A stretch of DNA of 64,000 bases from Streptomyces sp. A0642. Its GTDB lineage: Bacteria; Actinomycetota; Actinomycetes; Streptomycetales; Streptomycetaceae. The notes under the pieces are model-generated. The model did not search any database, was not told the DNA's origin, and saw nothing but the letters and a program-made list of their open reading frames with translations. This document shows, piece by piece, positions 1 through 64,000 of the stretch (its first letter is position 1; each line of letters begins with the position of its first letter). The stretch lies in contig NZ_SSBL01000003.1 in the NCBI RefSeq assembly GCF_004795105.1, positions 124,001-188,000 on the forward strand, read 5' to 3'. The position numbers were made by a program, and so were the translations under genes.

Positions 1-175
1 CCGCCGTCAGCACGGGCTGGACGTAGACGAGGGCGAGCATCGCCCGCTGCCGACGGGCGAGGCCTGCGGCATACGCCGCGGCGCGCATGGAGGATTCGGA
101 GCCGTCGATGCCGGCGACGATCACTTTCGGGCCGTCTGTGCCACGTTCGAACTGGTGGGACTGCTGGTCTGTCAC
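1..175 (-). CDS. Universal stress protein (UspA family), N-terminal part
   Basis: Only the first 58 residues are in the window; the gene continues off the left edge. The visible part has the first strand and loop of the UspA fold (KVIVAGIDGSESSMRAA) followed by a helix and the second strand (LALVYVQPVL). The family binds ATP or AMP in the cytoplasm and is induced by starvation, hypoxia or oxidative stress; which applies here cannot be seen. The start is a GTG; a GGAGG lies about 19 nt upstream, farther than usual, so the start is provisional. It diverges from the deacetylase gene. A second, truncated member of the family lies at 35396. Confidence 0.8.
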   Translation of the reverse strand, partial: MTDQQSHQFERGTDGPKVIVAGIDGSESSMRAAAYAAGLARRQRAMLALVYVQPVLTA

Positions 176-339
176 GGCAGTGAGGTTATCGGTTCCTCCG
201 GCCGGCCCCCTTCCGGGCTCCCGAGTGCCCCGGTGCGCTGCTGCCGGATGCGCCGACGCGCTCCCTCCATCGGGTGCAAAACCCGCCCTGAACGGTGTCG
301 TGAGGAAGGGCGGCAGAGCGGACGTGCGAGCAGTGGGTC

Positions 340-1185
340 ATGAAGAACGATCAGATGCCGCCGACGCGCAGAACGCTGCTGAGGCTGGCCGCCGGGCTGG
401 GCGCCGCCACTGTCGTGCGCCTGGTCGCGGCGGACTCCGCCGGTGCCCCGTTCCGGCGTCCCGCTCAGCCGACGGCCGCCGCGGCCGGTCCGCAGGCGGC
501 CGCCCTGCGGACCCAGCCGCTCTCCTACCGGCTGCGGCCCATGACCGCGGGCAGCCCGCCCCGCTACCGTCCGGCGGCGCCACCGGTCCGCACCCGGCCC
601 ATCGAGGAACTGCCCGACATCGGCCGGGCCATGGTGCTGAGCTTCGACGACGGGCCCGATCCGCTGTACACCCCGCACATCCTGGACACGCTGCGCCGGC
701 ACGACGTACGGGCCATGTTCTTCCTCTGCGGGGAGATGGCCCACGACAACCAGGACCTGGTCCGCAGGATCGCCGACGAGGGGCACACGGTGGGCAACCA
801 CTCGTGGACCCACCCGCTGGTGACCAGGCTTTCCCGGGCCGGTGTCACCGATGAGCTGGGCCGTACCAGCGACGTGATCGAGAAGGTGACCGGCGCTCCG
901 CCGCTCTGGTACCGGGCGCCCTACGGGGCCTGGAACCGGAACTCGTTCGAGATCGGGGCCGCCCTGGGCATGGAGCCGATGGCCTGGTCGGTGGACACCC
1001 TGGACTGGACCGAGCCGGGCGCCGACACCATCGTCCGCCGGGTCGCGCAGGGCGCGGGACCGGGAGTCGTGGTGCTCTCGCACGACGCGGGCGGCGACCG
1101 CTCGCAGAGCGTGGCGGCGCTGCGCCGCTATCTGCCGGAGCTGCTCGACGAGGGGTACCGGATCACGGTGCCGCAGCGCCGCTGA
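340..1185 (+). CDS. Secreted polysaccharide deacetylase (NodB/CE4 family)
   Basis: 281 residues. A twin-arginine-like N-terminus (PTRRTLLRLAAGLGAA, residues 8-23) suggests Tat export. All five CE4 motifs are present: SFDDGPD (101-107, metal and catalytic Asp), NHSWTHP (153-159, metal His154 and His158), RAPYG (from Arg192), DTLDW (219-223) and LSHDAGG (His248). Such enzymes remove N-acetyl groups from peptidoglycan or chitin-like glycans by metal-assisted hydrolysis outside the membrane. The exact glycan is unknown; peptidoglycan GlcNAc or MurNAc is the most likely. No operon partner; the next gene (sortase) is convergent 87 bp away. The two genes probably both act on the envelope. Confidence 0.9.
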   Translation: MKNDQMPPTRRTLLRLAAGLGAATVVRLVAADSAGAPFRRPAQPTAAAAGPQAAALRTQPLSYRLRPMTAGSPPRYRPAAPPVRTRPIEELPDIGRAMVLSFDDGPDPLYTPHILDTLRRHDVRAMFFLCGEMAHDNQDLVRRIADEGHTVGNHSWTHPLVTRLSRAGVTDELGRTSDVIEKVTGAPPLWYRAPYGAWNRNSFEIGAALGMEPMAWSVDTLDWTEPGADTIVRRVAQGAGPGVVVLSHDAGGDRSQSVAALRRYLPELLDEGYRITVPQRR

Positions 1186-1271
1186 GGTGTGCGGCGGTCG
1201 CTGCCTGGGGCGGGCCGGGGGCCGGGAGGCGCGGGGCCCGGAGCGGGACCGCGGCTTCCCGGCAGCAGCCG

Positions 1272-1931
1272 TCAGCGCGTGTCGATCAAGCGGGCGAACG
1301 CCACCACGTTGCCGTCGTAGCCGTTGGCCTTCGTGTACCCGCCGCCGCAGGTGATGACCCGCAGTTCCGCCTGTCCCGTGTCGCCGTACACCCGGGCGCC
1401 GGGGAAGTCGTTCTTGGAGAACACCTCGACGCCGTAGACCTCGAACACCGCGACCCGGTCGTCGCTGCGAGTGACCTCGACGCGGTTGCCCTTCTTCAGG
1501 GAGCCCAGCCCGTAGAAGACGGCGGGCCCCGCCTGGTTGTCGACGTGGCCGACGATGACGGAGGTGCCGAGCTGGCCCGGGGCGATGCCGTTCTGGTACC
1601 AGCCGGCCAGGTTGGGGTCCTGCGGGGGCGGCGTCTCGATCCAGCCGTTCGCGTCGAGATTCACATCGATGACCGGTGCGTCGACCCCGATGGAGGGGAT
1701 GGACAGGCGTTCCACGGGCGCGTACGCCAGCGGCTTCACGGCCGGGCCGGCCACCGGGGCTCCGGGGGCGACCTTCTGGTGGCCCACCGAGGCGGCGGCC
1801 ACCGGCTGCGGCGGTCCGGGCGAGAGGTCCGCACCGTTCCGCATCATGGCGAGACCGGTGAGCATCGCCAGCGCGAGCGCGCCCCACGGCGAGTGTCTGA
1901 TCCGTTCGGGGCGCCAGTTGTCCCGGCCCAT
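1272..1931 (-). CDS. Class E/F-type sortase
   Basis: 219 residues with an N-terminal membrane anchor (about 15-31) and a Pro/Ala linker to about 70, then a sortase beta-barrel. Catalytic His129 (IVGHVDN), Cys195 (RVITCGG) and Arg214 (VVAFARL) are all in place, so it should be active. Sortases cut a sorting signal of a surface protein and join it to the wall or to another amine. The spacing and short length fit the actinobacterial class F group, whose substrates are poorly known. It diverges from the GN-repeat protein at 2245. Neither that protein nor the one at 3056 has an obvious LPXTG, so substrates are not assigned. The ribosome site AAGGGAG lies inside a perfect palindrome (see 1937-1958). 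Confidence 0.88.
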   Translation of the reverse strand: MGRDNWRPERIRHSPWGALALAMLTGLAMMRNGADLSPGPPQPVAAASVGHQKVAPGAPVAGPAVKPLAYAPVERLSIPSIGVDAPVIDVNLDANGWIETPPPQDPNLAGWYQNGIAPGQLGTSVIVGHVDNQAGPAVFYGLGSLKKGNRVEVTRSDDRVAVFEVYGVEVFSKNDFPGARVYGDTGQAELRVITCGGGYTKANGYDGNVVAFARLIDTR

Positions 1932-1936
1932 GGTTC

Positions 1937-1958
1937 TCCCTTCGTCGCGACGAAGGGA
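1937..1958. promoter_or_regulatory. Perfect 22-bp palindrome covering the sortase ribosome site
   Basis: The 22 bases read the same on both strands and begin 6 bp upstream of the sortase ATG (1931). In the sortase mRNA the 3' half contains AAGGGA, the likely Shine-Dalgarno. It may be an operator, or an RNA hairpin that hides the ribosome site. The remaining part of the 313-bp gap between sortase and the gene at 2245 holds an AT-rich patch near 2030-2060 but no promoter I can assign with confidence. Confidence 0.5.
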
Positions 1959-2244
1959 ACGCTAGGCCCGGGGCGGTCGCACGGCATTCACAGACGTGCG
2001 AACGGGTGGCGGCGATCCGACGGACTGCTCATCGGAGTAGTAACAGGACAAATATTCTGACGGCCGGTGACCTGCGAGTCCGTCAGGTGCGCGGCTGTCC
2101 GCGCGGCGTGTCGGATCACCGGGGTGGAGCAGTCCCGAAATGCGGCGGATCAAGGAACTGGTGATGGTTCGTCATGGGAGGCGTTCTCGTCGAACCATCC
2201 CGGTGCACAGAGCTCCGGGGCGCTTCCCGCTGGAGGTTCGAACG

Positions 2245-2961
2245 ATGCGTGCTACACGCGCTCTCGTTGTCGCCGCGACCGCCGTCGCCGCTCTCGGGCT
2301 CGGTGCTCCGATGGCGGCTGCCGGCGGAGACGTCGGGAACGGCCAGAACAACGGCAACAGCCAGAACGACTGGAACGACCCCGGCGACTGGGACAACGGA
2401 GGCGGCAACGGCAACGGCAACGGGAACGGCAACGGCAACGGGAACGGCAACGGCAACGGGAACGGCAACGGGAACGGCAACGGGAACGGGAACGGGAACG
2501 GGAACGGGAACGGCAACGGGAACGGCAACGGGAACGGGAACGGGAACGGCAACGGCCGCAACAACGGGCCGAACAACGTGACCGTCGACCCCGAGCGCGT
2601 GCACCAGGGCGCTGCCATGCAGGTCAGCGCCGAGGGCTGCGGGCGCGGTGGCAGTGTCTCGTCCAACGCGTTCCGGACCACGAGGCTCTCGGCCGGCCGG
2701 GTCGGCCACGCCAGGGTCCGGATCTTCAACGACGCGACGCCCGGCACCTACAACCTGACGGTGCGCTGCGACGGCACCGACCGGACGGCCGGCCACCGCT
2801 TCACCGTGCTCAACAGCCGTGGCGCGCAGGGCGGTTTCGGCGGTTCGATGGCCGCGAGCCCCACGGAGATGGGCGTCGGCGCCGGACTGGTCGCCTCGGC
2901 GGCCCTCGGCGGAGGCATGTACGTCGTGCGCCGCCGGAGGACCAGCAATGGGGCGGTCTGA
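2245..2961 (+). CDS. Secreted membrane-anchored protein with (Gly-Asn)n stalk
   Basis: 238 residues from the ATG at 2245, preceded by GGAGG with 8-nt spacing; an earlier in-frame ATG at 2140 lacks a good site. Order: signal peptide ([20 protein letters not shown], cleavage after about AAAG), short Asn/Asp/Gly segment, 25 uninterrupted Gly-Asn dipeptides, a beta-sandwich-like domain with two cysteines (EGCGRG and VRCDG, probably a disulfide), a GAQGGFGGS linker, one C-terminal membrane helix and a RRRR tail facing the cytoplasm. Function unknown. The last two-thirds matches the layout of the convergent protein at 3056-3610, suggesting paired surface proteins. The neighbouring sortase might handle them, but no LPXTG is visible. 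Confidence 0.8.
2404..2553 (+). repeat. Hexanucleotide tandem repeat, 25 units of GGNAAC
   Basis: 25 in-frame units of GGCAAC or GGGAAC code for 25 Gly-Asn pairs. The third base alternates C/G without a higher order. Such a tract is prone to slip by 6 bp, which would change stalk length without breaking the frame. Confidence 0.95.
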
Positions 2962-2982
2962 CGGTAGCGACGCACCCACCGG

Positions 2983-3043
2983 ACCGATAACCGAAGTCGC
3001 CCCGGGTCCTCCACGAGGACCCGGGGCGACTTCGGTTATCGGT
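2983..3043. terminator. Bidirectional terminator hairpin between convergent genes
   Basis: A perfect 29-bp inverted repeat with a 3-nt loop (CAC), placed between the 3' ends of the genes at 2245-2961 and 3056-3610. No T run, as is common for Streptomyces terminators. It serves both directions. Confidence 0.92.
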
Positions 3044-3055
3044 CTGCGGCGCCGG

Positions 3056-3610
3056 TCAGTGCGAGCGGCTCTCCTTGCGCCGCCGCACCACGAAGACGGT
3101 GCCGGCGGCGGCAGCCACGGCCAGCGCGGTGCCGGCCACGATCTCGCCGGAGTTCATGCTGTCGATGCTGCCGCCGAGACCACCCTGCACACCGGCCGGG
3201 GAGGCCGTGGACACCGCGGAGCTCGTCGAGCTGGTGGTGGGCGTGCTCGTGGCAGCGCTGATCGTGAGGTTCACGTGCGCCGTGGAGCTCGGCGACGTGT
3301 TGCAGGTGAACGTCACCTGATAGACGGCGCCCGGCTTGGCGTCCGAGTCGACCGTCGCCCTGCCCGTACCGCCCCGGGGGATGGTGACGGTGTCGAACAC
3401 CCCGGAGGTCGCCGTGGCCGTGGTGGAGCAGGCTCTGGCCGCCAGGGTGACCTGGCCGCCGGGCGCGACCACCGAAGGCGTGACGGTGTATCCGCTCCCG
3501 GGGTCGGACGGACCGCCCGCGATAGCGGCATGCGCGGTCACGGCCGGAGCGGTCAGGGCGAGTGCGGCGGCGCCGAGCAGAGCGACGGGGGTGACACGTA
3601 TTGCGCGCAT
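3056..3610 (-). CDS. Secreted membrane-anchored Ig-like protein, twin of 2245-2961
   Basis: 184 residues from ATG 3610, with GGAGG 7 nt upstream. Order: signal peptide (MRAIRVTPVALLGAAALALTAPAVTAHA), beta-sandwich domain with two cysteines (ARACSTT and FTCNTS), Ser/Thr-rich linker (TSTPTTSSTSSAVST), a VQGGLGGS motif, a C-terminal membrane helix and a RRRKE tail. The order signal peptide, Cys-paired domain, QGG(F/L)GGS, helix, arginines is the same as in the convergent gene, only the stalk differs (Ser/Thr instead of Gly-Asn). Function unknown; probably displayed on the outside of the membrane. It could be a sortase-handled or simply membrane-tethered surface protein. Confidence 0.8.
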   Translation of the reverse strand: MRAIRVTPVALLGAAALALTAPAVTAHAAIAGGPSDPGSGYTVTPSVVAPGGQVTLAARACSTTATATSGVFDTVTIPRGGTGRATVDSDAKPGAVYQVTFTCNTSPSSTAHVNLTISAATSTPTTSSTSSAVSTASPAGVQGGLGGSIDSMNSGEIVAGTALAVAAAAGTVFVVRRRKESRSH

Positions 3611-3783
3611 GGTGAATCCTCCGGGTCCCCGAGGAGCAGCTGCGGAACGGATTTCCACAAAGCGTCAGAAATGCACCTCGATGGGCGCAACGCTAGAAGT
3701 GGTGTATTACGCCCGCGATCGGGGTCCGGCGAATGGGGCACCGGTGTCCCCCGGGCGGCGCACCTCCGGGGGACCGGGTGCTC

Positions 3784-4551
3784 CTATTTCCCCGCCGCGC
3801 CGGGGAACAGATCGAGGAACGGTGCGGCGGTGGCGGAGATGCCTCGCCCGAAGGGCGCGTCGAAGTCCCAGATCAGGAAGAGGAGGAAGGCGATCAGCAC
3901 ACTGAAGAGACCGGCCAGCAGGAGTTCCCGGAACGTGCGGCGAATCTGCAGGGTGAAGATCAGCCCCACCGTCACCAGCGCTCCCGTGATCAGCCCGAAC
4001 CAGACGACGCCCGGCATCGTGGCGCCGGCGCTCTGCCCCCTGGCGTGGCGGGCGTCGTCGGCCGCGGCGACCTGGTCGACGAGCGGCTGGTAGGCCTGCC
4101 CCTCGTGGTCCGTCTTCGGCCGGTAGTCCGTGACGTCGGCGCGCACTCGGCCGAGGAGCTCTGCGCCCCGGTCGCCGAGCGTCCCGTGCTCGCTCATGGT
4201 CCGCCACTCGTCGTGCACCACATAGCTGACATAGGCGTCGACATCCGCGCGGATCCGGGTGCGGACCTCGGCCGGGTAGACGGAGGAGCGCGCGCTGACC
4301 TCGTGCAGCGCCTGCGCCTCCTGGCGTACGTACTCCTGGGCGGCGCCGCGTCCCTCCCAGACGCCCGCGATGGCGAGGCCCAGCACGATCGCGTACACCA
4401 CTCCGATCATCATCGTCATGTACTCGATGACGTCAGGTGTCTCGGACGGGTCGTCGTCCTCGGGCAGCCGGCGGTTGTTGAGTACGGCGATGGTCAGCAC
4501 GACGGTGCTGGCCGCGGCCATGGCGAGGGTGAGAACCAGCCATTCCGACAT
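3784..4551 (-). CDS. DUF4239 (bestrophin-like) membrane protein
   Basis: 255 residues. Two N-terminal membrane helices (about 4-22 and 45-66), a long soluble middle rich in charged helices (about 70-180), then two further helices (about 184-203 and 212-232). This layout matches the bacterial DUF4239 family, distantly related to bestrophin channels; no biochemical role is established. It follows the poly-proline gene by 15 bp on the same strand, so the two are probably one transcript. The 173-bp gap to the twin surface-protein gene at 3610 shows nothing I can name. Confidence 0.75.
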   Translation of the reverse strand: MSEWLVLTLAMAAASTVVLTIAVLNNRRLPEDDDPSETPDVIEYMTMMIGVVYAIVLGLAIAGVWEGRGAAQEYVRQEAQALHEVSARSSVYPAEVRTRIRADVDAYVSYVVHDEWRTMSEHGTLGDRGAELLGRVRADVTDYRPKTDHEGQAYQPLVDQVAAADDARHARGQSAGATMPGVVWFGLITGALVTVGLIFTLQIRRTFRELLLAGLFSVLIAFLLFLIWDFDAPFGRGISATAAPFLDLFPGAAGK

Positions 4552-4566
4552 GGGTGCCTCCGGAGG

Positions 4567-5145
4567 TCATCGGGAAGAACGGGGCCGCAGTACGGCGACG
4601 GCGAACACTGCGGGGGCGGTGATCATCAAAGTGAGCGTGACCAGGGAGGTGTGGCGTTCCGGTTCCTTCCTCACGGGTCTGCGGTACGAGGGAAGCGCCA
4701 CGGGGGCGAGGGGTGACGGGCGTGCTGAGGGCGTGGGCGACGGGGTCGGAGCAGGCGGAGACGGACGGGGAGGCGGTGGCGGTGCGGGCGCCGGCTCCAC
4801 GGGCGCGGCAGGGGGCGGTGGGGGCGGTGGGGGCGTCGGGGGCGGAGGAGGTGGTGGAGGTGGCGGAGGTGGCGGAGGTGGCGGAGGTGGCGGAGGTGGC
4901 GGAGGTGGCGGAGGTGGCGGGGGTGGCGGTGGCGGGGGTTTCGGCTTCGGGGTGGGCGGGGGAGCGGGCTCCGGTGCCGGCCCGGCCCGGCAGTCGCCGT
5001 CGCCGCTGACGGCCACCGCCACCCCGCCCTCGTCGTCACCGATCGAGGCGTACGAGCAGTTGTCCGCCAGCGCGGGCGTCGGGGCGGTCAGCAGCCAGGT
5101 GAGTGCGACGGCCGCGGTGAGCCGGCCGATGAGTGATCCGTACAC
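4567..5145 (-). CDS. Secreted poly-proline protein with C-terminal membrane helix
   Basis: 192 residues if the GTG at 5145 is used; the frame stays open to 5322 and an ATG at 5223 is possible, but only the GTG gives a normal signal peptide (LIGRLTAAVALTWLLTAPTPALA). After cleavage comes a short segment with two Cys (DNCSYASIGDD, GDGDCRAG), a tract of about 40 consecutive prolines, a Pro/Ser/Ala region, and a terminal membrane helix (TLMITAPAVFAVAVL) with Arg tail. The rigid polyproline II rod could span the cell wall. Function unknown. Probably co-transcribed with the DUF4239 gene. Confidence 0.65.
   Translation of the reverse strand: MYGSLIGRLTAAVALTWLLTAPTPALADNCSYASIGDDEGGVAVAVSGDGDCRAGPAPEPAPPPTPKPKPPPPPPPPPPPPPPPPPPPPPPPPPPPPPPPPPPTPPPPPPPPAAPVEPAPAPPPPPRPSPPAPTPSPTPSARPSPLAPVALPSYRRPVRKEPERHTSLVTLTLMITAPAVFAVAVLRPRSSR
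4850..4937 (-). repeat. Poly-proline tandem repeat (9-bp units)
   Basis: On the + strand the unit TGGCGGAGG is repeated six times without change (4861-4914), with imperfect copies on both sides. It codes for an unbroken proline run in the minus-strand gene. Another slippage-prone tract in this surface block. Confidence 0.85.
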
Positions 5146-5261
5146 GACGGGAGCATGTTCCGGGCCGCGGCCGGACACGCCCGGAACGCCGCGGATTCGC
5201 CTGATGGGGCGGATCTTGGGCATCGGGTGTTTGCGGCTCCGGAAGAATCTGAGTACGCATT

Positions 5262-5289
5262 GAACAAAGAGTGGCCCGGCGCCCGTATC
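5262..5289 (+). promoter_or_regulatory. Possible ECF-type promoter for the lipoprotein gene
   Basis: GAAC (5262-5265) and CGTATC (5284-5289) are separated by 18 bp, which resembles extracytoplasmic-function sigma promoters (GGAAC and CGT elements). It would start transcription about 50 bp before the ATG at 5349. Only a motif match. Confidence 0.3.
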
Positions 5290-5348
5290 TAGGGCCATGA
5301 ACGGCGCGAACCCGCGTCGCAACTGGCAGAAGTACTACGGGAGTTGAC

Positions 5349-6305
5349 ATGAACACCTGGCGGAACGCCTCGCTCGCGGTGACTGCGGTGACCCTGTTGG
5401 CGCTGACGACGGCGTGCGGTCAGGACAAGGCCACGGAGTCCCCCGGCCAGAATGTGGGCAACGCGAGCCCGGCCGGGCAGGCCGCGGACAGCTACGGGGC
5501 GGACAGCGGATACGGCTCCGGCACGACGACGGAGACCGGCTCGGCGAAGCAGGCCGGTCAGCTCGCGGTGTGGGACAGCAAGAAGCTCGGCAAAGTGCTG
5601 ACGGACAGCGAGGGATTCACGCTCTACCGCTTCGACAAGGACACCGCGAGCCCGCCCCGGTCGAATTGCGAAGGCGACTGCGCGAAAGCCTGGCCGCCGG
5701 TGCCGGCGGGCAATGTCACGGCCGCGGCCGGGACCGATGGGTCACTCGTCGGCAAGGTCACGCGGGCCGACGGCAGTCAGCAACTCACCCTGGCGGGCTG
5801 GCCGATGTACCGGTTCGCCAAGGACGCCGCGCCGGGTGACGCCCTGGGGCAGGGGGTGGGCGGCACCTGGTTCGCCTCGGCGCCCGACGGCAAGAAGGCG
5901 GCGCTGAACGCAGACGGCCCTTCCGGCGCCGAGCCGGCGGACCTCGCGGGACTCTCGGTGCGCAAGGATCCGAAACTCGGCGATATCGTCGTGGACAAGC
6001 GCGGCATGACGGTCTACCGCTTCAAGAAGGACGTGGCGTGGCCGATGAAGTCGGCCTGCACGGGGGCGTGTCTTTCGAAGTGGCCGGTTGTCGCCCCGGG
6101 CGAGAAGAATGACGTGAAGGGTGTCACCACGAAGGGATTCGTCACCTTCGACCGGCCGGACGGACTCAAGCAGCAGGCCATCGACTGCTGGCCCATCTAT
6201 ACCTTCTCCGGGGACGTGAAACCCGGTGACACCAAGGGGCAGGGCGTCGGCGGAACCTGGTACGCGGTGTCCCCCCAGGCGAAGTTGGTCGGCGCGTCGA
6301 AGTAG
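5349..6305 (+). CDS. SCO0930-family repeat lipoprotein
   Basis: 318 residues. Lipoprotein signal with lipobox LTTAC (lipidated Cys at residue 24). After a Gly/Ser-rich linker it carries tandem repeats of the secreted lipoprotein-repeat type: each has a (F/M)T(L/V)YRFxKD core followed by a C-x3-C pair and a KxWP motif (NCEGDCAKAWP, ACTGACLSKWP), and then a W-(P)-(M/I)Y-x-F half. The repeats are found in many actinobacterial envelope lipoproteins; a redox or metal role is suspected because of the paired cysteines but not proven. The start has GGGAG 6 nt upstream. A strong hairpin directly follows the stop, so it is monocistronic. Confidence 0.82.
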   Translation: MNTWRNASLAVTAVTLLALTTACGQDKATESPGQNVGNASPAGQAADSYGADSGYGSGTTTETGSAKQAGQLAVWDSKKLGKVLTDSEGFTLYRFDKDTASPPRSNCEGDCAKAWPPVPAGNVTAAAGTDGSLVGKVTRADGSQQLTLAGWPMYRFAKDAAPGDALGQGVGGTWFASAPDGKKAALNADGPSGAEPADLAGLSVRKDPKLGDIVVDKRGMTVYRFKKDVAWPMKSACTGACLSKWPVVAPGEKNDVKGVTTKGFVTFDRPDGLKQQAIDCWPIYTFSGDVKPGDTKGQGVGGTWYAVSPQAKLVGASK

Positions 6306-6378
6306 GAACGGCCGACGCGGGGCGGGCGGCTTCGCGGGACCGGCGACGCGAAGCCGCCCGCCCCGCGCCGGCCGTTCC
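6305..6378. terminator. Long hairpin terminator after the lipoprotein gene
   Basis: 32-bp arms with a single mismatch around a 10-nt loop (6337-6346). The stem starts at the last base of the stop codon. Strong rho-independent style hairpin without T run. Confidence 0.88.
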
Positions 6379-6583
6379 GAGTTCCACGTGGATCCCTCCA
6401 CGCCCTTCCGCCGCCGAATGTCACCCGCAGCGACGGGACGGTTGCACATGCCACTGGTGTGTGACCAATAACGGACCGCTAATTTCCGTTTCCTCTCGCC
6501 CTCCTGGTGGTGGGTCAGTAGCCTCTGGTCAATACTGACCATGAACATGGCCGGATCACCGAGGCGACTTGTTGGAGACATCG

Positions 6584-7402
6584 ATGGAGCGTCCCGCCTG
6601 GGCACCGCACGGCATTGACATTTCTGTGCCGAGCGTGTCCCGAATGTACGACTTCTATCTGGGCGGCTCGCACAATTTCGAGGTGGACCGGGAAGCGGCC
6701 CGCAAGGCCATGGAGTTCATGCCGGGACTTCCCAAGATCATGCAGGCGAACCGGGCCTTTATGCGCCGCGCCGTGCGCTTCGCGCTGGATGAGGGCGTCA
6801 CGCAGTTCCTGGACATCGGCTCCGGGATACCGACCTTCGGGAACGTGCACGAGGTCGCGCAGGCGATCGACCCCCGGGCCAAGGTCGCCTACGTCGACCA
6901 CGACCCGGTCGCGGTCGCCCACAGCCAGGCTGTGCTCGAAGGCAACGACCGTGCGGTGATCGCCGCCGCCGACCTGCGGCGGCCCGACGAGATCCGCGAC
7001 AATCCCGACGTCTCCAAGCTCCTCGACTTCGACCGTCCGGTGGCGCTGCTGCTCGTAGCCGTACTCCACTTCATCGAGGACGCCGACGAGCCGCACGCGG
7101 CCGTCGCCGCCCTCCGCGACATCCTGGCCCCCGGAAGCCTCCTCATCGTCACCCACGCCTCGTACGAGGGGATCCCGCTGACGAGGGAAGAGGCCGGCGG
7201 CGCGGTGGGGGTGTACAAGGACATCCGCAACCCGCTGGTCATGCGCTCCCGCGACGAGGTCGGCCGGTTCTTCGACGGCTACGAGATGGTCGAGCCCGGA
7301 CTCGTGGCGATGCCGGACTGGCGTCCCGAGACGCCCGTCGTGCAGGAGAACGAGGACCCGTACGCCTTCTCGGGCTTCGCTGGAGTGGGACGCAAGGCGT
7401 GA
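6584..7402 (+). CDS. SAM-dependent methyltransferase, DUF574 type
   Basis: 272 residues from ATG 6584 (GGAGA 6 nt upstream); a TTG at 6569 is an alternative. The N-terminal signature SVSRMYDFYLGGSHNFEVD and the SAM loop FLDIGSGIPTFGNVHE define the large Streptomyces methyltransferase group called DUF574 (Pfam methyltransferase 19). Streptomyces genomes hold many of these, often beside regulators; substrates are mostly unknown. Its stop overlaps the GTG of the c-di-GMP gene (GTGA), so the two proteins are translationally coupled and may work together. Cytoplasmic. Confidence 0.85.
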   Translation: MERPAWAPHGIDISVPSVSRMYDFYLGGSHNFEVDREAARKAMEFMPGLPKIMQANRAFMRRAVRFALDEGVTQFLDIGSGIPTFGNVHEVAQAIDPRAKVAYVDHDPVAVAHSQAVLEGNDRAVIAAADLRRPDEIRDNPDVSKLLDFDRPVALLLVAVLHFIEDADEPHAAVAALRDILAPGSLLIVTHASYEGIPLTREEAGGAVGVYKDIRNPLVMRSRDEVGRFFDGYEMVEPGLVAMPDWRPETPVVQENEDPYAFSGFAGVGRKA

Positions 7403-9567
7403 CCATTCCCGCCCAGGCGTCCGGAGCCCCGGACGCGGAACCGGACGGTCCCGAGGACCGGCTCCGAAGATTCGCCACGATCTGGAGCCGGGCGATCTTT
7501 CCGTCGACGGCCACCTCCATGACCCGGCCGGAGTTCGAGCAGCACCTGCTCCCCCTGGCTCGGACGCTCAGCGACACCTTGCACGCCCGCCCCTTCGACC
7601 CGGCGGCCGCGAGCGGTGTGGGCACCGCCCTCGTCGCGGCGCACTGCACGGACCCGGACGCGCTCAGCTCCACACTCGGCGTCGTCGACTCGTACCTGGT
7701 GCTCTACTGCGGCAGCAACGGCCCGGCCGCGCTGTCGACGGAGGACAGCCGGTCCCGCTGCGCGCGGATCCAGCACGCGGTCGCGGGCGGCTTCTCGCAG
7801 GCCCTGCGCGAGCGGACGCTCACCGAGCAGGAGGCGATCGCCCGCTCCGCGCTCACGGCGCGCTCCCAGGCCGAACAGGCACTCCACGCGACGGAGGCGC
7901 GCTTCAGGGCCGTGTTCAAGGACGCGGCCATCGGCATCGGCATAGCCGACCTGGACGGCAACGTACTGGAGGTCAACGACACCCTCACCCGGATGTTCGG
8001 CGGCCTCGAGAACCACGTCCTCAGCCACCGCGTGAACGAGTGGGTCCACCCCGAGGACTCCCCGCAGGTCTGGAAGTACTACAACGAGCTGGTATGCGGC
8101 GAACGCGAGCACTACCGGGTCGAGAAGCCGTACTACCGAAACGACGGCACCGTCCTGTGGACCAATCTGACGGTGTCGCTGCTGCGCGACTCCGAGGGCC
8201 GGCCGGAGTACCAGCTGGCCCTCATGGAGGACACCACCGAGCGGCGGCTGCTCAATCTGCGGCTGCGGTACGAGGCCACGCACGACGCGCTCACCGGCCT
8301 GCCGAACCGGACGCTCTTCTTCGAGCGCCTGGAGAAGGCGCTCTCGGCGGGTGACGGGAACCGGTTCGGTCTCTGCTATCTGGACCTGGACGGCTTCAAG
8401 GCGATCAACGACAGCCTGGGCCACGCCTCGGGCGACCGGCTGCTGGTCGAGGTCGCCGACCGGCTGCAGAGCTGCGCGACCGCGCCCGGCGAGATGGTGG
8501 CACGCCTCGGCGGCGACGAGTTCGTGGCACTGACCACGGGCCCCGACACCGCGCAGGAGGTCGACGAGCTCGCCTGCCGGATCCTCAGCGCGCTCGCCGC
8601 GCCGATCCGCCTCGACGGGCGCGAGCTCACCGTCCGCGGGTCCATCGGAGTCGTCGAGGGGCCGGCCGGCGAACGCAGCGCCGCGGAGGTGCTGCGCAGC
8701 GCCGACATCACGATGTACCGGGCCAAGTCCGCGGGCGGCAACCGGTTCGAGCTCGCCGACGCCGAGGCGGACGCGCGCGCCATCACCCGGCACGGACTGA
8801 CCACGGCGCTGCCGGCGGCGCTGGAGCGCGGTGAGTTCTTCATCGAGTACCAGCCGCTGGTGCACCTGGACGACGGCTCGGTGCACGGCGCCGAGGCGCT
8901 GGTGCGCTGGTGCCACCCGCAGCACGGGGTGCTCGGGCCCGACCGGTTCATCGCCCTCGCCGAGCACACCGGGCTGATCGTGCCGCTGGGGCGCTGGGTG
9001 CTGGAGGAGTCCGTACGGCAGGCCAACTTCTGGCAGGAGCGGCACACCGACGGCGGTCCGTTGCGGATCAACGTCAACCTCTCACCGGCCCAGCTGCACC
9101 ATCCGCGGCTGGTCGCGGAGACCGTCGACGTCCTGGAGCGTTCGGGACTCGAAGCCGGGGCGCTGTGCCTGGAGGTCACCGAGTCGGCGCTCATCGGGGC
9201 GGACGAGGACCTGCTCAAGCCGCTGAGGCAACTGGCCGAGATGGGCGTCGACATCGCCCTCGACGACTTCGGAACCGGCTACTCCAACCTGGCGAACCTG
9301 CGGCGGCTGCCGGTGAGCGTGCTGAAGCTGGACCGTTCCTTCACCCAGGGGATGCAGCACCATCCGGCCGACCCGGTGGACCTGAAGATAGTCGAGGGGA
9401 TCGTCTCCCTCGCGCACAGTCTGGACCTGGCCGTGACCGTGGAAGGCGTGGAGACGGCGGCCCAGGCGGAGCAGCTAAGGAAGCTGGGCTGCGACACGGC
9501 CCAGGGCTGGTATTACGCGCGCCCCGGTGCGCCGGACCGGATCCACTCCCTGCGGCTGGCCAGGAGC
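7399..9567 (+). CDS. rmdA: PAS-GGDEF-EAL c-di-GMP enzyme, RmdA type; no own stop codon
   Basis: Recognisable protein spans about 723 residues. An N-terminal helical region (about 1-155), a PAS domain (about 160-285), a GGDEF domain with intact LGGDEF signature (cyclase) and an EAL domain with intact AEALVRW start (phosphodiesterase) follow in order. S. coelicolor RmdA, a c-di-GMP phosphodiesterase affecting development, has this order. The odd point is the end: after GWYYARPGAPDRIHSLRLA there is no stop. The frame stays open through the whole antisense lysR gene and joins sdhC in frame, ending only at 11235. The given end is where recognisable sequence stops. The last 55 bp overlap the lysR 3' end. 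Start GTG overlaps the methyltransferase stop. Confidence 0.8.
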
Positions 9568-10433
9568 ACCCGCTGCAGCTCCCGCGCCGCCCGGGGCGGG
9601 GCCACGTCGCTGCGGTGCGCCAGCGCGATCGTGCGGCGCAGCCCCGGCCGGGCCAGCGGTGTCGTCCGCAGGTCCCGGCCCGCCCGGGTGGCGACCATGC
9701 TCGGTACGACCGCGATACCCAGGCCGGCGCGGACGAAGCCGAGCACGGCGTCCATCTCGCCGCCCTCCACCGTGAACGAGGGCTCGAAGCCCTCGGCGCG
9801 GCAGGCGGCGACCGTCAGCTCCCGCAGGTCGTATCCGTGCCGGAACATCACCAGCGGCTCGCCCTGGAGATCGGCGATCCGGACCGTGCCGCCCCGGCCG
9901 GGCCGGGGGCCGTCCGCCGACGAGACCACCACCAGGTCCTCCCGCAGCAGCTCGACGGTGGTCAGCGCCGGTGAGGCCGCGGGCAGCGGCAGCACCAGCA
10001 GGGCGAGGTCGAGTGCGCCCCGCGCCAGTTCCCTCACGAGGTCGTGCGAGCCGCCCTCCTCCAGCAGCAGCTGGATCCCGGGATGCAGGTCGTGGAAAGC
10101 GCGCAGCACATCAGGCAGCAGACCGGTGCAGACGCTGGGCGTCGCCCCCAGTCTGACCCGGCCGCGGCGCAGCTGGGCCAGCTCCTGGACCTCGTGGCGT
10201 GCGGTGTCGGCGTCGGCCAGGATGCGCCGGGCGAGCGGCAGCAGGGCCTCGCCCGCGTCCGTCAGCGTGATGTTCCCCCGGGCCCGGCTGAACAGCTCGG
10301 CGCCCAGTTCCTTCTCCAGGGCCCTGATCTGCTGCGAGAGCGAGGGCTGCGAGACGTGCACCTCCTCCGCGGCGCGGGTGAAGTGCCGGGCCTCGGCGAC
10401 GGCGACGAAGTACATGAGCTGCTGGAACTGCAT
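9513..10433 (-). CDS. LysR-family transcriptional regulator
   Basis: 306 residues from ATG 10433 (AGGA 7 nt upstream); longer in-frame extension into the sdh promoter is not supported. Residues 1-60 form the winged helix-turn-helix (FTRAAEEVHVSQPSLSQQIRALEKELG), followed by the two-lobed effector domain (about 90-295). It diverges from sdhCAB with a 94-bp gap, so the natural target is that operon and its own gene. The effector is unknown; many such regulators bind organic acids. Its 3' end overlaps the tail of the c-di-GMP gene on the opposite strand. Confidence 0.9.
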   Translation of the reverse strand: MQFQQLMYFVAVAEARHFTRAAEEVHVSQPSLSQQIRALEKELGAELFSRARGNITLTDAGEALLPLARRILADADTARHEVQELAQLRRGRVRLGATPSVCTGLLPDVLRAFHDLHPGIQLLLEEGGSHDLVRELARGALDLALLVLPLPAASPALTTVELLREDLVVVSSADGPRPGRGGTVRIADLQGEPLVMFRHGYDLRELTVAACRAEGFEPSFTVEGGEMDAVLGFVRAGLGIAVVPSMVATRAGRDLRTTPLARPGLRRTIALAHRSDVAPPRAARELQRVLLASRREWIRSGAPGRA

Positions 10434-10453
10434 ACGCCATCCTACCGCTCTCG

Positions 10454-10468
10454 ATAGAGGGATCCTAT
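10454..10468. promoter_or_regulatory. Candidate LysR operator in lysR-sdh intergenic region
   Basis: ATAG-N7-CTAT inverted repeat containing the T-N11-A core typical of LysR sites. It lies 20 bp upstream of the lysR start and 60 bp upstream of sdhC. Probably used for autoregulation and sdh control. Confidence 0.5.
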
Positions 10469-10527
10469 GGACATCAGGCGTTCCATGTCTTGGACCGATC
10501 GGGCCCTCGGGCCCTAGCGTCGTGTCC

Positions 10528-11235
10528 ATGGCACTGGCAACCCGGACGGACCGACGGCCCTCCATGACGCGCACGCTCTGGGACTCGACCGTCGGCAAGA
10601 AGACGATCATGGCCGTGAGCGGTCTGATCATGCTCCTGTACCTGGTCGTCCACATGGTCGGCAATCTGAAGATCTTCTTCGGTTCCGACGAGTTCAACGG
10701 CTACGCGCACTGGCTGCGGGTGATGGGCGAGCCGTTCCTCCACCACGAGTGGGCGCTGTGGATCGTCCGTGTCGTGCTGGTGGCCGCGGTGGTCCTGCAC
10801 GTGGTCTCCGCGTACCAGCTCAGCAGGCGTGACCTCAGGGCCCGCCCCGTCACGTACGTGCACAAGAAGCCGCGCGCGAGCTACGCGACCCGCACGATGC
10901 GCTACGGCGGCATCATCATGGCGCTGTTCATCGTCTGGCACATCCTCGACCTCACGACCGGCACCGTGCACTCGGGCGGCTTCCAGTCCGGGCATCCGTA
11001 CCAGAACGTCATCGACACCTTCTCCACCTGGTACGGCAACGTCGTCTACATCGTCGCCATGCTCGCCATGGGGCTGCACGTCCAGCACGGGTTCTGGAGC
11101 GCGGCGCAGACCCTCGGGGCGGGCCGCGCGACCCGCGACCGCTTCCTGAAGACCCTCGCCAACGTCCTCGCGCTCGCGCTGACGGTGGGCTTCGTCTCCG
11201 TACCCGTCGCCGTCATGACCGGAGTGGTGAGCTGA
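10528..11235 (+). CDS. sdhC: Succinate dehydrogenase cytochrome b subunit
   Basis: 235 residues with five membrane helices and conserved histidines in helices ([51 protein letters not shown]) that ligate two haems in the single-cytochrome-b class of succinate dehydrogenases/fumarate reductases. It anchors the flavoprotein and iron-sulfur subunits and passes electrons between succinate/fumarate and menaquinone. The start ATG lacks a clear Shine-Dalgarno, so a short leader is possible; a second in-frame ATG is at 10564. First gene of the sdhCAB operon, one base from sdhA. Confidence 0.92.
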
Positions 11236-11236
11236 C

Positions 11237-13182
<1,946 letters not shown>

Positions 13183-13186
<4 letters not shown>

Positions 13187-13929
13187 AGCTCACCCTGCGC
13201 GTCTGGCGCCAGAAGAACACCGACGCCCCCGGCGCCATGTCCACGTACGAGGTGGACGGCATCTCGCAGGACATGTCGTTCCTGGAGATGCTCGACACCC
13301 TCAACGAGGAGCTGATCCTCGCCGGCGACGACCCCGTCGCCTTCGACCACGACTGCCGCGAGGGCATCTGCGGCGCGTGCAGCCTCGTCATCAACGGCGA
13401 CGCCCACGGCCCGGAGCGCACCACGACCTGCCAGCTCCACATGCGCTCGTTCCGCGACGGCGACACGATCGACATCGAGCCGTGGCGCGCCTCGGCCTTC
13501 CCGGTCGTCAAGGACCTGGTCGTGGACCGTTCGGCCTTCGACCGGATCATCCAGGCCGGCGGCTACATCTCCGCCCCGACCGGTACGGCGCCCGACGCCC
13601 ATGCGACCCCCGTGCCCAAGCCGGACGCGGACTTCGCCTTCGAGCACGCCGAGTGCATCGGCTGCGGCGCCTGCGTCGCGGCCTGCCCCAACGGCTCCGC
13701 GATGCTGTTCACCTCGGCGAAGGTCAACCACCTCAACGTGCTTCCGCAGGGCGCTCCCGAGCGCGAGACCCGGGTCCTGGACATGGTGGGCCAGATGGAC
13801 AGCGAGGGATTCGGCGGGTGCACGCTCACCGGTGAGTGCGCCACCGCCTGCCCGAAGGGCATTCCGCTGCCGTCGATCTCCGCCATGAACAAGGAGTGGC
13901 TGCGGGCGGCCCGCAAGGTTCACCGCTGA
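13183..13929 (+). CDS. sdhB: Succinate dehydrogenase iron-sulfur subunit
   Basis: 248 residues. The plant-type 2Fe-2S cluster is held by CREGICGAC and a later Cys (TTTC, about 50-85). The C-terminal half holds the 4Fe-4S ([13 protein letters not shown]) and 3Fe-4S (CATACPK, with the GCTLTGEC region) clusters. It carries electrons from FAD to the membrane haems. Start overlaps sdhA by 4 bp. A hairpin terminator lies 10 bp after the stop, closing the operon. Confidence 0.95.
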
Positions 13930-13938
13930 GCACCGGAA

Positions 13939-13975
13939 TCCCGGGCCCGGAGGCCGCTCGCCTCCGGGACCGGGA
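13939..13975. terminator. Terminator hairpin between sdhB and chitinase
   Basis: 16-bp arms with one mismatch and a 5-nt loop, between two convergent genes; it can stop both. Confidence 0.8.
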
Positions 13976-13996
13976 AGTCCCGCACCTCCGGGCGGG

Positions 13997-15763
13997 TCAG
14001 GAGGTCACGGAGAGGTCGTCCCCGTAGACCGTGCCCTGCCCGTACCAGCCGTGCAGATAGACGGTCACCGTGCCGTTCGCCCCGGTGGTGAAGGCGACCG
14101 ACTGCTTGGTGTAGCCGCTCGACGTGCCCCAGGTACTCGCCGTGGCTCCGCCCCGGACACCGAGGTAGCCGTAGTTCCCCTGCACCCAGCCACTCAGCGT
14201 GTACTTGGTGTGGGGGGACAGGGTCAGCGTCTGGGTGCACTCGCCGGTCTGCGACGAGGTGGGGGCCACGGCGAGCGCGTGCGTGCCGCCGTGCACGGGC
14301 GAGGAGACGACCGTCGCGCCGGACTCACAGGTCCAGGGACCGAGCGACCCTGTCTCGAAGCCGCCGTTGACCAGCGATCCGGTGCCGCCGCCCGGTCCGG
14401 AGACCGTCAGGGTGAAGGACGCCGTGTGGCTGAGCGTGCCCGCCGTACCGGTCACGGAGACCGTGTACGTGCCGGGCGCGGCCGACGCGGACGCGTTCAC
14501 GCTCAGCGTCGACGAACCCCCGGCCGTGACCGACGCCGGGCTGAGCGCCGCCGTCACTCCGGCCGGCGCCCCGCTCGTCGTCAGCGCGACCGTCTTGGCG
14601 CTGCCCGAGGTGACCGCCGTCTTCACGGTGGCCGTGGCCGAGCCACCCGGTGCGACCGTCGCCGAACCGGGCGACACGGCCACCGAGTAGTCGTCCGTCA
14701 CCGGACCGCCGCCACCGCTCGTGAACGGGGCGAAGGTGTGGCTGAAGTACCAGGTGTCCTGTGCGATTCCGGAGCAGCTGTCGCTGCCGCCGGTGCCGGG
14801 GCATCCGCCGTTGTCACGCTGGAGCGCCCAGAACGACAGGGTGCTGACGCCCTTGGAGACGGCCCAGTTGTAGACCTGGGTGGCATGGGCCGTGGTGAAC
14901 GTCTCGGCCGGGCCGTAGTCGTCGATGCCCGGCATCTCGATGATGCCGGTCATGCCCCAGAGCTGCGCGTCGGTCTTCGACGGGTAGAGATCGGCCAGTT
15001 GGCCCTTGAGCCCGGTGATGGCCGTCTGGGTGTCCTGCGCCATGTTGTGCGCGGCGCCGTCGTAGTAGTCGAACGTCATGAGGTTCACGACGTCGACCTC
15101 GGCGCCGTTGGACACGGCGTTCTCCAGCACCGCGAGACCGCTGTCGGCCAGACCGCTCGTGGTGGTGGGCAGGGTGTACGAGATCTGCACCGAGCGCCCG
15201 TTGGCGGCGGCCCAGTCCTGGACCTTCTTGATCGCCTTGTTGCGGCGGTCGATCCCGGCGCTGTTCTCCAGCGAGTTGTCCTCGATGTCCATGTCGAGGC
15301 GCGACACGTCGTAGGTCGTGATGACCTTCTCGTACGCCGCCGCTATGGAGTCGACGCTGGTACAGCTGTCGGCGATCTCCGTGCCGCCGTTGTCGGCCGC
15401 GTAGCCGCCGAACGACGGGATCACATCGCCGCCGCGCGACCGGATGGTGGTGAAGTCGGCACCGAACTCGGAAGAGGCGATGGGAGTTTGCGCATCGCCG
15501 TTCCAGTAGGGCGTGCAGGAGCCGCGCGCCTCCGTCTGGATGAAGGCCATGGTCAGGTACTTCGCGCCGGACGCCTGGGAGAGCGCGGCAGGGCTGTCGC
15601 CGTTCCACGCCTCGAAGTACGGGGCGAAGACGTGCGCGGGCAGGGGAGTGGCGGCGGTGGCGGCGGCCTGTGCGCCGGCGCCTGATCCGAGGACCAGGCC
15701 GGCGGACGCGATGGCGGTGGCCAAGGCGCCGAGGAGGGCGCCGGCTGTTCTTGGACGTCTCAT
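13997..15763 (-). CDS. Secreted GH18 chitinase with C-terminal carbohydrate-binding module
   Basis: 588 residues from ATG 15763 (GGGAG upstream). Signal peptide about 1-35, then a GH18 barrel (about 43-345) with the catalytic D157-M-D159-I-E161 motif; Glu161 is the acid/base. A Gly-rich linker leads to an Ig-like/NEW3-type domain (about 355-450) and a C-terminal carbohydrate-binding beta-sandwich beginning LVNGGFETGSLGPW (CBM4/CBM9/CBM16-like). It should hydrolyse chitin outside the cell to chitobiose and oligomers. The promoter holds a DasR-like operator (15898-15926), which places it in the N-acetylglucosamine regulon. Could act on other GlcNAc polymers, as the DxDxE group is broad. Confidence 0.88.
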   Translation of the reverse strand: MRRPRTAGALLGALATAIASAGLVLGSGAGAQAAATAATPLPAHVFAPYFEAWNGDSPAALSQASGAKYLTMAFIQTEARGSCTPYWNGDAQTPIASSEFGADFTTIRSRGGDVIPSFGGYAADNGGTEIADSCTSVDSIAAAYEKVITTYDVSRLDMDIEDNSLENSAGIDRRNKAIKKVQDWAAANGRSVQISYTLPTTTSGLADSGLAVLENAVSNGAEVDVVNLMTFDYYDGAAHNMAQDTQTAITGLKGQLADLYPSKTDAQLWGMTGIIEMPGIDDYGPAETFTTAHATQVYNWAVSKGVSTLSFWALQRDNGGCPGTGGSDSCSGIAQDTWYFSHTFAPFTSGGGGPVTDDYSVAVSPGSATVAPGGSATATVKTAVTSGSAKTVALTTSGAPAGVTAALSPASVTAGGSSTLSVNASASAAPGTYTVSVTGTAGTLSHTASFTLTVSGPGGGTGSLVNGGFETGSLGPWTCESGATVVSSPVHGGTHALAVAPTSSQTGECTQTLTLSPHTKYTLSGWVQGNYGYLGVRGGATASTWGTSSGYTKQSVAFTTGANGTVTVYLHGWYGQGTVYGDDLSVTS

Positions 15764-15897
15764 GGGGCAGCTCCCAGCGGGGTGGGACGACGGGGGATCG
15801 CACGGCTCGACCGCGCCCGGTGGGGGCGCGGCCCGTTCCTGTGAGGCCCGGCCGGGGTCACATGCCACACGGCAAGGAGCGACCGTGAGGCATGCCC

Positions 15898-15926
15898 ATG
15901 ATTGGTCTGGACCAGCTAACTGTCAA
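15898..15926 (-). promoter_or_regulatory. Chitinase promoter with DasR-like operator in the spacer
   Basis: On the minus strand: TTGACA (15921-15926), 17-bp spacer, AATCAT (15898-15903). The spacer contains TGGTCCAGACCA, 11 of 12 bases of the DasR core TGGTCTAGACCA; the palindromic block is 15901-15916. A repressor bound here would block the polymerase. Known chitinase genes of Streptomyces are controlled this way by DasR, released by glucosamine-6-phosphate. Confidence 0.75.
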
Positions 15927-15997
15927 CGTTCTTTACTGTTTCATTTCCCTACGCTTGCCGGTGGCGGCAACTCGACGCACTCAAAAGGGAGTTGTGG

Positions 15998-18457
15998 TCA
16001 GGTGAGGGAGAGCGCGGCCCGGAGGTACGAGGCCGTCCGGCTCTCCTGTGCGCGGGCCACGTCCACCGGCGGTCCCGCGGCCACGATCCGGCCGCCCCGG
16101 TCGCCGCCGCCCGGGCCGAGGTCGATCACCCAGTCGGAACCCGCCACCACGGCCATGTCGTGCTCCACCACCACGACGGTGCTCCCCGCGTCGACCAGCC
16201 CGTGCAACTGCCGCATCAGCACCTCGACATCGGCCGGATGCAGCCCCGTCGTCGGTTCGTCGAGCAGGTACAGGGTGTGGCCCCGGCGAGCGCGCTGCAG
16301 TTCCGCCGCCAGCTTGATCCGCTGAGCCTCGCCGCCGGACAGCTCGGTCGCCGGCTGCCCGAGCCGGAGATAGCCGAGGCCCACGTCGAGCAGGGTCCGC
16401 AGACTGCGTCCGGCGGCGGGCGTGTCCGCGAAGAACCCGGCCGCCGACTCCACGGTGAGGTCCAGCACTTGGGCGATGTTCAGCCCGCGCAGCGTGACGC
16501 CGAGTGTCTCCGGTTTGTACCGCGCGCCGTGGCAGTCGGGGCAGGGCGCGTACGTACTGGGCAGGAAGAGAAGCTCCACCGAGACGAAGCCCTCGCCCTG
16601 GCAGGTCTCGCACCGCCCGCCCGCCACATTGAACGAGAACCGGCCGGCCCGGTAGCCCCGCTCGCGAGCGACGTCCGTGGCGGCGAACAGTCTGCGCACG
16701 ACGTCGAAGAGTCCCGTGTACGTGGCCAGGTTGGAGCGGGGGGTACGCCCGATGGGACGCTGGTCGACCTGGACCAGGCGGTCCACCGCCTCCAGCCCCT
16801 CCGCCGAGGCGCAGCCGGGCGCGGCCTGCTCCTGGGGAGCGTCGGCGGTCTGCCGGTCGGCCAGCACACCGGCCAGCACCTGGCCCACCAGCGTCGACTT
16901 CCCCGAGCCCGACACCCCCGTGACGGCGGTGAACACCCCGAGCGGGAAGGCGGCGTCCACCCCGCGCACGTTGTGCCGGTCCACCCCGCGCAGCCGCAAC
17001 CACCCCGAAGGTGTGCGCACCTCACGCAAGGGGGCGGGGGCGTCGTCGAAGAGGAAGCGCCGTGTCGCCGACTCCGCGACGTCGGCGAGCCCCGCGGGCG
17101 GACCGCTGTGCAGCACCCGGCCCCCGTGCTCCCCGGCCAGCGGCCCGACGTCGACCAGCCAGTCCGCCTGCCGCACGACGTCCATCTGGTGCTCCACGAC
17201 GAAGACGGTGTTCCCGGCCTCCTTGAGCCGGCCGAGCACCGCGAGCAGCGCCTCCGTGTCCGCCGGGTGCAGCCCGGCCGACGGCTCGTCCAGGACGTAG
17301 ACGACGCCGAAGAGCCCCGAGCGCAGCTGGGTGGCGAGCCGCAGCCGCTGGAGTTCACCGGAGGAGAGCGTCGGAGCCGTACGGTCGAGGCTGAGATAGC
17401 CGAGCCCCAGTTCGGTGACCGTCCCGATCCGGGCGAGCAGATCCCCCGTCAGCACCCGGGCGGTGTCGCCCCCGCCCGCGGCCGACAGCACGTCGGCGAG
17501 GTCCGTGAGGGGGAGGCCCGCCAGCTCCGCGATCGTACGGCCCGCGAAGGTCACGGCCATAGCCTCGGGCCGCAGCCGGGTGCCGCCGCAGACCGGGCAG
17601 GGCGCACTGGTCAGGAAACGCTCGGCCTTGGCGCGCAGCGTACGGCTGCGGGAGTCGGCGAACGTGTGCATCACATAGCGCCGCGCGCTCATGTACGTGC
17701 CCTGGTAGGGGCGTTGGATCCGGCCCGCGTCGCGCACCGGATGGACCGTGACCACCGGCTGCTCGTCGGTGAACAGGATCCACTCGCGGTCCGCCGGATC
17801 GAGCTCACGCCACGGCCGGTCGATGTCGTAGCCGAGCGCGTCCAGCACGTCGCGCAGGTTCTTGCCCTGCCACGCCCCCGGCCAGGCGGCGATCGCCCCG
17901 GCCCTGATGGACAGCCCGGGGTCGGGGACCAGGAGGTCTTCGGTGGTGCGGTGGATGCGGCCGAGGCCGTGGCACTCGAGGCAGGCGCCGGCTGCGGTGT
18001 TCGGCGAGAAGGCGTCCGAGTCCAGCCGTTCCGCCCCCTGCGGATAGTCACCGGCCCGGGAGAAGAGCATCCGCAGGGAGTTGGAGAGGGTGGTCACCGT
18101 GCCGACGGACGACCTGGCCCCGGGTGCGGAGCGGCGCTGTTCGAGCGAGACGGCGGGCGGCAGCCCCGTGATCTCGCCGACCTTCGGTGCGCCCACCTGG
18201 TGGATGAGCCTGCGCGCGTAGGGGGCGACGGACTCGAAGTAGCGTCGCTGAGCCTCCGCGTAGATCGTTCCGAAGGCCAGCGAGGACTTGCCGGAGCCGG
18301 AGACGCCGGTGAAGACGGTGAGGGTGTCGCGCGGGATGTCGACCCGGACGTCCCGCAGATTGTGCTCGCGTGCGCCGCGGACCCTGACGTACGGGTCGTG
18401 GGGGGTGGGCATGGGGGGCGGGGCTCCGTACGGTTCGGGGCGGGCTGACCGGGACAA
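15998..18457 (-). CDS. UvrA-like ABC ATPase (UvrA2 class, short form)
   Basis: 819 residues from a TTG (AGGA 9 nt upstream); ATG 18412 is an alternative. Two ABC ATPase halves, each with Walker A ([10 protein letters not shown] about residue 52; [12 protein letters not shown] about 515) and signature/Walker B regions ([26 protein letters not shown]). Zinc-finger cysteines CPVCGG and CETCQGEGF...[14 protein letters not shown] are intact. It is shorter than repair UvrA (about 950) and lacks the UvrB-binding insert, as in UvrA2 or drug-resistance UvrA relatives. These bind damaged or drug-loaded DNA; some give resistance to DNA-acting antibiotics. Role here is unknown. Stands alone, divergent from the HAD gene. 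Confidence 0.85.
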
Positions 18458-18561
18458 ACGGTTCGATCCTAGGCGGCGGAAGGGCCGGCCGCCGGGGACG
18501 GGCCGGGCGCGCGCGCCGTGCCGGATCGCCGGACGCGTGCGCTCCTTGGTTTGCTGGGTCC

Positions 18562-19050
18562 ATGAGACACGACGCCCGGCCGCTGGCCGTATTCGATCTG
18601 GACGGCACGCTCGCGGACACCGCCCACCGCCAGCACTACCTGGAGGGTCCCCGGCGCGACTGGGACGCCTTCTTCTCCGCCGCCCCCGACGACCCGCCGC
18701 TGTCCGAAGGTGTACGGCTCGTCGTGAGCAGCGCCGAGGAGTGCGAGGTCGTCTACCTCACCGGCAGGCCGGAGCGCTGCCGTGAGGACACCGTGGCCTG
18801 GCTGGCCCGGCAGGGGCTTCCCGAGGGGCGGCTTCACATGCGGCGCGACGACGACCGGCGGCCGGCCCGCAGGACCAAGCTGGAGCTCCTGAAGCGGATG
18901 GGCCGGGACCGCGTGGTGCGGATGCTGGTGGACGACGACGAACTGGTCTGCGACGACGCCGAACGGGCCGGGTTCGCGGTGGTGCGCGCCCGCTGGACGC
19001 ACGCGTCGCCCGCCTTGAAGGACGCGCAGGAGCGCGAGGGACGTACCTGA
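18562..19050 (+). CDS. HAD-superfamily phosphatase, polynucleotide 3'-phosphatase-like
   Basis: 162 residues. HAD motif [10 protein letters not shown] (nucleophile Asp near residue 14), motif II VYLTGRP, motif III lysine in RRTKLELLK, motif [16 protein letters not shown]. The small cap-less form and the LTGRPE motif match the phosphatase half of polynucleotide kinase-phosphatases and acid-phosphatase-like HADs. Substrate not assignable. Cytoplasmic, single gene; a hairpin follows. Confidence 0.75.
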
Positions 19051-19075
19051 TCAGCGCACGGAACGGCACTTGATC

Positions 19076-19108
19076 GGCGCCGCGGCACCGGACCGGGCCC
19101 GCGGCGCC
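19076..19108. terminator. Hairpin between HAD gene and dodecin
   Basis: Perfect 10-bp arms (GGCGCCGCGG) around a 13-nt loop between convergent genes. Confidence 0.6.
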
Positions 19109-19144
19109 GGACAGGGGCGGCAGTGCCTGATCACCCGCGTCCGG

Positions 19145-19360
19145 TCACTCGGGGTCGTCGAGCCGGAAGCCCACCTTCAGGCCGACCTGGTAGTGCGCGA
19201 TCCGGCCGTCCTCGATCTGCCCGCGCACCTGGGTGATCTCGAACCAGTCGAGATTGTGCAACGTTTCGGAAGCTCTTGCGACGCCGTTACGGATCGCCGC
19301 ATCGACGCCGTCATGGGAGGTTCCTACGATCTCCGTGACGCGATACGTGTGGTTTGACAT
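19145..19360 (-). CDS. Dodecin flavin-storage protein
   Basis: 71 residues, the normal dodecin length, from ATG 19360 with AAAGGAG 7 nt upstream. The family pattern is clear: YRVTEIVGTS, DAAIRNGVARASETLHNLDWFEITQVRGQIEDGRIAHYQVGLKV, with the flavin-stacking Trp39. Dodecins form 12-subunit hollow spheres binding riboflavin or FMN (and CoA in some) and buffer free flavin. No operon partner. Confidence 0.93.
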   Translation of the reverse strand: MSNHTYRVTEIVGTSHDGVDAAIRNGVARASETLHNLDWFEITQVRGQIEDGRIAHYQVGLKVGFRLDDPE

Positions 19361-19448
19361 GGTGTATCTCCTTTCGCCCTTACCAAGGTGCCCCACCCGG
19401 GCGAGGTTCGCGAGAGGTCGCGGACCGGCGGTCTGTCCGTAACCGCCC

Positions 19449-19477
19449 TTGACCGGAGCATTGGTCCATACCAAAAT
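19449..19477 (+). promoter_or_regulatory. Sugar-binding lipoprotein promoter with DasR/ROK-like operator in spacer
   Basis: TTGACC (19449-19454), 17-bp spacer, CAAAAT (19472-19477). The spacer and -10 hold TTGGTCCATACCAA (19461-19474), an interrupted palindrome matching 10 of the 12 DasR core bases. The arrangement is the same as in the chitinase promoter at 15898-15926. Confidence 0.55.
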
Positions 19478-19561
19478 CCAGCCACGCCCGTGCGAGCGCA
19501 GCCCGCAGTCCCCCACACCGGGTCCACACATCCGTCCTGCCCTTTCGCAGAAGGTGACCCC

Positions 19562-20818
19562 GTGAAGAACCGCATGCTCGCCGGAGCCATTGCCCTGATC
19601 TCCTCCGTTGCGCTGGGCGGGTGCGCAATGGTGCCCGGCTCCGGCGGTTCGGGTGACGAGAAGGTCACCATCTGGCTGATGAAGGACAGTGTCACCGCCG
19701 ACTTCCTCGACCGCTTCAAGAAGTCGTACGAGGACGAGCACTCCTCGGTGGAGCTGGAGTTCAGAATCCAGAACTGGAGCGGAATCGGGCCGAAGGTTCT
19801 CGCGGCGCTGGGCGGCAAGGACACCCCGGACGTCATCGAGGTCGGGAACACCCAGGTCGCCCAGTACGCCGAGAGCGGCAACCTGCGCGATCTCACCCTG
19901 GAGTCCATGCGTGACCTGGGCAGCGAGGACTGGATCCCCGGCCTCGCCGAACCGGGCAGCATCGGCGGCGTTCAGTACGGAATCCCCTGGTACGCGGCCA
20001 ACCGGGTGGTGATCTACAACAAGGACCTCTTCGAACAGGCGGGAATCAAGAGCCTGCCGAAGACGCGCGAACAGTGGATCGCGGACAGCGAGAAGCTGAA
20101 CCGGAACGGCAATCAGGGCATGTATCTGCCCGGCCAGAACTGGTACGTCCTCGCCGGATTCATCTGGGACGAGGGCGGTGAACTCGCCGACCACACGGAT
20201 GGCGACTGGCAGGGCGCACTCGACAGCCCCGCCGCGCTGCGGGGCATGGACTTCTATTCCGAACTCCAGGCGCTGGGGGAGGGCCCCAAGGACGCGGACG
20301 AGGAAATGCCCCCGCAGAGCGGCGTGTTCGCCAAGGGAGACGTCGCGCAGATCATCTCCACCCCCAGTACCGCGACCCTCATCGAGAAGGCGAACCCGGA
20401 ACTCAAGGGAAAGCTGGGCTACTTCCCCATACCGGGCAAGAGCGCGAAGGCGCCGGGTTCCGTGTTCACCGGCGGCTCCGACCTGATCATTCCGCAGAAG
20501 GCGGACCAGCGCAGCGCGGGGTTCGAGGTCATCAAGGCGCTGGCCGGGGCCAAGTGGCAGGAGGAGCTCGCCAAGACCATGAGCTACGTGCCCAACAAGA
20601 CCTCCCTCGCCCATGTCATCGAGGGCGAGGAGAGCACCGCCGCGATGGCCGCAGGGGCCGCGCGGGGCCACGCCACCCCCAACTCGCCGCAGTGGGCGGC
20701 CGTCGAAGCCGCCAACCCGATCAAGCCCTACATGACGGCGGTCCTCCAGGGCGGGGACCCCGCGACCGCGGCCAGGACCGCGTCCGAGAAGATCACCGCA
20801 CTCCTCGCGGGCAGCTGA
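19562..20818 (+). CDS. Orphan ABC sugar-binding lipoprotein
   Basis: 418 residues from GTG 19562 (AGAAGG 8 nt upstream). Lipobox LGGC (Cys near residue 21), then a type-1 extracellular solute-binding fold (KVTIWLMKDSVTADFLDRFKKSYE, DTPDVIEVGNTQVAQYAESGNLRDLT, GIPWYAANRVVIYNKDLFEQAG). This CUT1 group binds oligosaccharides and hands them to a two-permease importer. No permease or ATPase gene is next to it, so it must share a remote permease, with MsiK as the usual Streptomyces ATPase. The operator suggests control by amino-sugar or related regulators; ligand not assigned. Hairpin follows the stop. Confidence 0.85.
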   Translation: MKNRMLAGAIALISSVALGGCAMVPGSGGSGDEKVTIWLMKDSVTADFLDRFKKSYEDEHSSVELEFRIQNWSGIGPKVLAALGGKDTPDVIEVGNTQVAQYAESGNLRDLTLESMRDLGSEDWIPGLAEPGSIGGVQYGIPWYAANRVVIYNKDLFEQAGIKSLPKTREQWIADSEKLNRNGNQGMYLPGQNWYVLAGFIWDEGGELADHTDGDWQGALDSPAALRGMDFYSELQALGEGPKDADEEMPPQSGVFAKGDVAQIISTPSTATLIEKANPELKGKLGYFPIPGKSAKAPGSVFTGGSDLIIPQKADQRSAGFEVIKALAGAKWQEELAKTMSYVPNKTSLAHVIEGEESTAAMAAGAARGHATPNSPQWAAVEAANPIKPYMTAVLQGGDPATAARTASEKITALLAGS

Positions 20819-20835
20819 CCCGCCGAGGGCCCCGA

Positions 20836-20868
20836 CGGGCAGTGCGCGCGGACGCCGCGCACTGCCCG
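20836..20868. terminator. Terminator between sugar-binding protein and egtD
   Basis: Perfect 13-bp arms with a 7-nt loop in the 57-bp gap between convergent genes; serves both. Confidence 0.85.
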
Positions 20869-20875
20869 GGCCAGC

Positions 20876-21838
20876 TCAGTCCACGGTCGCGAGGGACAGC
20901 GCGAACCTGCCGCCGGAGTCCGTCCACCACCGGCTCAGCCGAAGGCCGGCCGCGGCGAGTTCACCGCGCACCCCGTCCTTGCGGAACTTCGCCGACACCT
21001 CCGTCCGCAACTCCTCGCCGGCTTCGAACGACACCACCAGATCGAGTTCCGGGACCTTCACCGTGAGCGCCCGGCGGGCCCGCAGCCGCATCTCGATCCA
21101 CTCCTCCCGCGGGTTCCACCGGGCCACGTGCTCGAAGTCGTCCAGTGCGAAGTCGGCGCCCAGTTCCCGGTCGACGACCGACAGGACGTTCCGGTTGAAC
21201 GCGGCCGTCACCCCGGCCGCGTCGTCGTACGCCGCGACCAGCACCTCCTCGTCCTTCACCAGGTCCGTCCCGAGCAGCAACGTGTCACCGGGGGACAGCA
21301 GCGAGCGCACCGACGCCAGGAAAGCGGCCCGTTCGTCCGGCAGGAGATTGCCGATGGTGCCGCCGAGGAACGCCACGAGCCGTGGACCCGGAGTGTCCGG
21401 CAGCGACAGCTCCGCGGTGAAGTCGGCGATCAGCGCGTGCACCGACAGCGCCGGCCGCTCCTCCAGCAGCGCTTCCGCCGCGCCGCGCAGCGCGCTCTCG
21501 CTCACATCGACCGGCACGTAACTGTGCAGCTCCGGCAGCGCGTCCAGCACGTGCCGGGTCTTCTCCGAGGACCCCGAGCCCAGCTCCACGAGCGTCCGGG
21601 CACCGGAGGCGGCCGCGATCTCGGCCGCCCTGTCGATCAGGATCTCCCGCTCCGCGCGCGTCGGGTAGTACTCGGGCAGCCGGGTGATCTCCTCGAACAG
21701 CTCACTGCCGCGGGCGTCGTAGAACCACTTCGGCGGCAGCGTCTTCGGCTGCCGGGTCAGACCGTGCAGTACATCGGCGCGCAGCGCCGCGTCCGTCGCG
21801 TCCGCCGGCAGGGTACGGGTCAGCAGAAAGGGACTCAC
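20876..21838 (-). CDS. egtD: L-histidine N-alpha-methyltransferase
   Basis: 320 residues, the usual EgtD length. It trimethylates histidine with SAM to hercynine, first committed substrate of ergothioneine. Seen: PKWFYDARGSELFEEITRLPEYYPTRAE (histidine-site region), SAM loop LVELGSGSSEKTRHVL, DFT motif and LGGTIGNL. The GTG start overlaps the egtC stop (GTGA). Last gene of the egtABCD operon. Cytoplasmic. Confidence 0.96.
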   Translation of the reverse strand: MSPFLLTRTLPADATDAALRADVLHGLTRQPKTLPPKWFYDARGSELFEEITRLPEYYPTRAEREILIDRAAEIAAASGARTLVELGSGSSEKTRHVLDALPELHSYVPVDVSESALRGAAEALLEERPALSVHALIADFTAELSLPDTPGPRLVAFLGGTIGNLLPDERAAFLASVRSLLSPGDTLLLGTDLVKDEEVLVAAYDDAAGVTAAFNRNVLSVVDRELGADFALDDFEHVARWNPREEWIEMRLRARRALTVKVPELDLVVSFEAGEELRTEVSAKFRKDGVRGELAAAGLRLSRWWTDSGGRFALSLATVD

Positions 21839-22590
21839 TCGGTCGGCTCCTTGAGCGGGGTCAGCAGAACGTCGGCGCGGGTCGCGGTCACCAGGGTGCG
21901 GTCGGGGACCTCGCGCCAGTGCGGATCGTCGTCGTACGGCTCGGAGGCGACGACCGTGTGCCGGCCGGGCTCGGCCAGGTACCACAAGGTGTCCCCCCAG
22001 GCCGTCGCCACGATGGTGAGGCCGTCGGTGAGCAGCAGATTGAGCCGGGATCCGGGCGCCGCCCCGGCGACCTCGCGCACGGTGTCGGCGACCGCCTCCG
22101 GGAGCGCGTCGCCCAGCGCCAGCCGGTGCCGCACGAGCGCCCACACGAACGCGGAGTCGGAGCGGGCGGTGAGCCCGAGCAGCTCGGCCGGGGGGAGCTT
22201 CGCCGCCGGGCGCGCCATCGAGCCGGGCCAGCCCTTCAGCGCGCCGTTGTGGCTGAAGAGCACACCGCCGCCGACGAAGGGCGCGGCCGCCGCCTCACCG
22301 TCCGGGTCCGCCTCGGTGGCGTCCCGGACCGCCGCCAGCAGGGCGGGGCTGCGCACCACTCTGGCGAGATCGGCGAAGGTCTGGTCGCCCCAGACGGGGC
22401 CCCGCCGGCGGTACCGTCCCGGCACCGGATCCCCGTCCGCGTACCACCCCACACCGAAACCGTCCGCGTTGACGGTCCCGTACCGCTGCCGGCGTGGTTC
22501 CCACGACTGCCGAACCAGCGAGTGCTCGGGCTTGTTCAGCACCACGCCCAGGGGTATCGGTGACCCCACATAAGCGATATGACGGCACAT
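21835..22590 (-). CDS. egtC: Ergothioneine biosynthesis glutamine amidotransferase-type hydrolase
   Basis: 251 residues. A class II glutamine amidotransferase fold with nucleophile Cys2 (MCRHIAYVG), NADGFGVGWY and the FSHNGAL loop. EgtC removes the glutamate from gamma-glutamyl-hercynyl-cysteine sulfoxide. Overlaps egtB stop by one base and egtD by four, so it is fully coupled. Confidence 0.95.
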   Translation of the reverse strand: MCRHIAYVGSPIPLGVVLNKPEHSLVRQSWEPRRQRYGTVNADGFGVGWYADGDPVPGRYRRRGPVWGDQTFADLARVVRSPALLAAVRDATEADPDGEAAAAPFVGGGVLFSHNGALKGWPGSMARPAAKLPPAELLGLTARSDSAFVWALVRHRLALGDALPEAVADTVREVAGAAPGSRLNLLLTDGLTIVATAWGDTLWYLAEPGRHTVVASEPYDDDPHWREVPDRTLVTATRADVLLTPLKEPTE

Positions 22591-23936
22591 CAGGCGTCCC
22601 GGGCGGTGCGGAATCCGGAGAAGATCTGGCGCCGTACCGGCAGGTCCCAGTTGCGGAACGTCCCCCGGCAGGCCACCGCGTCCACCGCGAAGGAGCCGCC
22701 GCGCAGCACCTTGTGCTCCGGGCCGAAGAAGACCTCCGAGTACTCGCGGTAGGGGAACGGCGCAAAGCCCGGATAGGGAAGGAAATCGCTGGACGTCCAC
22801 TCCCACACGTCGCCGATCAGCTGCCCGGCACCGGACGGTGCGCGCCCGGCGGCGTACGCTCCCGCCGGTGCGGGACGCAGATGGCGCTGCCCGAGGTTGG
22901 CGTGCTCCGGCGTCGGGTCCTCGTCGCCCCACGGGTACCGGCGGGAGCGCCCGGAGCCGGGATCGTGGCGGGCCGCCTTCTCCCACTCGGCCTCGGTGGG
23001 CAGCCTGCGGCCGGCCCAGCGGGCGTACGCGTCCGCCTCGTACCAGCTCACGTGCAGCACCGGCTCGTCCGCCGGGACCGGCTCGGTCACCCCGAAGCGC
23101 CGGCGCAGCCACTGCCCGGCGTCCCGGTGCCAGAACAGCGGCGCGGAGAGCCCGTGCTCACGGACCATGGCCCAGCCCTCGCCCGTCCACCAGCGCCGCT
23201 CGTCGTAGCCGCCGTCCTCGATGAACGCCCGGTAGGCGCCGCAGGTCACCGGGGCGGTGTCGACGAAGAAGCCGGGGACCTCGCGCCGGTGTGCGGGGCG
23301 CTCGTTGTCGAGCGCCCAGGGCTCCGTGGACGTCCCCATGGTGAACGGTCCGCCGGGCACCAGGACTTCCGTGGGCAGGGCGGCGCCGGTGGCCCGCGGC
23401 GGCTCCGGCGCGGTCAGCACGGCGGGGCCCGAGCGCAGTTGATGGGTGATCAGCATGGTCTCGTCGTGCTGCTGTTCATGCTGGGCGATCATCCCGAAGA
23501 CGAACCCGGACCGTACCAGCGGGCGGTCGCCCAGCGGCGTGGACTCCAGTACGTCCAGTGCCCGTCCCCGCACCTCCGCGGCATAGGAGCGGGCCTCGGC
23601 GGGCGCCAGCAACGGCAGGGAGGGGCGGGTGGCCCGGGGATGTTCGAACGCGTCGTAGAGGCCGTCGATCTCCGGGCGCATGGCCTCGCGGCCGGCGACG
23701 CCGCGCAGCAGCCACAGCTCCTCCTGGTTGCCGATGTGCGCGAGGTCCCACACCAGCGGCGACATCAAGGGGGAGTGCTGGGCGGTGAGTTCGTGGTCGT
23801 CCACGCTGTCGGTCAGCAGCCCGGTGCGCTCGCGGGCGGTGAGCAGCGCGGCGAGCGCGCGCTCCCGGAGCGCTTCGGGGTCCTGGACGTCGGTACGGTG
23901 CCGGCCGTACGGCGAGGGAGCGGGGGAGTCGGTCAT
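22590..23936 (-). CDS. egtB: Ergothioneine sulfoxide synthase
   Basis: 448 residues from ATG 23936. N-terminal DinB-like helical domain with the iron ligands SPLMSPLVWDLAHIGNQEE and AQHEQQHDETML (HX3HXE), C-terminal FGE/sulfatase-modifying fold (VPGGPFTMGT, GDVWEWTSSDF, VLRGGSF). It is a non-haem iron enzyme joining hercynine and gamma-glutamyl-cysteine with O2. The start overlaps egtA stop (ATGA). Confidence 0.96.
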   Translation of the reverse strand: MTDSPAPSPYGRHRTDVQDPEALRERALAALLTARERTGLLTDSVDDHELTAQHSPLMSPLVWDLAHIGNQEELWLLRGVAGREAMRPEIDGLYDAFEHPRATRPSLPLLAPAEARSYAAEVRGRALDVLESTPLGDRPLVRSGFVFGMIAQHEQQHDETMLITHQLRSGPAVLTAPEPPRATGAALPTEVLVPGGPFTMGTSTEPWALDNERPAHRREVPGFFVDTAPVTCGAYRAFIEDGGYDERRWWTGEGWAMVREHGLSAPLFWHRDAGQWLRRRFGVTEPVPADEPVLHVSWYEADAYARWAGRRLPTEAEWEKAARHDPGSGRSRRYPWGDEDPTPEHANLGQRHLRPAPAGAYAAGRAPSGAGQLIGDVWEWTSSDFLPYPGFAPFPYREYSEVFFGPEHKVLRGGSFAVDAVACRGTFRNWDLPVRRQIFSGFRTARDA

Positions 23937-25249
23937 GAGAGGGTCCCCTTCGGGTGTTCCGATCCGTGGTGCCGGTCCGTCATGAGCCGCTCCCGCAGGT
24001 CGTCGGCCGGACATCGGCCCCGGGCGACATAGCGGTCCCGGAAGCCGGCCACCGCGTCCTGCACGGCCCTCGTCGCGCCCCTGCGCGGCAGCGCCTCCAG
24101 GGCCAGGTCGAAGCAGGCCGCCGCCGCGGCCCGCAGTTCCGGATCGGTCAGCCCGTCGCGGGCGGCCCCCGTCCAGAGCGGATTGCGGGGCGGGGCCAGG
24201 GGGCCCGCCGTCTCGGCCAGGGGTTTGACGGTGCGGTACACGGTCTCGGCGGCCTCCGGATCGTCGAACAGGGCAGTGGTGACGGCGAGCGGCACGAGCC
24301 AGCCGTCGTCACCGGGCTGCGCGTCGATCATGCGCAGCTCCAGGTGTCCCCGCGGGCGCACCGGCGGGAACAGCGTGGTGATGTGGTAATCGAGGTCGGC
24401 CCGCACCGGCCGGCGCGGCTCCCCGCGGCGGATCCAGTCCCGGAAGGTGAGCCCTTCGGGCACCGGCCAGGGCCCCTCGCCCTCCTGGATGCACAGGACG
24501 GGCGTGTCGAGCACGTAGGCCGTCCAGGCGTCACGCGGCGGGAGCTGCCCGGCCGGGGCGAGTGTGCGCAGCGGATCGAGGTCGGCCCACAGCGACTGGC
24601 GCGTCGACCGCCAGGGCGTCGGCCTCCCCAGCCGGAACGGCGAGTGGGCGAACGCGGCCACCAGCACGGCGCCGAGCAGATGGGCCAGCTGCCAGCGCCG
24701 CCCGTAGCCGAGCGGTCCCGGCTCCTCCTCTCCCGCGTCCAGACAGACCTGGACGGACGCGGTCGTGCACATCATGGCCCGGCCCGCGGGACCCGACCGG
24801 TCGAGCACGGTCTCCATGGCCTCGTAGCGCGGCCGGCGCAGGATCCGGCGCGGGGGGTGCCAGGGGTCGACGCCGAACCCGGCCGGAGCCAGGCCGAGTC
24901 GGCCGAGGGTCTCGCGCACGGCGACGAGATCGGCGGCCGTGTCGTTGATGCAGGCCATGAGCGAGTCGGCGGGACGCGAGCTGAGTTCGAGCTGGCCGCC
25001 GGGTTCGAACGTGAGCGCCGCGTTCAGCGGGAGCGCCCCGACGGCCGACGCGGCCGCGTCGAGGCGGTCGGGGGCCACGGGAACGCGGGGCCGGTCGCGG
25101 TCGTGCAGGAGCCACTCGAGTTCGACTCCCACGAGGCGGGGCGGTCCGTTCTTGAAGCAGATGCAGCGCAGTAAATCCTCGGCCTCGCCCTCACCGATGG
25201 GCGTGGTGCGTCCGGGCGGACCGTGTGCGCCAGGTGTGTCGGATGACAT
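23933..25249 (-). CDS. egtA: Glutamate-cysteine ligase for ergothioneine
   Basis: 438 residues from ATG 25249 with GGAGG 6 nt upstream. GCS2-type ligase: GVELEWLLHD, FEPGGQLELSS, MMCTTASVQVCLD, HLELRMIDAQPGDD. It makes gamma-glutamylcysteine, the sulfur donor for EgtB. First gene of the operon. The 147-bp gap to the divergent PARG-like gene holds the promoters; I see no clear operator there. No egtE (beta-lyase) is found in this window. Confidence 0.94.
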   Translation of the reverse strand: MSSDTPGAHGPPGRTTPIGEGEAEDLLRCICFKNGPPRLVGVELEWLLHDRDRPRVPVAPDRLDAAASAVGALPLNAALTFEPGGQLELSSRPADSLMACINDTAADLVAVRETLGRLGLAPAGFGVDPWHPPRRILRRPRYEAMETVLDRSGPAGRAMMCTTASVQVCLDAGEEEPGPLGYGRRWQLAHLLGAVLVAAFAHSPFRLGRPTPWRSTRQSLWADLDPLRTLAPAGQLPPRDAWTAYVLDTPVLCIQEGEGPWPVPEGLTFRDWIRRGEPRRPVRADLDYHITTLFPPVRPRGHLELRMIDAQPGDDGWLVPLAVTTALFDDPEAAETVYRTVKPLAETAGPLAPPRNPLWTGAARDGLTDPELRAAAAACFDLALEALPRRGATRAVQDAVAGFRDRYVARGRCPADDLRERLMTDRHHGSEHPKGTLS

Positions 25250-25396
25250 CTCGGGCCTCCTGTTCCGGTTCGACCGTCCTACCCAAACCCCTGCCGGGAG
25301 ATCGCACAAGAGTGCCCCTGTGCGTCGGAAATTCACTTGCGCCCATGCCGCGGAGGCGTCGATCATGCCCCGTATGCACCATAAGGGGGAGCGCCG

Positions 25397-26239
25397 GTGA
25401 GCGCCCGGCTGCGCGGCATCGCGCGAGAGACCGAATCCATCGTCGAGGCGGGTCACTACCGCACACCGCAGGGCCGCGAGATCAGCATCGAGCGCGCGCT
25501 GTCCGCCGCCCTTTCGGGCACCAGGCTGTACGGCCCCGATCCCGTGCACGTCGCCGCACTGGACGGGAACCGGACACCGCGCATCGAGGTCACCGGCGAG
25601 AGCAGCCTTCAGGCGGCCGCCCGGATGACCGGCGAGCAACCCGGCAAGGTCGCCGTCCTGAACTACGCCTCCGCCCGCAACCCCGGCGGCGGCTACCTCA
25701 ACGGGGCACAGGCGCAGGAGGAAGCACTCTGCCGCGGCTCGGCGCTGTACGCGACGCTGCTGCGCGCCCCGGAGTTCTACGCCCACCACCGGGCCGAGCG
25801 CAGCGCCTTCTACACCGACCGGGTGATCCACTCCCCGGGCGTGCCCGTCTTCCGCGACGACCGCGGCCGGCTGCTCGACACCCCGTACACGGCGGGATTC
25901 CTCACCTCGCCCGCGCCCAACGCCGGAGTGATCCGCAGCCGGACCCCCGAGTCGGCCCACCTCATCCCCGCCGCGCTCGCCTCACGCGCCGCGAGGGTCC
26001 TGGAGGTCGCCGCGGTCCGGGGCTACCGCAGGCTGGTCCTGGGCGCCTGGGGATGCGGCGTGTTCCAGAACGACCCGGCCGAAGTGGCGGGGGCCTTCCG
26101 CGCGCTGCTCACCGGCGGCGGTCGTTTCGCGGGCCACTTCGAACAGATCGTCTTCGGCATTCTCGGCCGCGATGCCGATTCGCCCACCAGGGCGGCCTTC
26201 GACCACGCGTTCGCCGGCGAGGCTCACGTCTCAGGCTGA
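25397..26239 (+). CDS. PARG-like macrodomain protein (TIGR02452/DUF2263)
   Basis: 280 residues from GTG 25397. It carries the bacterial poly(ADP-ribose) glycohydrolase signature GGG-x5-10-QEE (NPGGGYLNGAQAQEEALCRGS), plus ASARNPGGG and the C-terminal LGAWGCGVFQNDP macrodomain loop. Characterised bacterial members hydrolyse poly(ADP-ribose) with the two glutamates. Streptomyces do make ADP-ribosylated proteins, so a protein de-modifying role is plausible. Single gene, divergent from egtA. Confidence 0.85.
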   Translation: MSARLRGIARETESIVEAGHYRTPQGREISIERALSAALSGTRLYGPDPVHVAALDGNRTPRIEVTGESSLQAAARMTGEQPGKVAVLNYASARNPGGGYLNGAQAQEEALCRGSALYATLLRAPEFYAHHRAERSAFYTDRVIHSPGVPVFRDDRGRLLDTPYTAGFLTSPAPNAGVIRSRTPESAHLIPAALASRAARVLEVAAVRGYRRLVLGAWGCGVFQNDPAEVAGAFRALLTGGGRFAGHFEQIVFGILGRDADSPTRAAFDHAFAGEAHVSG

Positions 26240-26355
26240 GGTCGAGCCACAGGGTTCGACGGCGTTCCGACCACCGCGCGGGGGCTGTTCGGGCCGGCGG
26301 CCCGCCGCGGCGGCGGAAGCCCGCGGGCCGGGGCCGTGGCGGGTGCCGCGTGCGG

Positions 26356-26823
26356 TCACTTCCAGCCGTAGAGCTCCCGCAGGCGCACGACGACCAGATC
26401 GAACCTGTCCCGGTCCAGCGCGCAGGCCTCGCGCCGCATCCCGTCCTCGTGGACCCGCAGCACCCGGTCGAGATCGACCCACGAGGCCCGGCCCGAACTG
26501 TCCCAGGGCCCCGCTCCCAGCGCCACCCACTCCCGGTCCCGGTCGTGCTGCTTGCTGGACAGCTGTACGGCGAGCAGGGTGCCCGTCGCCTCGCGTGCGA
26601 CGACGAGAACCGGACGGTCCTTGCCGCGCCCGTCGTTCTCCTCGAACGGCACCCAGGTCCAGACGATCTCGCCCGGATCGGGGTCGCCGTCGCGGTCGGG
26701 GGCGTAGGAGGTGCGGACCGGACCCACGTCGTGCGGGTCGGCCTGGGCGGTGGCGGTGGGACCGGCCTGGCCGGGGAAGGCGGACGGACCGCCCCTGTCG
26801 GCGCTGCGGTTCTGGATGGTCAT
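26356..26823 (-). CDS. PemK/MazF-like protein without a partner antitoxin
   Basis: 155 residues from ATG 26823. After a disordered N-terminus (1-47) comes PGEIVWTWVPFEENDGRGKDRPVLVVAR, the start of the PemK/MazF SH3-like barrel. Typical toxins are endoribonucleases. Here there is no antitoxin gene nearby and the N-terminal extension is long, so it may be a domesticated or regulatory relative; toxicity is not claimed. The short GGAG-to-ATG spacing makes the start slightly uncertain. Confidence 0.7.
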   Translation of the reverse strand: MTIQNRSADRGGPSAFPGQAGPTATAQADPHDVGPVRTSYAPDRDGDPDPGEIVWTWVPFEENDGRGKDRPVLVVAREATGTLLAVQLSSKQHDRDREWVALGAGPWDSSGRASWVDLDRVLRVHEDGMRREACALDRDRFDLVVVRLRELYGWK

Positions 26824-26977
26824 CGCTCCACCGTAGGACCTGCGCGGCCCCGCGCGGGGAGCGGGTCCGCCGTAAGGGGCCCGATCCCGACGACGGGCGT
26901 ACCTCAACCCGGGCCGTTACCGGGCCCGGCCCCGGCGCGGCCCCGCGCCGCACGGGTCTGTAAGACTGCCGGACGCG

Positions 26978-27997
26978 ATGAGTCAGTTACCCCAGCAGCC
27001 CGCCGAAGGTCCCGTCCCGACCAGCGCCGACGTGGCGCGGCTCGCCGGCGTCTCGCGGGCCACCGTGTCCTATGTACTGAACAACAACACGGCCGTACGC
27101 ATCAGCGATCCGACCCGCCGCCGGGTACGGGAGGCCGCCACCGAACTCGGCTACGTACCGCATGCGGCCGCCCGGAGCCTGCGCGCCGGGCACTCCCGCA
27201 TGGTGCTCCTGCCGACCGCGAACCTTCCCTCCGCGCCGCTCCACCGCCGCTTCCTGCACGGGCTGGAGTCCGGTCTGCGGCATCTCGACTACACCGTCGT
27301 CCAATACGGCTCCCTCGGCCTGGACCCGGACGACGCCGCCCGCGCGTGGGCCGAACTGCGGCCCGTCGCCGTCATCGTGCCGGGGTCGGTCCCGCTCGCT
27401 CCGCAGGGCATCGCCGTTCTCCGGCGCTCCGGCGCCAAGGCCGTCATCACCCTGGGACCGCAGCCGGTGCCGGGCGCGCACGCGCTGATCACGGATCAGC
27501 GGGCGGTGGGACGCAGCGCCGTCCGTCATCTCCTGGAGCGCGGCCGGCGCCGGATCGGCGTGGTGATGCCCGCCGAACCCGGTCTCGCCCTGTTCGCCGG
27601 CGCCAGACTCGCCGGCGCCCGGCAGGCGGCCGACGGCGAGGCCCTGATCGACGAACTCCCGCTGCGGTACACCGAGGAGTCGGCCGCCGCACTCGCCGCC
27701 CGCTGGCGCACCCTCCGTCTCGACGCCGTCTTCGCGTACGACGACAGCTACGCGATGCTGCTCATGCGGGCCCTCCAGGACGCCGGAATCGAGGTGCCGG
27801 CGGAGACCGCGGTGATCGGCGCGGACGACTCCCTGCCGGCCAGGCTGCTCCGTCCCAGGCTCAGCAGCGTACGGATGGAACTGGCCACCGTGGAGCCGCT
27901 GGCCGACCTCGTCGACCGCCTGGTGCGGCACCCCGGGGCGGAGCCGGAACGGCACGACCTGCTGCGGGTCCGGACCGTCCACCGCGAGTCCAGCTGA
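26978..27997 (+). CDS. LacI-family transcriptional regulator
   Basis: 339 residues. N-terminal helix-turn-helix (TSADVARLAGVSRATVSYVLNN, about 14-35) and hinge, then a periplasmic-binding-like effector domain (about 70-335). Such proteins repress sugar-use genes until ligand binds. No transport or catabolic gene is adjacent, so its target is remote. It could in principle control the orphan sugar-binding protein, but nothing links them directly. A foldback repeat lies 45 bp downstream. Confidence 0.88.
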   Translation: MSQLPQQPAEGPVPTSADVARLAGVSRATVSYVLNNNTAVRISDPTRRRVREAATELGYVPHAAARSLRAGHSRMVLLPTANLPSAPLHRRFLHGLESGLRHLDYTVVQYGSLGLDPDDAARAWAELRPVAVIVPGSVPLAPQGIAVLRRSGAKAVITLGPQPVPGAHALITDQRAVGRSAVRHLLERGRRRIGVVMPAEPGLALFAGARLAGARQAADGEALIDELPLRYTEESAAALAARWRTLRLDAVFAYDDSYAMLLMRALQDAGIEVPAETAVIGADDSLPARLLRPRLSSVRMELATVEPLADLVDRLVRHPGAEPERHDLLRVRTVHRESS

Positions 27998-28042
27998 ACC
28001 GGACGCCGGCGCGACGACATGCGCGCGGAGCGCCCTTGCCCG

Positions 28043-28219
28043 AGGGCTGTCCCGTGATCCCTGGCGGGCGCACGACGACGGCTCCGGCACCTCGCCGCAT
28101 GGTCGGACCGCCCGCATACGTCCAGCCCGAATACATCCCGTATGCGGGCGCCTCTCCGCCTTGCGATGCACCCCGTCCGACGCCGCGCGCTAATCCACCA
28201 GGAATCGCGGGACAGCCCT
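28043..28219. repeat. MITE-like element with 25-bp terminal inverted repeats
   Basis: About 177 bp. The ends AGGGCTGTCCCGTGATCCCT and, inverted, AGGGCTGTCCCGCGATTCCT match over about 25 bp with three differences. An inner perfect 12-bp inverted repeat (28109-28120 and 28139-28150, CGCCCGCATACG) lies in the middle. No coding capacity. Similar elements with GGGCTGTCCCG ends are common in Streptomyces genomes. No clear target duplication. It fills most of the 229-bp gap after the LacI gene. Confidence 0.75.
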
Positions 28220-28226
28220 TAGCGTC

Positions 28227-28763
28227 ATGACCATGAGCCATCCGCAGAGTTACGAGATCCTGCTCGTCCCCGCGTTCACCGACGGCAAGGGCGCGGCGGA
28301 CAAGGGAGCCGGCACCGGCACGGAGGATCCCGAAGCGAAGGAATCCGATGTCCAGGATCCCGGTACGGGGGACGCCGGTGCCGGGGGTCCGGCTGCCGAC
28401 GGGACCGGCGACGAGGGGCCGGACACCGAGGACCCGGGCGGCGAGAGGCCGGACACCGAGGACGCCGAGGTTGCTGAAGCCGCTGAAGGTGCCGAGGAGG
28501 TCGGGGGTGCTGAGGACCGCGAGGGTGCCGAGGTCACCGGCAGCCGGGTCGCGGGCAGCGGCGGCCCCGGCGCACCGATCCGCTCGGCGGTCGTGGCCGC
28601 CACCGGGGAGACGGGCGAGTCGGGTTATCCGCGCTACGAAGGCGACGGGATGGTCGCGGACATCGACCCGGCCACGCACACCGTCGAGGCGCTGCTCATC
28701 GACGGATCCGAGCTCGACTACGGACTCACGGTCCGCATCTCCCAGCGGAACGTGGACGGCTGA
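28227..28763 (+). CDS. Acidic hypothetical protein
   Basis: 178 residues (a second ATG is at 28233, two codons on). The N-terminus (MSHPQSYEILLVPAF) and C-terminus (about 120-178, ending DPATHTVEALLIDGSELDYGLTVRISQ) look folded and conserved in style; the middle (about 20-115) is a highly acidic, Gly/Pro/Glu/Asp-rich disordered linker. No known domain. The start lies 8 bp after the MITE end and has no Shine-Dalgarno, so the leader, or a leaderless start, may come from the element. A hairpin terminator follows. Confidence 0.65.
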   Translation: MTMSHPQSYEILLVPAFTDGKGAADKGAGTGTEDPEAKESDVQDPGTGDAGAGGPAADGTGDEGPDTEDPGGERPDTEDAEVAEAAEGAEEVGGAEDREGAEVTGSRVAGSGGPGAPIRSAVVAATGETGESGYPRYEGDGMVADIDPATHTVEALLIDGSELDYGLTVRISQRNVDG

Positions 28764-28823
28764 CCTCCCCGCGGAACGTGGAAGGCTGACCTCGCCGGGG
28801 TCCAGCACGAGCGGCACAGCCGT

Positions 28824-28853
28824 CAGGGCCCGGCCGTCACCGGCCGGGCCCTG
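28824..28853. terminator. Terminator between hypothetical gene and thioredoxin
   Basis: Perfect 13-bp arms with a TCAC loop between convergent genes. Confidence 0.88.
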
Positions 28854-28878
28854 GGCGTCCGCGTGGTGCCGGCAGTGC

Positions 28879-29250
28879 CTACTTCTGTTCGTTCTGCTGT
28901 TCCGCGACGGACTTGCGCACCTCGTCCATGTCCAGCTTCCTGGCCTGGCCGATCACGTCCTCCAAGGCCGCCTCGGGCAGCGCGCCCGGCTGCGAGAAGA
29001 CCGCCACGTTGTCCCGGACGATCATCAGTGTCGGGATGGACCGGATCTCGAAGGCCGCCGCCAGCTCCTGCTGCGCCTCCGTGTCGACCTTGGCGAAGAC
29101 CAGGTCCGCGTGACGCTCGGACGCCGCGTCGTAGACGGGCGCGAACTGCCGGCACGGGCCGCACCAGGAAGCCCAGAAGTCGATCAGGACGAACTCGTTG
29201 TCACTGACGACCTGATCGAAGTTTTCCTTGGTGAGCTCTACGGTGCTCAT
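28879..29250 (-). CDS. trxA: Thioredoxin
   Basis: 123 residues. The active site WCGPC lies in FWASWCGPCRQFAP (about 26-39), with the cis-proline loop IRSIPTLMIV. It reduces protein disulfides with electrons from thioredoxin reductase, in the cytoplasm. A short extra C-terminal tail (ARKLDMDEVRKSVAEQQNEQK) goes beyond the usual 105-110 residues. It diverges from the disulfide-reductase-like gene at 29366, with 115 bp between, so a shared redox response is plausible. Symbol is generic. Confidence 0.92.
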   Translation of the reverse strand: MSTVELTKENFDQVVSDNEFVLIDFWASWCGPCRQFAPVYDAASERHADLVFAKVDTEAQQELAAAFEIRSIPTLMIVRDNVAVFSQPGALPEAALEDVIGQARKLDMDEVRKSVAEQQNEQK

Positions 29251-29365
29251 GCTCTGCTACCTCTTCCTGTGCCCGTATCCACGTGTCGGGGACAACGGTG
29301 CCCGTGCTTGCGCTATTCCGCCTGCCCATGTGGCCGCGGCCCACACCCATGACCAGAATGGGCCC

Positions 29366-30808
29366 ATGACACATGCTGTGGAGTCCGTCGCATACGACGT
29401 CGTGGTCATCGGTGCTGGTCCGGTGGGTGAGAACGTGGCCGACCGCGCCCGGGCCGCCGGGCTGAGCACCGCCATCGTGGAGTCGGAGCTCATCGGCGGC
29501 GAGTGTTCCTACTGGGCCTGCATGCCGAGCAAGGCCCTGCTGCGCCCCGTCGTCGCCCGGGCCGACGCCCGCCGCGTCCCGGGCCTCGCCGCCGCCGTCC
29601 AGGGCCCGCTCGACACCGCCGCCGTGCTCGCGCACCGCGATACCTACGCCTCGCACTGGAAGGACGACGGCCAGGTCGCCTGGCTGGAGGGGATCGGAGC
29701 CGACATCTTCCGCGGCCGGGGGCGGCTGACGGGCCCGAAGGCGGTCACCGTCACCGCGCCCGACGGTACGGAGCACCGGCTCACGGCCCGCCACGCGGTG
29801 GCCGTGTGCACGGGGAGCCGGGCCGTCGTCCCCGACCTGCCGGGCATGGAGAGCGCCCGGCCCTGGACCAGCCGGGAGGCGACGAGCGCGAAGGAGGTGC
29901 CCGGACGTCTCGTCGTCGTCGGCGGGGGAGTGGTCGGCGTGGAGATGGCCACGGTGTGGGGCGCCCTGGGCGCCGAGGTCACCATGCTGGTCCGCGGAAA
30001 GGGCCTGCTGCCCCGCATGGAGCCCTTTGCCGGCGAGCTGGTCGCCGAAGCGCTGACCGAGGCGGGGGCCGACATCCGTACGGGGGTCTCGGCCACCTCC
30101 GTCGAGCGCCCCGAGCCGGAGGGGCCGGTCACCGTCGGACTCGACAACGGTGAACGGATCGAGGCCGACGAGATCCTCTTCGCCACCGGCCGAGCGCCGC
30201 GCACCGACGACCTGGGCCTGGAGACGGTCGGCCTGAAGCCGGGGTCCTGGCTCACCGTCGACGACAGCTGCCAGGTCGAAGGCGTCCCGTGGCTCTATGC
30301 GGTCGGCGACGTGAACCACCGGGCGCTCCTGACGCACCAGGGCAAATACCAGGCCCGCATAGCGGGTGCGGCGATCGCCGCCCGCGCCCAGGGTGTCCCG
30401 CTCCTGGAAACGGACCGCTGGGGCGCCCACGCTGCCACCGCCGATCACGCGGCCGTCCCGCAGGTCGTCTTCACCGACCCGGAGGCGGCATCGGTGGGCC
30501 TCACCCTCGCCGAGGCGGAGCGGGCCGGCCACCGGGTCAGGGCCGTCGACCACGACCTCGCCGCCGTTGCCGGCTCCGGCCTGTACGCGGACGGCTACCG
30601 GGGCCGGGCCCGCATGATCGTCGACCTGGACCGGGAGATCCTGCTGGGGGTCACCTTCGTCGGACCCGGCATCGGCGAGCTCCTCCACTCGGCGACGATC
30701 GCGGTCGCCGGCGAGGTGCCCCTCGACCGCCTCTGGCACGCGGTTCCCGCCTACCCGACGATCAGCGAGATCTGGCTCCGGCTGCTGGAGACATACCGGG
30801 GCAACTAG
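29366..30808 (+). CDS. Class I pyridine nucleotide-disulfide oxidoreductase, non-lipoamide
   Basis: 480 residues from ATG 29366. FAD fold (VVVIGAGPVGENVA), redox disulfide GGECSYWACMPSKALLRP (Cys47 and Cys52), NAD(P) fold (LVVVGGGVVGVEMA), FAD-binding YAVGDVN. In dihydrolipoamide dehydrogenase and glutathione or mycothione reductase the C-terminal motif is HPT-x-x-E with catalytic His; here it reads AYPTISE (Tyr463, Glu468). So the electron acceptor is probably not a usual dithiol; metal ions, quinones or another disulfide are possible. Its stop codon TAG is also the left flank of a MITE-like element. Confidence 0.85.
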   Translation: MTHAVESVAYDVVVIGAGPVGENVADRARAAGLSTAIVESELIGGECSYWACMPSKALLRPVVARADARRVPGLAAAVQGPLDTAAVLAHRDTYASHWKDDGQVAWLEGIGADIFRGRGRLTGPKAVTVTAPDGTEHRLTARHAVAVCTGSRAVVPDLPGMESARPWTSREATSAKEVPGRLVVVGGGVVGVEMATVWGALGAEVTMLVRGKGLLPRMEPFAGELVAEALTEAGADIRTGVSATSVERPEPEGPVTVGLDNGERIEADEILFATGRAPRTDDLGLETVGLKPGSWLTVDDSCQVEGVPWLYAVGDVNHRALLTHQGKYQARIAGAAIAARAQGVPLLETDRWGAHAATADHAAVPQVVFTDPEAASVGLTLAEAERAGHRVRAVDHDLAAVAGSGLYADGYRGRARMIVDLDREILLGVTFVGPGIGELLHSATIAVAGEVPLDRLWHAVPAYPTISEIWLRLLETYRGN

Positions 30809-30983
30809 GGCGTGTTTCGAAAGTAGCGCCGTCCGCCCGAAGGGCGGGCCCCGCGGCGTCTGGTGCGTGCGATCGCAAGGCGTGGACATGGTCTCGTAGC
30901 GGAGCTACCAGGGCATTTCCACAACGCGGCGAGCGTGCGTGCCAGGCGTCGCGGGGCAGGCGGGACTTTCAAAACACGCCCTA
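30806..30983. repeat. MITE-like foldback element with TAGGGCGTGTTT ends
   Basis: About 178 bp. Left end TAGGGCGTGTTTCGAAAGT and right end ACTTTCAAAACACGCCCTA are inverted copies with one mismatch over 19 bp. The inside is also largely self-complementary around GTAGCGGAGCTAC (near 30895-30907), so the whole can fold as one long imperfect hairpin. TA flanks both sides, consistent with insertion at TA or CTAG. No coding capacity. The first bases provide the stop codon of the upstream gene. The rest of the gap to 31137 shows no feature I can name. Confidence 0.8.
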
Positions 30984-31136
30984 GGGCCTACCGGCTCGGG
31001 CTCATCGCTCGGGCTCATGCGGCAGTCCGGCCAGTCCGGACGGATGAGTCCGAGCCGTTCGGGCGGGGGCACAGCGGCGCCCCCGCCCGCAGGGCTCGGC
31101 CGTATCCCCGCCCGCACGGCTCCCGGCCCGCGCGAC

Positions 31137-31721
31137 TCAGCGCCCGGTCGCCGGTGCCAGTGGCCGGCCGCAGCGCAGGTTCCACCGGCCCGCCCGGCCG
31201 CTGAGTTCCGTCAGCGCGAGCGGGGCGACGTCGATCCGCCAGAACGCCTGCGGCGGAAGCTCCAGCGCACCGACGACCGCTGCCCTGACCACCGCAGGCT
31301 CCACCACCGCCAGTACCCGCCCGGGACCGCCGCCGTCCAGCGAGTCGAGCCACGCCCCCACCCGGGCGCACAGGTCCAGCAGGGACTCGCCGCCGTGCGG
31401 GGACGCGGAGGGATCCGTGAGCCAGGCAGCCACGGCCTCTGGCTCGCTGGTGCTCACCTCATCCAGCCGGGAGCCGGCCCAGCGGCCCAACTCCCAGTCG
31501 CGGGCCTCCGGTTCGGCGGTGGCCTGCATGCCCAGGGCATCGGCGGTCAGGGCGCAGCGTCGGGACGGCCCGCGCACCGCGCGGTCCGCGGACGGCAACG
31601 TGGCCCCCGCGGCCCGGGCCTCCCGGAGCCCGGAGGCGTCAAGGGGTGCGTCACCGGCGAACCGGGCCTCGCGCAGCGCGGCGTTCATCGCCGGTGAGAC
31701 CAACATCACCCGTACCGCCAT
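31137..31721 (-). CDS. Degenerate histidine-phosphatase-fold protein
   Basis: 194 residues with the phosphoglycerate-mutase/CobC-like fold pattern (LVSPAMNAALREARF, PLDASGLREARAAG, GPSRRCALTADALG, WELGRWAGSRLDEV, GGESLLDLCARVGAWLD). The catalytic RHG motif is replaced by S9-P10-A11, and the second His region (usually SHGG) reads VEPAVV. It should be inactive as a phosphatase. It diverges from the cobalamin-riboswitch-controlled cbtBA genes, and CobC phosphatases belong to cobalamin synthesis, so a role in cobalt or cobalamin handling is possible, perhaps binding only. Confidence 0.7.
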   Translation of the reverse strand: MAVRVMLVSPAMNAALREARFAGDAPLDASGLREARAAGATLPSADRAVRGPSRRCALTADALGMQATAEPEARDWELGRWAGSRLDEVSTSEPEAVAAWLTDPSASPHGGESLLDLCARVGAWLDSLDGGGPGRVLAVVEPAVVRAAVVGALELPPQAFWRIDVAPLALTELSGRAGRWNLRCGRPLAPATGR

Positions 31722-31845
31722 ACCCGTTCTCCACTCCCTGAACTGTGGTCACTTGGCCAAGCACACCATGGCATCCGGGGGCCTCCGCCCCGCCCGCAGG
31801 CACCATGGCGGCTCTCGCGCCCAGGCGGTATGGTCGCGACGACAT

Positions 31846-31939
31846 GACGAAGGTGTGACGGAAGCCCGGTGAGAATCCGGCACGGTCGCGCCACTGTGAA
31901 CCCGTCCCTGTGCGGGAAGTCAGACCCAGCACCTTCGTC
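31846..31939 (+). promoter_or_regulatory. Cobalamin riboswitch
   Basis: P1 arms GACGAAGGTG (31846-31855) and CACCTTCGTC (31930-31939) pair perfectly. Between them is the B12 box AGCCCGGTGAGAATCCGGCA, then CGGTCGCGCCACTGTGA and GGAAGTCAGACCC, all hallmark sequences. Cobalamin binding should hide the ribosome site or stop transcription of cbtBA 45 bp downstream. The 264-bp gap from 31721 holds this and, before it, the divergent promoters. Confidence 0.96.
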
Positions 31940-31984
31940 TCAGGCACCACGATCGGGACGCGTGTTCCCTCAGGAGGTTCTGCC

Positions 31985-32200
31985 ATGGCACAGACTGCTG
32001 CCCCCGCCGCCGTCACACCCGCCATCACCCCCATCTCGCTGAAGTCCCTTGCCCCTTGGGCGGTCTTCTTCGGCATCCTCATGCTGGTCCTGTTGTACTT
32101 CGTCGGCGCCGAGCAGGGCGCCACCGCGCTCATCTCGGGCGAGGGCGTGCACGAGTGGGTCCACGACGGCCGCCATCTCCTCGGTTTCCCCTGCCACTGA
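31985..32200 (+). CDS. cbtB: Cobalt transporter subunit CbtB
   Basis: 71 residues from ATG 31985 with AGGAGG 7 nt upstream. One membrane helix (about 24-43) and the metal-binding C-terminus VHEWVHDGRHLLGFPCH, with five His and one Cys. With CbtA it forms a B12-controlled cobalt uptake system predicted from riboswitch association. First gene after the riboswitch; cbtA follows by 29 bp. Confidence 0.93.
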   Translation: MAQTAAPAAVTPAITPISLKSLAPWAVFFGILMLVLLYFVGAEQGATALISGEGVHEWVHDGRHLLGFPCH

Positions 32201-32229
32201 TCCATCCGGCTCGTCCAGGGGAACCCCTC

Positions 32230-33003
32230 ATGAACTCCATATCCGTCAGAGCCCTGTTGGTCCGGGGCATGCTGGCCGGCCTCGTCGCGGGCGCGTTCGC
32301 GCTTCTCGTCGCCTACTTTCTCGGCGAGTCCCGTGTCGACGCGGCCATCGCCCTCGAAGAGACGCACAGTCATGACCACGGCGGTGGCGAGGAACTCGTC
32401 AGCCGCACCATGCAGTCCACCGGCGGCCTCGCCACCGGGGTACTCGTCTTCGGCGTCGCCGTCGGCGGTATCGCCGCACTCGTGTTCTGTTACGCCCTCG
32501 GCCGGATGGGGCGCTTCGGCCCCAGGGCCACGGCGGCGCTGATCGCGGGAGCGGCCCTGTTGAGCGTGTACATCGTGCCGTTCCTGAAGTACCCGGCGAA
32601 TCCGCCCGCGGTCGGTGACCCGGACACCATCGGGCGGCGCACCGCGCTGTTCTTCCTGATGGTCGCGCTCAGCGTCCTGCTGGCCGTGGCCGCCGTCATC
32701 CTCGGCAGGCGGCTGGCCCCGCGCCTGGGCAACTGGAACGCCACGATCGCCGCGGCCGCCGGTTATGTGCTCGTCATCGGCCTCGCCTACGCCTTCCTGC
32801 CCTCGTTCAACGAGGTCGGGCATGACTTCCCGGCCACACTGCTCTGGGAGTTCAGGCTGGCCACGCTCGCGGTGCAGATCACGCTCTGGACCACCTTCGG
32901 GCTGGTCTTCGGCTATCTCACCGAACGGCTGCTGGTGCCGAAGCCGGATGCGGTCACGGCCAAGGACGGCAGGACGAACCGGCCGGCCGCCGTCGGGGGC
33001 TGA
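32230..33003 (+). CDS. cbtA: Cobalt transporter subunit CbtA
   Basis: 257 residues from ATG 32230 (AGGGGA upstream). Six membrane helices, with a His-rich loop ETHSHDHGGGEE (about 44-55) between helices one and two that should bind metal. Matches the CbtA family length. Co-transcribed with cbtB under the riboswitch. Cytoplasmic membrane. Confidence 0.92.
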   Translation: MNSISVRALLVRGMLAGLVAGAFALLVAYFLGESRVDAAIALEETHSHDHGGGEELVSRTMQSTGGLATGVLVFGVAVGGIAALVFCYALGRMGRFGPRATAALIAGAALLSVYIVPFLKYPANPPAVGDPDTIGRRTALFFLMVALSVLLAVAAVILGRRLAPRLGNWNATIAAAAGYVLVIGLAYAFLPSFNEVGHDFPATLLWEFRLATLAVQITLWTTFGLVFGYLTERLLVPKPDAVTAKDGRTNRPAAVGG

Positions 33004-33132
33004 GTCCGGGAGCAGCCACGCGCCCCGGAACGGCACGGCGTCGGCGGCAGAGCAGGAACACGGCGTCGACATCGCGCCGCCCCGGAACGGCGCGCCGGGG
33101 CGGCGTGCCGGGCGCACGGCACCGACATGCGC

Positions 33133-33166
33133 GCAGAGACCGCCGGGACCTCCCGGCGGTCTCTGC
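33133..33166. terminator. Terminator after cbtBA
   Basis: Perfect 16-bp arms (GCAGAGACCGCCGGGA) with a CC loop, 130 bp after cbtA. The 220-bp gap holds this and the direct repeat listed next. Confidence 0.8.
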
Positions 33167-33218
33167 CGTGTACGGCGTCGGGCTTGCTGCTGCCCGGCGG
33201 TCTCTGCCGTGTACGGCG
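33152..33218. repeat. 26-bp direct repeat overlapping the terminator
   Basis: The 26 bases at 33152-33177 recur unchanged at 33193-33218 (CCCGGCGGTCTCTGCCGTGT and on). The first copy includes the right arm of the terminator. A third partial copy (CCCGGCGG) at 33233 lies in the GNAT gene end. Looks like a local duplication. Confidence 0.8.
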
Positions 33219-33223
33219 CCCGC

Positions 33224-33733
33224 TCACTCCTGCCCGGCGGGCCCGTCCCAGTCGATGCGGTAGTACTTCAGCCGGGCGTCCTCCTTCACGAGGCGCATGC
33301 CCGCTGCGGACATGACGCGCTGCGAGCCGGTGTTGTCGAGATCGGTGTCGCCGTGCACGCAGGCGACGCCCTGGTCACGGGCCAGCCGCAGCAGCGCGCG
33401 AAGCGCCTCGGAGGCGTATCCCCTGCCGCGCATCGACGGCACGAGCCCGTAGCCGATCGTGACGTGCCCCCTCGCGTCCGGCGCCCCGTGAAACCCGGCT
33501 CCGCCGATCACCAGCCCGTCCTCGCGGAGCCGTATCCCGTACGGGACGTACGGACTCGGATCGCCGCTCTCCGCGCAGGCGCCGAGGAACCGCGCGGCCG
33601 CCCCCCTCTCGCCGGGCCAGGGGTACCCCGGCGCCCATCGAACGCCCTCGCCCGGCCGGCCCGCCGCCACCTGCTCGGCATCGGCGACGGTCATCGGACG
33701 GAGGAGCAGGCGCGGTGTGACGAGGTCGGTCAT
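33224..33733 (-). CDS. GNAT N-acetyltransferase, RimJ/RimL type
   Basis: 169 residues. Family start TPRLLLRPMTVADAEQV, acetyl-CoA loop LVPSMRGRGYASEALRALL (Q/RxxGxG/A), and late motif DNTGSQRVMSAAGMRLV. Transfers acetyl from acetyl-CoA to an N-terminus or small amine; substrate unknown. Single gene, ends convergent to cbtA. Confidence 0.85.
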   Translation of the reverse strand: MTDLVTPRLLLRPMTVADAEQVAAGRPGEGVRWAPGYPWPGERGAAARFLGACAESGDPSPYVPYGIRLREDGLVIGGAGFHGAPDARGHVTIGYGLVPSMRGRGYASEALRALLRLARDQGVACVHGDTDLDNTGSQRVMSAAGMRLVKEDARLKYYRIDWDGPAGQE

Positions 33734-33831
33734 GCCCCAGGAAGTACCACGCGGCCCGGCCGGGCCGCACCGGAATATCCGGCGGGGCCCGGCGGTCGAG
33801 GCGGCTGGAGGGGTGCCCGGCGGTGCGGGCG

Positions 33832-34188
33832 TCAGGCGCCGCCGGTCGGGGTGAACTCCCCGGACAGGGCGGACGCCAGCCGCAACTGCGTGTCCGCCTC
33901 GGCCTGGCGGCCCTGACGCTCCAGCGTGCGGCCGAGCATCAGCCGCGCGTACTGCTCGACCGGGTCGAGCTCCAGCACCGCACGCAACTCCGTCTCGGCG
34001 CGGACGAGCCGGGCCGAGTGGTAGTAGGCCCGCGCCAGCAGCAGCCGCGGGGCGACCTGCTCCGGCGTCTCCTCGACGAGGCCGGCCAGAATCCGGGCCG
34101 CGGTCGTGTACTCCTTCGACTCGAAGAAGAACTGCGCGCGGTCCCAGCGCTCGGCGGCGGTACCGAACTCGTAGTAGGTGTCGCTCAT
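33832..34188 (-). CDS. Small tetratricopeptide-repeat protein
   Basis: 118 residues. Two to three TPR helix pairs (WDRAQFFFESKEYTTAARILAGLVEETPEQ; APRLLLARAYYHSARLVRAETELRAVLELDP; QYARLMLGRTLERQGRQAEADTQLRLA). TPRs bind peptides; the partner is unknown. Divergent from the pirin gene. No signal peptide. Confidence 0.85.
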   Translation of the reverse strand: MSDTYYEFGTAAERWDRAQFFFESKEYTTAARILAGLVEETPEQVAPRLLLARAYYHSARLVRAETELRAVLELDPVEQYARLMLGRTLERQGRQAEADTQLRLASALSGEFTPTGGA

Positions 34189-34329
34189 GTGACCTCCTCG
34201 GTCAAGGGCGCCGCCGGGTCCTTCCCGTACGATCCACCCGCGTCAACACGGAGAGGTGGTTTAACATTCCACTAAATATTCGGCGTGGGTGCCGCCCGCC
34301 CGGAGTCGCACGGGAATAGGTTGACCGCC

Positions 34330-35295
34330 ATGAGCAATCTCGATCGCCAGGCCGCACTCTCCGTCTGCGGGGGCCGGGGTTTCGTCGTCGCCGAACCCGT
34401 ACGTGAACTCCTCAGCCCGCGCCACGTCCGGCTCGGCGAGTCCACCGAGGTCCGCAGACTGCTGCCCAATCTCGGCCGGCGCATGGTGGGGGCCTGGGCC
34501 TTCGTCGACCACTACGGCCCCGACGACATCGCCGACGAGCCCGGGATGCAGGTCCCGCCCCACCCCCACATGGGCCTGCAGACCGTCAGTTGGCTGCACG
34601 AGGGGGAGGTCCTGCACCGCGACAGCCTGGGCAGCCTCGCGACGATCCGTCCGCGCGAACTCGGCCTCATGACCTCCGGCCGCGCCATCAGCCACTCCGA
34701 GGAGAGCCCCCGGCCGCACGCCGCGCTCCTGCACGGCGCCCAGCTGTGGGTCGCCCTCCCCGAGGCCCACCGCAACGTCGAGCCGCACTTCCAGCACCAC
34801 GCGGAGCTGCCGACCGTCACCGCCCCCGGCCTCACGGCCACGGTGATCCTCGGCTCGCTCGACGGCGCCGCCTCCCCCGGTACCGCGTACACCCCGATCG
34901 TCGGCGCCGACCTCGCCCTGAGCGGAGGGGCGCAAGCGCGGCTCCCGCTGGACCCCGACTTCGAGTACGCCGTGCTGTCGATGTCCGGCGAGGTGGACGT
35001 CGACGGAGTCCCGGTCCTCCCCGGCTCGATGCTCTACCTCGGCTGCGGACGCACCGAACTGCCCCTGCGCGCGGAGTCCGACGCCGGTCTGATGCTCCTG
35101 GGCGGTGAGCCGTTCGAGGAGGAGATCGTGATGTGGTGGAACTTCGTGGGAAGAACCCAGGACGATATCGCCAAGGCCCGCGAGGACTGGATGAACGGTG
35201 ATCGGTTCGGGGCCGTACGCGGCTATGACGGCGCCCCGCTCCCTGCGCCGGCCTTGCCCCCTGTGCCATTGAAGCCCCGGGGTCGTGTGCGCTGA
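34330..35295 (+). CDS. Pirin family protein
   Basis: 321 residues from ATG 34330. Bicupin: N-terminal cupin with metal ligands HPHMGLQTVSWLHEGEVLHRDSLGS (His-x-His and later His/Glu), and RAISHSEESP; C-terminal cupin (about 180-290) with MWWNFVGRT, the pirin signature. Bacterial pirins have quercetinase activity or modulate metabolic enzymes; here the role is unknown. An AT-rich stretch (34260-34282) precedes it and probably holds the promoter. Confidence 0.9.
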   Translation: MSNLDRQAALSVCGGRGFVVAEPVRELLSPRHVRLGESTEVRRLLPNLGRRMVGAWAFVDHYGPDDIADEPGMQVPPHPHMGLQTVSWLHEGEVLHRDSLGSLATIRPRELGLMTSGRAISHSEESPRPHAALLHGAQLWVALPEAHRNVEPHFQHHAELPTVTAPGLTATVILGSLDGAASPGTAYTPIVGADLALSGGAQARLPLDPDFEYAVLSMSGEVDVDGVPVLPGSMLYLGCGRTELPLRAESDAGLMLLGGEPFEEEIVMWWNFVGRTQDDIAKAREDWMNGDRFGAVRGYDGAPLPAPALPPVPLKPRGRVR

Positions 35296-35316
35296 CCTGT
35301 CCGATCGGCGCCGAAG

Positions 35317-35388
35317 GGCCCCTCCTCGTTCGCTGCCGCTCGGTGCGATCGTGGCCGAGTTGCCCTGGGCCACTGCCGAGGAGGGGCC
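35317..35388 (+). promoter_or_regulatory. Inverted repeat sequestering the ribosome site of the next gene
   Basis: Perfect 12-bp arms GGCCCCTCCTCG (35317-35328) and CGAGGAGGGGCC (35377-35388), 48 nt apart. The right arm is the Shine-Dalgarno of the truncated stress-protein gene at 35396, so the RNA could close it. Confidence 0.4.
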
Positions 35389-35395
35389 ATGATCA

Positions 35396-35611
35396 GTGAC
35401 TTTCCCGGTCCTCCGACTCGGGGCCGTGGTCGTCGGCATAGACGCATCCCCGCAAGCACGGGCAGCCGCCCTGGGCGCGGTGGCGGAAGCGGACCGTAGG
35501 GAGCGGCCCTTGCACCTCGTCGATGCCACCGATACCGGGCGGCCCGCCATCCTCTCGTCAGCCGACACCATCCAGGCGTTGCGCGAGACGGCACGCGATC
35601 TGCCGGCCGGT
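35396..35611 (+). pseudogene. Universal stress protein, truncated remnant
   Basis: GTG start with a strong GAGGAGGGG site. 72 residues match a UspA N-terminus (GAVVVGIDASPQARAAALGAVAEADRRERPLHLVDA...), then the family sequence stops at DLPAG. In that same frame the reading ends at 35680 after unrelated residues. Transposase-derived sequence takes over at 35611, so the remainder of the gene was lost on transposon insertion or deletion. Confidence 0.75.
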
Positions 35612-36315
35612 ACAGCCCGTTCCCCGTCGACCCGTACTACCTGCAGGCCGGCACCATCGCCGCGGCGAACGCCGCGCTGATCGCCGCCCAAGCCCCGAAG
35701 CACTTCGGCTTCAAGCGCGGCATGACCTGGCTCAACGCCGTAAACGACCAGGTCGCGGGCATCGGGCAGATGGTCGTCCCCGGCCCCCCGCGCGACTCCC
35801 TGCACATCCTGGACGCCCTGCTGAACCTCGACGGCCGGGTGAAGCCGGAGAGGGTGGCGACCGGCAACGCCTCGTACTCCGACATGGTGTTCGGCCTGTT
35901 CAAGATCCTCGGCTACAACTTCAGCCCCCGCTTCCGCGACCTGGACGACCAGCGGTTCTGGCGGGCCACCAGGCCCGGCGTCGAGACCGGCACCTAGGGC
36001 CCGGTGGATGACCTGGGCCGCAGCCGGGTCATCCTGAAGAAGGTGATCACGCACCGGCCCGACATGCTGAAGGTCGCCGGCTCGCTGGTCACTAACCAGG
36101 TCCGCGCCTGCGACCTGCTGCGCACCTGAGGGTCACGAACTCCGTGAGGAGGACATCGCCCGGCTCTCCCCTCGCTCCAGCACCGCAACCTGAACATGCT
36201 CGACCGATACGGCTTCACCGCCGGCACCCCAGCCGCAGGCGCCCTGCGCCCACTGCGCGACACGAACGCGCCCGAGCGGGACGAGGACGACGACGAGTCG
36301 GTCGGCTCGGAGTGA
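35611..36315 (+). pseudogene. Tn3-family transposase remnant
   Basis: Pieces of the C-terminal catalytic domain of a Streptomyces Tn3-family transposase. Piece 1 (35611-35997): ends of the domain joined by an in-frame deletion (IAAQA directly followed by PKHFGFKRGMTWLNAVNDQVAG), going on to FSPRFRDLDDQRFWRA and stopping at a TAG where the family continues. Piece 2 (about 36016-36129): ITHRPDMLKVAGSLVTNQVRACDLLRT and stop. Piece 3 (about 36132-36315): EEDIARLSP, then after a frameshift HRNLNMLDRYGFTAGTPAAGALRPLRD to a stop. No terminal repeats or resolvase seen. Non-functional. Confidence 0.8.
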
Positions 36316-36347
36316 GTGGGGCTGTCACTACCGGCCGTCGCCCGGCG

Positions 36348-37106
36348 TCACAGGAGGGCGCCGCCGGAGACCTCGATGCGCTGGGCGGTGACCCAGCGCA
36401 TTCCCTCGGAGGCCAGCGTGGCAATGGCGTCGCCGATCTCCTCAGGTTCGCCGACGCGGCCGAGCGCGGTCTGTCCGGCCAGAACCTGGCGCATTCCGGC
36501 GTCGTCCCGCATCGCTCCGCCGTTGAAGTCGGTGGCGGTCGGCCCCGGGGCGATGGAGTTGACCCGGATGCCGCGAGGTCCGAGTTCCGCGGCGAGGGTG
36601 CGGCTCAGAGCTTCGACGGCGGCCTTCGAGGCGGAGTAGACCGAGGTGGCGGGGCTGGCGTGGCGGGTCAGTGATGTCGAGACGTTAATGACCTGGCCGC
36701 CCTGGGCCAGCAGCGGCACGAGCGACTGGATGAGGAAGAACGTGCCCCGGACGTTGGTGCCCATCACCGTGTCGAAGTCGTCGATCGTGACAGTCTCCAG
36801 CGGCCCGAAGACTCCCACCCCCGCGTTGTTGACCAGGATGTCGAACCGCGAAGTGCCCCAGCGCTCCAGCTGCGCGCCCAGTTCGGAGGTGAAGGACGCG
36901 AAAGAGGAGACGTCGCTGATGTCGAGCCGGAGAGCAGCGGCTGTCCCGCCCATGGCCTGCACCTGTTCCACCGTCGTGTCAGCCCCGGCCGCATCACCGC
37001 GGTGGGTGACCACGACCCGCACCCCACGTGTGGCCAGGGCGAGGGCCGCGCTGCGCCCGAGGCCGCGATTCGCACCGGTCACCAAAGCGATCTTGTCGAC
37101 TGTCAT
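36348..37106 (-). CDS. SDR-family oxidoreductase
   Basis: 252 residues. Classical short-chain dehydrogenase: TGANRGLG (10-17, cofactor), NNAG, catalytic Ser/Tyr/Lys in INVSTSLTRHASPATSVYSASKAAVEAL, and the C-terminal MRWVTAQRIEVSGGALL. Reduces or oxidises a carbonyl or alcohol with NAD(P)H; substrate unknown. It diverges from a TetR gene with two palindromes between, so it is very probably the regulated target of that TetR. Confidence 0.9.
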   Translation of the reverse strand: MTVDKIALVTGANRGLGRSAALALATRGVRVVVTHRGDAAGADTTVEQVQAMGGTAAALRLDISDVSSFASFTSELGAQLERWGTSRFDILVNNAGVGVFGPLETVTIDDFDTVMGTNVRGTFFLIQSLVPLLAQGGQVINVSTSLTRHASPATSVYSASKAAVEALSRTLAAELGPRGIRVNSIAPGPTATDFNGGAMRDDAGMRQVLAGQTALGRVGEPEEIGDAIATLASEGMRWVTAQRIEVSGGALL

Positions 37107-37160
37107 GAACGTCCTCCACTGTGCGACAACCAGGATGTGCCGAGGTGCCGCAGCTCAGAT

Positions 37161-37178
37161 GCGAGTCACTCGACTCGC
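37161..37178. promoter_or_regulatory. TetR operator 1 (SDR side)
   Basis: GCGAGTC-ACTC-GACTCGC, a perfect inverted repeat with a 4-bp spacer. The half-site GCGAGTC is the same as in operator 2. It lies in the SDR promoter region. Confidence 0.7.
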
Positions 37179-37201
37179 CTTACTGCTGCACCGTAAACGG
37201 G

Positions 37202-37235
37202 CCCCCGAGGCGAGTCAAGTGACTCGCCTCGGGGG
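37202..37235. promoter_or_regulatory. TetR operator 2 (tetR side)
   Basis: Perfect 16-bp arms around AG; the core is GGCGAGTCA-AG-TGACTCGCC. It ends 17 bp before the tetR ATG and would overlap its -35 region, suiting autorepression. A CATACT element (37241-37246) just upstream of the ATG suggests a leaderless tetR message. Confidence 0.75.
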
Positions 37236-37252
37236 TGCGGCATACTCTCCGC

Positions 37253-37888
37253 ATGGCAGCAGAACTCAGCGCGCATCACCGCAGGCTCGCCCAGCAGAAG
37301 CGCGAGGCGATCACTACCGCGGCCACAGAACTGTTCTTGGACCGTGGCTACGACGGCACCTCCCTCGCACGGATCGCCGAAGCGGCCGGGGTCTCGAAGT
37401 CCACCCTGTTCAAGCAGTTCCCCACCAAGGCGGCCCTCTTCGAGGCCATCGTCACCGAGTCCTGGCAGCGCGACGCCGGCGATACCGCCGCGCGGCCCCA
37501 GGCGGGAGATCTGCGCTCCGGGCTGACGGTCATCGGCCACCGCTACGCCGATCTGATCAGCCAGCCCCGCATGACGGGCCTGTTCCGGATCGTCATCGCC
37601 GAACTGCCTCGTTTCCCCGAGCTGGGACGGATGCAGTTCCAGCTCGGCAAACTGCCCTACTTCGCCTCCGTCCAGCACTACTTGGAATCCGAGCATGAGG
37701 CGGGCAACGCCGATGTGCCCGACGCTGAGAGCGCCGCGAACCAGTTCCTGGGCATGATCGCCAACTACGTCCTGTGGCCCCGCATGCTTCTGACCGGCTG
37801 GAACCCCGCAGCCTCCGACATCCACAACGCCGTCGAAGAGGCCGTCCAGACCATGCTCGCCCGATACACCCCCAACCCGCCGGCCTGA
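37253..37888 (+). CDS. TetR-family repressor of the SDR gene
   Basis: 211 residues from ATG 37253 (no Shine-Dalgarno, probable leaderless start; a GTG at 37235 falls within the operator). DNA-binding region AITTAATELFLDRGYDGTSLARIAEAAGVSKSTLFKQFPTKAALFEAIV (about 22-70), C-terminal ligand domain of the TetR C33/AefR-like sort. Acts on the two GCGAGTC palindromes between it and the SDR gene. Ligand unknown, perhaps the SDR substrate. Confidence 0.88.
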   Translation: MAAELSAHHRRLAQQKREAITTAATELFLDRGYDGTSLARIAEAAGVSKSTLFKQFPTKAALFEAIVTESWQRDAGDTAARPQAGDLRSGLTVIGHRYADLISQPRMTGLFRIVIAELPRFPELGRMQFQLGKLPYFASVQHYLESEHEAGNADVPDAESAANQFLGMIANYVLWPRMLLTGWNPAASDIHNAVEEAVQTMLARYTPNPPA

Positions 37889-37902
37889 CCCGGCGAAGCC
37901 GG

Positions 37903-38502
37903 TCAGCCGAGAGGGCGGGCGCGGCAGGTCCGCAGAATCTCGTCGGACAGTTCGGGCTGGACGTGGCTCACGGCGCGGGCGAGGACCATCGCCCCCACGA
38001 GCCGGCTGAGCAGCAGCACCGCGCGCTCCCGCGCCTCCTGTGAGGTGATCTCCCCTTCGTGCTCGCGGGCGAACTCCTCGGCGAAACCGGTGAGGTACCC
38101 CTCCACGCCGGCCGCGTAGACGCTCTGGATAGTGTCGCTGTGCCGTCCGGCGTCGATGACCAGGGAGGCGGAGGGGCAGCCGCCGTCCGAGGCGTCGCGG
38201 TGGGCGGCCGAAAGATAGCTGTCCACCACTCGGTTCAGCGGTGGGCCGGTGAGATCGGCGCCTTCCTCGAGGAGCTGCTCCAGGGAGCCCAGGGAGGCTT
38301 TGAACGAGGCGCCGCACGCCTCGGCGGCCAGATCGTCCTTGGACGCGAAGTGGTTGTAGAAGCCGCCGTGGGTCAGGCCCGCTTCCTTCATCAGTTCGGC
38401 GATGCCTACGGCATCGACGCCCTTCGAGCGGAACATGCGCCCGGCCGCCTCGACGATGTTCTGCCGGTTCCTGGCCTTGTCTTCCCTGGTGATCCGCGGC
38501 AT
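37903..38502 (-). CDS. TetR-family regulator with own palindromic operator
   Basis: 199 residues. Helix-turn-helix region NIVEAAGRMFRSKGVDAVGIAELMKEAGLTHGGFYNHFASKDDLAAEA (about 15-60); the C-terminal part resembles the group of regulators often beside NADPH-dependent enone or quinone reductases. It diverges from a broken oxidoreductase and the old-yellow-enzyme gene, with a 10-bp-arm palindrome at 38559-38580, so it probably controls these reductase genes. Confidence 0.87.
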   Translation of the reverse strand: MPRITREDKARNRQNIVEAAGRMFRSKGVDAVGIAELMKEAGLTHGGFYNHFASKDDLAAEACGASFKASLGSLEQLLEEGADLTGPPLNRVVDSYLSAAHRDASDGGCPSASLVIDAGRHSDTIQSVYAAGVEGYLTGFAEEFAREHEGEITSQEARERAVLLLSRLVGAMVLARAVSHVQPELSDEILRTCRARPLG

Positions 38503-38558
38503 GGCCGCCCTCCTGTCGGCAGTGCTTGACGTTTTCGATGTTACTCCTCATCATTCTT

Positions 38559-38580
38559 TTTGATGATGAGCATCATCAAA
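38559..38580. promoter_or_regulatory. Operator palindrome for the second TetR regulator
   Basis: TTTGATGATG-AG-CATCATCAAA, perfect 10-bp arms. Strikingly AT-rich for this DNA. It sits between the divergent tetR and the reductase remnant; a TTGACG (38526-38531) could be the -35 box of the rightward promoter. Confidence 0.8.
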
Positions 38581-38598
38581 GAGTGAGTGGAGGCGCCC

Positions 38599-38963
38599 AT
38601 GCGCACCGTGGAGTACACGCGGCAAGGGGAAGCCGCCCAGGTACTGACGCTGAGGGAGGAGGCCCGCCGGCCGACTCCCGGCAGCGGAGAGGTTCTGGTC
38701 CGCATGCTGGTCCGGCCCATCCATCCGGGGGACCTGATCGGTGTGGAGGGTCTGCCGGGGCAGCCCGAACAGCAGTCGGGGGCCCGGACTCCCGTCAGGT
38801 GCTGTTCCTCGCCGGCGACGACGCCGATGCCAAGAACACCGTGAGAGACCTGACCTCTGAGTTCGGCTTCGCCCCCGTCGACCTCGGAAGGCTGCGCGAG
38901 GGAGGACGCCTCATCCAGCTCGGCGGTCCCCTGTCCGCCCTTCACGCCCTCAAGCAGGACTGA
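38599..38963 (+). pseudogene. Chimeric remnant: MDR oxidoreductase start joined to F420/NADPH reductase end
   Basis: The first part (to about 38780, GGAGG upstream of ATG) reads MRTVEYTRQGEAAQVLTLRE...GEVLVRMLVRPIHPGDLIGVEG, the N-terminus of a zinc-less quinone reductase/alcohol dehydrogenase. It then runs to a stop at 38844. From about 38785 another frame reads RQVLFLAGDDADAKNTVRDLTSEFGFAPVDLGRLREGGRLIQ to a stop at 38963, the C-terminal end of an NADPH-dependent F420-reductase-like protein. Two unrelated reductases were joined by a deletion, out of frame. Not expected to be functional. Confidence 0.72.
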
Positions 38964-39028
38964 TCCCACCCACCCGCTCGTGCTCCTCGTGTCCGCGCGG
39001 AGCGCCTCCCCTCACGAAAGAGACGTTC

Positions 39029-40144
39029 ATGTCCGACCTGACCTCAGTACCCGGCACCCAGCCCCTCCTGCAGCCTGTTCAACTGGGCGCGCTCAAGCTG
39101 CCCAACCGCGTCGTCATGGCTCCCATGACGCGCTCCCGAGCCGACAACGAGGACCTGGCCCCCACCGCCCTGCACGCCACCTACTACACGCAGCGCGCCG
39201 GCGCCGGCCTGATCATCAGCGAAGGGACCTGGGTCAGCACGGACGCGATCGGCTTCATCAACGTCCCAGGCATCTACACCGACGCCCAGACCGCCGGCTG
39301 GGCCAAGGTCACCGAAGCTGTGCACTCCGCTGGAGGCAGGATCGTCTCGCAACTCGGCCACGCCGGCGCCGCCTCCCACCCGGATCACCACGGCGGCAGG
39401 CTCCCCGCCGGCCCTTCAGCGATCAATCCCCACGAGATGACCTACACCCCCGACGGCCCGAAGGACTCCCTCACCCCACGCGCCCTGAGCGCCGCAGAGA
39501 TCGCCACCACGATCGGCACCTACCGGCAGGCAGCCGCCAACGCCCTGCACGCCGGGTTCGACGGCCTCGAGATCCACGCACAGGTGTCCCACCTCGTGGC
39601 CCAGTTCCTCAACCCACGGCTCAACCAGCGCACCGACGCCTACGGCGGCACCAGTGAAAAGCGGGCCCAGTTCCTCCTCGACATCGTGGACGCCGTCACC
39701 AGCGTGTGGGGCAGCGACCGCATCGGAATCAAACTCTCGCCCTACTGGAATCACGGACCTGCCTTCACCGCGGACGCCGAGACGCTGGACGAGTACGACC
39801 AGCTCCTCAAGCGCCTCAACGACAGCAACCTGGCCTACCTCCACCTCCTCGGCCCGGAACCCGACACAGGAACCGACACCCTCACCGCATTCACCCGCTA
39901 CCGCGCCCACTACCACGGCGCCGTCATCGCCAACCTCGGCTTCACGCAAGCGCGCGGCAACGCGCTGCTCGAACGGCAACTGGCCGACGCGGTTTCCTTC
40001 GGCGCCCCCTTCATCGCCAATCCAGACCTCGTCGATCGATTCACCCACGGCCACCCCCTCGCCACCGACAACCGCGACACGCACTTCGCGGGTGGAGCGG
40101 AGGGATACACGGACTACCCCACAGGGATCGGCTCCTACCAGTAG
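39029..40144 (+). CDS. Old yellow enzyme family ene-reductase
   Basis: 371 residues, usual OYE length (TIM barrel with FMN). Seen: LPNRVVMAPMTRSRA, QLGHAGAASHPD, FDGLEIHAQVSHLVAQFLNPRLNQRTDAYGG, IGIKLSP, GFTQARGNALLE, FGAPFIANPDLVDRF. It reduces activated C=C bonds with NAD(P)H. In the canonical site the motif is H-x-x-N-x-Y; here it reads H183-A-Q-V186-S-H188, so the substrate-binding Asn and proton-donor Tyr are changed. Probably in the regulon of the divergent TetR at 37903 (66 bp after the chimeric remnant). Ends convergent to the biosynthetic operon. Confidence 0.87.
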   Translation: MSDLTSVPGTQPLLQPVQLGALKLPNRVVMAPMTRSRADNEDLAPTALHATYYTQRAGAGLIISEGTWVSTDAIGFINVPGIYTDAQTAGWAKVTEAVHSAGGRIVSQLGHAGAASHPDHHGGRLPAGPSAINPHEMTYTPDGPKDSLTPRALSAAEIATTIGTYRQAAANALHAGFDGLEIHAQVSHLVAQFLNPRLNQRTDAYGGTSEKRAQFLLDIVDAVTSVWGSDRIGIKLSPYWNHGPAFTADAETLDEYDQLLKRLNDSNLAYLHLLGPEPDTGTDTLTAFTRYRAHYHGAVIANLGFTQARGNALLERQLADAVSFGAPFIANPDLVDRFTHGHPLATDNRDTHFAGGAEGYTDYPTGIGSYQ

Positions 40145-40232
40145 TTGTGCCCGCGCGTCAGACGCGTCAGTCGGTGAAGGCTTCACCCGGTGCGCGACCG
40201 AGCCGGGCGGCACCGTCACCGGGGTCGCGCCG

Positions 40233-40268
40233 CTCCGCGCCCCCGCCGTGTCCGACGGGGGCGCGGAG
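40233..40268. terminator. Terminator at the end of the 17.6-kb acb-type operon
   Basis: Perfect 13-bp arms with a 10-nt loop, beginning one base after the stop of the last leftward gene. It also closes the convergent ene-reductase gene. Confidence 0.85.
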
Positions 40269-40269
40269 G

Positions 40270-41259
40270 TCACGTCTCCGTCGTGGCTCCGCGACGGAGG
40301 AACAGCGGCGCCAGGGCCTCGGCGGCCGCCGCCACGTTCCGCGGGGGAACGCCGTTCATCCCGGGCACGGCCGGGAGCAGCGTGCTGGACAGGCACGTGT
40401 TCTGCGGACGGGAGGCGTAACGGCCGGCGGCCCTGGGGACCGGCTGCACCCGGTCCGCCGGTACGCCCAGTGCGCGGGCGATCTCACGGGCCCAGGCAGC
40501 ACGGGAGACGCGCTCAGGGCCGCCCAGGTGCAGCACGGGCGGAAGGCCACCCCCGTGTGCGAGGAGGCGGGCGACCACCATGGCGACATCGTCCACGAGG
40601 ACCGGGGTGGTCCACTGGTCGGCCGGTGCCTCCACCGTCTCGCCCCGGGCCAGGCCGTGAGCGCACGACGCGAAGAAGTTCAGCCACTTCCCGCCGTCAG
40701 CGGGCTCGTGGCCGTAGACGAGACTGACGCGCAGGGCCGTCGCCGGGGAGACCGCCCGGGACAGCAGCACCTCCTCGGCGGCGCGCTTCGCCGTCCCATA
40801 GGCGTTGGCGGGTGCGACCGGGGTGGACTCGAGGTTCTCGGCCGACCTGCCGTCGAACACGTTGTCCGTCGAGATCATCACGATGCGGTCCAGGTCCGGT
40901 AGCGCGGCGAAGTTGGCCGTCGCCGCCCGGTGCGCCGCGACCGCCTCCTCGGGGTGCGACTCGCACCAGGTGACGTCGGACGGCCCGTGGACCAGGACGA
41001 TCGTGCGGGGCGACACCGCCGCCACGACCCGGGCACAGGACCCCGCGTCGGTGGCGTCCAGTGTCCGCCACCGCGCCCCGTAGGCCTCGGGTGCGACCGG
41101 GGGCCGTCCTCGTGAACCGAGTGTCACCTCGTGGCCCTCGAGGACGAGCCGGCGGGCGATCTCGGAGCCGACGAACCCGCTGCCGACCACGAGCGCACGG
41201 CGAGCCGTGCCGGCCGGGGCGAGCGTGGCGGACGTGGAGTCCTCCGTACGCGCGGGCAT
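40270..41259 (-). CDS. RmlD-like NAD(P)-dependent sugar/cyclitol reductase
   Basis: 329 residues. Extended SDR of the dTDP-4-dehydrorhamnose-reductase type: cofactor loop VVGSGFVGSEIARRL, MISTDNVFDGRSAENLES (RmlD-like STDxVFDG), catalytic Tyr/Lys in AYGTAKRAAEE. Last gene of the operon, its start overlapping the stop of the kinase by one base. The acarbose pathway needs ketone reductions of the cyclitol (AcbL/AcbN in Actinoplanes), and no homologue of those is seen here. So this may reduce the valiolone-derived ketone. It could instead act on dTDP-4-keto-6-deoxyglucose and give a different sugar. Role inferred only. Confidence 0.8.
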   Translation of the reverse strand: MPARTEDSTSATLAPAGTARRALVVGSGFVGSEIARRLVLEGHEVTLGSRGRPPVAPEAYGARWRTLDATDAGSCARVVAAVSPRTIVLVHGPSDVTWCESHPEEAVAAHRAATANFAALPDLDRIVMISTDNVFDGRSAENLESTPVAPANAYGTAKRAAEEVLLSRAVSPATALRVSLVYGHEPADGGKWLNFFASCAHGLARGETVEAPADQWTTPVLVDDVAMVVARLLAHGGGLPPVLHLGGPERVSRAAWAREIARALGVPADRVQPVPRAAGRYASRPQNTCLSSTLLPAVPGMNGVPPRNVAAAAEALAPLFLRRGATTET

Positions 41260-42332
41260 CAGAGGGTCACCTTCTCCCGGTGGACCGCGAGACGCCGGCC
41301 CATGAGCCGGCCCACGCCGATCAGGCCGTGGTCGTCGTCGTCCTCGCCCAGCACGACCATCGCGTCGACCTCGGCCGCCGTCAGCCCGAAGCACCCCTGC
41401 CGTATGAGCTCTTCCACCAGCAACTCCCGGTAGCGCTCGCCGATCGCGAGGGCGAAGCCCCCCATCAGGACGTACCGGCGGATCCCGATCGAGGCGAACA
41501 CCCCGCCCACCGCTGCCGCCAGGTGAACGAGGGTGGAGCGCAGCACGGACGTCGTGAACGGGTCCCCGTTCCGTACGGCCCGCGCGATCTCCGGATTGCC
41601 GACGAACCGCGGGTCGGCGGCCCCGGCGCGTGCCGGGGCCGACCGGGCGTAGCCCGCGGGGTCGCGCGCCGCCGCCCGGCGCACCGCGGCGAGGACGCCC
41701 CGGCCCGAGGCGATCGCCCCCAGGTGCCCACGCCCCCCGCAGTCGCACAGCGGGGCGTCGGGGGAGCGGTCACAGGTCCAGTGGCCCAGCTCCCCGCCGT
41801 ACCCCCCGGGGTCGAGGAGCACGTCTCCGCCGCGGAACACCTTGTTACCTATGCCGGAGCTGATGGTCAGCAGACAGAACGGGACCGAGCTCTCCGTCCC
41901 GTACCGCCAGGCGGCCGCAGTGAGGTCGTTGACGACGAGCACGGGCACGGACAGCCGGGCGCTCAGGATCTCCCGGAGCGGAAGGGATTCGCCGCCCGCC
42001 CCCCATACCGTCGGGGCACCCAGGACGGTCCCGTCCCGGCCGACCGGGCCGGCGAAGGCGACGGCCAGAGCGGTCGGATCAGTGCCGGAACGCGTCCCGG
42101 CCCGCCGCTCGGCCTCCCGCACGATCTGGTCGACCACGTGCCGCTGGAGCACCGGCACGGGAGCACCCGGGTGGCGTGCCATGCCGTCCACCTGCGTCCG
42201 GCGCACGTCGGAGAGGCGCCCGCTGCCCCGGGCGTCGAAGGTGCCGACGCGCAGCGTCGTCCCCCCGACGTCCATCACGGTCACGGGTTCGCCGGTCTCC
42301 GTCCCCGTCGGGTCACCGGGCGGGATCGACAT
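41259..42332 (-). CDS. acbM: ROK-family C7-cyclitol 7-kinase (AcbM/ValC-like)
   Basis: 357 residues, ATG 42332 with GAGGAA upstream. ATP loop MDVGGTTLRVG (about 20-30), catalytic VVNDLTAAAW (Asp), GYGGELGHW and a zinc motif CDCGGRGHLG, where the third Cys of the usual CxCGxxGC is His. In acarbose synthesis AcbM phosphorylates 2-epi-5-epi-valiolone at C7; ValC does a related step in validamycin. Placement beside the cyclase supports this. It overlaps the cupin gene by 20 bp and is coupled to the RmlD-like gene. A glucokinase role is the alternative. Confidence 0.82.
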   Translation of the reverse strand: MSIPPGDPTGTETGEPVTVMDVGGTTLRVGTFDARGSGRLSDVRRTQVDGMARHPGAPVPVLQRHVVDQIVREAERRAGTRSGTDPTALAVAFAGPVGRDGTVLGAPTVWGAGGESLPLREILSARLSVPVLVVNDLTAAAWRYGTESSVPFCLLTISSGIGNKVFRGGDVLLDPGGYGGELGHWTCDRSPDAPLCDCGGRGHLGAIASGRGVLAAVRRAAARDPAGYARSAPARAGAADPRFVGNPEIARAVRNGDPFTTSVLRSTLVHLAAAVGGVFASIGIRRYVLMGGFALAIGERYRELLVEELIRQGCFGLTAAEVDAMVVLGEDDDDHGLIGVGRLMGRRLAVHREKVTL

Positions 42333-42717
42333 CGGCTTCCTCTCTCTCGTGCGCCTCCACCTCGAAGACGAGCAGCGCCAGTTCGGTGTCGGTGTCGTTG
42401 CGCAGACCGTGCTCGCCGAAGGGCTCGTTGGGGATGACGTCCCCGGCCTCCACCCGGAAGGTGTTGCCGTCCCGGTACATCACGCCGCTCCCGCTGAGTA
42501 CGACGTACGTCTCGCGGTCGTCACCGTGCCGGTGCCGTCCTATGGACGTTCCCGGCGGCAGGACGGCCAGATCGATGAAGTCGGCGCCGGCCCCGCCGCC
42601 CCGGGCGAAGACCCGGTGGGCGAGGATCGTCCCCGCCCCGCCGTGGTCGTGCGGTTTCGGGGACAGCAGGCGCCGCAGATTCGCGAGGGGCCGTGTGATC
42701 TCGGTTCCGCGGGTCAC
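42313..42717 (-). CDS. Single-domain cupin, possible cyclitol epimerase or isomerase
   Basis: 134 residues from a GTG overlapping the cyclase stop (GTGA). Both cupin motifs are complete: RHRHGDDRETYVVLSG (His, His, Glu) and GDVIPNEPFGEHGLRN (His), so a metal site is present. No AcbO-type 2-epimerase gene is found in the window, and this gene sits between the cyclase and its kinase. It may do the C2 epimerisation or a dehydration, or be regulatory. No direct evidence of reaction. Confidence 0.75.
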   Translation of the reverse strand: MTRGTEITRPLANLRRLLSPKPHDHGGAGTILAHRVFARGGGAGADFIDLAVLPPGTSIGRHRHGDDRETYVVLSGSGVMYRDGNTFRVEAGDVIPNEPFGEHGLRNDTDTELALLVFEVEAHEREEADVDPAR

Positions 42718-43916
42718 AGCCTGGCCTCCCGGGCGATTCCCCCGGCTCTCAGGGTGAGTTCCTCCAGGGCGAGGCCGAGCACGTCGCGGGGGATGTCGTT
42801 GAGGTCGTCGACGAACGTCGCCTTGCCCGCGGCGATGGGGACCACCAGGTGCAGCCGGCGGCCGCGGCGTTCCCAGGACTCCTCGAGCGCCCGGGTCATC
42901 AGCTCCGGTGTGCACGTCTCCGCGTCGAAGACGGGCAGCCCTATGCGACTCAGGAGACCGATGATCCGGTCGCACTCCCGCTCGTCGACCAGACCGAGCC
43001 GCAGCGCCAGGCAGGACGAGAGCGCCATGTCGACGGCGACGGCCTCGCCGTGCTCGAGACGGTGGTCGCCGGCCGTCTCGATCACGGGGCTGAAGGTATG
43101 GCCGAAGTCCACCAGGCGGGCGAGCTGGTGCTCCCGCAAGTTCGGGCACAGCTCTTCCATCATCAGCCGCATCGAGGTGCGCAGGATGTACCTCTCGACC
43201 TCGGGCGGTGTCGGGGCTCCGGTCCGCCGGAACGCGTCTGGGTACCGCTCCAGCGTGCGGAACAGCTCCTCGTCCAGGATCACGGCCATCTTCACGATCT
43301 CGGCGAGACCACAGCGGATCTCGCGAAGCGGCAGGGTGGAGAGGAACGCGGGATCGCTCAGCGAGGCGTGCGCGGGGTGGTAGGCGCCGAACATGTTCTT
43401 CGTACGGAGGGCGTTGACACCCGTCTTGACGCCGACGCCCACGTCCACCTGGCCGACGAGGGTGGTGTTGATCCGGACGTAGCGGATCCCCCGGGAGTAC
43501 ATCGAGGCGGCGAAGCCCACGACATCCGAGACGATGCCCCCGCCGAGGGCCAGCATCACCCCGTGCCGGTCGAGTCCGTGCGCCTTGGCGAGCGCGCAGA
43601 CCCGCTCCGCCATGGCCAGCGTCTTGTTCTTCTCCCCGGTGGGAATCGTGTGCAGCGTCCATGTCCCCGGGGCCAGGTTCGCCTCCAGGTAGTCGCGCAG
43701 CGCCTGCCCGTACAGGCGGTCGACGGTCGGCCCCGTGAAGGCGACGACCCGGCGTCCGCCCACCGCGCGGGCGAGTGCGGGATTCCCGGGCGACAGCACC
43801 CCCGGGACGAGGTCCGACCGGTACCCGGTGCCGTCCGGCGCGAGCAGGCTGAATCCGCTGGCGTCCTCCCACACCCCCGACAGACGTTCCTCGTCAACTA
43901 GAACCCGGCTTGACAT
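42714..43916 (-). CDS. acbC: 2-epi-5-epi-valiolone synthase (sedoheptulose 7-phosphate cyclase)
   Basis: 400 residues, ATG 43916 with AGGAG upstream. Dehydroquinate-synthase fold: VMLALGGGIVSDVVGFAASMYSRG (NAD site about 120-143), INTTLVGQVDVGVGVKTGVN (about 149-168), metal ligands Glu206 (GLAEIVK), His273 (DFGHTFSP) and His289 (HGEAVAVDM). True dehydroquinate synthases have NFGHTFGH; the SP variant and the VGVGVKTGVN loop are typical of the valiolone synthases. It cyclises sedoheptulose 7-phosphate, giving the C7 ring of the pseudo-sugar. This is the marker gene of the cluster. 2-epi-valiolone synthase is a possible alternative. Confidence 0.92.
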   Translation of the reverse strand: MSSRVLVDEERLSGVWEDASGFSLLAPDGTGYRSDLVPGVLSPGNPALARAVGGRRVVAFTGPTVDRLYGQALRDYLEANLAPGTWTLHTIPTGEKNKTLAMAERVCALAKAHGLDRHGVMLALGGGIVSDVVGFAASMYSRGIRYVRINTTLVGQVDVGVGVKTGVNALRTKNMFGAYHPAHASLSDPAFLSTLPLREIRCGLAEIVKMAVILDEELFRTLERYPDAFRRTGAPTPPEVERYILRTSMRLMMEELCPNLREHQLARLVDFGHTFSPVIETAGDHRLEHGEAVAVDMALSSCLALRLGLVDERECDRIIGLLSRIGLPVFDAETCTPELMTRALEESWERRGRRLHLVVPIAAGKATFVDDLNDIPRDVLGLALEELTLRAGGIAREARL

Positions 43917-45972
43917 GCCTCTCCTCGTTAGTCACTCGGTGTGCTTGCGGCCGGCGTGCGTACACCCCGGCCAGGTGGCGGAGGAGCGGAGCCTCGGACA
44001 GCTCCTCCAGGGAGACCGGACGACCCTGGCCGTCGGCGATCGGCAGGCACCAGTTGGGGTGGAGCCCTGCCGTGCCGGGCAGGTTCTGCGGCCGCCGGTC
44101 GCCGGTCGTGTCCGGGAGCCAGACGCCGATCATCCGGGCCGGCGTCAGACTCAGGTACGTGTGCAGTGCCGCGACCTCGCCCGCGGGGTCGGGCAGGAGC
44201 CCGAGCCGGACCAACTCGTTGATCCAGCCGTCCCGTTCGCCGGCGGCTTCGGCTTTCTCCTCCTCCGGCGGCCGGGTGAGCAGCCCCAGAGAGGCCCGCA
44301 GGTCGACGTGTTCGCCGCTGAGCCAGGCCGCTGTGCTGGGCAGGTCGTGCGTGGTCAGGGTGGCGAGACAGTGCTCGCGCCACTGGTCCGGCGGCAGAGG
44401 GCCCACCCGGCCCTCGGAACCGCCCTCGTATTCGAAGCGCTGCACGGCCGTCCCCAGTACGCCCCGGGCCGAGAGCTCCTCGCGCACCTCCGGTTCGACC
44501 GTGCCCAGGTCCTCGCCGATGACGAACGCCCCGGCGGCCTCCGCCTCGGCGCCCAGCACGGCCAGCATCGCCGTGCCGTCGTACCGGACGTAGGTGCCGT
44601 CGGCCGGGGGACGTCCCTCCGGCACCCACCAGAGGCGGAAGAGCCCCATGACGTGGTCGACGCGGAGGGCACCGGAGTGCCGCAGCCCCGCGCGCACCAG
44701 ACGCGCGAAGGGCCCGTAAGCCTCCGCGGCCAGAGCGTCCGGACGCCACGGCGGCTGTCCCCAGTCCTGCCCGGACGGATTGAAGTCGTCCGGCGGAGCC
44801 CCCACCGACATCCCCTCGGCCAGACAGTGCTGGAGCGCCCAGGCGTCGGCCCCCTCGGGGGCCACGCCCACCGCCAGGTCGTGGACGAGCCCGACGCGCA
44901 TCCCGGCCTCCCGCGCGGCACGCTGGGCGCCGGCAAGCTGCTCGTCGGTGATCCAGGCGAGCCACCGGTGGAAGTCGACGGCGCCGGACAGGACCCGGCG
45001 GGAGTCGGCCACGGCCGCGGACCGGGGGTCGCGCAGGGCGGCGGGCCAGGAACGCCAGGCCGGGCCGTGGACCTCCGCCAGCGCGCACCAGGTGGCGAAA
45101 TCCGTGAGGTCACGGCCCTCCCGCGCCACGTACGCGGCGAACGCCGCCTCGCGCCCGGGTGAGCGGGGCACCTCGTACACCTCGCGCAGGGCCAGGTGCT
45201 TCAACTCGCGTACCTCCTCGCGGCGGATGAGCGACTCCCCGGCGAGGACGGCGGAGTTGAGGAACGTGGCCCGGCCCGCCAGCCGCCGGACCCGGGCGCG
45301 TGGCCCCGCCGCCAGGTACGCGAACTCGGGGACGGCTTCGACCCGCACGTGCATCGGGTCGGGGAAACGGCGGCTGCTCGGCCGGTAGGGCGACGGGTCC
45401 GGCAGCGGGCCGGGCTCCATCGCATGCAGCGGGCCCAGTTGGACGAAGTCGGCCCCCAGGTCCCGTCCCGTCCAGGAGACCAGCTCGGCGAGGTCACCGA
45501 GGTCGCCCATGCCCCAGGAGCGGCGCGAGAGCAGGAAGTAGAGCTGGACGAGGAGCCCCCACGAGTACGGTGCCGAGACCGACCGCTCCGGCGCGACCAG
45601 CAGCACCGCGGCGTCCTGCCGCCCGCCCCGCTCCACGCGCAGTGTGTGGGACCCCACCGGCAGCGGCTCGTCGAGTCCTCGCGTACGGCCGTCGGCGCAG
45701 AGGACCTCGGCCCTCGTTCCGGCCGGCAGCTTCGGCCGGGGGCCGCGAGGTCCCGGCACGACCGCGCACGGCGGAACGAGCCGCCGGGCCCGTTCGGCGC
45801 GGTGCGCCGCGAGGGCGGCTTCCGCGGCGGCGGGGGTCGAGGCGTCGATGCCGCAGGCGGCGAGCACCGCGACCAGCGTGTCCCGGGGAACGTCGACCGT
45901 GCGCCCCCGGTCGGTGCGGTAACCCGTCGCCACGCCATGGGCCTCGGCGAGACGGGAGAGCGGGTCTCTCAC
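43894..45972 (-). CDS. acbQ: 4-alpha-glucanotransferase (amylomaltase, AcbQ-like)
   Basis: 692 residues from GTG 45972, overlapping the previous stop (GTGA). GH77 catalytic residues: nucleophile Asp in LRVDHVMGLFRLWWVPEG, acid Glu in FVIGEDLGTVE, stabiliser Asp in TLTTHDLPSTAAW; also SPYRPSSRRFPDPM. It shuffles maltosyl and glucosyl units between maltooligosaccharides in the cytoplasm. In acb clusters it is thought to supply or tune the acceptor oligosaccharide. It has the long N-terminal region (about 1-125) usual in actinobacterial MalQ. Housekeeping malQ would not sit inside this operon. Confidence 0.9.
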   Translation of the reverse strand: MRDPLSRLAEAHGVATGYRTDRGRTVDVPRDTLVAVLAACGIDASTPAAAEAALAAHRAERARRLVPPCAVVPGPRGPRPKLPAGTRAEVLCADGRTRGLDEPLPVGSHTLRVERGGRQDAAVLLVAPERSVSAPYSWGLLVQLYFLLSRRSWGMGDLGDLAELVSWTGRDLGADFVQLGPLHAMEPGPLPDPSPYRPSSRRFPDPMHVRVEAVPEFAYLAAGPRARVRRLAGRATFLNSAVLAGESLIRREEVRELKHLALREVYEVPRSPGREAAFAAYVAREGRDLTDFATWCALAEVHGPAWRSWPAALRDPRSAAVADSRRVLSGAVDFHRWLAWITDEQLAGAQRAAREAGMRVGLVHDLAVGVAPEGADAWALQHCLAEGMSVGAPPDDFNPSGQDWGQPPWRPDALAAEAYGPFARLVRAGLRHSGALRVDHVMGLFRLWWVPEGRPPADGTYVRYDGTAMLAVLGAEAEAAGAFVIGEDLGTVEPEVREELSARGVLGTAVQRFEYEGGSEGRVGPLPPDQWREHCLATLTTHDLPSTAAWLSGEHVDLRASLGLLTRPPEEEKAEAAGERDGWINELVRLGLLPDPAGEVAALHTYLSLTPARMIGVWLPDTTGDRRPQNLPGTAGLHPNWCLPIADGQGRPVSLEELSEAPLLRHLAGVYARRPQAHRVTNEERHVKPGSS

Positions 45973-48900
45973 GCGCCACCCCCCATCGGTGCCACCGGCG
46001 TGCCGAAGAGGCGCTCGAGGACCGCCGCCACGCCGTCCTCCTCGTTGCCCGGCGCGATCTCGTCGGCGACGGCCCGCAGCGCGGGGTGTGCGCCGGCGAC
46101 CGCCACCCCGTGGCGGGCGAGCGCGAGCATCGGTATGTCGTTGGGCATGTCACCGAATGCCACGGTCTCCTCGCCCGTGCGGCCGAGGATCTCCAGGGCC
46201 CGCGCCACACCGGTGCCCTTGGTGACGCCCCATGGCAGGACCTCGACCATCCCCTGGACGGAGTGGACGATGGTCACCTCCTCACCGCAGAGCCGGCGCG
46301 CCGTCTCGGCCAGCTCATCGTCCCCGAGGACACGGTGGTGCAGCACCAGCTTGTCGATCGGCCTCTCCCACAGCAGCGACCGGTCGGCCGTGACGTCCCA
46401 GCCGTGCCGTACCCGCTCACCGAAGCCCGGTGTGACCTTGAACCGGCTCTCCGGAGGCGAGGTCACCACCCCGAGTTCGAGCGGCCCGACGAGGTCCTCG
46501 ACGCGGGCGACGACCGAGCGTGCGAGCCCGGTGTCGAGCCGCTCCGCGGACAGCAGCCGGTCGGCGCCCGCGTCGTACAGCTGCGCGCCCTGCCCGCACA
46601 CGGCGAGCCCTGTGTATCCGAGGGAGTCCAGGAGCCGCCGGCAGGCGGCGGCCGGACGACCGGTCACCACGAGGTGCCGGGCCCCGGACGCGGCCACCAG
46701 ACCGAGTGCGCGCCGGGTCCGCGACGAGACCGTCAGATCGCCGCGGAGCAGTGTTCCGTCGAGGTCCGTGGCCACGACGCGGTAGGGCGGGGCGTCCGGG
46801 AGCGGGACGTTGTCCCAGGTCACGCGGCCATCGGCGAGCGTGAGCCGGAGCACGAGACCAGCCCTCAGGGCGTCGGCACGGACGGAGCCCCGGAAAACGC
46901 CGTCGGCGTCCCGGCGCAGCGCGGTGGTCCAGGTCCTGCCCACCAGGGGCACCGGCTCGTCCGACAGCGCGGCCTCGGCCGCGGATTCGAGGGGTTCCTC
47001 ACGGGACGGGTCCGTGCCGGCCGCGACCGTCGCCCCGTCCCCCTCGACCACGAGGTCGGCCGCCGCCACCGCGGGATGCCGGTACTCCACCCGCAGCGTC
47101 CCGTCCCGCTCGTCGGGCGAGACGCGGCAGCGGTGCCGGACCGGGGACATCAGTGCCTCGCGGCCCGCCGCCTCCGCAAGCTCGGCGCAGCGCGGGAAGT
47201 CCGCCCGTCCGAACGCGGCGGCGAACAGCGCCTCGTACGCGGCGCCGTCGAGCTCGGCGCACCGCCCGTAGGCGGTGGCGTCGCCCAGTTCGAGCGCGCG
47301 CCGGAGGATCGCCTGCCGGTGCTCGGCCCACTCGGCTCCTTCGAGGAGGTCGAACCATCCGTACCGGATCGCGTCCCGCGCCGGCAGGCGGCGCGGGACA
47401 TCGTCGAGGAGCTCCCGGAACACGGCGAGGCGGCGGCGTGCGCTCTCGCCCCAGGTGAATCCGCGGGCCGTCCCGGAGGCCGCGGCGGACAGGCGCGCGT
47501 ATGCCTCGGGCTCCTCGCGGAACATCCGCTCCGCGTCACGGATCCGGTCCGCGATGAGCGCCGCGAGCTCCCGGTCGTCGTCGCGGAACGAGCCGCGGAC
47601 CGCGAGGCCCGTCGCCGTCGGATCCTCGTGGGGACGGGCGTGGCCGAAGTGGGCTGTGGTCCGCTGCGCGGTGGCGATGGGTACGGCGCCGCAGGCCATC
47701 GCCTCGGCCTGCGCGATGAGGAATCCGTCGAGCTCGAACTTCGACGGGTACACGCAGAAGTCGGCGCAGGCGGCCTCCGCGAAGAGCGCCTCCTCGTCGA
47801 CGAGCCGCCAGTCGAGCCGGACCCGGTCCGGGTAGGCGTCGGCCACCCGCTGGAAGTACGCGTTGGCGGGCGCCGCCTCCGCCACTCCGCCCGCGCCGGT
47901 CGCGCACCGCAGGAGGAAGCTGACCTCCGCCCCGTCGGCCAGGACCTTCTCCACCGCCCGGATCAACTCCAGCTGGCCTTTGTGGTGCACCGCGTACCGG
48001 GCCGCGTGGTAGAAGACGGGCCGGGTGGGATCGAGCCCCAGGGAACGCAGCACGGCGTCGCGGTCGACGGCCCCCGGGTCCCTGGCCAGCCAGGATCCGG
48101 AGATCCCGCAGCCCCCGTCGAACAGCTTGCCCGCCTGCTGACGCAGCAGGCGGGAGACGGGCAGCGACGCGACGTACCGCTCCATCGGAGTGTCGGCGAG
48201 GGTGCTGTAGTGGTCGCGCTGCCCGGGAGAGACGAAGTCCAGCAGGTCGGCATGGGCGAGAAGCTGCGGGAAGAGGCCGACGTGGTCGGGGCCGTACTCT
48301 GTGTGCAGGCGTGTCGCCGACAGCGCCCGCACCATCGCGGCGGCGGGTGAGCCCTCCGGCGGTGGCACCTCCTCCCAGGCGTCGAGAGAGGGCCCCTCAC
48401 CCGCCGCTGTCCCGTGGCCGCCTGCTCCGGGTGACGCGTCGAAGAGACGCAACAGGGCCTCGACCTGCGGCCGGTACACCTTCTGCGTGATCGGCGCGTT
48501 GGCCGCCACCGTGCTGACGCAGCGCCACCGGGGATCGCCCCGCAGCACCAGCGGGACCAGGTAGTGATAGGCCGGCTCGAAGCCGTGGACGATCGCCGGC
48601 TGATCCCCGCCGAGCCACTCCCGCAGGAAGTGCAGTCCGGCCACCTGGAAGACCAGAGGCTTGAAGAACGACAGGTCCCGGCCCTCGGAGTCCGGTGGCG
48701 GGTACAGGCGGTCCGGCAGCAGGTCCAGCTGGGCGTCGGACAGGAAGTACACGTCCACGCCCTCGAGCCGCAGCAGGTGGGCCCGCGTGGTCAGCGGCAG
48801 CACCGCCTCGGGGAGCCGGCCCGGCCAGGTCTTCGGATCGAGCACCAGCGGCACCGCGTGGTCGATCCTGAAGTCCAGTTCCTCGATCGGGTACGACTCG

Positions 48901-49061
48901 CGAAGCCGGTCGAGGTGTCCGTGCGCGGGCGTCACGATCGAGACCCGGTGTCCCAGGGAGGCGTATTCCCGGGACAGGTTCCACACCAGTGGCGAAAGGC
49001 CCCCGCGCATCAGCCGGGAGTCGAAGCCACCGCATTCGTAGGCGAAGTTGACGATGTGCAT
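45969..49061 (-). CDS. Glycosyltransferase fused to HAD phosphatase (AcbI-AcbJ fusion)
   Basis: 1030 residues. Residues 1-~600 form a retaining GT-B glycosyltransferase like AcbI/AcbS (MHIVNFAYECGGFDSRLMRGG start, [25 protein letters not shown] donor-site end); ~600-760 is a beta-rich linker; ~765-1030 is a Cof-type HAD phosphatase (VVATDLDGTLLRG, VVTGRPAAACRRLL, lysine KLVLHHR, FGDMPNDIPML, all motifs intact). By order U-S-R-I-J-Q in Actinoplanes the two halves correspond to AcbI (adds dTDP-4-amino-4,6-dideoxyglucose to maltose) and AcbJ (removes the 7-phosphate of the cyclitol 1,7-bisphosphate). GGGAG precedes ATG 49061. Paralogue of 50183-52306. Confidence 0.85.
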   Translation of the reverse strand: MHIVNFAYECGGFDSRLMRGGLSPLVWNLSREYASLGHRVSIVTPAHGHLDRLRESYPIEELDFRIDHAVPLVLDPKTWPGRLPEAVLPLTTRAHLLRLEGVDVYFLSDAQLDLLPDRLYPPPDSEGRDLSFFKPLVFQVAGLHFLREWLGGDQPAIVHGFEPAYHYLVPLVLRGDPRWRCVSTVAANAPITQKVYRPQVEALLRLFDASPGAGGHGTAAGEGPSLDAWEEVPPPEGSPAAAMVRALSATRLHTEYGPDHVGLFPQLLAHADLLDFVSPGQRDHYSTLADTPMERYVASLPVSRLLRQQAGKLFDGGCGISGSWLARDPGAVDRDAVLRSLGLDPTRPVFYHAARYAVHHKGQLELIRAVEKVLADGAEVSFLLRCATGAGGVAEAAPANAYFQRVADAYPDRVRLDWRLVDEEALFAEAACADFCVYPSKFELDGFLIAQAEAMACGAVPIATAQRTTAHFGHARPHEDPTATGLAVRGSFRDDDRELAALIADRIRDAERMFREEPEAYARLSAAASGTARGFTWGESARRRLAVFRELLDDVPRRLPARDAIRYGWFDLLEGAEWAEHRQAILRRALELGDATAYGRCAELDGAAYEALFAAAFGRADFPRCAELAEAAGREALMSPVRHRCRVSPDERDGTLRVEYRHPAVAAADLVVEGDGATVAAGTDPSREEPLESAAEAALSDEPVPLVGRTWTTALRRDADGVFRGSVRADALRAGLVLRLTLADGRVTWDNVPLPDAPPYRVVATDLDGTLLRGDLTVSSRTRRALGLVAASGARHLVVTGRPAAACRRLLDSLGYTGLAVCGQGAQLYDAGADRLLSAERLDTGLARSVVARVEDLVGPLELGVVTSPPESRFKVTPGFGERVRHGWDVTADRSLLWERPIDKLVLHHRVLGDDELAETARRLCGEEVTIVHSVQGMVEVLPWGVTKGTGVARALEILGRTGEETVAFGDMPNDIPMLALARHGVAVAGAHPALRAVADEIAPGNEEDGVAAVLERLFGTPVAPMGGGA

Positions 49062-49071
49062 GGGTGCTCCC

Positions 49072-50190
49072 TCAGCGTGCGGTGTTCGGTGCGGGCGCGA
49101 CGTGCTGGACGAATCCGTTCTCCAGGACCACCGCGGAGTCGATGTCGGCGCCGTCGGGCACGACGGCGCCGGGCAGCACCACGCTGCGCCGCACCCGGGC
49201 GTCCGTACCGATCCGTACGCCCGGGAAGAGCACGCTGTCCTCGACGTCGCCGTGGCTGACCAGGTCGAAGGGGACCACGGAGCGGCGGACGCCGGACGAG
49301 TCGGCGACCCAGCGCCGTTGCAGGTACGGCGAGATGGTCCAGGGCAGCGACCCGACCGGCAGGGTGGCGTCGGGGCGGGTCATCGCGAGATGGGCTCGGT
49401 GGTATCGCTCCACCGTGCCGATGTCCTCCCAGTGGCACTCGACGCGGTGCCCCCGGATGCGTTCTCCGCCCGCGAGCATCGCCGGGATCACGTCCCTGCT
49501 GATGTCGTGCTGCCAGTCCGTGCCCTCCAGTTCTTCCAGATACCGCCGCAGCACCTTCGCGTCGAACACGCAGAAAGCGGCGAAGACGAGATCGGACGTG
49601 GGATGTTCGGGCTTCTCCACGAAGGTGGCCAGGGAGCCGTTCCGGTCGAATGCGACCATGCCGAAGAGGTGGACCCAGCGCGGGTCGATCCGCTGGTAGG
49701 CGATGGTGAGCGCCGCCTGCGACGCCATGTGCCCGCGGATCAGCGGGCCGTAGTCGAAGCGGTAGACGTGGTCCGCGTGGAGCACCATCACGTGCTCGGT
49801 CCTAGGGCCGAAGATGTGCTCCCCCTTGCGGATGAGAGCGTCGGCCGTCCCCTTCTCCAGGGGCCAGGTGCGGTCGGGAAGCCGAGGGGGCAGATTCTCG
49901 CCCGCGGCGCGGTACGCCGCGTCGTAAGGTCCGAAGTGGACCCGGAAGTCGCGCGAGGCCCCGTTCCAGGCGGAGTGCAGATCGTCCATCAGAAGGCGTT
50001 CCTCGTACTGCGAGAGCAGGAGCACCTCCCCGACGCCGGAGTCGCGCGCGTTCGCCAGGCTGAAGTCGATGAGCCTGCAGGCGCCGCCGTACGGTACGAG
50101 CGGCTTCAGCCGCCCGGTGCCGAGCCGGCCCATGCGCTCACCCCGGCCGCCGGCGAGCAGGACGGTGCGGATGGAGTCGAACTCAGCCAT
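49072..50190 (-). CDS. acbR: Nucleotidyltransferase, GlgC-like (AcbR-like)
   Basis: 372 residues. Nucleotide loop [27 protein letters not shown], sugar-phosphate site [25 protein letters not shown], and a C-terminal left-handed beta-helix ([25 protein letters not shown]). It resembles ADP-glucose pyrophosphorylase. In acarbose synthesis AcbR makes the NDP-cyclitol (GDP-valienol) from valienol 1-phosphate. Placed between the two paired transferases as in Actinoplanes. Overlaps the upstream gene by 8 bp. A normal GlgC is the alternative. Confidence 0.85.
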
Positions 50191-52306
50191 GACGCACCTC
50201 GTCCCAGGCGATCCGGCCGTTCGAAAGGGTCAGGAGCAGCCGGGCGGCGGTACCTGCCGGTGGCGCTGCGCCCACGAACTCCCCGGCTCCCTCGCGGGTC
50301 CACTCGGTGATCTCGGCCTCCGCCCGGCCTCCGGGATCGCGCGGGGCGGGGACGACCAGTTCGACGCGCTCCGCGTGGGCGAGCCGGTAGCGCAGACCCT
50401 CGCCGTGCGGTGCGCACCGGTCGCCGAGACGGGCCACCCGCTCCGGGGGTATAGCGTCCGCCCACCGTCCTGCCACCTCTTCGCACACGGCGAAGTCGGC
50501 GCGCGCCCAGGCGGCGTCGAACAGCCGGAGGGCCAGCGCCGGGGTGATGGGGCCCGACCGCTCGGCGGCGGTCAGGTCGCCGGCCTCCACGGCCGCGTCG
50601 AGCACCTCCTGAGGCCGCTCGTCCCAGGTGCGGGACGGCAGGGCGTCGAACCAGCCGTGCCGCAGGGCCGTGTCGGCCGACGGCCCGGGGGCGACGCCGT
50701 CCCAGAGACCCCGGAAGACCTCCAGATGGAGATCGGCGCAGTGGTCCCACGTGAAGGTGCGTGCCACCTGTCGGGCGCGGGCCGAAAGGGCCCGGTACTC
50801 GTCGGGCCGGTCGTGGAAGAGGCGTACGGCCTGGTGGAACCGGTCGGCGAGCCCGTCGACGAGGAGCGCGTCGTCCTCCGCGAAGGAGCGGTTGACGGAG
50901 AAGCCGGTCCGGGTCGCGCCCTGGTCGGCGTGCCGGAAGTGAGCCATGCCCCACTGGGCGGTGGCCACCGGTACCGCCCCGCACGCCATGGCCTCGCCCT
51001 GGGCGATGAGGAAGGTGTCCATCTCGAACTTGGACGGGAACACGCAGAAGTCGGCGGAGGCGGCATAGGCGAAGACCCCGCTCTCGTCGACCCGTTCCCA
51101 CTCCAGGTGCACCCGCCCCTTGTGGCGTTCGGCGACCTCGTGGAAGTACGGGTCGTCGATGCCGGTGCCGGTGATGCAGCGCAGGACGAAGTTGGCGGTG
51201 AGACCGTCGGTGAGGACCCGGTCGATCGCCCGGATCAGTTCGACCTGGCCCTTGTGGTGGACCGCGTAGCGGGCGTTGTGGAAGAACGTCGGGAGGGACG
51301 GGTCAAGTCCGAGTGCGGAGAGGACGGCGTCCCGGTCCACCGTGTCCGGGTCCTGGGCGAGCCAGCTGTCCGAGATCGCGCAGCCACCGACGAACTGCTT
51401 GTGCGCGTTTCGGCGGACCGTCCGGGAGACCGGCAGTGCCGAGAACAGCTCCTCGAACGGGGTGTCGCGGAAACTGTTGTAGAAGTCCCGCTGGCCGGGG
51501 CAGAGGAAGTCGATCGCGTCGGAGTGGTCGGCGACCAGACCGTAGACGGTGAGGTGGCCCGGCGGGTACTCGTAGTGCAGATGGGTTCGCGTCTGGTACT
51601 GGCGCTGGGCCTCGCGCTCACCGGCCGGCAGCGACGGTTCCTCTTCCGGCAGCGCCGGTGCGCCCAGCAGTTCGAGGAGCCTGCGGACCTCCGGGCCGTA
51701 CACCTTCTTGGTGATCGGCATGTTGCTCTGCACGGTGGTGACCACGCTCTTCAGCGGGTCACCGCTCAGTGCCGGCGGCAGAAGGTAATGGTAGTAGGGC
51801 TCGTGGGCGTGGACGATCGCCCGTTCGTCGCCGAACCAGCCGCGCAGGAAACGCACGCTGTCGACCTGGAAGACCAGCGGCTTGAAGAAGGTGAGATCCC
51901 TGCCCTTAGCCGAGTACGGCGGGTAGAACGTGTCGGGCAGGCGGTCCAGGTAGTCGTTCGAGAGGAAGTAGAGGTCGACACCCTCCAAACGGATCCGGTG
52001 AGCCGTGGTGCGCAGCTCCACGGACACCTCGGAGGGGAAGCCCCGCCACACCTCGGGGTCGAGGACGAGGGGCAGGGTGTAGCGGTCCTCGTAGGCGAGG
52101 TCCTCGACCGTGTGGCGGCGGCGCAGGTCGTCGAGACGTCCGTGGGCGGGCGTCACGACGGACACCCGATGGCCCTTCCGGGCGAAGGCGCGGGAGAGGT
52201 TCCAGAGATACACCGAGGTGCCGCCCTGGAGGAAGGTGTGGTCGAACCCGCAGCATTCGAAGTACGTCTCGATGACGTGCAGCGGTTCGTCGGTCACGTC
52301 ACTCAC
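50183..52306 (-). CDS. acbS: GT-B glycosyltransferase, pseudoglycosyltransferase candidate (AcbS-like)
   Basis: 707 residues from GTG 52306. Same N-terminal pattern as the fusion protein ([52 protein letters not shown] against its paralogue), [27 protein letters not shown] donor region, then a C-terminal beta-rich part (to 707), but no HAD domain. By gene order it is AcbS, which couples the NDP-cyclitol to the aminodeoxysugar amine through a C-N bond without glycosidic chemistry. Which of the two paralogues does which step rests on order, not on tested residues. One base from the U-like gene. Confidence 0.82.
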
Positions 52307-52307
52307 G

Positions 52308-53849
52308 TCAGTTCCTCGTGGTCAGGGTGCGGGGGAGCGGGGAGGGAAGGCCGAGCGCCGAGGCGTGGCGCAGGTCGATCGCGGCGTGGTAGGGCCGGGC
52401 GTGCGCGAAGTTGTAGTCGAGTTCGTGCAGCAGGCGGCGCAGGTAGAGCAGCCGGCGCAACGGCTCGTCCGGCAGAGTCCGTTCGGGCCCCGCGCCGCTC
52501 TCGCCGGGCCCGCCGCGCGCGAGCAGCAGGTCGGCGACGTGCCGGCGCCACCGGTCCGCCGCCTCGAACACGAGCAAGAGCACGGACCGCTCCCGCGGCG
52601 GCATGCCGGCGCCGCCGTCGAGCGAGGCGAGCATCGTCTCCTCCGAGTCGACCCCCAGGAGCCGGGCGCTCTCGTACGCGGCTTCGTCGGCGCTGAAGTA
52701 CTCCAGTGCACGTCCCAGCGCCACAAGGTCCTGCAGCGGGGACTGCTCGGCCCAGCACGGTTCGTCCGGACCCGTGCCGGGGGTGGAGATATCGATGAGC
52801 CGCGGGGGGTCCCACAGCAGGTGCGACAGATGGAGGTCCCCGTGGCAGGGCCCCGCGCGGTGCGTGCCGCCGGCGCTGAAAGCCGTCCGCAGCAGCTCGG
52901 TCTCCGAGGAGAGCGAGCTGAAGGCCGTCTCCAGAGCCGCCGGGGGGAGGTTCCTCTCGCCCCGGGCCCGCTCGGCGAGCGCGCGACACCGCTCCTCGGC
53001 GTCCCGGAGGGCGGGCTCGACGGGGTAGTCCGCGGGGGGAGTCCCCCGGCCCAGGCGGGTGCGCAGCTCTTCGTGGAACCCGCCGAGGAACGAGCGGGCC
53101 GCGCGGAGCGGGGCGGCGAGGGGAGCGAGGTGATCCCGGACCAGGCCGTCCAGGCCCTCGGGGGAACCGCCGTCACCGGCCGCACCGGACGGAGCGGACC
53201 CCGGGATCCCCGTCACCCCACCGGCCAGTCGGGGCCAGAGCGCACGCAGGTTGGCGCGCAGCGGGGTGTCGATCCCGCTGCCCGGCGTGTACGTGTAGAC
53301 CACCCCGAGCGCCAGCCGGTCCGTCCCGCCCGTGGGCGCGTAGCTGTAGTCGCCGAACCACCGGGGCGTGTGACCGCTGCCGTTCATCACCCGGAGCAGT
53401 TCGGGCTCCCGCACCCCGACACCGAGGGTCCGATAGGCCTTGTGGAGGTGGGGACGGCCGTCGATGTCCAGGAGCGAGAGCGAGTTCGAGGACCGGCCCT
53501 GCGCGAACGGGAGGGGGGAGACCGTACGGGCCGCCGTTCCGCCGCCGCGGAATTCGACGTGACCGCCGCGAGCGGTGGGGATGCGGGCTCCTGCCGTCAT
53601 CAGCCGCACACAGGCCAGGTCGAAGCCCTCGGAGCCCTGGGCATCGGTCAGGCGGCCCGTCGCGTCCTTGTGGGCCGGGGCGAAGAGGAGGGTGCCGTGT
53701 GCCGGGCCGCCGACGACGGACACGAGGAACAGGAGGGTGCCGGAGCCGAGGGAGGCTTGGTCGATCGACGCGTAGCGGTCGGCCCGGCGCACGTCCTCGG
53801 GCAGCCACGCCGCGTCGCGCAGCAGTTCATGGAGCTGGGTGTCGCTCAT
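52308..53849 (-). CDS. acbU: Maltokinase/APH-like kinase (AcbU position)
   Basis: 513 residues. N-terminal cap region like mycobacterial and streptomycete maltokinases (about 1-150), then a kinase domain of the aminoglycoside-phosphotransferase fold with the catalytic loop GPCHGDLHLSHLLWDPPRLIDISTPG (HGDLH, then IDxS/T in place of the usual DFE/DxE). In acarbose synthesis AcbU phosphorylates C1 of valienol 7-phosphate. The gene stands in the U position upstream of S. It might instead make maltose 1-phosphate. The start ATG has no clear Shine-Dalgarno; coupling to the permease 11 bp upstream is likely. Confidence 0.75.
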   Translation of the reverse strand: MSDTQLHELLRDAAWLPEDVRRADRYASIDQASLGSGTLLFLVSVVGGPAHGTLLFAPAHKDATGRLTDAQGSEGFDLACVRLMTAGARIPTARGGHVEFRGGGTAARTVSPLPFAQGRSSNSLSLLDIDGRPHLHKAYRTLGVGVREPELLRVMNGSGHTPRWFGDYSYAPTGGTDRLALGVVYTYTPGSGIDTPLRANLRALWPRLAGGVTGIPGSAPSGAAGDGGSPEGLDGLVRDHLAPLAAPLRAARSFLGGFHEELRTRLGRGTPPADYPVEPALRDAEERCRALAERARGERNLPPAALETAFSSLSSETELLRTAFSAGGTHRAGPCHGDLHLSHLLWDPPRLIDISTPGTGPDEPCWAEQSPLQDLVALGRALEYFSADEAAYESARLLGVDSEETMLASLDGGAGMPPRERSVLLLVFEAADRWRRHVADLLLARGGPGESGAGPERTLPDEPLRRLLYLRRLLHELDYNFAHARPYHAAIDLRHASALGLPSPLPRTLTTRN

Positions 53850-53860
53850 CACGCAGTTCG

Positions 53861-54661
53861 TCAACTCCCGGTCATCTCGTATCTGGAAAGGCCACGCCGC
53901 CAGAGCGAAAGCGCGGCGAGCAGGGAAAGTCCCGTCACGACCGGTAGCCACCTGAGCAGTTCGGTGGAGCCGTGCAGCAGGTAGACGGCCGGTGCGTACG
54001 AGGTGAAGGCGAAAGGCAGTACCCAGGTGAGGAGCATCCGCAGGGACGGGTGGTAGAGGTCCAGCGGATAGCCGGCGAACTCGGACACCTGGGTGACCGT
54101 CTGCAGGGCGGGCATGCTCGTCACCGTCCAGAACGACAGGGACGCGAAGAAGAGCTTCACGGCGGCGTGGATGAGCGCCCCGGAGAGGATCAGGGGGAGC
54201 ACGAGCGCCCATTGCAGGGCGGTGGGCTCGAGCCCCAGCTCGGCACCCGACCAGACCACCAGGACCGCGCCGACGGCCAGTTCGCCGAATCCGTCCGGGT
54301 GGAAGAAACGTTCCGAAAGGAGCGAGAAGAGCGGGTTCACCGGACGGATCAGGTAGCGGTAGAACTCGCCCCGCTGGATGAGCTTGCGGCTCAGCTCCCA
54401 CAACTGGTCGGTGAACAGGTGGTCGAGCCCGCGCGGCAGCAGGGAGCAGCCCAGGAGGAAGAGCACCTGGTGGTAGGACCAGCCGGCGATGGCCGGGACG
54501 TGGCTGAAGACCACGCCCACCGCCAGGGTCTGGAGCCCGACGCGGACGAGGAAGGCCCCGGAGCCGAGGAGGAAGTCGAGACGGTACGCGGTGAGCCGGT
54601 GCAGGCCCACCCCGCCGAGGAAGAACGCCAGCCGCAGATGGCCGCCGAGGGTCCGGTTCAT
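53861..54661 (-). CDS. acbY: ABC-2 exporter permease (AcbY-like)
   Basis: 266 residues with six membrane helices and the DUF990/ABC-2 pattern (LIQRGEFYRYLIRPVNPLFSLLSERFFHPDGFGEL). Partner of the permease at 54658 and ATPase at 55470; together an AcbWXY-type exporter that presumably moves the pseudo-oligosaccharide out of the cell. Start overlaps the AcbX-like stop (ATGA). Assignment of X versus Y follows order only. Confidence 0.83.
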   Translation of the reverse strand: MNRTLGGHLRLAFFLGGVGLHRLTAYRLDFLLGSGAFLVRVGLQTLAVGVVFSHVPAIAGWSYHQVLFLLGCSLLPRGLDHLFTDQLWELSRKLIQRGEFYRYLIRPVNPLFSLLSERFFHPDGFGELAVGAVLVVWSGAELGLEPTALQWALVLPLILSGALIHAAVKLFFASLSFWTVTSMPALQTVTQVSEFAGYPLDLYHPSLRMLLTWVLPFAFTSYAPAVYLLHGSTELLRWLPVVTGLSLLAALSLWRRGLSRYEMTGS

Positions 54662-55473
54662 CCGCCCAGCACCTCCAGCCGGCTCGCCGCGCCACGCCAC
54701 AGGACGGCACACAGCAGGACGAGCCCCACGGTCCAGCCGAGCTGGTGGGCGAGGACGGTGGAAGCGCCGCCGACCCCTTCGTACCGGCCGAGCAGGAGGG
54801 TGAGGGGCCCGTCCACCATGGCGCGGAAGGGCAGGGCCATCGCCAGGGCGTGCAGCGGGCCGGGCAGCAGGGCCAGCGGGACCATCTGTCCTGAGAAGAA
54901 CGCGACGATCCCCTGCTTGACCATGCGGACGCCCCAGGTGTTCGTGGTGACGAACCCGGCCATGCCTGTCAGCAGGTTCACGCAGAACGCGATGACCGCC
55001 GAGAACGCCGCGGAGAGCACGAAGAGCGCCGCGTCCGCGGGGGTGGGGGCGGTCAGCGGGACGAGGGCGGCGAAGAGGACGAGCAGCGGGACGCCCACGA
55101 GGAGCGCGTTGGCGGCGATCACGGGCAGGCAGGCGGCGAAGCGGACCAGCGGATAGCTCACGGGGCGCACGAGCATCACCGCGATGTCGCCGCGGTAGAC
55201 CTCCGCCGCCACCTCGTCGTCCACCCGGTTGGTGTGCACCACCGCCAGGACCTGGGCCACCACCAGATAGGTGGTGACGCTCGCCGGCGTGAAGCCGCCG
55301 GGCCCGGGGCCCGGGGAGCCGGCGTAGACCGCCCGCCACAGGAAGACGCTGACGGCGGCGCCCGCCGCGGCGGTGACACCCGTGATCAGGAAGGTGGAGC
55401 GGTACTGCAGCAGGGACTGCAGCCCGCTCGTGGCGAACGGCACGTAGGCGCCGGCGCGCAGCTGGGCCCTCAC
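54658..55473 (-). CDS. acbX: ABC-2 exporter permease (AcbX-like)
   Basis: 271 residues from GTG 55473 (GTGA overlap with the ATPase stop). Six membrane helices, with the loop VYRGDIAVMLVRPVSYPLVRFA, the ABC-2 counterpart of the one in the next gene. Probably forms the heterodimeric channel with AcbY. Membrane. Confidence 0.83.
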   Translation of the reverse strand: MRAQLRAGAYVPFATSGLQSLLQYRSTFLITGVTAAAGAAVSVFLWRAVYAGSPGPGPGGFTPASVTTYLVVAQVLAVVHTNRVDDEVAAEVYRGDIAVMLVRPVSYPLVRFAACLPVIAANALLVGVPLLVLFAALVPLTAPTPADAALFVLSAAFSAVIAFCVNLLTGMAGFVTTNTWGVRMVKQGIVAFFSGQMVPLALLPGPLHALAMALPFRAMVDGPLTLLLGRYEGVGGASTVLAHQLGWTVGLVLLCAVLWRGAASRLEVLGG

Positions 55474-56492
55474 ACGGCACCGCCGTCCCGCGCGGCGGGG
55501 ACGCCCCCCCGGTAGGTCTGGCGGAGCACCGTCTCCAGGTCCGGTTCGGGGGCGTAGCAGTCGGCGAGTTCGAAGTTTTCCAGCAGGAAGCCGAGCACGT
55601 GCCGGGAGGTGAAGGCCTCCGCCGGGTAGTCGACCCGCATCCGTCCCTCGTTCGTGAGGCACGCCGTGGCACCCGGGAGTCCCGTCTCGATCCGGAGCAC
55701 GGTGTCCTGCGCACCCGGACCGCCGCGGTGGTCGAAGACGACCGACCGCCGGTCGGCGCGGCGCAGCAGATCGTGGAGCGTTCCCTCGTGCACGACCCTG
55801 CCGCCGTCGACGACGAGCGCGTCGTCGCAGATGGCCGAGATGTCGGAGAGGTCGTGACTGGTGAGCAGCACCGTCGTGCCCAGCTCGGCGTTGGCGCGGT
55901 TGACGAGGGCGCGGACGGCCTCTTTGAGCACCATGTCCAGGCCGATCGTCGGCTCGTCCCAGAAGACGACCTCCGGGTCGTGCAGCAGACTCGCCGCGAT
56001 CTCGGCCCGCATCCGCTGCCCCAGGCTCAGCTGACGCACCGGTGTGGTGCCCAGGGCGTCGATGTCGAGGAGCTCCCGGTAGAGCGACAGGTTCCGCTCG
56101 TACACCGCGTCCGGTATCCCGTAGATCCTGCGCAGGATCTGGAAGGAGTCCGGCACGGAGAGGTCCCACCACAACTGGCTGCGCTGCCCGAAGACCACGC
56201 CGATCGAGCGGGCGTTCTCCCGGCGCTGCCGATAGGGCTCGAGGCCGTTCACCAGGCACCGGCCGGAGCTCGGCGTCATGATGCCGGTGAGCATCTTGAT
56301 CGTGGTCGACTTGCCGGCCCCGTTGGCGCCGATGTACGCGGTCTTGGAGCCGGCGCGGAGCCGGAAGGAGATGCCGTCGACCGCGCGCACGGTCCGGTAC
56401 TCCCGGGTGAGGAGCGTGGAGAGGCTCCCGAGCAGACCGGGCCGCCGCTCGGCGATGCGGAAGTCCTTGGTGAGTTGTTCGGCGACGATCAC
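55470..56492 (-). CDS. acbW: ABC exporter ATP-binding protein (AcbW-like)
   Basis: 340 residues from GTG 56492 (GTGA overlap with the aminotransferase stop). Walker A GANGAGKS (about 53-60), Q-loop VVFGQRSQLWW, signature LSLGQRMRAEIA, Walker B VVFWDEPTIGLD, switch His in TSHDLSD. The long N-terminal insert (ERRPGLLGSLSTLLTREYRTVRA) matches polysaccharide or natural-product exporters of the DUF990 permease class. Energises export by X and Y. Confidence 0.88.
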   Translation of the reverse strand: MIVAEQLTKDFRIAERRPGLLGSLSTLLTREYRTVRAVDGISFRLRAGSKTAYIGANGAGKSTTIKMLTGIMTPSSGRCLVNGLEPYRQRRENARSIGVVFGQRSQLWWDLSVPDSFQILRRIYGIPDAVYERNLSLYRELLDIDALGTTPVRQLSLGQRMRAEIAASLLHDPEVVFWDEPTIGLDMVLKEAVRALVNRANAELGTTVLLTSHDLSDISAICDDALVVDGGRVVHEGTLHDLLRRADRRSVVFDHRGGPGAQDTVLRIETGLPGATACLTNEGRMRVDYPAEAFTSRHVLGFLLENFELADCYAPEPDLETVLRQTYRGGVPAARDGGAV

Positions 56493-57868
56493 GCGGCCAC
56501 CACTCGTTCGATGGCCTGCCCGAGGATCCGTACGCCTTCGTCGAGGAGCGTCTCGTCCATCGTGAAGGGGGGCGCGAGCCGGATGATGTGTCCGCCGACC
56601 GAGGTCCGGAGCCCGAGGTCGAGTGCGGTGGTGTACACGGCGCGGGCGGTCTCGGGGGCGGGAGCCCGGGTGGCGCGGTCACGGACGAACTCCAGGCCGT
56701 GCAGCAGGCCGACGCCCCGGACCTCCCCGAGCACCTCGAAGCGGGCGCGCAGCGAGGCGAGCTGCTCGCCCAGCCGGTCGCCGAGCACCCGGACCCGTTC
56801 GATGAGCCGGTCGCGCTCCACGACCTCCAGCGTCGCCCGCGCGGCGGCTATGCCCAGCGGGTTTCCCGCGTACGTGGACGCGTAGGCGCCGGCCGGAGCG
56901 GCGGCGGGGGAGTGCAGCAGGTCGTGCCGTCCCGCGAGGACGGCGAAGGGGAAGCCGTTCGCCATCCCCTTCGACATCGTCACGAGGTCCGGTTCCACGC
57001 CCACGAGTTCGGATGCCAGGAAGGCCCCCGTGCGGCCGCCACCCGTCGCCACCTCGTCGGCGACCAGGAGGACGCCGTTGTCACGGCAGGCCTCCGAGAC
57101 GCGCTCCCAGTAGCCGGGAGGCGGCACGATGACGCCCGCGGCGCCGAGCACCGGCTCGAAGACCAGGGCGGAGACGTTCGGCTTGGAGGAGATGTGCCGG
57201 TTGACGAGGGTGGCGCACCGGACGTCGCAGGAGGGGTACTCCAGTTCCAACGGGCAGCGGTAGCAGTACGGGGCGTAGCCGAGGACGCTGTTTCCCGCGA
57301 AGGACTGATGGCCGACGTCCCAGTGCACCAGCATGCGTGCGCCCATGGTCTTGCCGTGGAAGCCGTGCCGCAGGGCGCCGATGCGGTTGCGGCCCGGCTC
57401 CGCCGTGGACTGGACCACCCGGAGCGCGGCCTCCACCACTTCCGCGCCGGTGGAGAACAGGGCGTACGTGTCGAGGTGTTCGGGCAGAAGGCGTGCCAAC
57501 AGCTCGAAGAACAGGGCCCGTTCCGGCGTGGAGCTGTCGTGTACGTTCCACAGCCGCTCGGCCTGGCGGGTCAGTGCCGCGACGACCTCCGGATGACTGT
57601 GCCCCAGCGACTGGGTGAGCGTGCCGGCGGCGAAGTCCAGGTACTGGTCGCCGTCGAGATCGGTGAGGACTGCCCCCCGTCCCTCGGTGAAGACGCGCCT
57701 GGCGAGCACGGCCTCCTCGGACGCGCCAGGAGCCAGATGCCGTGCCTCTCTGACCAGCAGTTCTCGCTGGTTACCTGCCACCGGTGCCCCCATGGGTCGG
57801 ACGAACTGAATGGCTCTGGAAGCCAGTTGATCGTTCTGCTGTGCGAGTGAAGCATCCTCGGGTGACAT
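56489..57868 (-). CDS. acbV: Class III PLP aminotransferase (AcbV-like)
   Basis: 459 residues, first gene of the leftward operon. Fold-type I, class III: FSTGAEVVEAALRV, LRHGFHGKTMGARM, VADEVATGGGRTGAF, PLP lysine in TMSKGMANGFPFAV (about residue 294). AcbV aminates dTDP-4-keto-6-deoxyglucose to dTDP-4-amino-4,6-dideoxyglucose. A class III enzyme rather than the usual DegT type is a known feature of the acb pathway. No clear Shine-Dalgarno before ATG 57868 (TTGCTAG), so a leaderless or short-leader message is possible. Confidence 0.85.
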   Translation of the reverse strand: MSPEDASLAQQNDQLASRAIQFVRPMGAPVAGNQRELLVREARHLAPGASEEAVLARRVFTEGRGAVLTDLDGDQYLDFAAGTLTQSLGHSHPEVVAALTRQAERLWNVHDSSTPERALFFELLARLLPEHLDTYALFSTGAEVVEAALRVVQSTAEPGRNRIGALRHGFHGKTMGARMLVHWDVGHQSFAGNSVLGYAPYCYRCPLELEYPSCDVRCATLVNRHISSKPNVSALVFEPVLGAAGVIVPPPGYWERVSEACRDNGVLLVADEVATGGGRTGAFLASELVGVEPDLVTMSKGMANGFPFAVLAGRHDLLHSPAAAPAGAYASTYAGNPLGIAAARATLEVVERDRLIERVRVLGDRLGEQLASLRARFEVLGEVRGVGLLHGLEFVRDRATRAPAPETARAVYTTALDLGLRTSVGGHIIRLAPPFTMDETLLDEGVRILGQAIERVVAA

Positions 57869-57901
57869 CTAGCAAGATATTTCAGAAACTTTCAGACGCG
57901 C

Positions 57902-57956
57902 CTTGCAGTCCATGGCTCAGCTCTGCTTGAGTCGCCATGCGACCGCCGACTAGAGC
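57902..57956 (+). promoter_or_regulatory. Divergent cluster promoter region with CTTGCAG element
   Basis: The 152-bp gap between the two operons. A possible rightward promoter is TTGAGT (57927-57932), 18-bp spacer, TAGAGC (57951-57956). CTTGCAG at 57902-57908 is the heptamer known from Streptomyces alpha-amylase operators bound by the maltose regulator (MalR/Reg1), and its inverse GCAAG occurs at 57872-57876 next to the acbV start. Suggests starch/maltose control of both operons. Confidence 0.45.
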
Positions 57957-58020
57957 CTCGAGAGCGAGGAGAGACCGTGCCCAGACACCACCAGGCCGCA
58001 ACCCACCGAAGGCAGCCGAT

Positions 58021-59088
58021 GTGAAAGCCCTGGTCCTGGCCGGTGGAACCGGCAGTCGACTGCGCCCCTTCACCCACTCCGGGACCAAACAGCTCCTGCC
58101 GATCGCCAACAAGCCGGTGCTCTTCTACGGCTTGGAGTCCATCGCGGCGGCCGGCATCACTGAAGTGGGCCTCGTCGTGGGCGACTACGCCGACGACATC
58201 CGACGGGCCGTCGGCGCCGGGGGCTGCGCCTTCGGACTCGACATCACCTACATTTCACAGAGCCGCCCGCTGGGCCTCGCCCACGCGGTGTCCCTCGCCC
58301 GCGATTTCCTCGGCGACGACGACTTCCTCGTCTACCTGGGCGACAACTACCTCGAGGACGGCGTACGGGACTTCGTCGCCCACGCGACGCTGCACCCCGC
58401 CGCGGCCCGGCTGCTCGTGACCTCCGTTCCCGACCCCAGCGCCTTCGGCGTGGCGGAGGTCGAGACGACCGGCCGCGTGACGCGGGTGGAGGAGAAGCCC
58501 GCCTGCCCGCGCAGCGACCTCGCACTCATCGGCGTCTACGCGTTCAGCCCCGCGCTGCACGAGGCGGTGCGGGCGATCCGCCCGTCGGCCAGGGGCGAAC
58601 TCGAAATCACCCACGCGATCCAGTGGTTGATCGCCGACGGCCAGGACGTCCGCGCCGAAACGACCTCCTCCGTGTGGCGCGACACCGGCAGCGTGGACGA
58701 CATGCTGGAGGTGAACCGCCACGTCCTGGACGGCCTGAGGGGGCGTCTCGACGGAAAGGTCGACCCCGACAGCGTCGTCGTGGGCCGCGTCGTACTCGGT
58801 GAGGGGGCCGTGGTCAGGGGATCGCGGATCATCGGCCCCGTCGTCATCGGCCCCGGCAGCGTCATCAGCAACGCCTTCATCGGCCCCTACACGTCGATCG
58901 GCGCTGCCTGCCGCGTCCACGACAGCTCGATCGAGACCTCGGTCCTCCTCGACCGGGCCGCCGTCGAATGCGCCGGTCGCATCGAACGCTCCTTCATCGG
59001 CCGTGACGCCGTCGTGTCGGCCCCCCGTTTCCCCTACGCCCATCGCCTCGTACTCGGCGACCACAGCAAGGTGCAACTCCACCCATGA
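58021..59088 (+). CDS. acbA: Glucose-1-phosphate thymidylyltransferase (AcbA-like)
   Basis: 355 residues from GTG 58021 (GAAGG 8 nt upstream). Nucleotide loop LAGGTGSRLRPFTHSGTKQLLPIANKPV, FLVYLGDNYLEDGV, VEEKPACPRSDLALIGVYAF, WRDTGSVDDMLEVN, then a beta-helix C-terminus, i.e. the long RmlA form usual in antibiotic clusters. Makes dTDP-glucose from glucose 1-phosphate and dTTP. Coupled to acbB by a 4-bp overlap. Confidence 0.9.
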   Translation: MKALVLAGGTGSRLRPFTHSGTKQLLPIANKPVLFYGLESIAAAGITEVGLVVGDYADDIRRAVGAGGCAFGLDITYISQSRPLGLAHAVSLARDFLGDDDFLVYLGDNYLEDGVRDFVAHATLHPAAARLLVTSVPDPSAFGVAEVETTGRVTRVEEKPACPRSDLALIGVYAFSPALHEAVRAIRPSARGELEITHAIQWLIADGQDVRAETTSSVWRDTGSVDDMLEVNRHVLDGLRGRLDGKVDPDSVVVGRVVLGEGAVVRGSRIIGPVVIGPGSVISNAFIGPYTSIGAACRVHDSSIETSVLLDRAAVECAGRIERSFIGRDAVVSAPRFPYAHRLVLGDHSKVQLHP

Positions 59089-60077
59089 CCCGACGCATAC
59101 TCGTCACCGGCGGCGCCGGATTCATCGGCTCCGCCCACGTCCTGCGCCTCCTCGGCCCCACGGGGCCGCCGCACGTCTCCGTGACCGTCCTCGACAACCT
59201 GACCTACGCGGCGGGCCCCGCCCGTCCGCACCCGCTGCGCGACGACCGGCGCCTCCGGTTCGTGCGCGGCAGCGTCACCGACGCGGAACTCGTCGACTCC
59301 CTCGTGCCCGGACACGACGAGATCGTGCACTTCGCGGCCGAGTCCCACGTCGACCGGTCGATCGAGAACGGTTCGCTCTTCGTCAGCACCAACGTCCTGG
59401 GGACGCAGACCCTCCTGGACGCGGCCGTCCGCCACGGCGTCCGGACCTACGTCCAGATCTCCACCGACGAGGTGTACGGCTCGATCGCGGCGGGCGCGGC
59501 CTCGGAGGACGCCCCGCTCCGGCCCAGTTCGCCCTACTCGGCCTCCAAGGCCGCCGCCGACCTGATGGCACTCGCCTACCACGCGACCCACGGGCTGGAC
59601 GTCCGCGTCACCCGCTGCTCCAACAACTTCGGGCCGCGTCAGCACCCCGAGAAGCTGATCCCGCGGTTCGTGACCGCTCTTCTGGCGGGCGAGGACGTGC
59701 CCCTGTACGGTGACGGATCCCAGATCCGGGACTGGCTCTACGTGGAGGACCACGTCACCGCCGTCGAACTGGTCAGGACCGGCGGACGCCCCGGCCGGAT
59801 CTACAACATCGGGGGCGGGACCTCCCTGACCAACCTGCAGCTGACCCGCCGCCTCCTCGCGCTCTGCGGCGCCGGGCCCGGCCGGATCGCCAGGGTGGCT
59901 GACCGCAAGGGCCACGACCAGCGGTACGCGGTGGACGACAGCCGCATCCGGCGGGAACTGGGGTACGAGCCCCGCGCGGACTTCGCCACGGCCCTTGCCG
60001 ACACGGTCCGCTGGTACGCGGACCGGCACCCGCCGAGGTCCGACGACCGCCCTGCCGCCGGGGCGCTCTTCTCCTGA
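59085..60077 (+). CDS. acbB: dTDP-glucose 4,6-dehydratase (AcbB-like)
   Basis: 330 residues, usual RmlB length. NAD loop TGGAGFIGSAHVLRLL, ESHVDRSIENGSLFVSTNVLGT, active-site STDEVYGS (Thr-Asp-Glu) and YSASKAAADLM (Tyr/Lys), NNFGPRQHPEKLIP. Converts dTDP-glucose to dTDP-4-keto-6-deoxyglucose, the substrate of AcbV. ATGA start overlaps acbA stop. Amylase gene follows after 115 bp. Confidence 0.93.
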   Translation: MTRRILVTGGAGFIGSAHVLRLLGPTGPPHVSVTVLDNLTYAAGPARPHPLRDDRRLRFVRGSVTDAELVDSLVPGHDEIVHFAAESHVDRSIENGSLFVSTNVLGTQTLLDAAVRHGVRTYVQISTDEVYGSIAAGAASEDAPLRPSSPYSASKAAADLMALAYHATHGLDVRVTRCSNNFGPRQHPEKLIPRFVTALLAGEDVPLYGDGSQIRDWLYVEDHVTAVELVRTGGRPGRIYNIGGGTSLTNLQLTRRLLALCGAGPGRIARVADRKGHDQRYAVDDSRIRRELGYEPRADFATALADTVRWYADRHPPRSDDRPAAGALFS

Positions 60078-60192
60078 GCCCGGCGCGGCAACCCGGCGCA
60101 CCGTCTCCGCGATACCGCATCCCGGGCCGCGGCCGGCCCCGGCCGCTCCCTTCCATACCCGCCCACCCACGCTCCCGAGGAGCAGTACACCC

Positions 60193-63100
60193 GTGACCGG
60201 ACCCCTCCGGCGCTCCGCCATGACCCTGGCGACCGCCGTTCTGGCGACGGCCCTCACCGGCACACCGTCGACCGCGACCACTACGCCGGCTCCGTCGCCG
60301 GCCGCACCGCCCCCGTCGGACCGGGCGCTCGCCGCGCAGCCCGCGCGGCACGACCTCACCCGCGAGCAGTTCTACCTGGCGCTGCCCGACCGGTTCGCCA
60401 ACGGCGACACCTCCAACGACAGGGGCGGACTCACCGGCACCCGCATGGAGACCGGCTTCGACCCCACCGACAAGAAGTTCTTCCAGGGCGGAGACCTCAA
60501 GGGGCTCACCGAGCGGCTCGACTACATCAAGGGCCTCGGCACCACCGCCCTCTGGATGGCCCCCGTCTTCACCAACATCCCTGTCCAGAACAGGGGAGAT
60601 GCGAAGGACGCGTCGGCCGGCTACCACGGCTACTGGATCACCGACTTCACCCGGGTCGACCCGCACTTCGGGACCAACGAGGACCTGAAGAGGCTGATCG
60701 CCGCCGCCCACGCCAAGGGCATGAAGGTCTTCTTCGACGTCATCACCAACCACACCGCCGACACCGTCGACTACGCGGAGAAGGAGTACGGGTACCGCCC
60801 CAAGGGCGCGTTCCCCTACCTCGACGACACCGGCCGCCCCTTCGACGACACCGCCGAGGCTCCCCGGGTCGACGCCGACTCCTTCCCGTACACCCCCGCC
60901 GCCACGACCCGGACCAAGGTGCCGGCCTGGCTCAACGACCCCACCATGTACCACAACCGGGGCGACTCGACCTTCGTCGGCGAGAGCGGCCTCTACGGCG
61001 ACTTCTTCGGCCACGACGACCTGTGGACCGAGCGTCCCGAGGTCGTCGAGGGCATGAAGAGGATCTACGAGAAGTGGGTCGAGGACTTCGCCATCGACGG
61101 CTTCCGCGTCGACACGGCCAAGAACGTCAACATGGAGTTCTGGACCCAGTGGGCCACCGCCCTCGACGCGTACGCCGAGAAGCGGGGACGTGAGGACTTC
61201 TTCATGTTCGCCGAGGCATTCTCGGCCGACGCGACGATCACCGCCCCGTACGTCACCCAGGGCCGGCTCGACTCGACGCTGGACTTCCCGCTCCAGTCCG
61301 CCCTGCGCAACTACGTCTCGCGCGGCGGACCCGCCGGAGACCTTGCGCACGTCCTCGCCCAGGACCACCGCTACACCACCGACAAGGCCAACGCCTACGA
61401 GCAGGTCACCTTCCTCGGCAGCCACGACATGGGCCGGATCGGAACCTTCCTCGCCCAGGACAACCCCGGCGCCACCGACGCCGAACTGCTCCGCCGTGAC
61501 CGGCTCGCCCATGAACTGCTTCTCCTGAGCCGGGGCAACCCGGTCGTCTACGCCGGTGACGAGCAGGGCTTCACCGGTGCCGGCGGCGACGCCGACGCCC
61601 GCCAGTCCCTCTTCGCCTCGCAGGTCCCCGACTACCTCGACGACGACCTCATCGGCACCGACCGCACCCACGCGACCGACGCGTTCGACCCGGGCCACCC
61701 CCTCTACCGGATGATCGCCCGGCTCTCCGGCCTCACCAAACGCCACCCCGCGCTGCGCGACGGCGTCCAGATCGAGCGCCACGTCGCCGAGGGCCAGGGC
61801 GTGTACGCCTTCTCCCGCGTCGACCCCCGCAACCGCATCGAGTACCTCGTCGCCGTCAACAACGCCGAGGAACCCCGGACCGCCGAAGTCCCCACGGGGG
61901 CGGCCCACCAGGACCTCCTTCCCCTGTACGGAACCCGCCGGCCTCTGCGCAGCGGACCCGCCGGCGCCGTGACCGTCACCGTGCCCGCCCTGTCGGCCGT
62001 CGTCCTCAAGGCACGCACCCCGCTGCCCCACCGCGCCGGCGCACCCTCCCTCACCCTCTCCGTCCCCCCGGCCGGAGCGCGCGGCACCGTGGAGATCGGC
62101 GCGACCCTCTCCGGAGACCCCCTCACCCGGGTGGTCTTCGCCGCCCAGGCCGGCAACCGCCCCTGGCAGGTTCTCGGCTCCGCCGACCACGCTCCGTACA
62201 AGGTCACCCAGAACCTGCCCGCCGACACCCCGGCGGGCACCCCGCTGCGCTACAAGGCCGTCGCCGTGGACGGTTCGGGCCGCACCGCCGCCGCCCTCGG
62301 CACCACCACGACCGGCGAGAACCCGCCTCCGGCCAAGCCGAAGGCGGAACGCCGGTACGTCGTCGTGCACTACCGGCGCCAGGACGGCGATCACGACGGC
62401 CTGCGGCTGCGCACCGGTTCCGTCACCGCCGAGTTCGCCGGCCGCGACTCGTACGGCGCCTTCGCCTGGGTGGCCCCGCCCGAGGGAGCGACGAGCCTTT
62501 CCTTCACCGTGGAGAAGGACGGCGTCCCCGACGGCCCGGAACGCGTCCTCGATGTCACGGCCGCCGGCGAGGTCTGGACCCGCCAGGGCTCCACCCTGCT
62601 CGACGCCACCCGCCCCGCTGCCGCCCAGCTCCCCCAGGACCCGGCCAAGGCCTTGATCCACTATCACCGGCCCGACGGCGACTACGACGGGTGGGGACTG
62701 CACGCCTGGACCGGCGCCGCCCACCCGCCCGAATGGAACGACCCGATCCGGCCTGTACGCCGCGACGCCTTCGGTCTCGTGTTCGAGGTGCCCCTCAGCG
62801 AGAGAGCCCGCTCCCTGAGCTACATCCTCCACAAGAAGGAGGAGAAGGACGTCCCCACCGACGAGGCACTCGACTTCCGCCTCCACGGCCGCGAGGTCTG
62901 GCGCCTGGCCGGAGACCCCGTCCCCCTGTCGCCCTCCCTCGGCGGGGCCTTTCCGCTCGACCTGAGCCGCAGGGACGCCGTCTGGCTCGACGACACCACC
63001 GTCGTCTGGCGGGGCGCCGGAACCGGGGTCGCCAGTCAGCAACTCGTCTACGCCCCCGGAGGGATCGTGCTCACCGCCGGGGCCCTCTCCGACGAGGGCC

Positions 63101-63303
63101 GGTGGCTGCGTCTCACCCCCGCCACCCTCTCCGCCGACCAGCGAGCACGCCATCCCGGATACGAGGACTGGTCGGCCTTCTCCCTTGATCCCCGCGATCT
63201 CGACCGAGCCGCCGAGGCGCGACGAGGACAGCTGATCGCCACCCAGCGGGCCGCCGACGGCGCTCTCCTGGGCGCGACCGGCGTCCAGCTTCCCACCCAC
63301 TGA
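60193..63303 (+). CDS. acbE: Secreted GH13 alpha-amylase with CBM41-like modules (AcbE-like)
   Basis: 1036 residues from GTG 60193 (GAGGAG about 10 nt upstream). Short signal peptide (SAMTLATAVLATALTG), then GH13 barrel: GYHGYWITDFTRVDPHFGT, FFDVITNHTAD, nucleophile Asp about 306 in DGFRVDTAKN, acid Glu about 340 in FMFAEAFS, Asp about 411 in LGSHDMGR. After the barrel come two pullulanase-type starch-binding modules (HYRRQDGDHDG about 722; HYHRPDGDYDGWGLHAW about 823) and a pullulanase-N-terminus-like tail to 1036. Acarbose producers carry inhibitor-tolerant amylases beside the cluster. It should degrade starch outside the cell. The next gene is a close paralogue. Confidence 0.88.
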   Translation: MTGPLRRSAMTLATAVLATALTGTPSTATTTPAPSPAAPPPSDRALAAQPARHDLTREQFYLALPDRFANGDTSNDRGGLTGTRMETGFDPTDKKFFQGGDLKGLTERLDYIKGLGTTALWMAPVFTNIPVQNRGDAKDASAGYHGYWITDFTRVDPHFGTNEDLKRLIAAAHAKGMKVFFDVITNHTADTVDYAEKEYGYRPKGAFPYLDDTGRPFDDTAEAPRVDADSFPYTPAATTRTKVPAWLNDPTMYHNRGDSTFVGESGLYGDFFGHDDLWTERPEVVEGMKRIYEKWVEDFAIDGFRVDTAKNVNMEFWTQWATALDAYAEKRGREDFFMFAEAFSADATITAPYVTQGRLDSTLDFPLQSALRNYVSRGGPAGDLAHVLAQDHRYTTDKANAYEQVTFLGSHDMGRIGTFLAQDNPGATDAELLRRDRLAHELLLLSRGNPVVYAGDEQGFTGAGGDADARQSLFASQVPDYLDDDLIGTDRTHATDAFDPGHPLYRMIARLSGLTKRHPALRDGVQIERHVAEGQGVYAFSRVDPRNRIEYLVAVNNAEEPRTAEVPTGAAHQDLLPLYGTRRPLRSGPAGAVTVTVPALSAVVLKARTPLPHRAGAPSLTLSVPPAGARGTVEIGATLSGDPLTRVVFAAQAGNRPWQVLGSADHAPYKVTQNLPADTPAGTPLRYKAVAVDGSGRTAAALGTTTTGENPPPAKPKAERRYVVVHYRRQDGDHDGLRLRTGSVTAEFAGRDSYGAFAWVAPPEGATSLSFTVEKDGVPDGPERVLDVTAAGEVWTRQGSTLLDATRPAAAQLPQDPAKALIHYHRPDGDYDGWGLHAWTGAAHPPEWNDPIRPVRRDAFGLVFEVPLSERARSLSYILHKKEEKDVPTDEALDFRLHGREVWRLAGDPVPLSPSLGGAFPLDLSRRDAVWLDDTTVVWRGAGTGVASQQLVYAPGGIVLTAGALSDEGRWLRLTPATLSADQRARHPGYEDWSAFSLDPRDLDRAAEARRGQLIATQRAADGALLGATGVQLPTH
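60613..60762 (+). repeat. 150-bp segment identical in both amylase genes, copy 1
   Basis: This stretch is base-for-base identical to 63759-63908, while the flanking parts of the two genes differ at many positions. Encodes the barrel region around DFTRVDPHFGT. Confidence 0.93.
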
Positions 63304-63329
63304 ACCGCCCATCTGGAAGGGACCCAGAC

Positions 63330-64000
63330 GTGCACGAGCCAGCCACCCCCAAAAGGGCCGCACACCGCGGAGCACGCCTCGCCATCGCCACCGCGGTCAC
63401 GATGGTGGCCACAGCCGTCGCCGCCCACACTCCGGCGGCCGCCGACCACCGGCCCCCGCCGCCACCGTCGGACCGGGCGCTCGCGGCGGAGCCGGCCCGG
63501 CACGACCTCACCCGCGAGCAGTTCTACTTCGTCCTGCCCGACCGGTTCGCCAACGGCGACACCTCCAACGATCGGGGAGGTCTCACCGGTAGCCGTACGC
63601 AGACCGGCTTCGACCCCACCGACAAAGGCTTCTACCAGGGGGGTGACCTCAAGGGCCTGACCCAGCGGCTCGACTACATCAAGGGCCTCGGCACCACCGC
63701 CATCTGGATGGCACCGATCTTCAAGAACAAACCCGTCCAGGGCATCGGCAAGGACGCCTCGGCCGGCTACCACGGCTACTGGATCACCGACTTCACCCGG
63801 GTCGACCCGCACTTCGGGACCAACGAGGACCTGAAGAGGCTGATCGCCGCCGCCCACGCCAAGGGCATGAAGGTCTTCTTCGACGTCATCACCAACCACA
63901 CCGCCGACGTCATCCGCTCCGGCGAGAACCGGTACGCCTACCGGAGCAAGGGCGCCTACCCCTACCTGGACAGCACTGGTCGTCCCTTCGACGACACGAC
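63330..64000 (+). CDS. Second secreted GH13 alpha-amylase, 5' part
   Basis: Starts at GTG 63330 (GGAAGGG 9 nt upstream), 26 bp after the first amylase, and runs off the window; 223 codons are visible. Signal peptide (RLAIATAVTMVATAVAAHTPAAA), then SDRALAAEPARHDLTREQFYFVLPDRFANGDTSNDRGG and the GH13 region to ITNHTAD, closely like the upstream gene. Two tandem amylases also occur in the S. glaucescens acarbose cluster (from memory). Full domain set and catalytic residues lie beyond the edge. Confidence 0.9.
   Translation, partial: MHEPATPKRAAHRGARLAIATAVTMVATAVAAHTPAAADHRPPPPPSDRALAAEPARHDLTREQFYFVLPDRFANGDTSNDRGGLTGSRTQTGFDPTDKGFYQGGDLKGLTQRLDYIKGLGTTAIWMAPIFKNKPVQGIGKDASAGYHGYWITDFTRVDPHFGTNEDLKRLIAAAHAKGMKVFFDVITNHTADVIRSGENRYAYRSKGAYPYLDSTGRPFDDT
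63759..63908 (+). repeat. 150-bp segment identical in both amylase genes, copy 2
   Basis: Identical to 60613-60762 (offset 3146 bp), in the same frame of the second amylase. Suggests recent gene conversion or a repair template effect between the neighbours. Confidence 0.93.

Follow-up and report, generated by a model that had tools for sequence, protein, structure and literature searches.

A gac-type acarbose/acarviostatin-like gene cluster in Streptomyces sp. A0642 with a predicted variant cyclitol route and an AcbK-type kinase operon outside the cluster

Gene sets of this kind underlie the production of acarbose, a drug used against diabetes. Among the acarbose-type systems, the enzymes of Actinoplanes have experimentally established functions (PMC9200736; PMC7081202), and the gac genes of Streptomyces glaucescens are arranged in the order A / V W X Y U S R (K) I Q C J M O (PMC13240717). 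The gene cluster in the window (the whole 64-kb stretch of DNA analysed here) shares this order. Fragments of S. glaucescens NRRL B-2706, used here rather than GLA.O, include one (L109) on which GT1, R, K1, a glycosyltransferase (GT)-HAD fusion and Q are colinear with the window, and the cupin GacJ of this species is 67-69% identical to the window cupin. The acarviostatin-type cluster of S. coelicoflavus NBRC 15399 (used in place of ZG0656) is colinear at 13 of 13 operon positions, with 51-76% identity. In the acb cluster of A. sandaracinus NEAU-A12, which represents Actinoplanes here instead of SE50/110, counterparts of V, U, S, R, I, J, Q and the kinase were matched at 37-74%, but J is not fused to I, a NUDIX gene (P) is present, and WXY lie on the strand opposite V. 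A second Streptomyces type, exemplified by S. griseofuscus DSM 40191 (L134), shares C, the cupin, V, W, X, Y, U, S, R, the ROK kinase, the SDR, the HAD protein and a kinase-GMC oxidoreductase-aldo/keto reductase (AKR) operon. It differs in that the stretch examined lacks an AcbI-like GT and rmlA/rmlB, the HAD gene stands alone, and NUDIX and radical SAM genes lie within the run; two other second-type loci (L129 and L130) also contain an AcbI-like GT.

The cluster comprises thirteen minus-strand genes running from 57868 down to 40270, separated by anything from a 23-bp overlap to an 11-bp gap, and is divergent from rmlA, rmlB and two amylase genes, all four on the plus strand (Table 1). This layout agrees with a preliminary description of the locus, and Pfam and NCBIfam profiles bear out the gene types proposed there: aminotransferase, cyclase, ROK kinase, two GT-B proteins, GlgC-like protein, GH77, exporter and RmlA/RmlB. 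The proposed acarbose-like class also holds, since the best matches of the AcbS-like protein lie in colinear gac-type clusters; the cyclase and the AcbV-like protein, whose best matches could have pointed to another class, show their highest similarity within those clusters as well, and the cupin has GacJ as its S. glaucescens relative. Such colinear relatives in other genomes place the gene grouping far beyond chance. The gene features of the class are all present (sedoheptulose-7-phosphate cyclase, AcbR-type nucleotidyltransferase, paired AcbS-like and AcbI-like GTs, A/B/V, AcbJ phosphatase and AcbU kinase, WXY and Q), as are the GT2-HAD fusion, cupin and RmlD-like SDR of the Streptomyces gac subtype, but not its gacK between R and I; the cupin, the SDR and the HAD domain, which occupies residues ~763-1015 of the 1030 of the second GT, were additional to the earlier gene list. 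By gene content and order, the cluster is thus assigned to the gac type (Streptomyces acarbose/acarviostatin), a kind already known. The gene set does differ from that of Actinoplanes, as had been noted, but most of the differences (GT-HAD fusion, cupin, RmlD-like SDR, and the other cyclase and ROK kinase) are common to the Streptomyces gac-type clusters compared here. Specific to the clade are the missing gacK and an AcbK-type kinase-GMC-AKR operon outside the window.

Table 1. Positions of the cluster features in the window and the evidence for each assignment
Feature	Position	Strand	Evidence
SDR, RmlD-like oxidoreductase; predicted cyclitol dehydratase/reductase	40270..41259	-	last operon position; Pfam RmlD_sub_bind 4.6e-33
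ROK-family kinase, predicted cyclitol 7-kinase (AcbM role)	41259..42332	-	Pfam ROK 3.7e-23
Cupin (GacJ-like)	42313..42717	-	Cupin_2 3.1e-15; S. glaucescens homologue named GacJ
Sedoheptulose-7-phosphate cyclase (GacC-like), DHQ-synthase family	42714..43916	-	best PDB match 4p53, E 4.9e-74
GH77 amylomaltase (GacQ/AcbQ)	43894..45972	-	Glyco_hydro_77 3.3e-102
AcbI-like GT-B (N-terminal) and HAD-IIB phosphatase (C-terminal, AcbJ-like) fusion	45969..49061	-	profiles, Actinoplanes identity, tree
GlgC-like nucleotidyltransferase (AcbR), predicted GDP-valienol synthase	49072..50190	-	profiles; 63% to Actinoplanes AcbR
AcbS-like GT-B, predicted pseudoglycosyltransferase	50183..52306	-	profiles, Actinoplanes identity, tree
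APH-like kinase (AcbU position), predicted valienol-7-phosphate 1-kinase	52308..53849	-	APH 8.1e-05, just under Pfam cut-off; HGD motif
ABC exporter permease Y	53861..54661	-	PF06182 2.8e-49
ABC exporter permease X	54658..55473	-	PF06182 4.2e-17
ABC exporter ATPase W	55470..56492	-	ABC_tran 1.5e-24
Class III sugar aminotransferase V	56489..57868	-	Aminotran_3 4.4e-85
Divergent promoter gap	57869..58020	.	MalR-type CTTGCAG box (57902) and AACTTTCAG (57887)
RmlA-type glucose-1-phosphate thymidylyltransferase A	57937..59088	+	TIGR01208 2.7e-118, above cut-off; GTG at 58021 may be true start
dTDP-glucose 4,6-dehydratase B	59085..60077	+	TIGR01181 1.8e-115, above cut-off
Pullulanase-domain amylase	60220..63303	+	Asn in DGFRVDTAKN motif
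Second pullulanase-domain amylase	63330..64000, continues past window to ~66470 in contig	+	68% to first; Asn in DGFRVDTVKN

The half of the cluster concerned with assembly is, by sequence comparison, orthologous to that of the Actinoplanes acb cluster (V 74%, S 59%, R 63%, I 49%, J 54%, Q 57% and AcbU 37% identity). The AcbS-like GT is only 44% identical to AcbI, and the phylogenetic tree backs the S and I assignments of the two GTs (split 99/97). When the GT-HAD protein was searched class-wide, the matches listed, apart from the two GTs of the window itself, were to its HAD part, and a PDB sequence search with the AcbU-like protein gave no match at E 0.1. The early genes for the sugar-mimic half, by the same kind of comparison, are unrelated or only distantly related to the Actinoplanes ones: the cyclase is 39% identical to its acb counterpart and the ROK kinase 30% identical to the AcbM-position protein, and the cupin and RmlD-like SDR stand in place of AcbO, AcbL and AcbN. 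In BLASTP at 1e-3 none of these three matched a cluster protein of the window, and no relatives of them were found in the 30 colinear gac-type loci, some of which are incomplete. Together with a likely self-protection kinase in a separate operon, these differences lead us to predict a related inhibitor of starch-degrading enzymes made by a partly different route.

The analysis establishes gene content and order, orthology, residues and the location of the kinase; every catalytic step of this route, and its product, we infer as follows. The cyclase would convert sedoheptulose 7-phosphate to 2-epi-5-epi-valiolone, the ROK kinase would add the 7-phosphate, and the cupin would epimerise C-2 by way of a metal-bound enolate, leaving the SDR to finish the path to valienol 7-phosphate. 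GDP-valienol would then be formed by the APH-like kinase, the HAD domain and the GlgC-like enzyme. RmlA, RmlB and V would supply dTDP-4-amino-4,6-dideoxyglucose, which the AcbI-like domain may join to maltose; the AcbS-like protein would form the C-N bond. GH77 could vary the glucose tail, WXY would export the product, and self-protection would fall to the outside AcbK-type kinase and to amylases with a His-to-Asn change. Both cluster amylases carry Asn at a motif position that we interpret as the published site of acarbose resistance, where a His-to-Asn substitution has been linked to resistance (PMC13240717). Asn is present in 15/15 AMY1-like amylases, which occur in 9 of 11 clusters; His is kept in all seven members of the other cluster amylase family and in a similar amylase of the host encoded on a different contig. 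The MalR-type box lies in the promoter gap in 9 of 11 clusters. Enrichment of this box in the window was rejected, as the exact heptamer occurs once in 64 kb where 3.9 copies are expected by chance, so its placement matters and its number does not. Two points weigh against the predicted route, namely the low identity of the AcbU-like kinase and the need for a single SDR to cover the work of both AcbL and AcbN. Overall, the strain is predicted to make an acarviosyl inhibitor, and we consider it probable that this gac-type cluster serves to build, export and tolerate such an inhibitor of starch-degrading enzymes.

The AcbK-type kinase lies about 5 kb past the window end, some 11 kb from the operon head, and heads a kinase-GMC-AKR operon found also in the second cluster type. 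GMC relatives of at least 65% identity were found in 23 of the 38 genomes searched, with none in S. glaucescens (no relative above 41%), S. coelicoflavus (best match 39%) or two Actinoplanes. Their distribution (9/9 second-type loci, 7/7 gacK-less gac-type and 7/19 gacK-bearing) would suit an acarviosyl congener other than acarbose and acarviostatin, for instance a trestatin-like one, with the operon adding an oxidation/reduction step to the product, and the trestatin producer S. dimorphogenes has a cyclase of 71% identity. However, a genome taken as S. albofaciens JCM 4342 (G036) has GMC and AKR genes adjoining its cluster, and another S. albofaciens strain is reported to have given an MS match to acarviostatin I03 (PMC12498427), which suggests that GMC and AKR do not force a new skeleton; we regard the congener as unlikely. 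A literature search found no precedents for a glucoside 3-dehydrogenase.

Prediction of the cupin (GacJ) as the epimerase is drawn from locus comparisons. No locus among 59 AcbR loci (flanks to 10 kb, three being fragments with none of these genes) contains more than one of the cupin, a VOC protein and AcbO/AcbL; the SDR is present in 49, of which 39 have the cupin, seven a VOC protein and three neither. Validamycin synthesis uses a VOC protein, ValD, as its epimerase, and AcbO is a TIM-barrel epimerase. This mutual exclusion, together with one natural cyclase-cupin fusion (P0229, 547 aa), points to the epimerase role, although on an SDR tree built without the beta-proteobacterial SDRs the cupin/VOC exclusion amounts to two label changes and hence to few evolutionary events, not 59. 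A search with the window SDR gave no second match within the strain's genome at E<=1e-8. Residues H62, H64, E69 and H103 of the cupin are invariant across 26 aligned homologues and may be metal ligands, and 37/39 locus cupins match both motif patterns. The structure model (pLDDT 88.5) fell in Foldseek near small cupins of mixed function (TM1287, TM1459, phosphomannose isomerase and DMSP lyase), with epimerases not specifically favoured and no one reaction singled out. The cyclase agrees with ValA (PDB 4p53; PMC4426668) at Leu256 and Asp270 but has Arg350 in place of the His of ValA, which could change its product. Arg is found in all 37 readable actinobacterial cupin-cassette cyclases, whereas the Actinoplanes reference and the eight cyclases read from loci with VOC or AcbO/L/N genes have His. 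This pattern, and a weak similarity of the cupin to DMSP lyase, an eliminating cupin (7e-06, under the Pfam cut-off), would fit a dehydratase in a cluster of the same class, in which an Arg-type cyclase makes another stereoisomer and beta-elimination gives valienone 7-phosphate without a separate epimerase. Yet two beta-proteobacterial cupin clusters (L144 and L151) keep His, so that a cupin is not invariably paired with Arg. VOC clusters and cupin clusters have the ROK kinase and the SDR in common, an indication that the role replaced was that of the VOC protein, the epimerase. We judge the dehydratase improbable, a little more so than the congener, and retain the epimerase.

In the window only 10 bp separate R and I, the position of gacK, the gacK-type kinase (K1) present in 21/30 colinear gac-type loci, S. 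coelicoflavus included. Loss of the acarbose kinase by the clade was rejected, as the sequence beyond the window has one, and so was its movement out of the operon, as the outside and gacK-type kinases form separate clades with 44-47% identity; an importer role for the kinase neighbours (f16/f17) gave way to Pfam assignments as GMC and AKR. That this is an ordinary gac-type cluster that simply lost gacK, with an unrelated kinase operon outside, is very unlikely: the distance beyond the window, intervening genes that vary among relatives and K2 relatives away from the cluster in 2/7 gacK-bearing genomes would allow it, but the best PDB match of the kinase is 6wb7 ('Acarbose 7(IV)-phosphotransferase', E 2.8e-108), the tree groups it with Actinoplanes AcbK apart from gacK (with a long-branch warning), it directly precedes GMC in 8/8 gacK-less gac-type genomes, this one included, and AACTTTCAG is common to it and the main promoter gap. 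More tentatively, and with somewhat less than even confidence, we propose an independently evolved GDP-valienol cassette, consisting of an Arg-type cyclase, a metal cupin as the third non-homologous 2-epi-5-epi-valiolone epimerase after ValD and AcbO, and one RmlD-like SDR for AcbL and AcbN, combined in this clade with replacement of the gac kinase by one of AcbK type that is linked to GMC and AKR enzymes, which may remodel the product or recycle it.

The acarbose pathway published as 'complete' is that of Actinoplanes. The absence of AcbO, AcbL and AcbN relatives from the window and the 30 gac-type loci makes the Streptomyces path to valienol 7-phosphate a question with two candidate genes, those for the cupin and the SDR. 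The exchanged kinase and the oxidoreductases linked to it offer a test of the purpose of product phosphorylation, and flag strains that may give altered alpha-glucosidase inhibitors.

The operon is a minus-strand run of 13 genes from 57868 to 40270, with intergenic distances of −23 to +11 bp and gene calls backed by codon-position GC. Divergent from it lie rmlA, rmlB and two amylase genes, the second extending beyond the window (positions 124001–188000 of its contig, genome 8.19 Mb). Pfam and NCBIfam supplied the domain assignments, and gene coordinates, gaps and domain calls agree with the operon as set out in the preliminary description, which named neither a cupin nor an RmlD-like SDR within it, nor the HAD phosphatase domain on the 1030-aa GT (GT2, AcbI-like). 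Relatives of the AcbS-like GT1 occur in 22 of 392 genus genomes at E<=1e-40, counting the window genome and other cluster types. We also collected 59 named loci with an AcbR alignment and compared neighbourhoods; colinear gac-type clusters were seen around both GT1 relatives and AcbR loci. The published gac gene order is A V W X Y U S R K I Q C J M O (PMC13240717), and the window agrees with it except for K; the S. glaucescens homologue of the cupin bears the name GacJ. The cluster is of an already known kind, and its class is not new, because PMC13240717 counted 12 Streptomyces, out of 295, with clusters of the acarbose, acarviostatin or trestatin type. An Oxidored_FMN protein (old-yellow-enzyme family; 39029–40144, plus strand) adjoins the operon end and is absent from the gac gene order. 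Elsewhere, the window encodes a PAS-GGDEF-EAL protein followed by a succinate dehydrogenase/fumarate reductase-like flavoprotein and an iron-sulfur protein (7399–13929, plus strand), a UvrA-like ABC protein (UvrA DNA-binding domain and ABC_tran; 15998–18457, minus strand), and a DinB_2 and FGE-sulfatase domain protein (22590–24014, minus strand) with what we take to be the make-up of the ergothioneine synthase EgtB.

The Actinoplanes reference was A. sandaracinus NEAU-A12 (loci L147 and L158), standing in for SE50/110, with the gene order V U S R P I J Q K M L N O C; acb letters were put on its genes by position and presumed in part. Its proteins share 74% (V), 63% (R), 59% (S), 57% (Q), 54% (J), 49% (I) and 37% (U) identity with those of the window, but only 39% for the cyclase and 30% for the ROK kinase, and the window cupin and SDR had no match to its L (ADH_N), N (short-chain dehydrogenase) or O (xylose-isomerase-like TIM barrel). 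By these identities and matches, the two systems have the assembly half in common but not the early cyclitol half. Roles of AcbM, AcbO, AcbU, AcbJ, AcbR, AcbI and AcbS are given in PMC9200736, and valienone 7-phosphate is the product of AcbL, then reduced by AcbN (PMC7081202).

The window-type cyclase, cupin, SDR and ROK were present together in 39 of the 59 AcbR loci, which are non-independent in that a single S. alfalfae assembly enters three times; two more lacked only the SDR within the stretch covered. Six combined a cyclase of the Actinoplanes type with a VOC protein, the SDR and ROK, and one further locus had a VOC protein but no visible cyclase. Five loci had L and N (four also O) without cupin, VOC or SDR, three (L127, L131, L150) had an SDR but neither cupin nor VOC, with no cyclase visible in the stretch covered of L127 and L131, and three were fragments with none of the cyclitol genes. 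In none of the 59 did more than one of the cupin, VOC and AcbO/AcbL sets occur together. The VOC protein has a double glyoxalase fold and belongs to the superfamily of ValD, an epimerase according to a title cited in PMC3424136 and PMC12041759. One protein, P0229, carries cyclase and cupin on one chain. The cupin ligands HxHx4E...H are invariant across 26 aligned sequences, and of 39 locus cupins, 37 fit both motif patterns and two miss the second. Because of this set exclusion, the VOC/ValD kinship, the fusion and the kept ligands, we read the cupin as a predicted epimerase. The cupin structure model is confident (pLDDT 88.5). Two results limit this reading: on an SDR tree of 42 rows, which leaves out identical and short proteins (beta-proteobacterial ones among them), just two changes are needed for the cupin/VOC labels, and the fold-search matches of the cupin were not specific to one reaction. 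A literature search, with subscription papers mostly outside its coverage, found no paper joining 2-epi-5-epi-valiolone with a cupin, and the predicted cupin epimerase may be new.

Arg350 of the window cyclase aligns with His366 of chain 4p53, taken as ValA His360, which is presumably one of the published fingerprint sites. Arg occupies this site in all 37 readable actinobacterial cupin-cassette cyclases; His occupies it in eight readable cyclases of VOC or AcbO/L/N loci plus the A. sandaracinus reference, and also in both beta-proteobacterial cupin loci read, while the L150 cyclase has Ile. There are 14 fingerprint sites in such cyclases (PMC4426668). The cyclase-cupin-SDR-ROK-AcbR set also occurs, at 30–52% identity, in four beta-proteobacterial loci (L144, L146, L148, L151) of Noviherbaspirillum, Caballeronia and Ca. 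Paraburkholderia kirkii, the last a leaf symbiont making streptol (PMC8599487).

In clusters of this class, pullulanase-type amylases are reported to carry Asn in place of a His, a change tied to acarbose resistance and also found in 11 genomes without such clusters (PMC13240717). We assume from the sequence that the residue concerned is the His in the motif DGFR-D--KH. Asn stands there in both window amylases and in 15 of 15 AMY1-like amylases, from 9 of 11 clusters (no AMY1-like amylase is visible in the stretch covered of the other two). The other amylase family of the clusters keeps His in all seven of its members (CBM20 in the two checked), as does a similar host amylase on another contig.

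Of 30 colinear gac-type loci, a set leaving out L122, L129, L130, L145 (K1 present, mixed arrangement) and L147, 21 have K1, the gacK-type PfkB kinase, between R and GT2. Six of the nine lacking it there are from S. parvus, S. griseoluteus, sp. NK15101, S. litmocidini, S. filamentosus and S. termitum (gaps of 13–16 bp), with which the window groups; the other three are contigs of one S. alfalfae assembly (gap 117 bp). These three XY25 contigs (L103, L104, L105) hold the same cluster, probably through assembly redundancy. In all seven K1-less genomes and the window genome, a second PfkB kinase, K2, directly precedes a GMC oxidoreductase; here the K2-GMC-AKR run lies about 2.7 to 6.1 kb beyond the window end.

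K2 operon of the window genome, past the window end
Feature	Coordinates (L035)	Strand
K2 kinase	6204-7142	-
GMC oxidoreductase	4711-6207	-
Aldo/keto reductase (AKR)	3734-4645	-

K1 (25 rows) and K2 (15 rows) form separate clades in the kinase tree, and Actinoplanes AcbK is placed with K2, fully supported but subject to a long-branch warning. The best PDB match of K2 is acarbose 7(IV)-phosphotransferase; AcbK is protective within the cell (PMC10146171). The A. sandaracinus cluster kinase is 59% identical to K2, and a second kinase there 51%. K2 relatives (69–71%) were found in two of seven K1-bearing genomes searched, on a contig other than the cluster's.

GMC relatives of at least 65% identity were found in 23 of 38 genomes searched: in 7 of 7 gacK-less gac-type genomes versus 7 of 19 K1-bearing ones, and in 9 of 9 loci of a second cluster type (counting L129 and L130); among the 38, none was found in S. 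glaucescens, S. coelicoflavus, A. sandaracinus, A. utahensis or the P. kirkii symbiont. The second type (L134, L132, L135, L137, L138, L153 and relatives) has AcbS without an AcbI-like GT or rmlA/rmlB in the stretches covered, and most of its clusters show a GMC oxidoreductase, an AKR and a radical SAM gene. L129 and L130 have an AcbI-like GT and a stand-alone HAD, with rmlA/rmlB not detected in the stretch covered. In S. griseofuscus, the K2-GMC-AKR run lies inside the second cluster type, and a radical SAM gene follows it. In this cluster type the GMC perhaps supplies the keto sugar to the aminotransferase. Among solved structures, the GMC comes closest to a broad range (alcohol, HMF and choline oxidases), while the best counterparts of the AKR are aryl-alcohol dehydrogenase and YdhF-like proteins. 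Our guess for GMC-AKR is oxidation and re-reduction of the product, or recycling.

The MalR box CTTGCAG (quoted in PMC5526262) occurs once in the window, inside the divergent gap, and this gap carries it in 9 of 11 clusters. Within 83 kb there are two copies of AACTTTCAG, one in the divergent gap and one about 212 bp before K2, a lead towards putative co-regulation of the main cluster and the K2 operon. Within the same literature coverage, no paper joined acarbose, a GMC oxidoreductase and a Streptomyces gene cluster, and the kinase swap together with GMC-AKR may be new.
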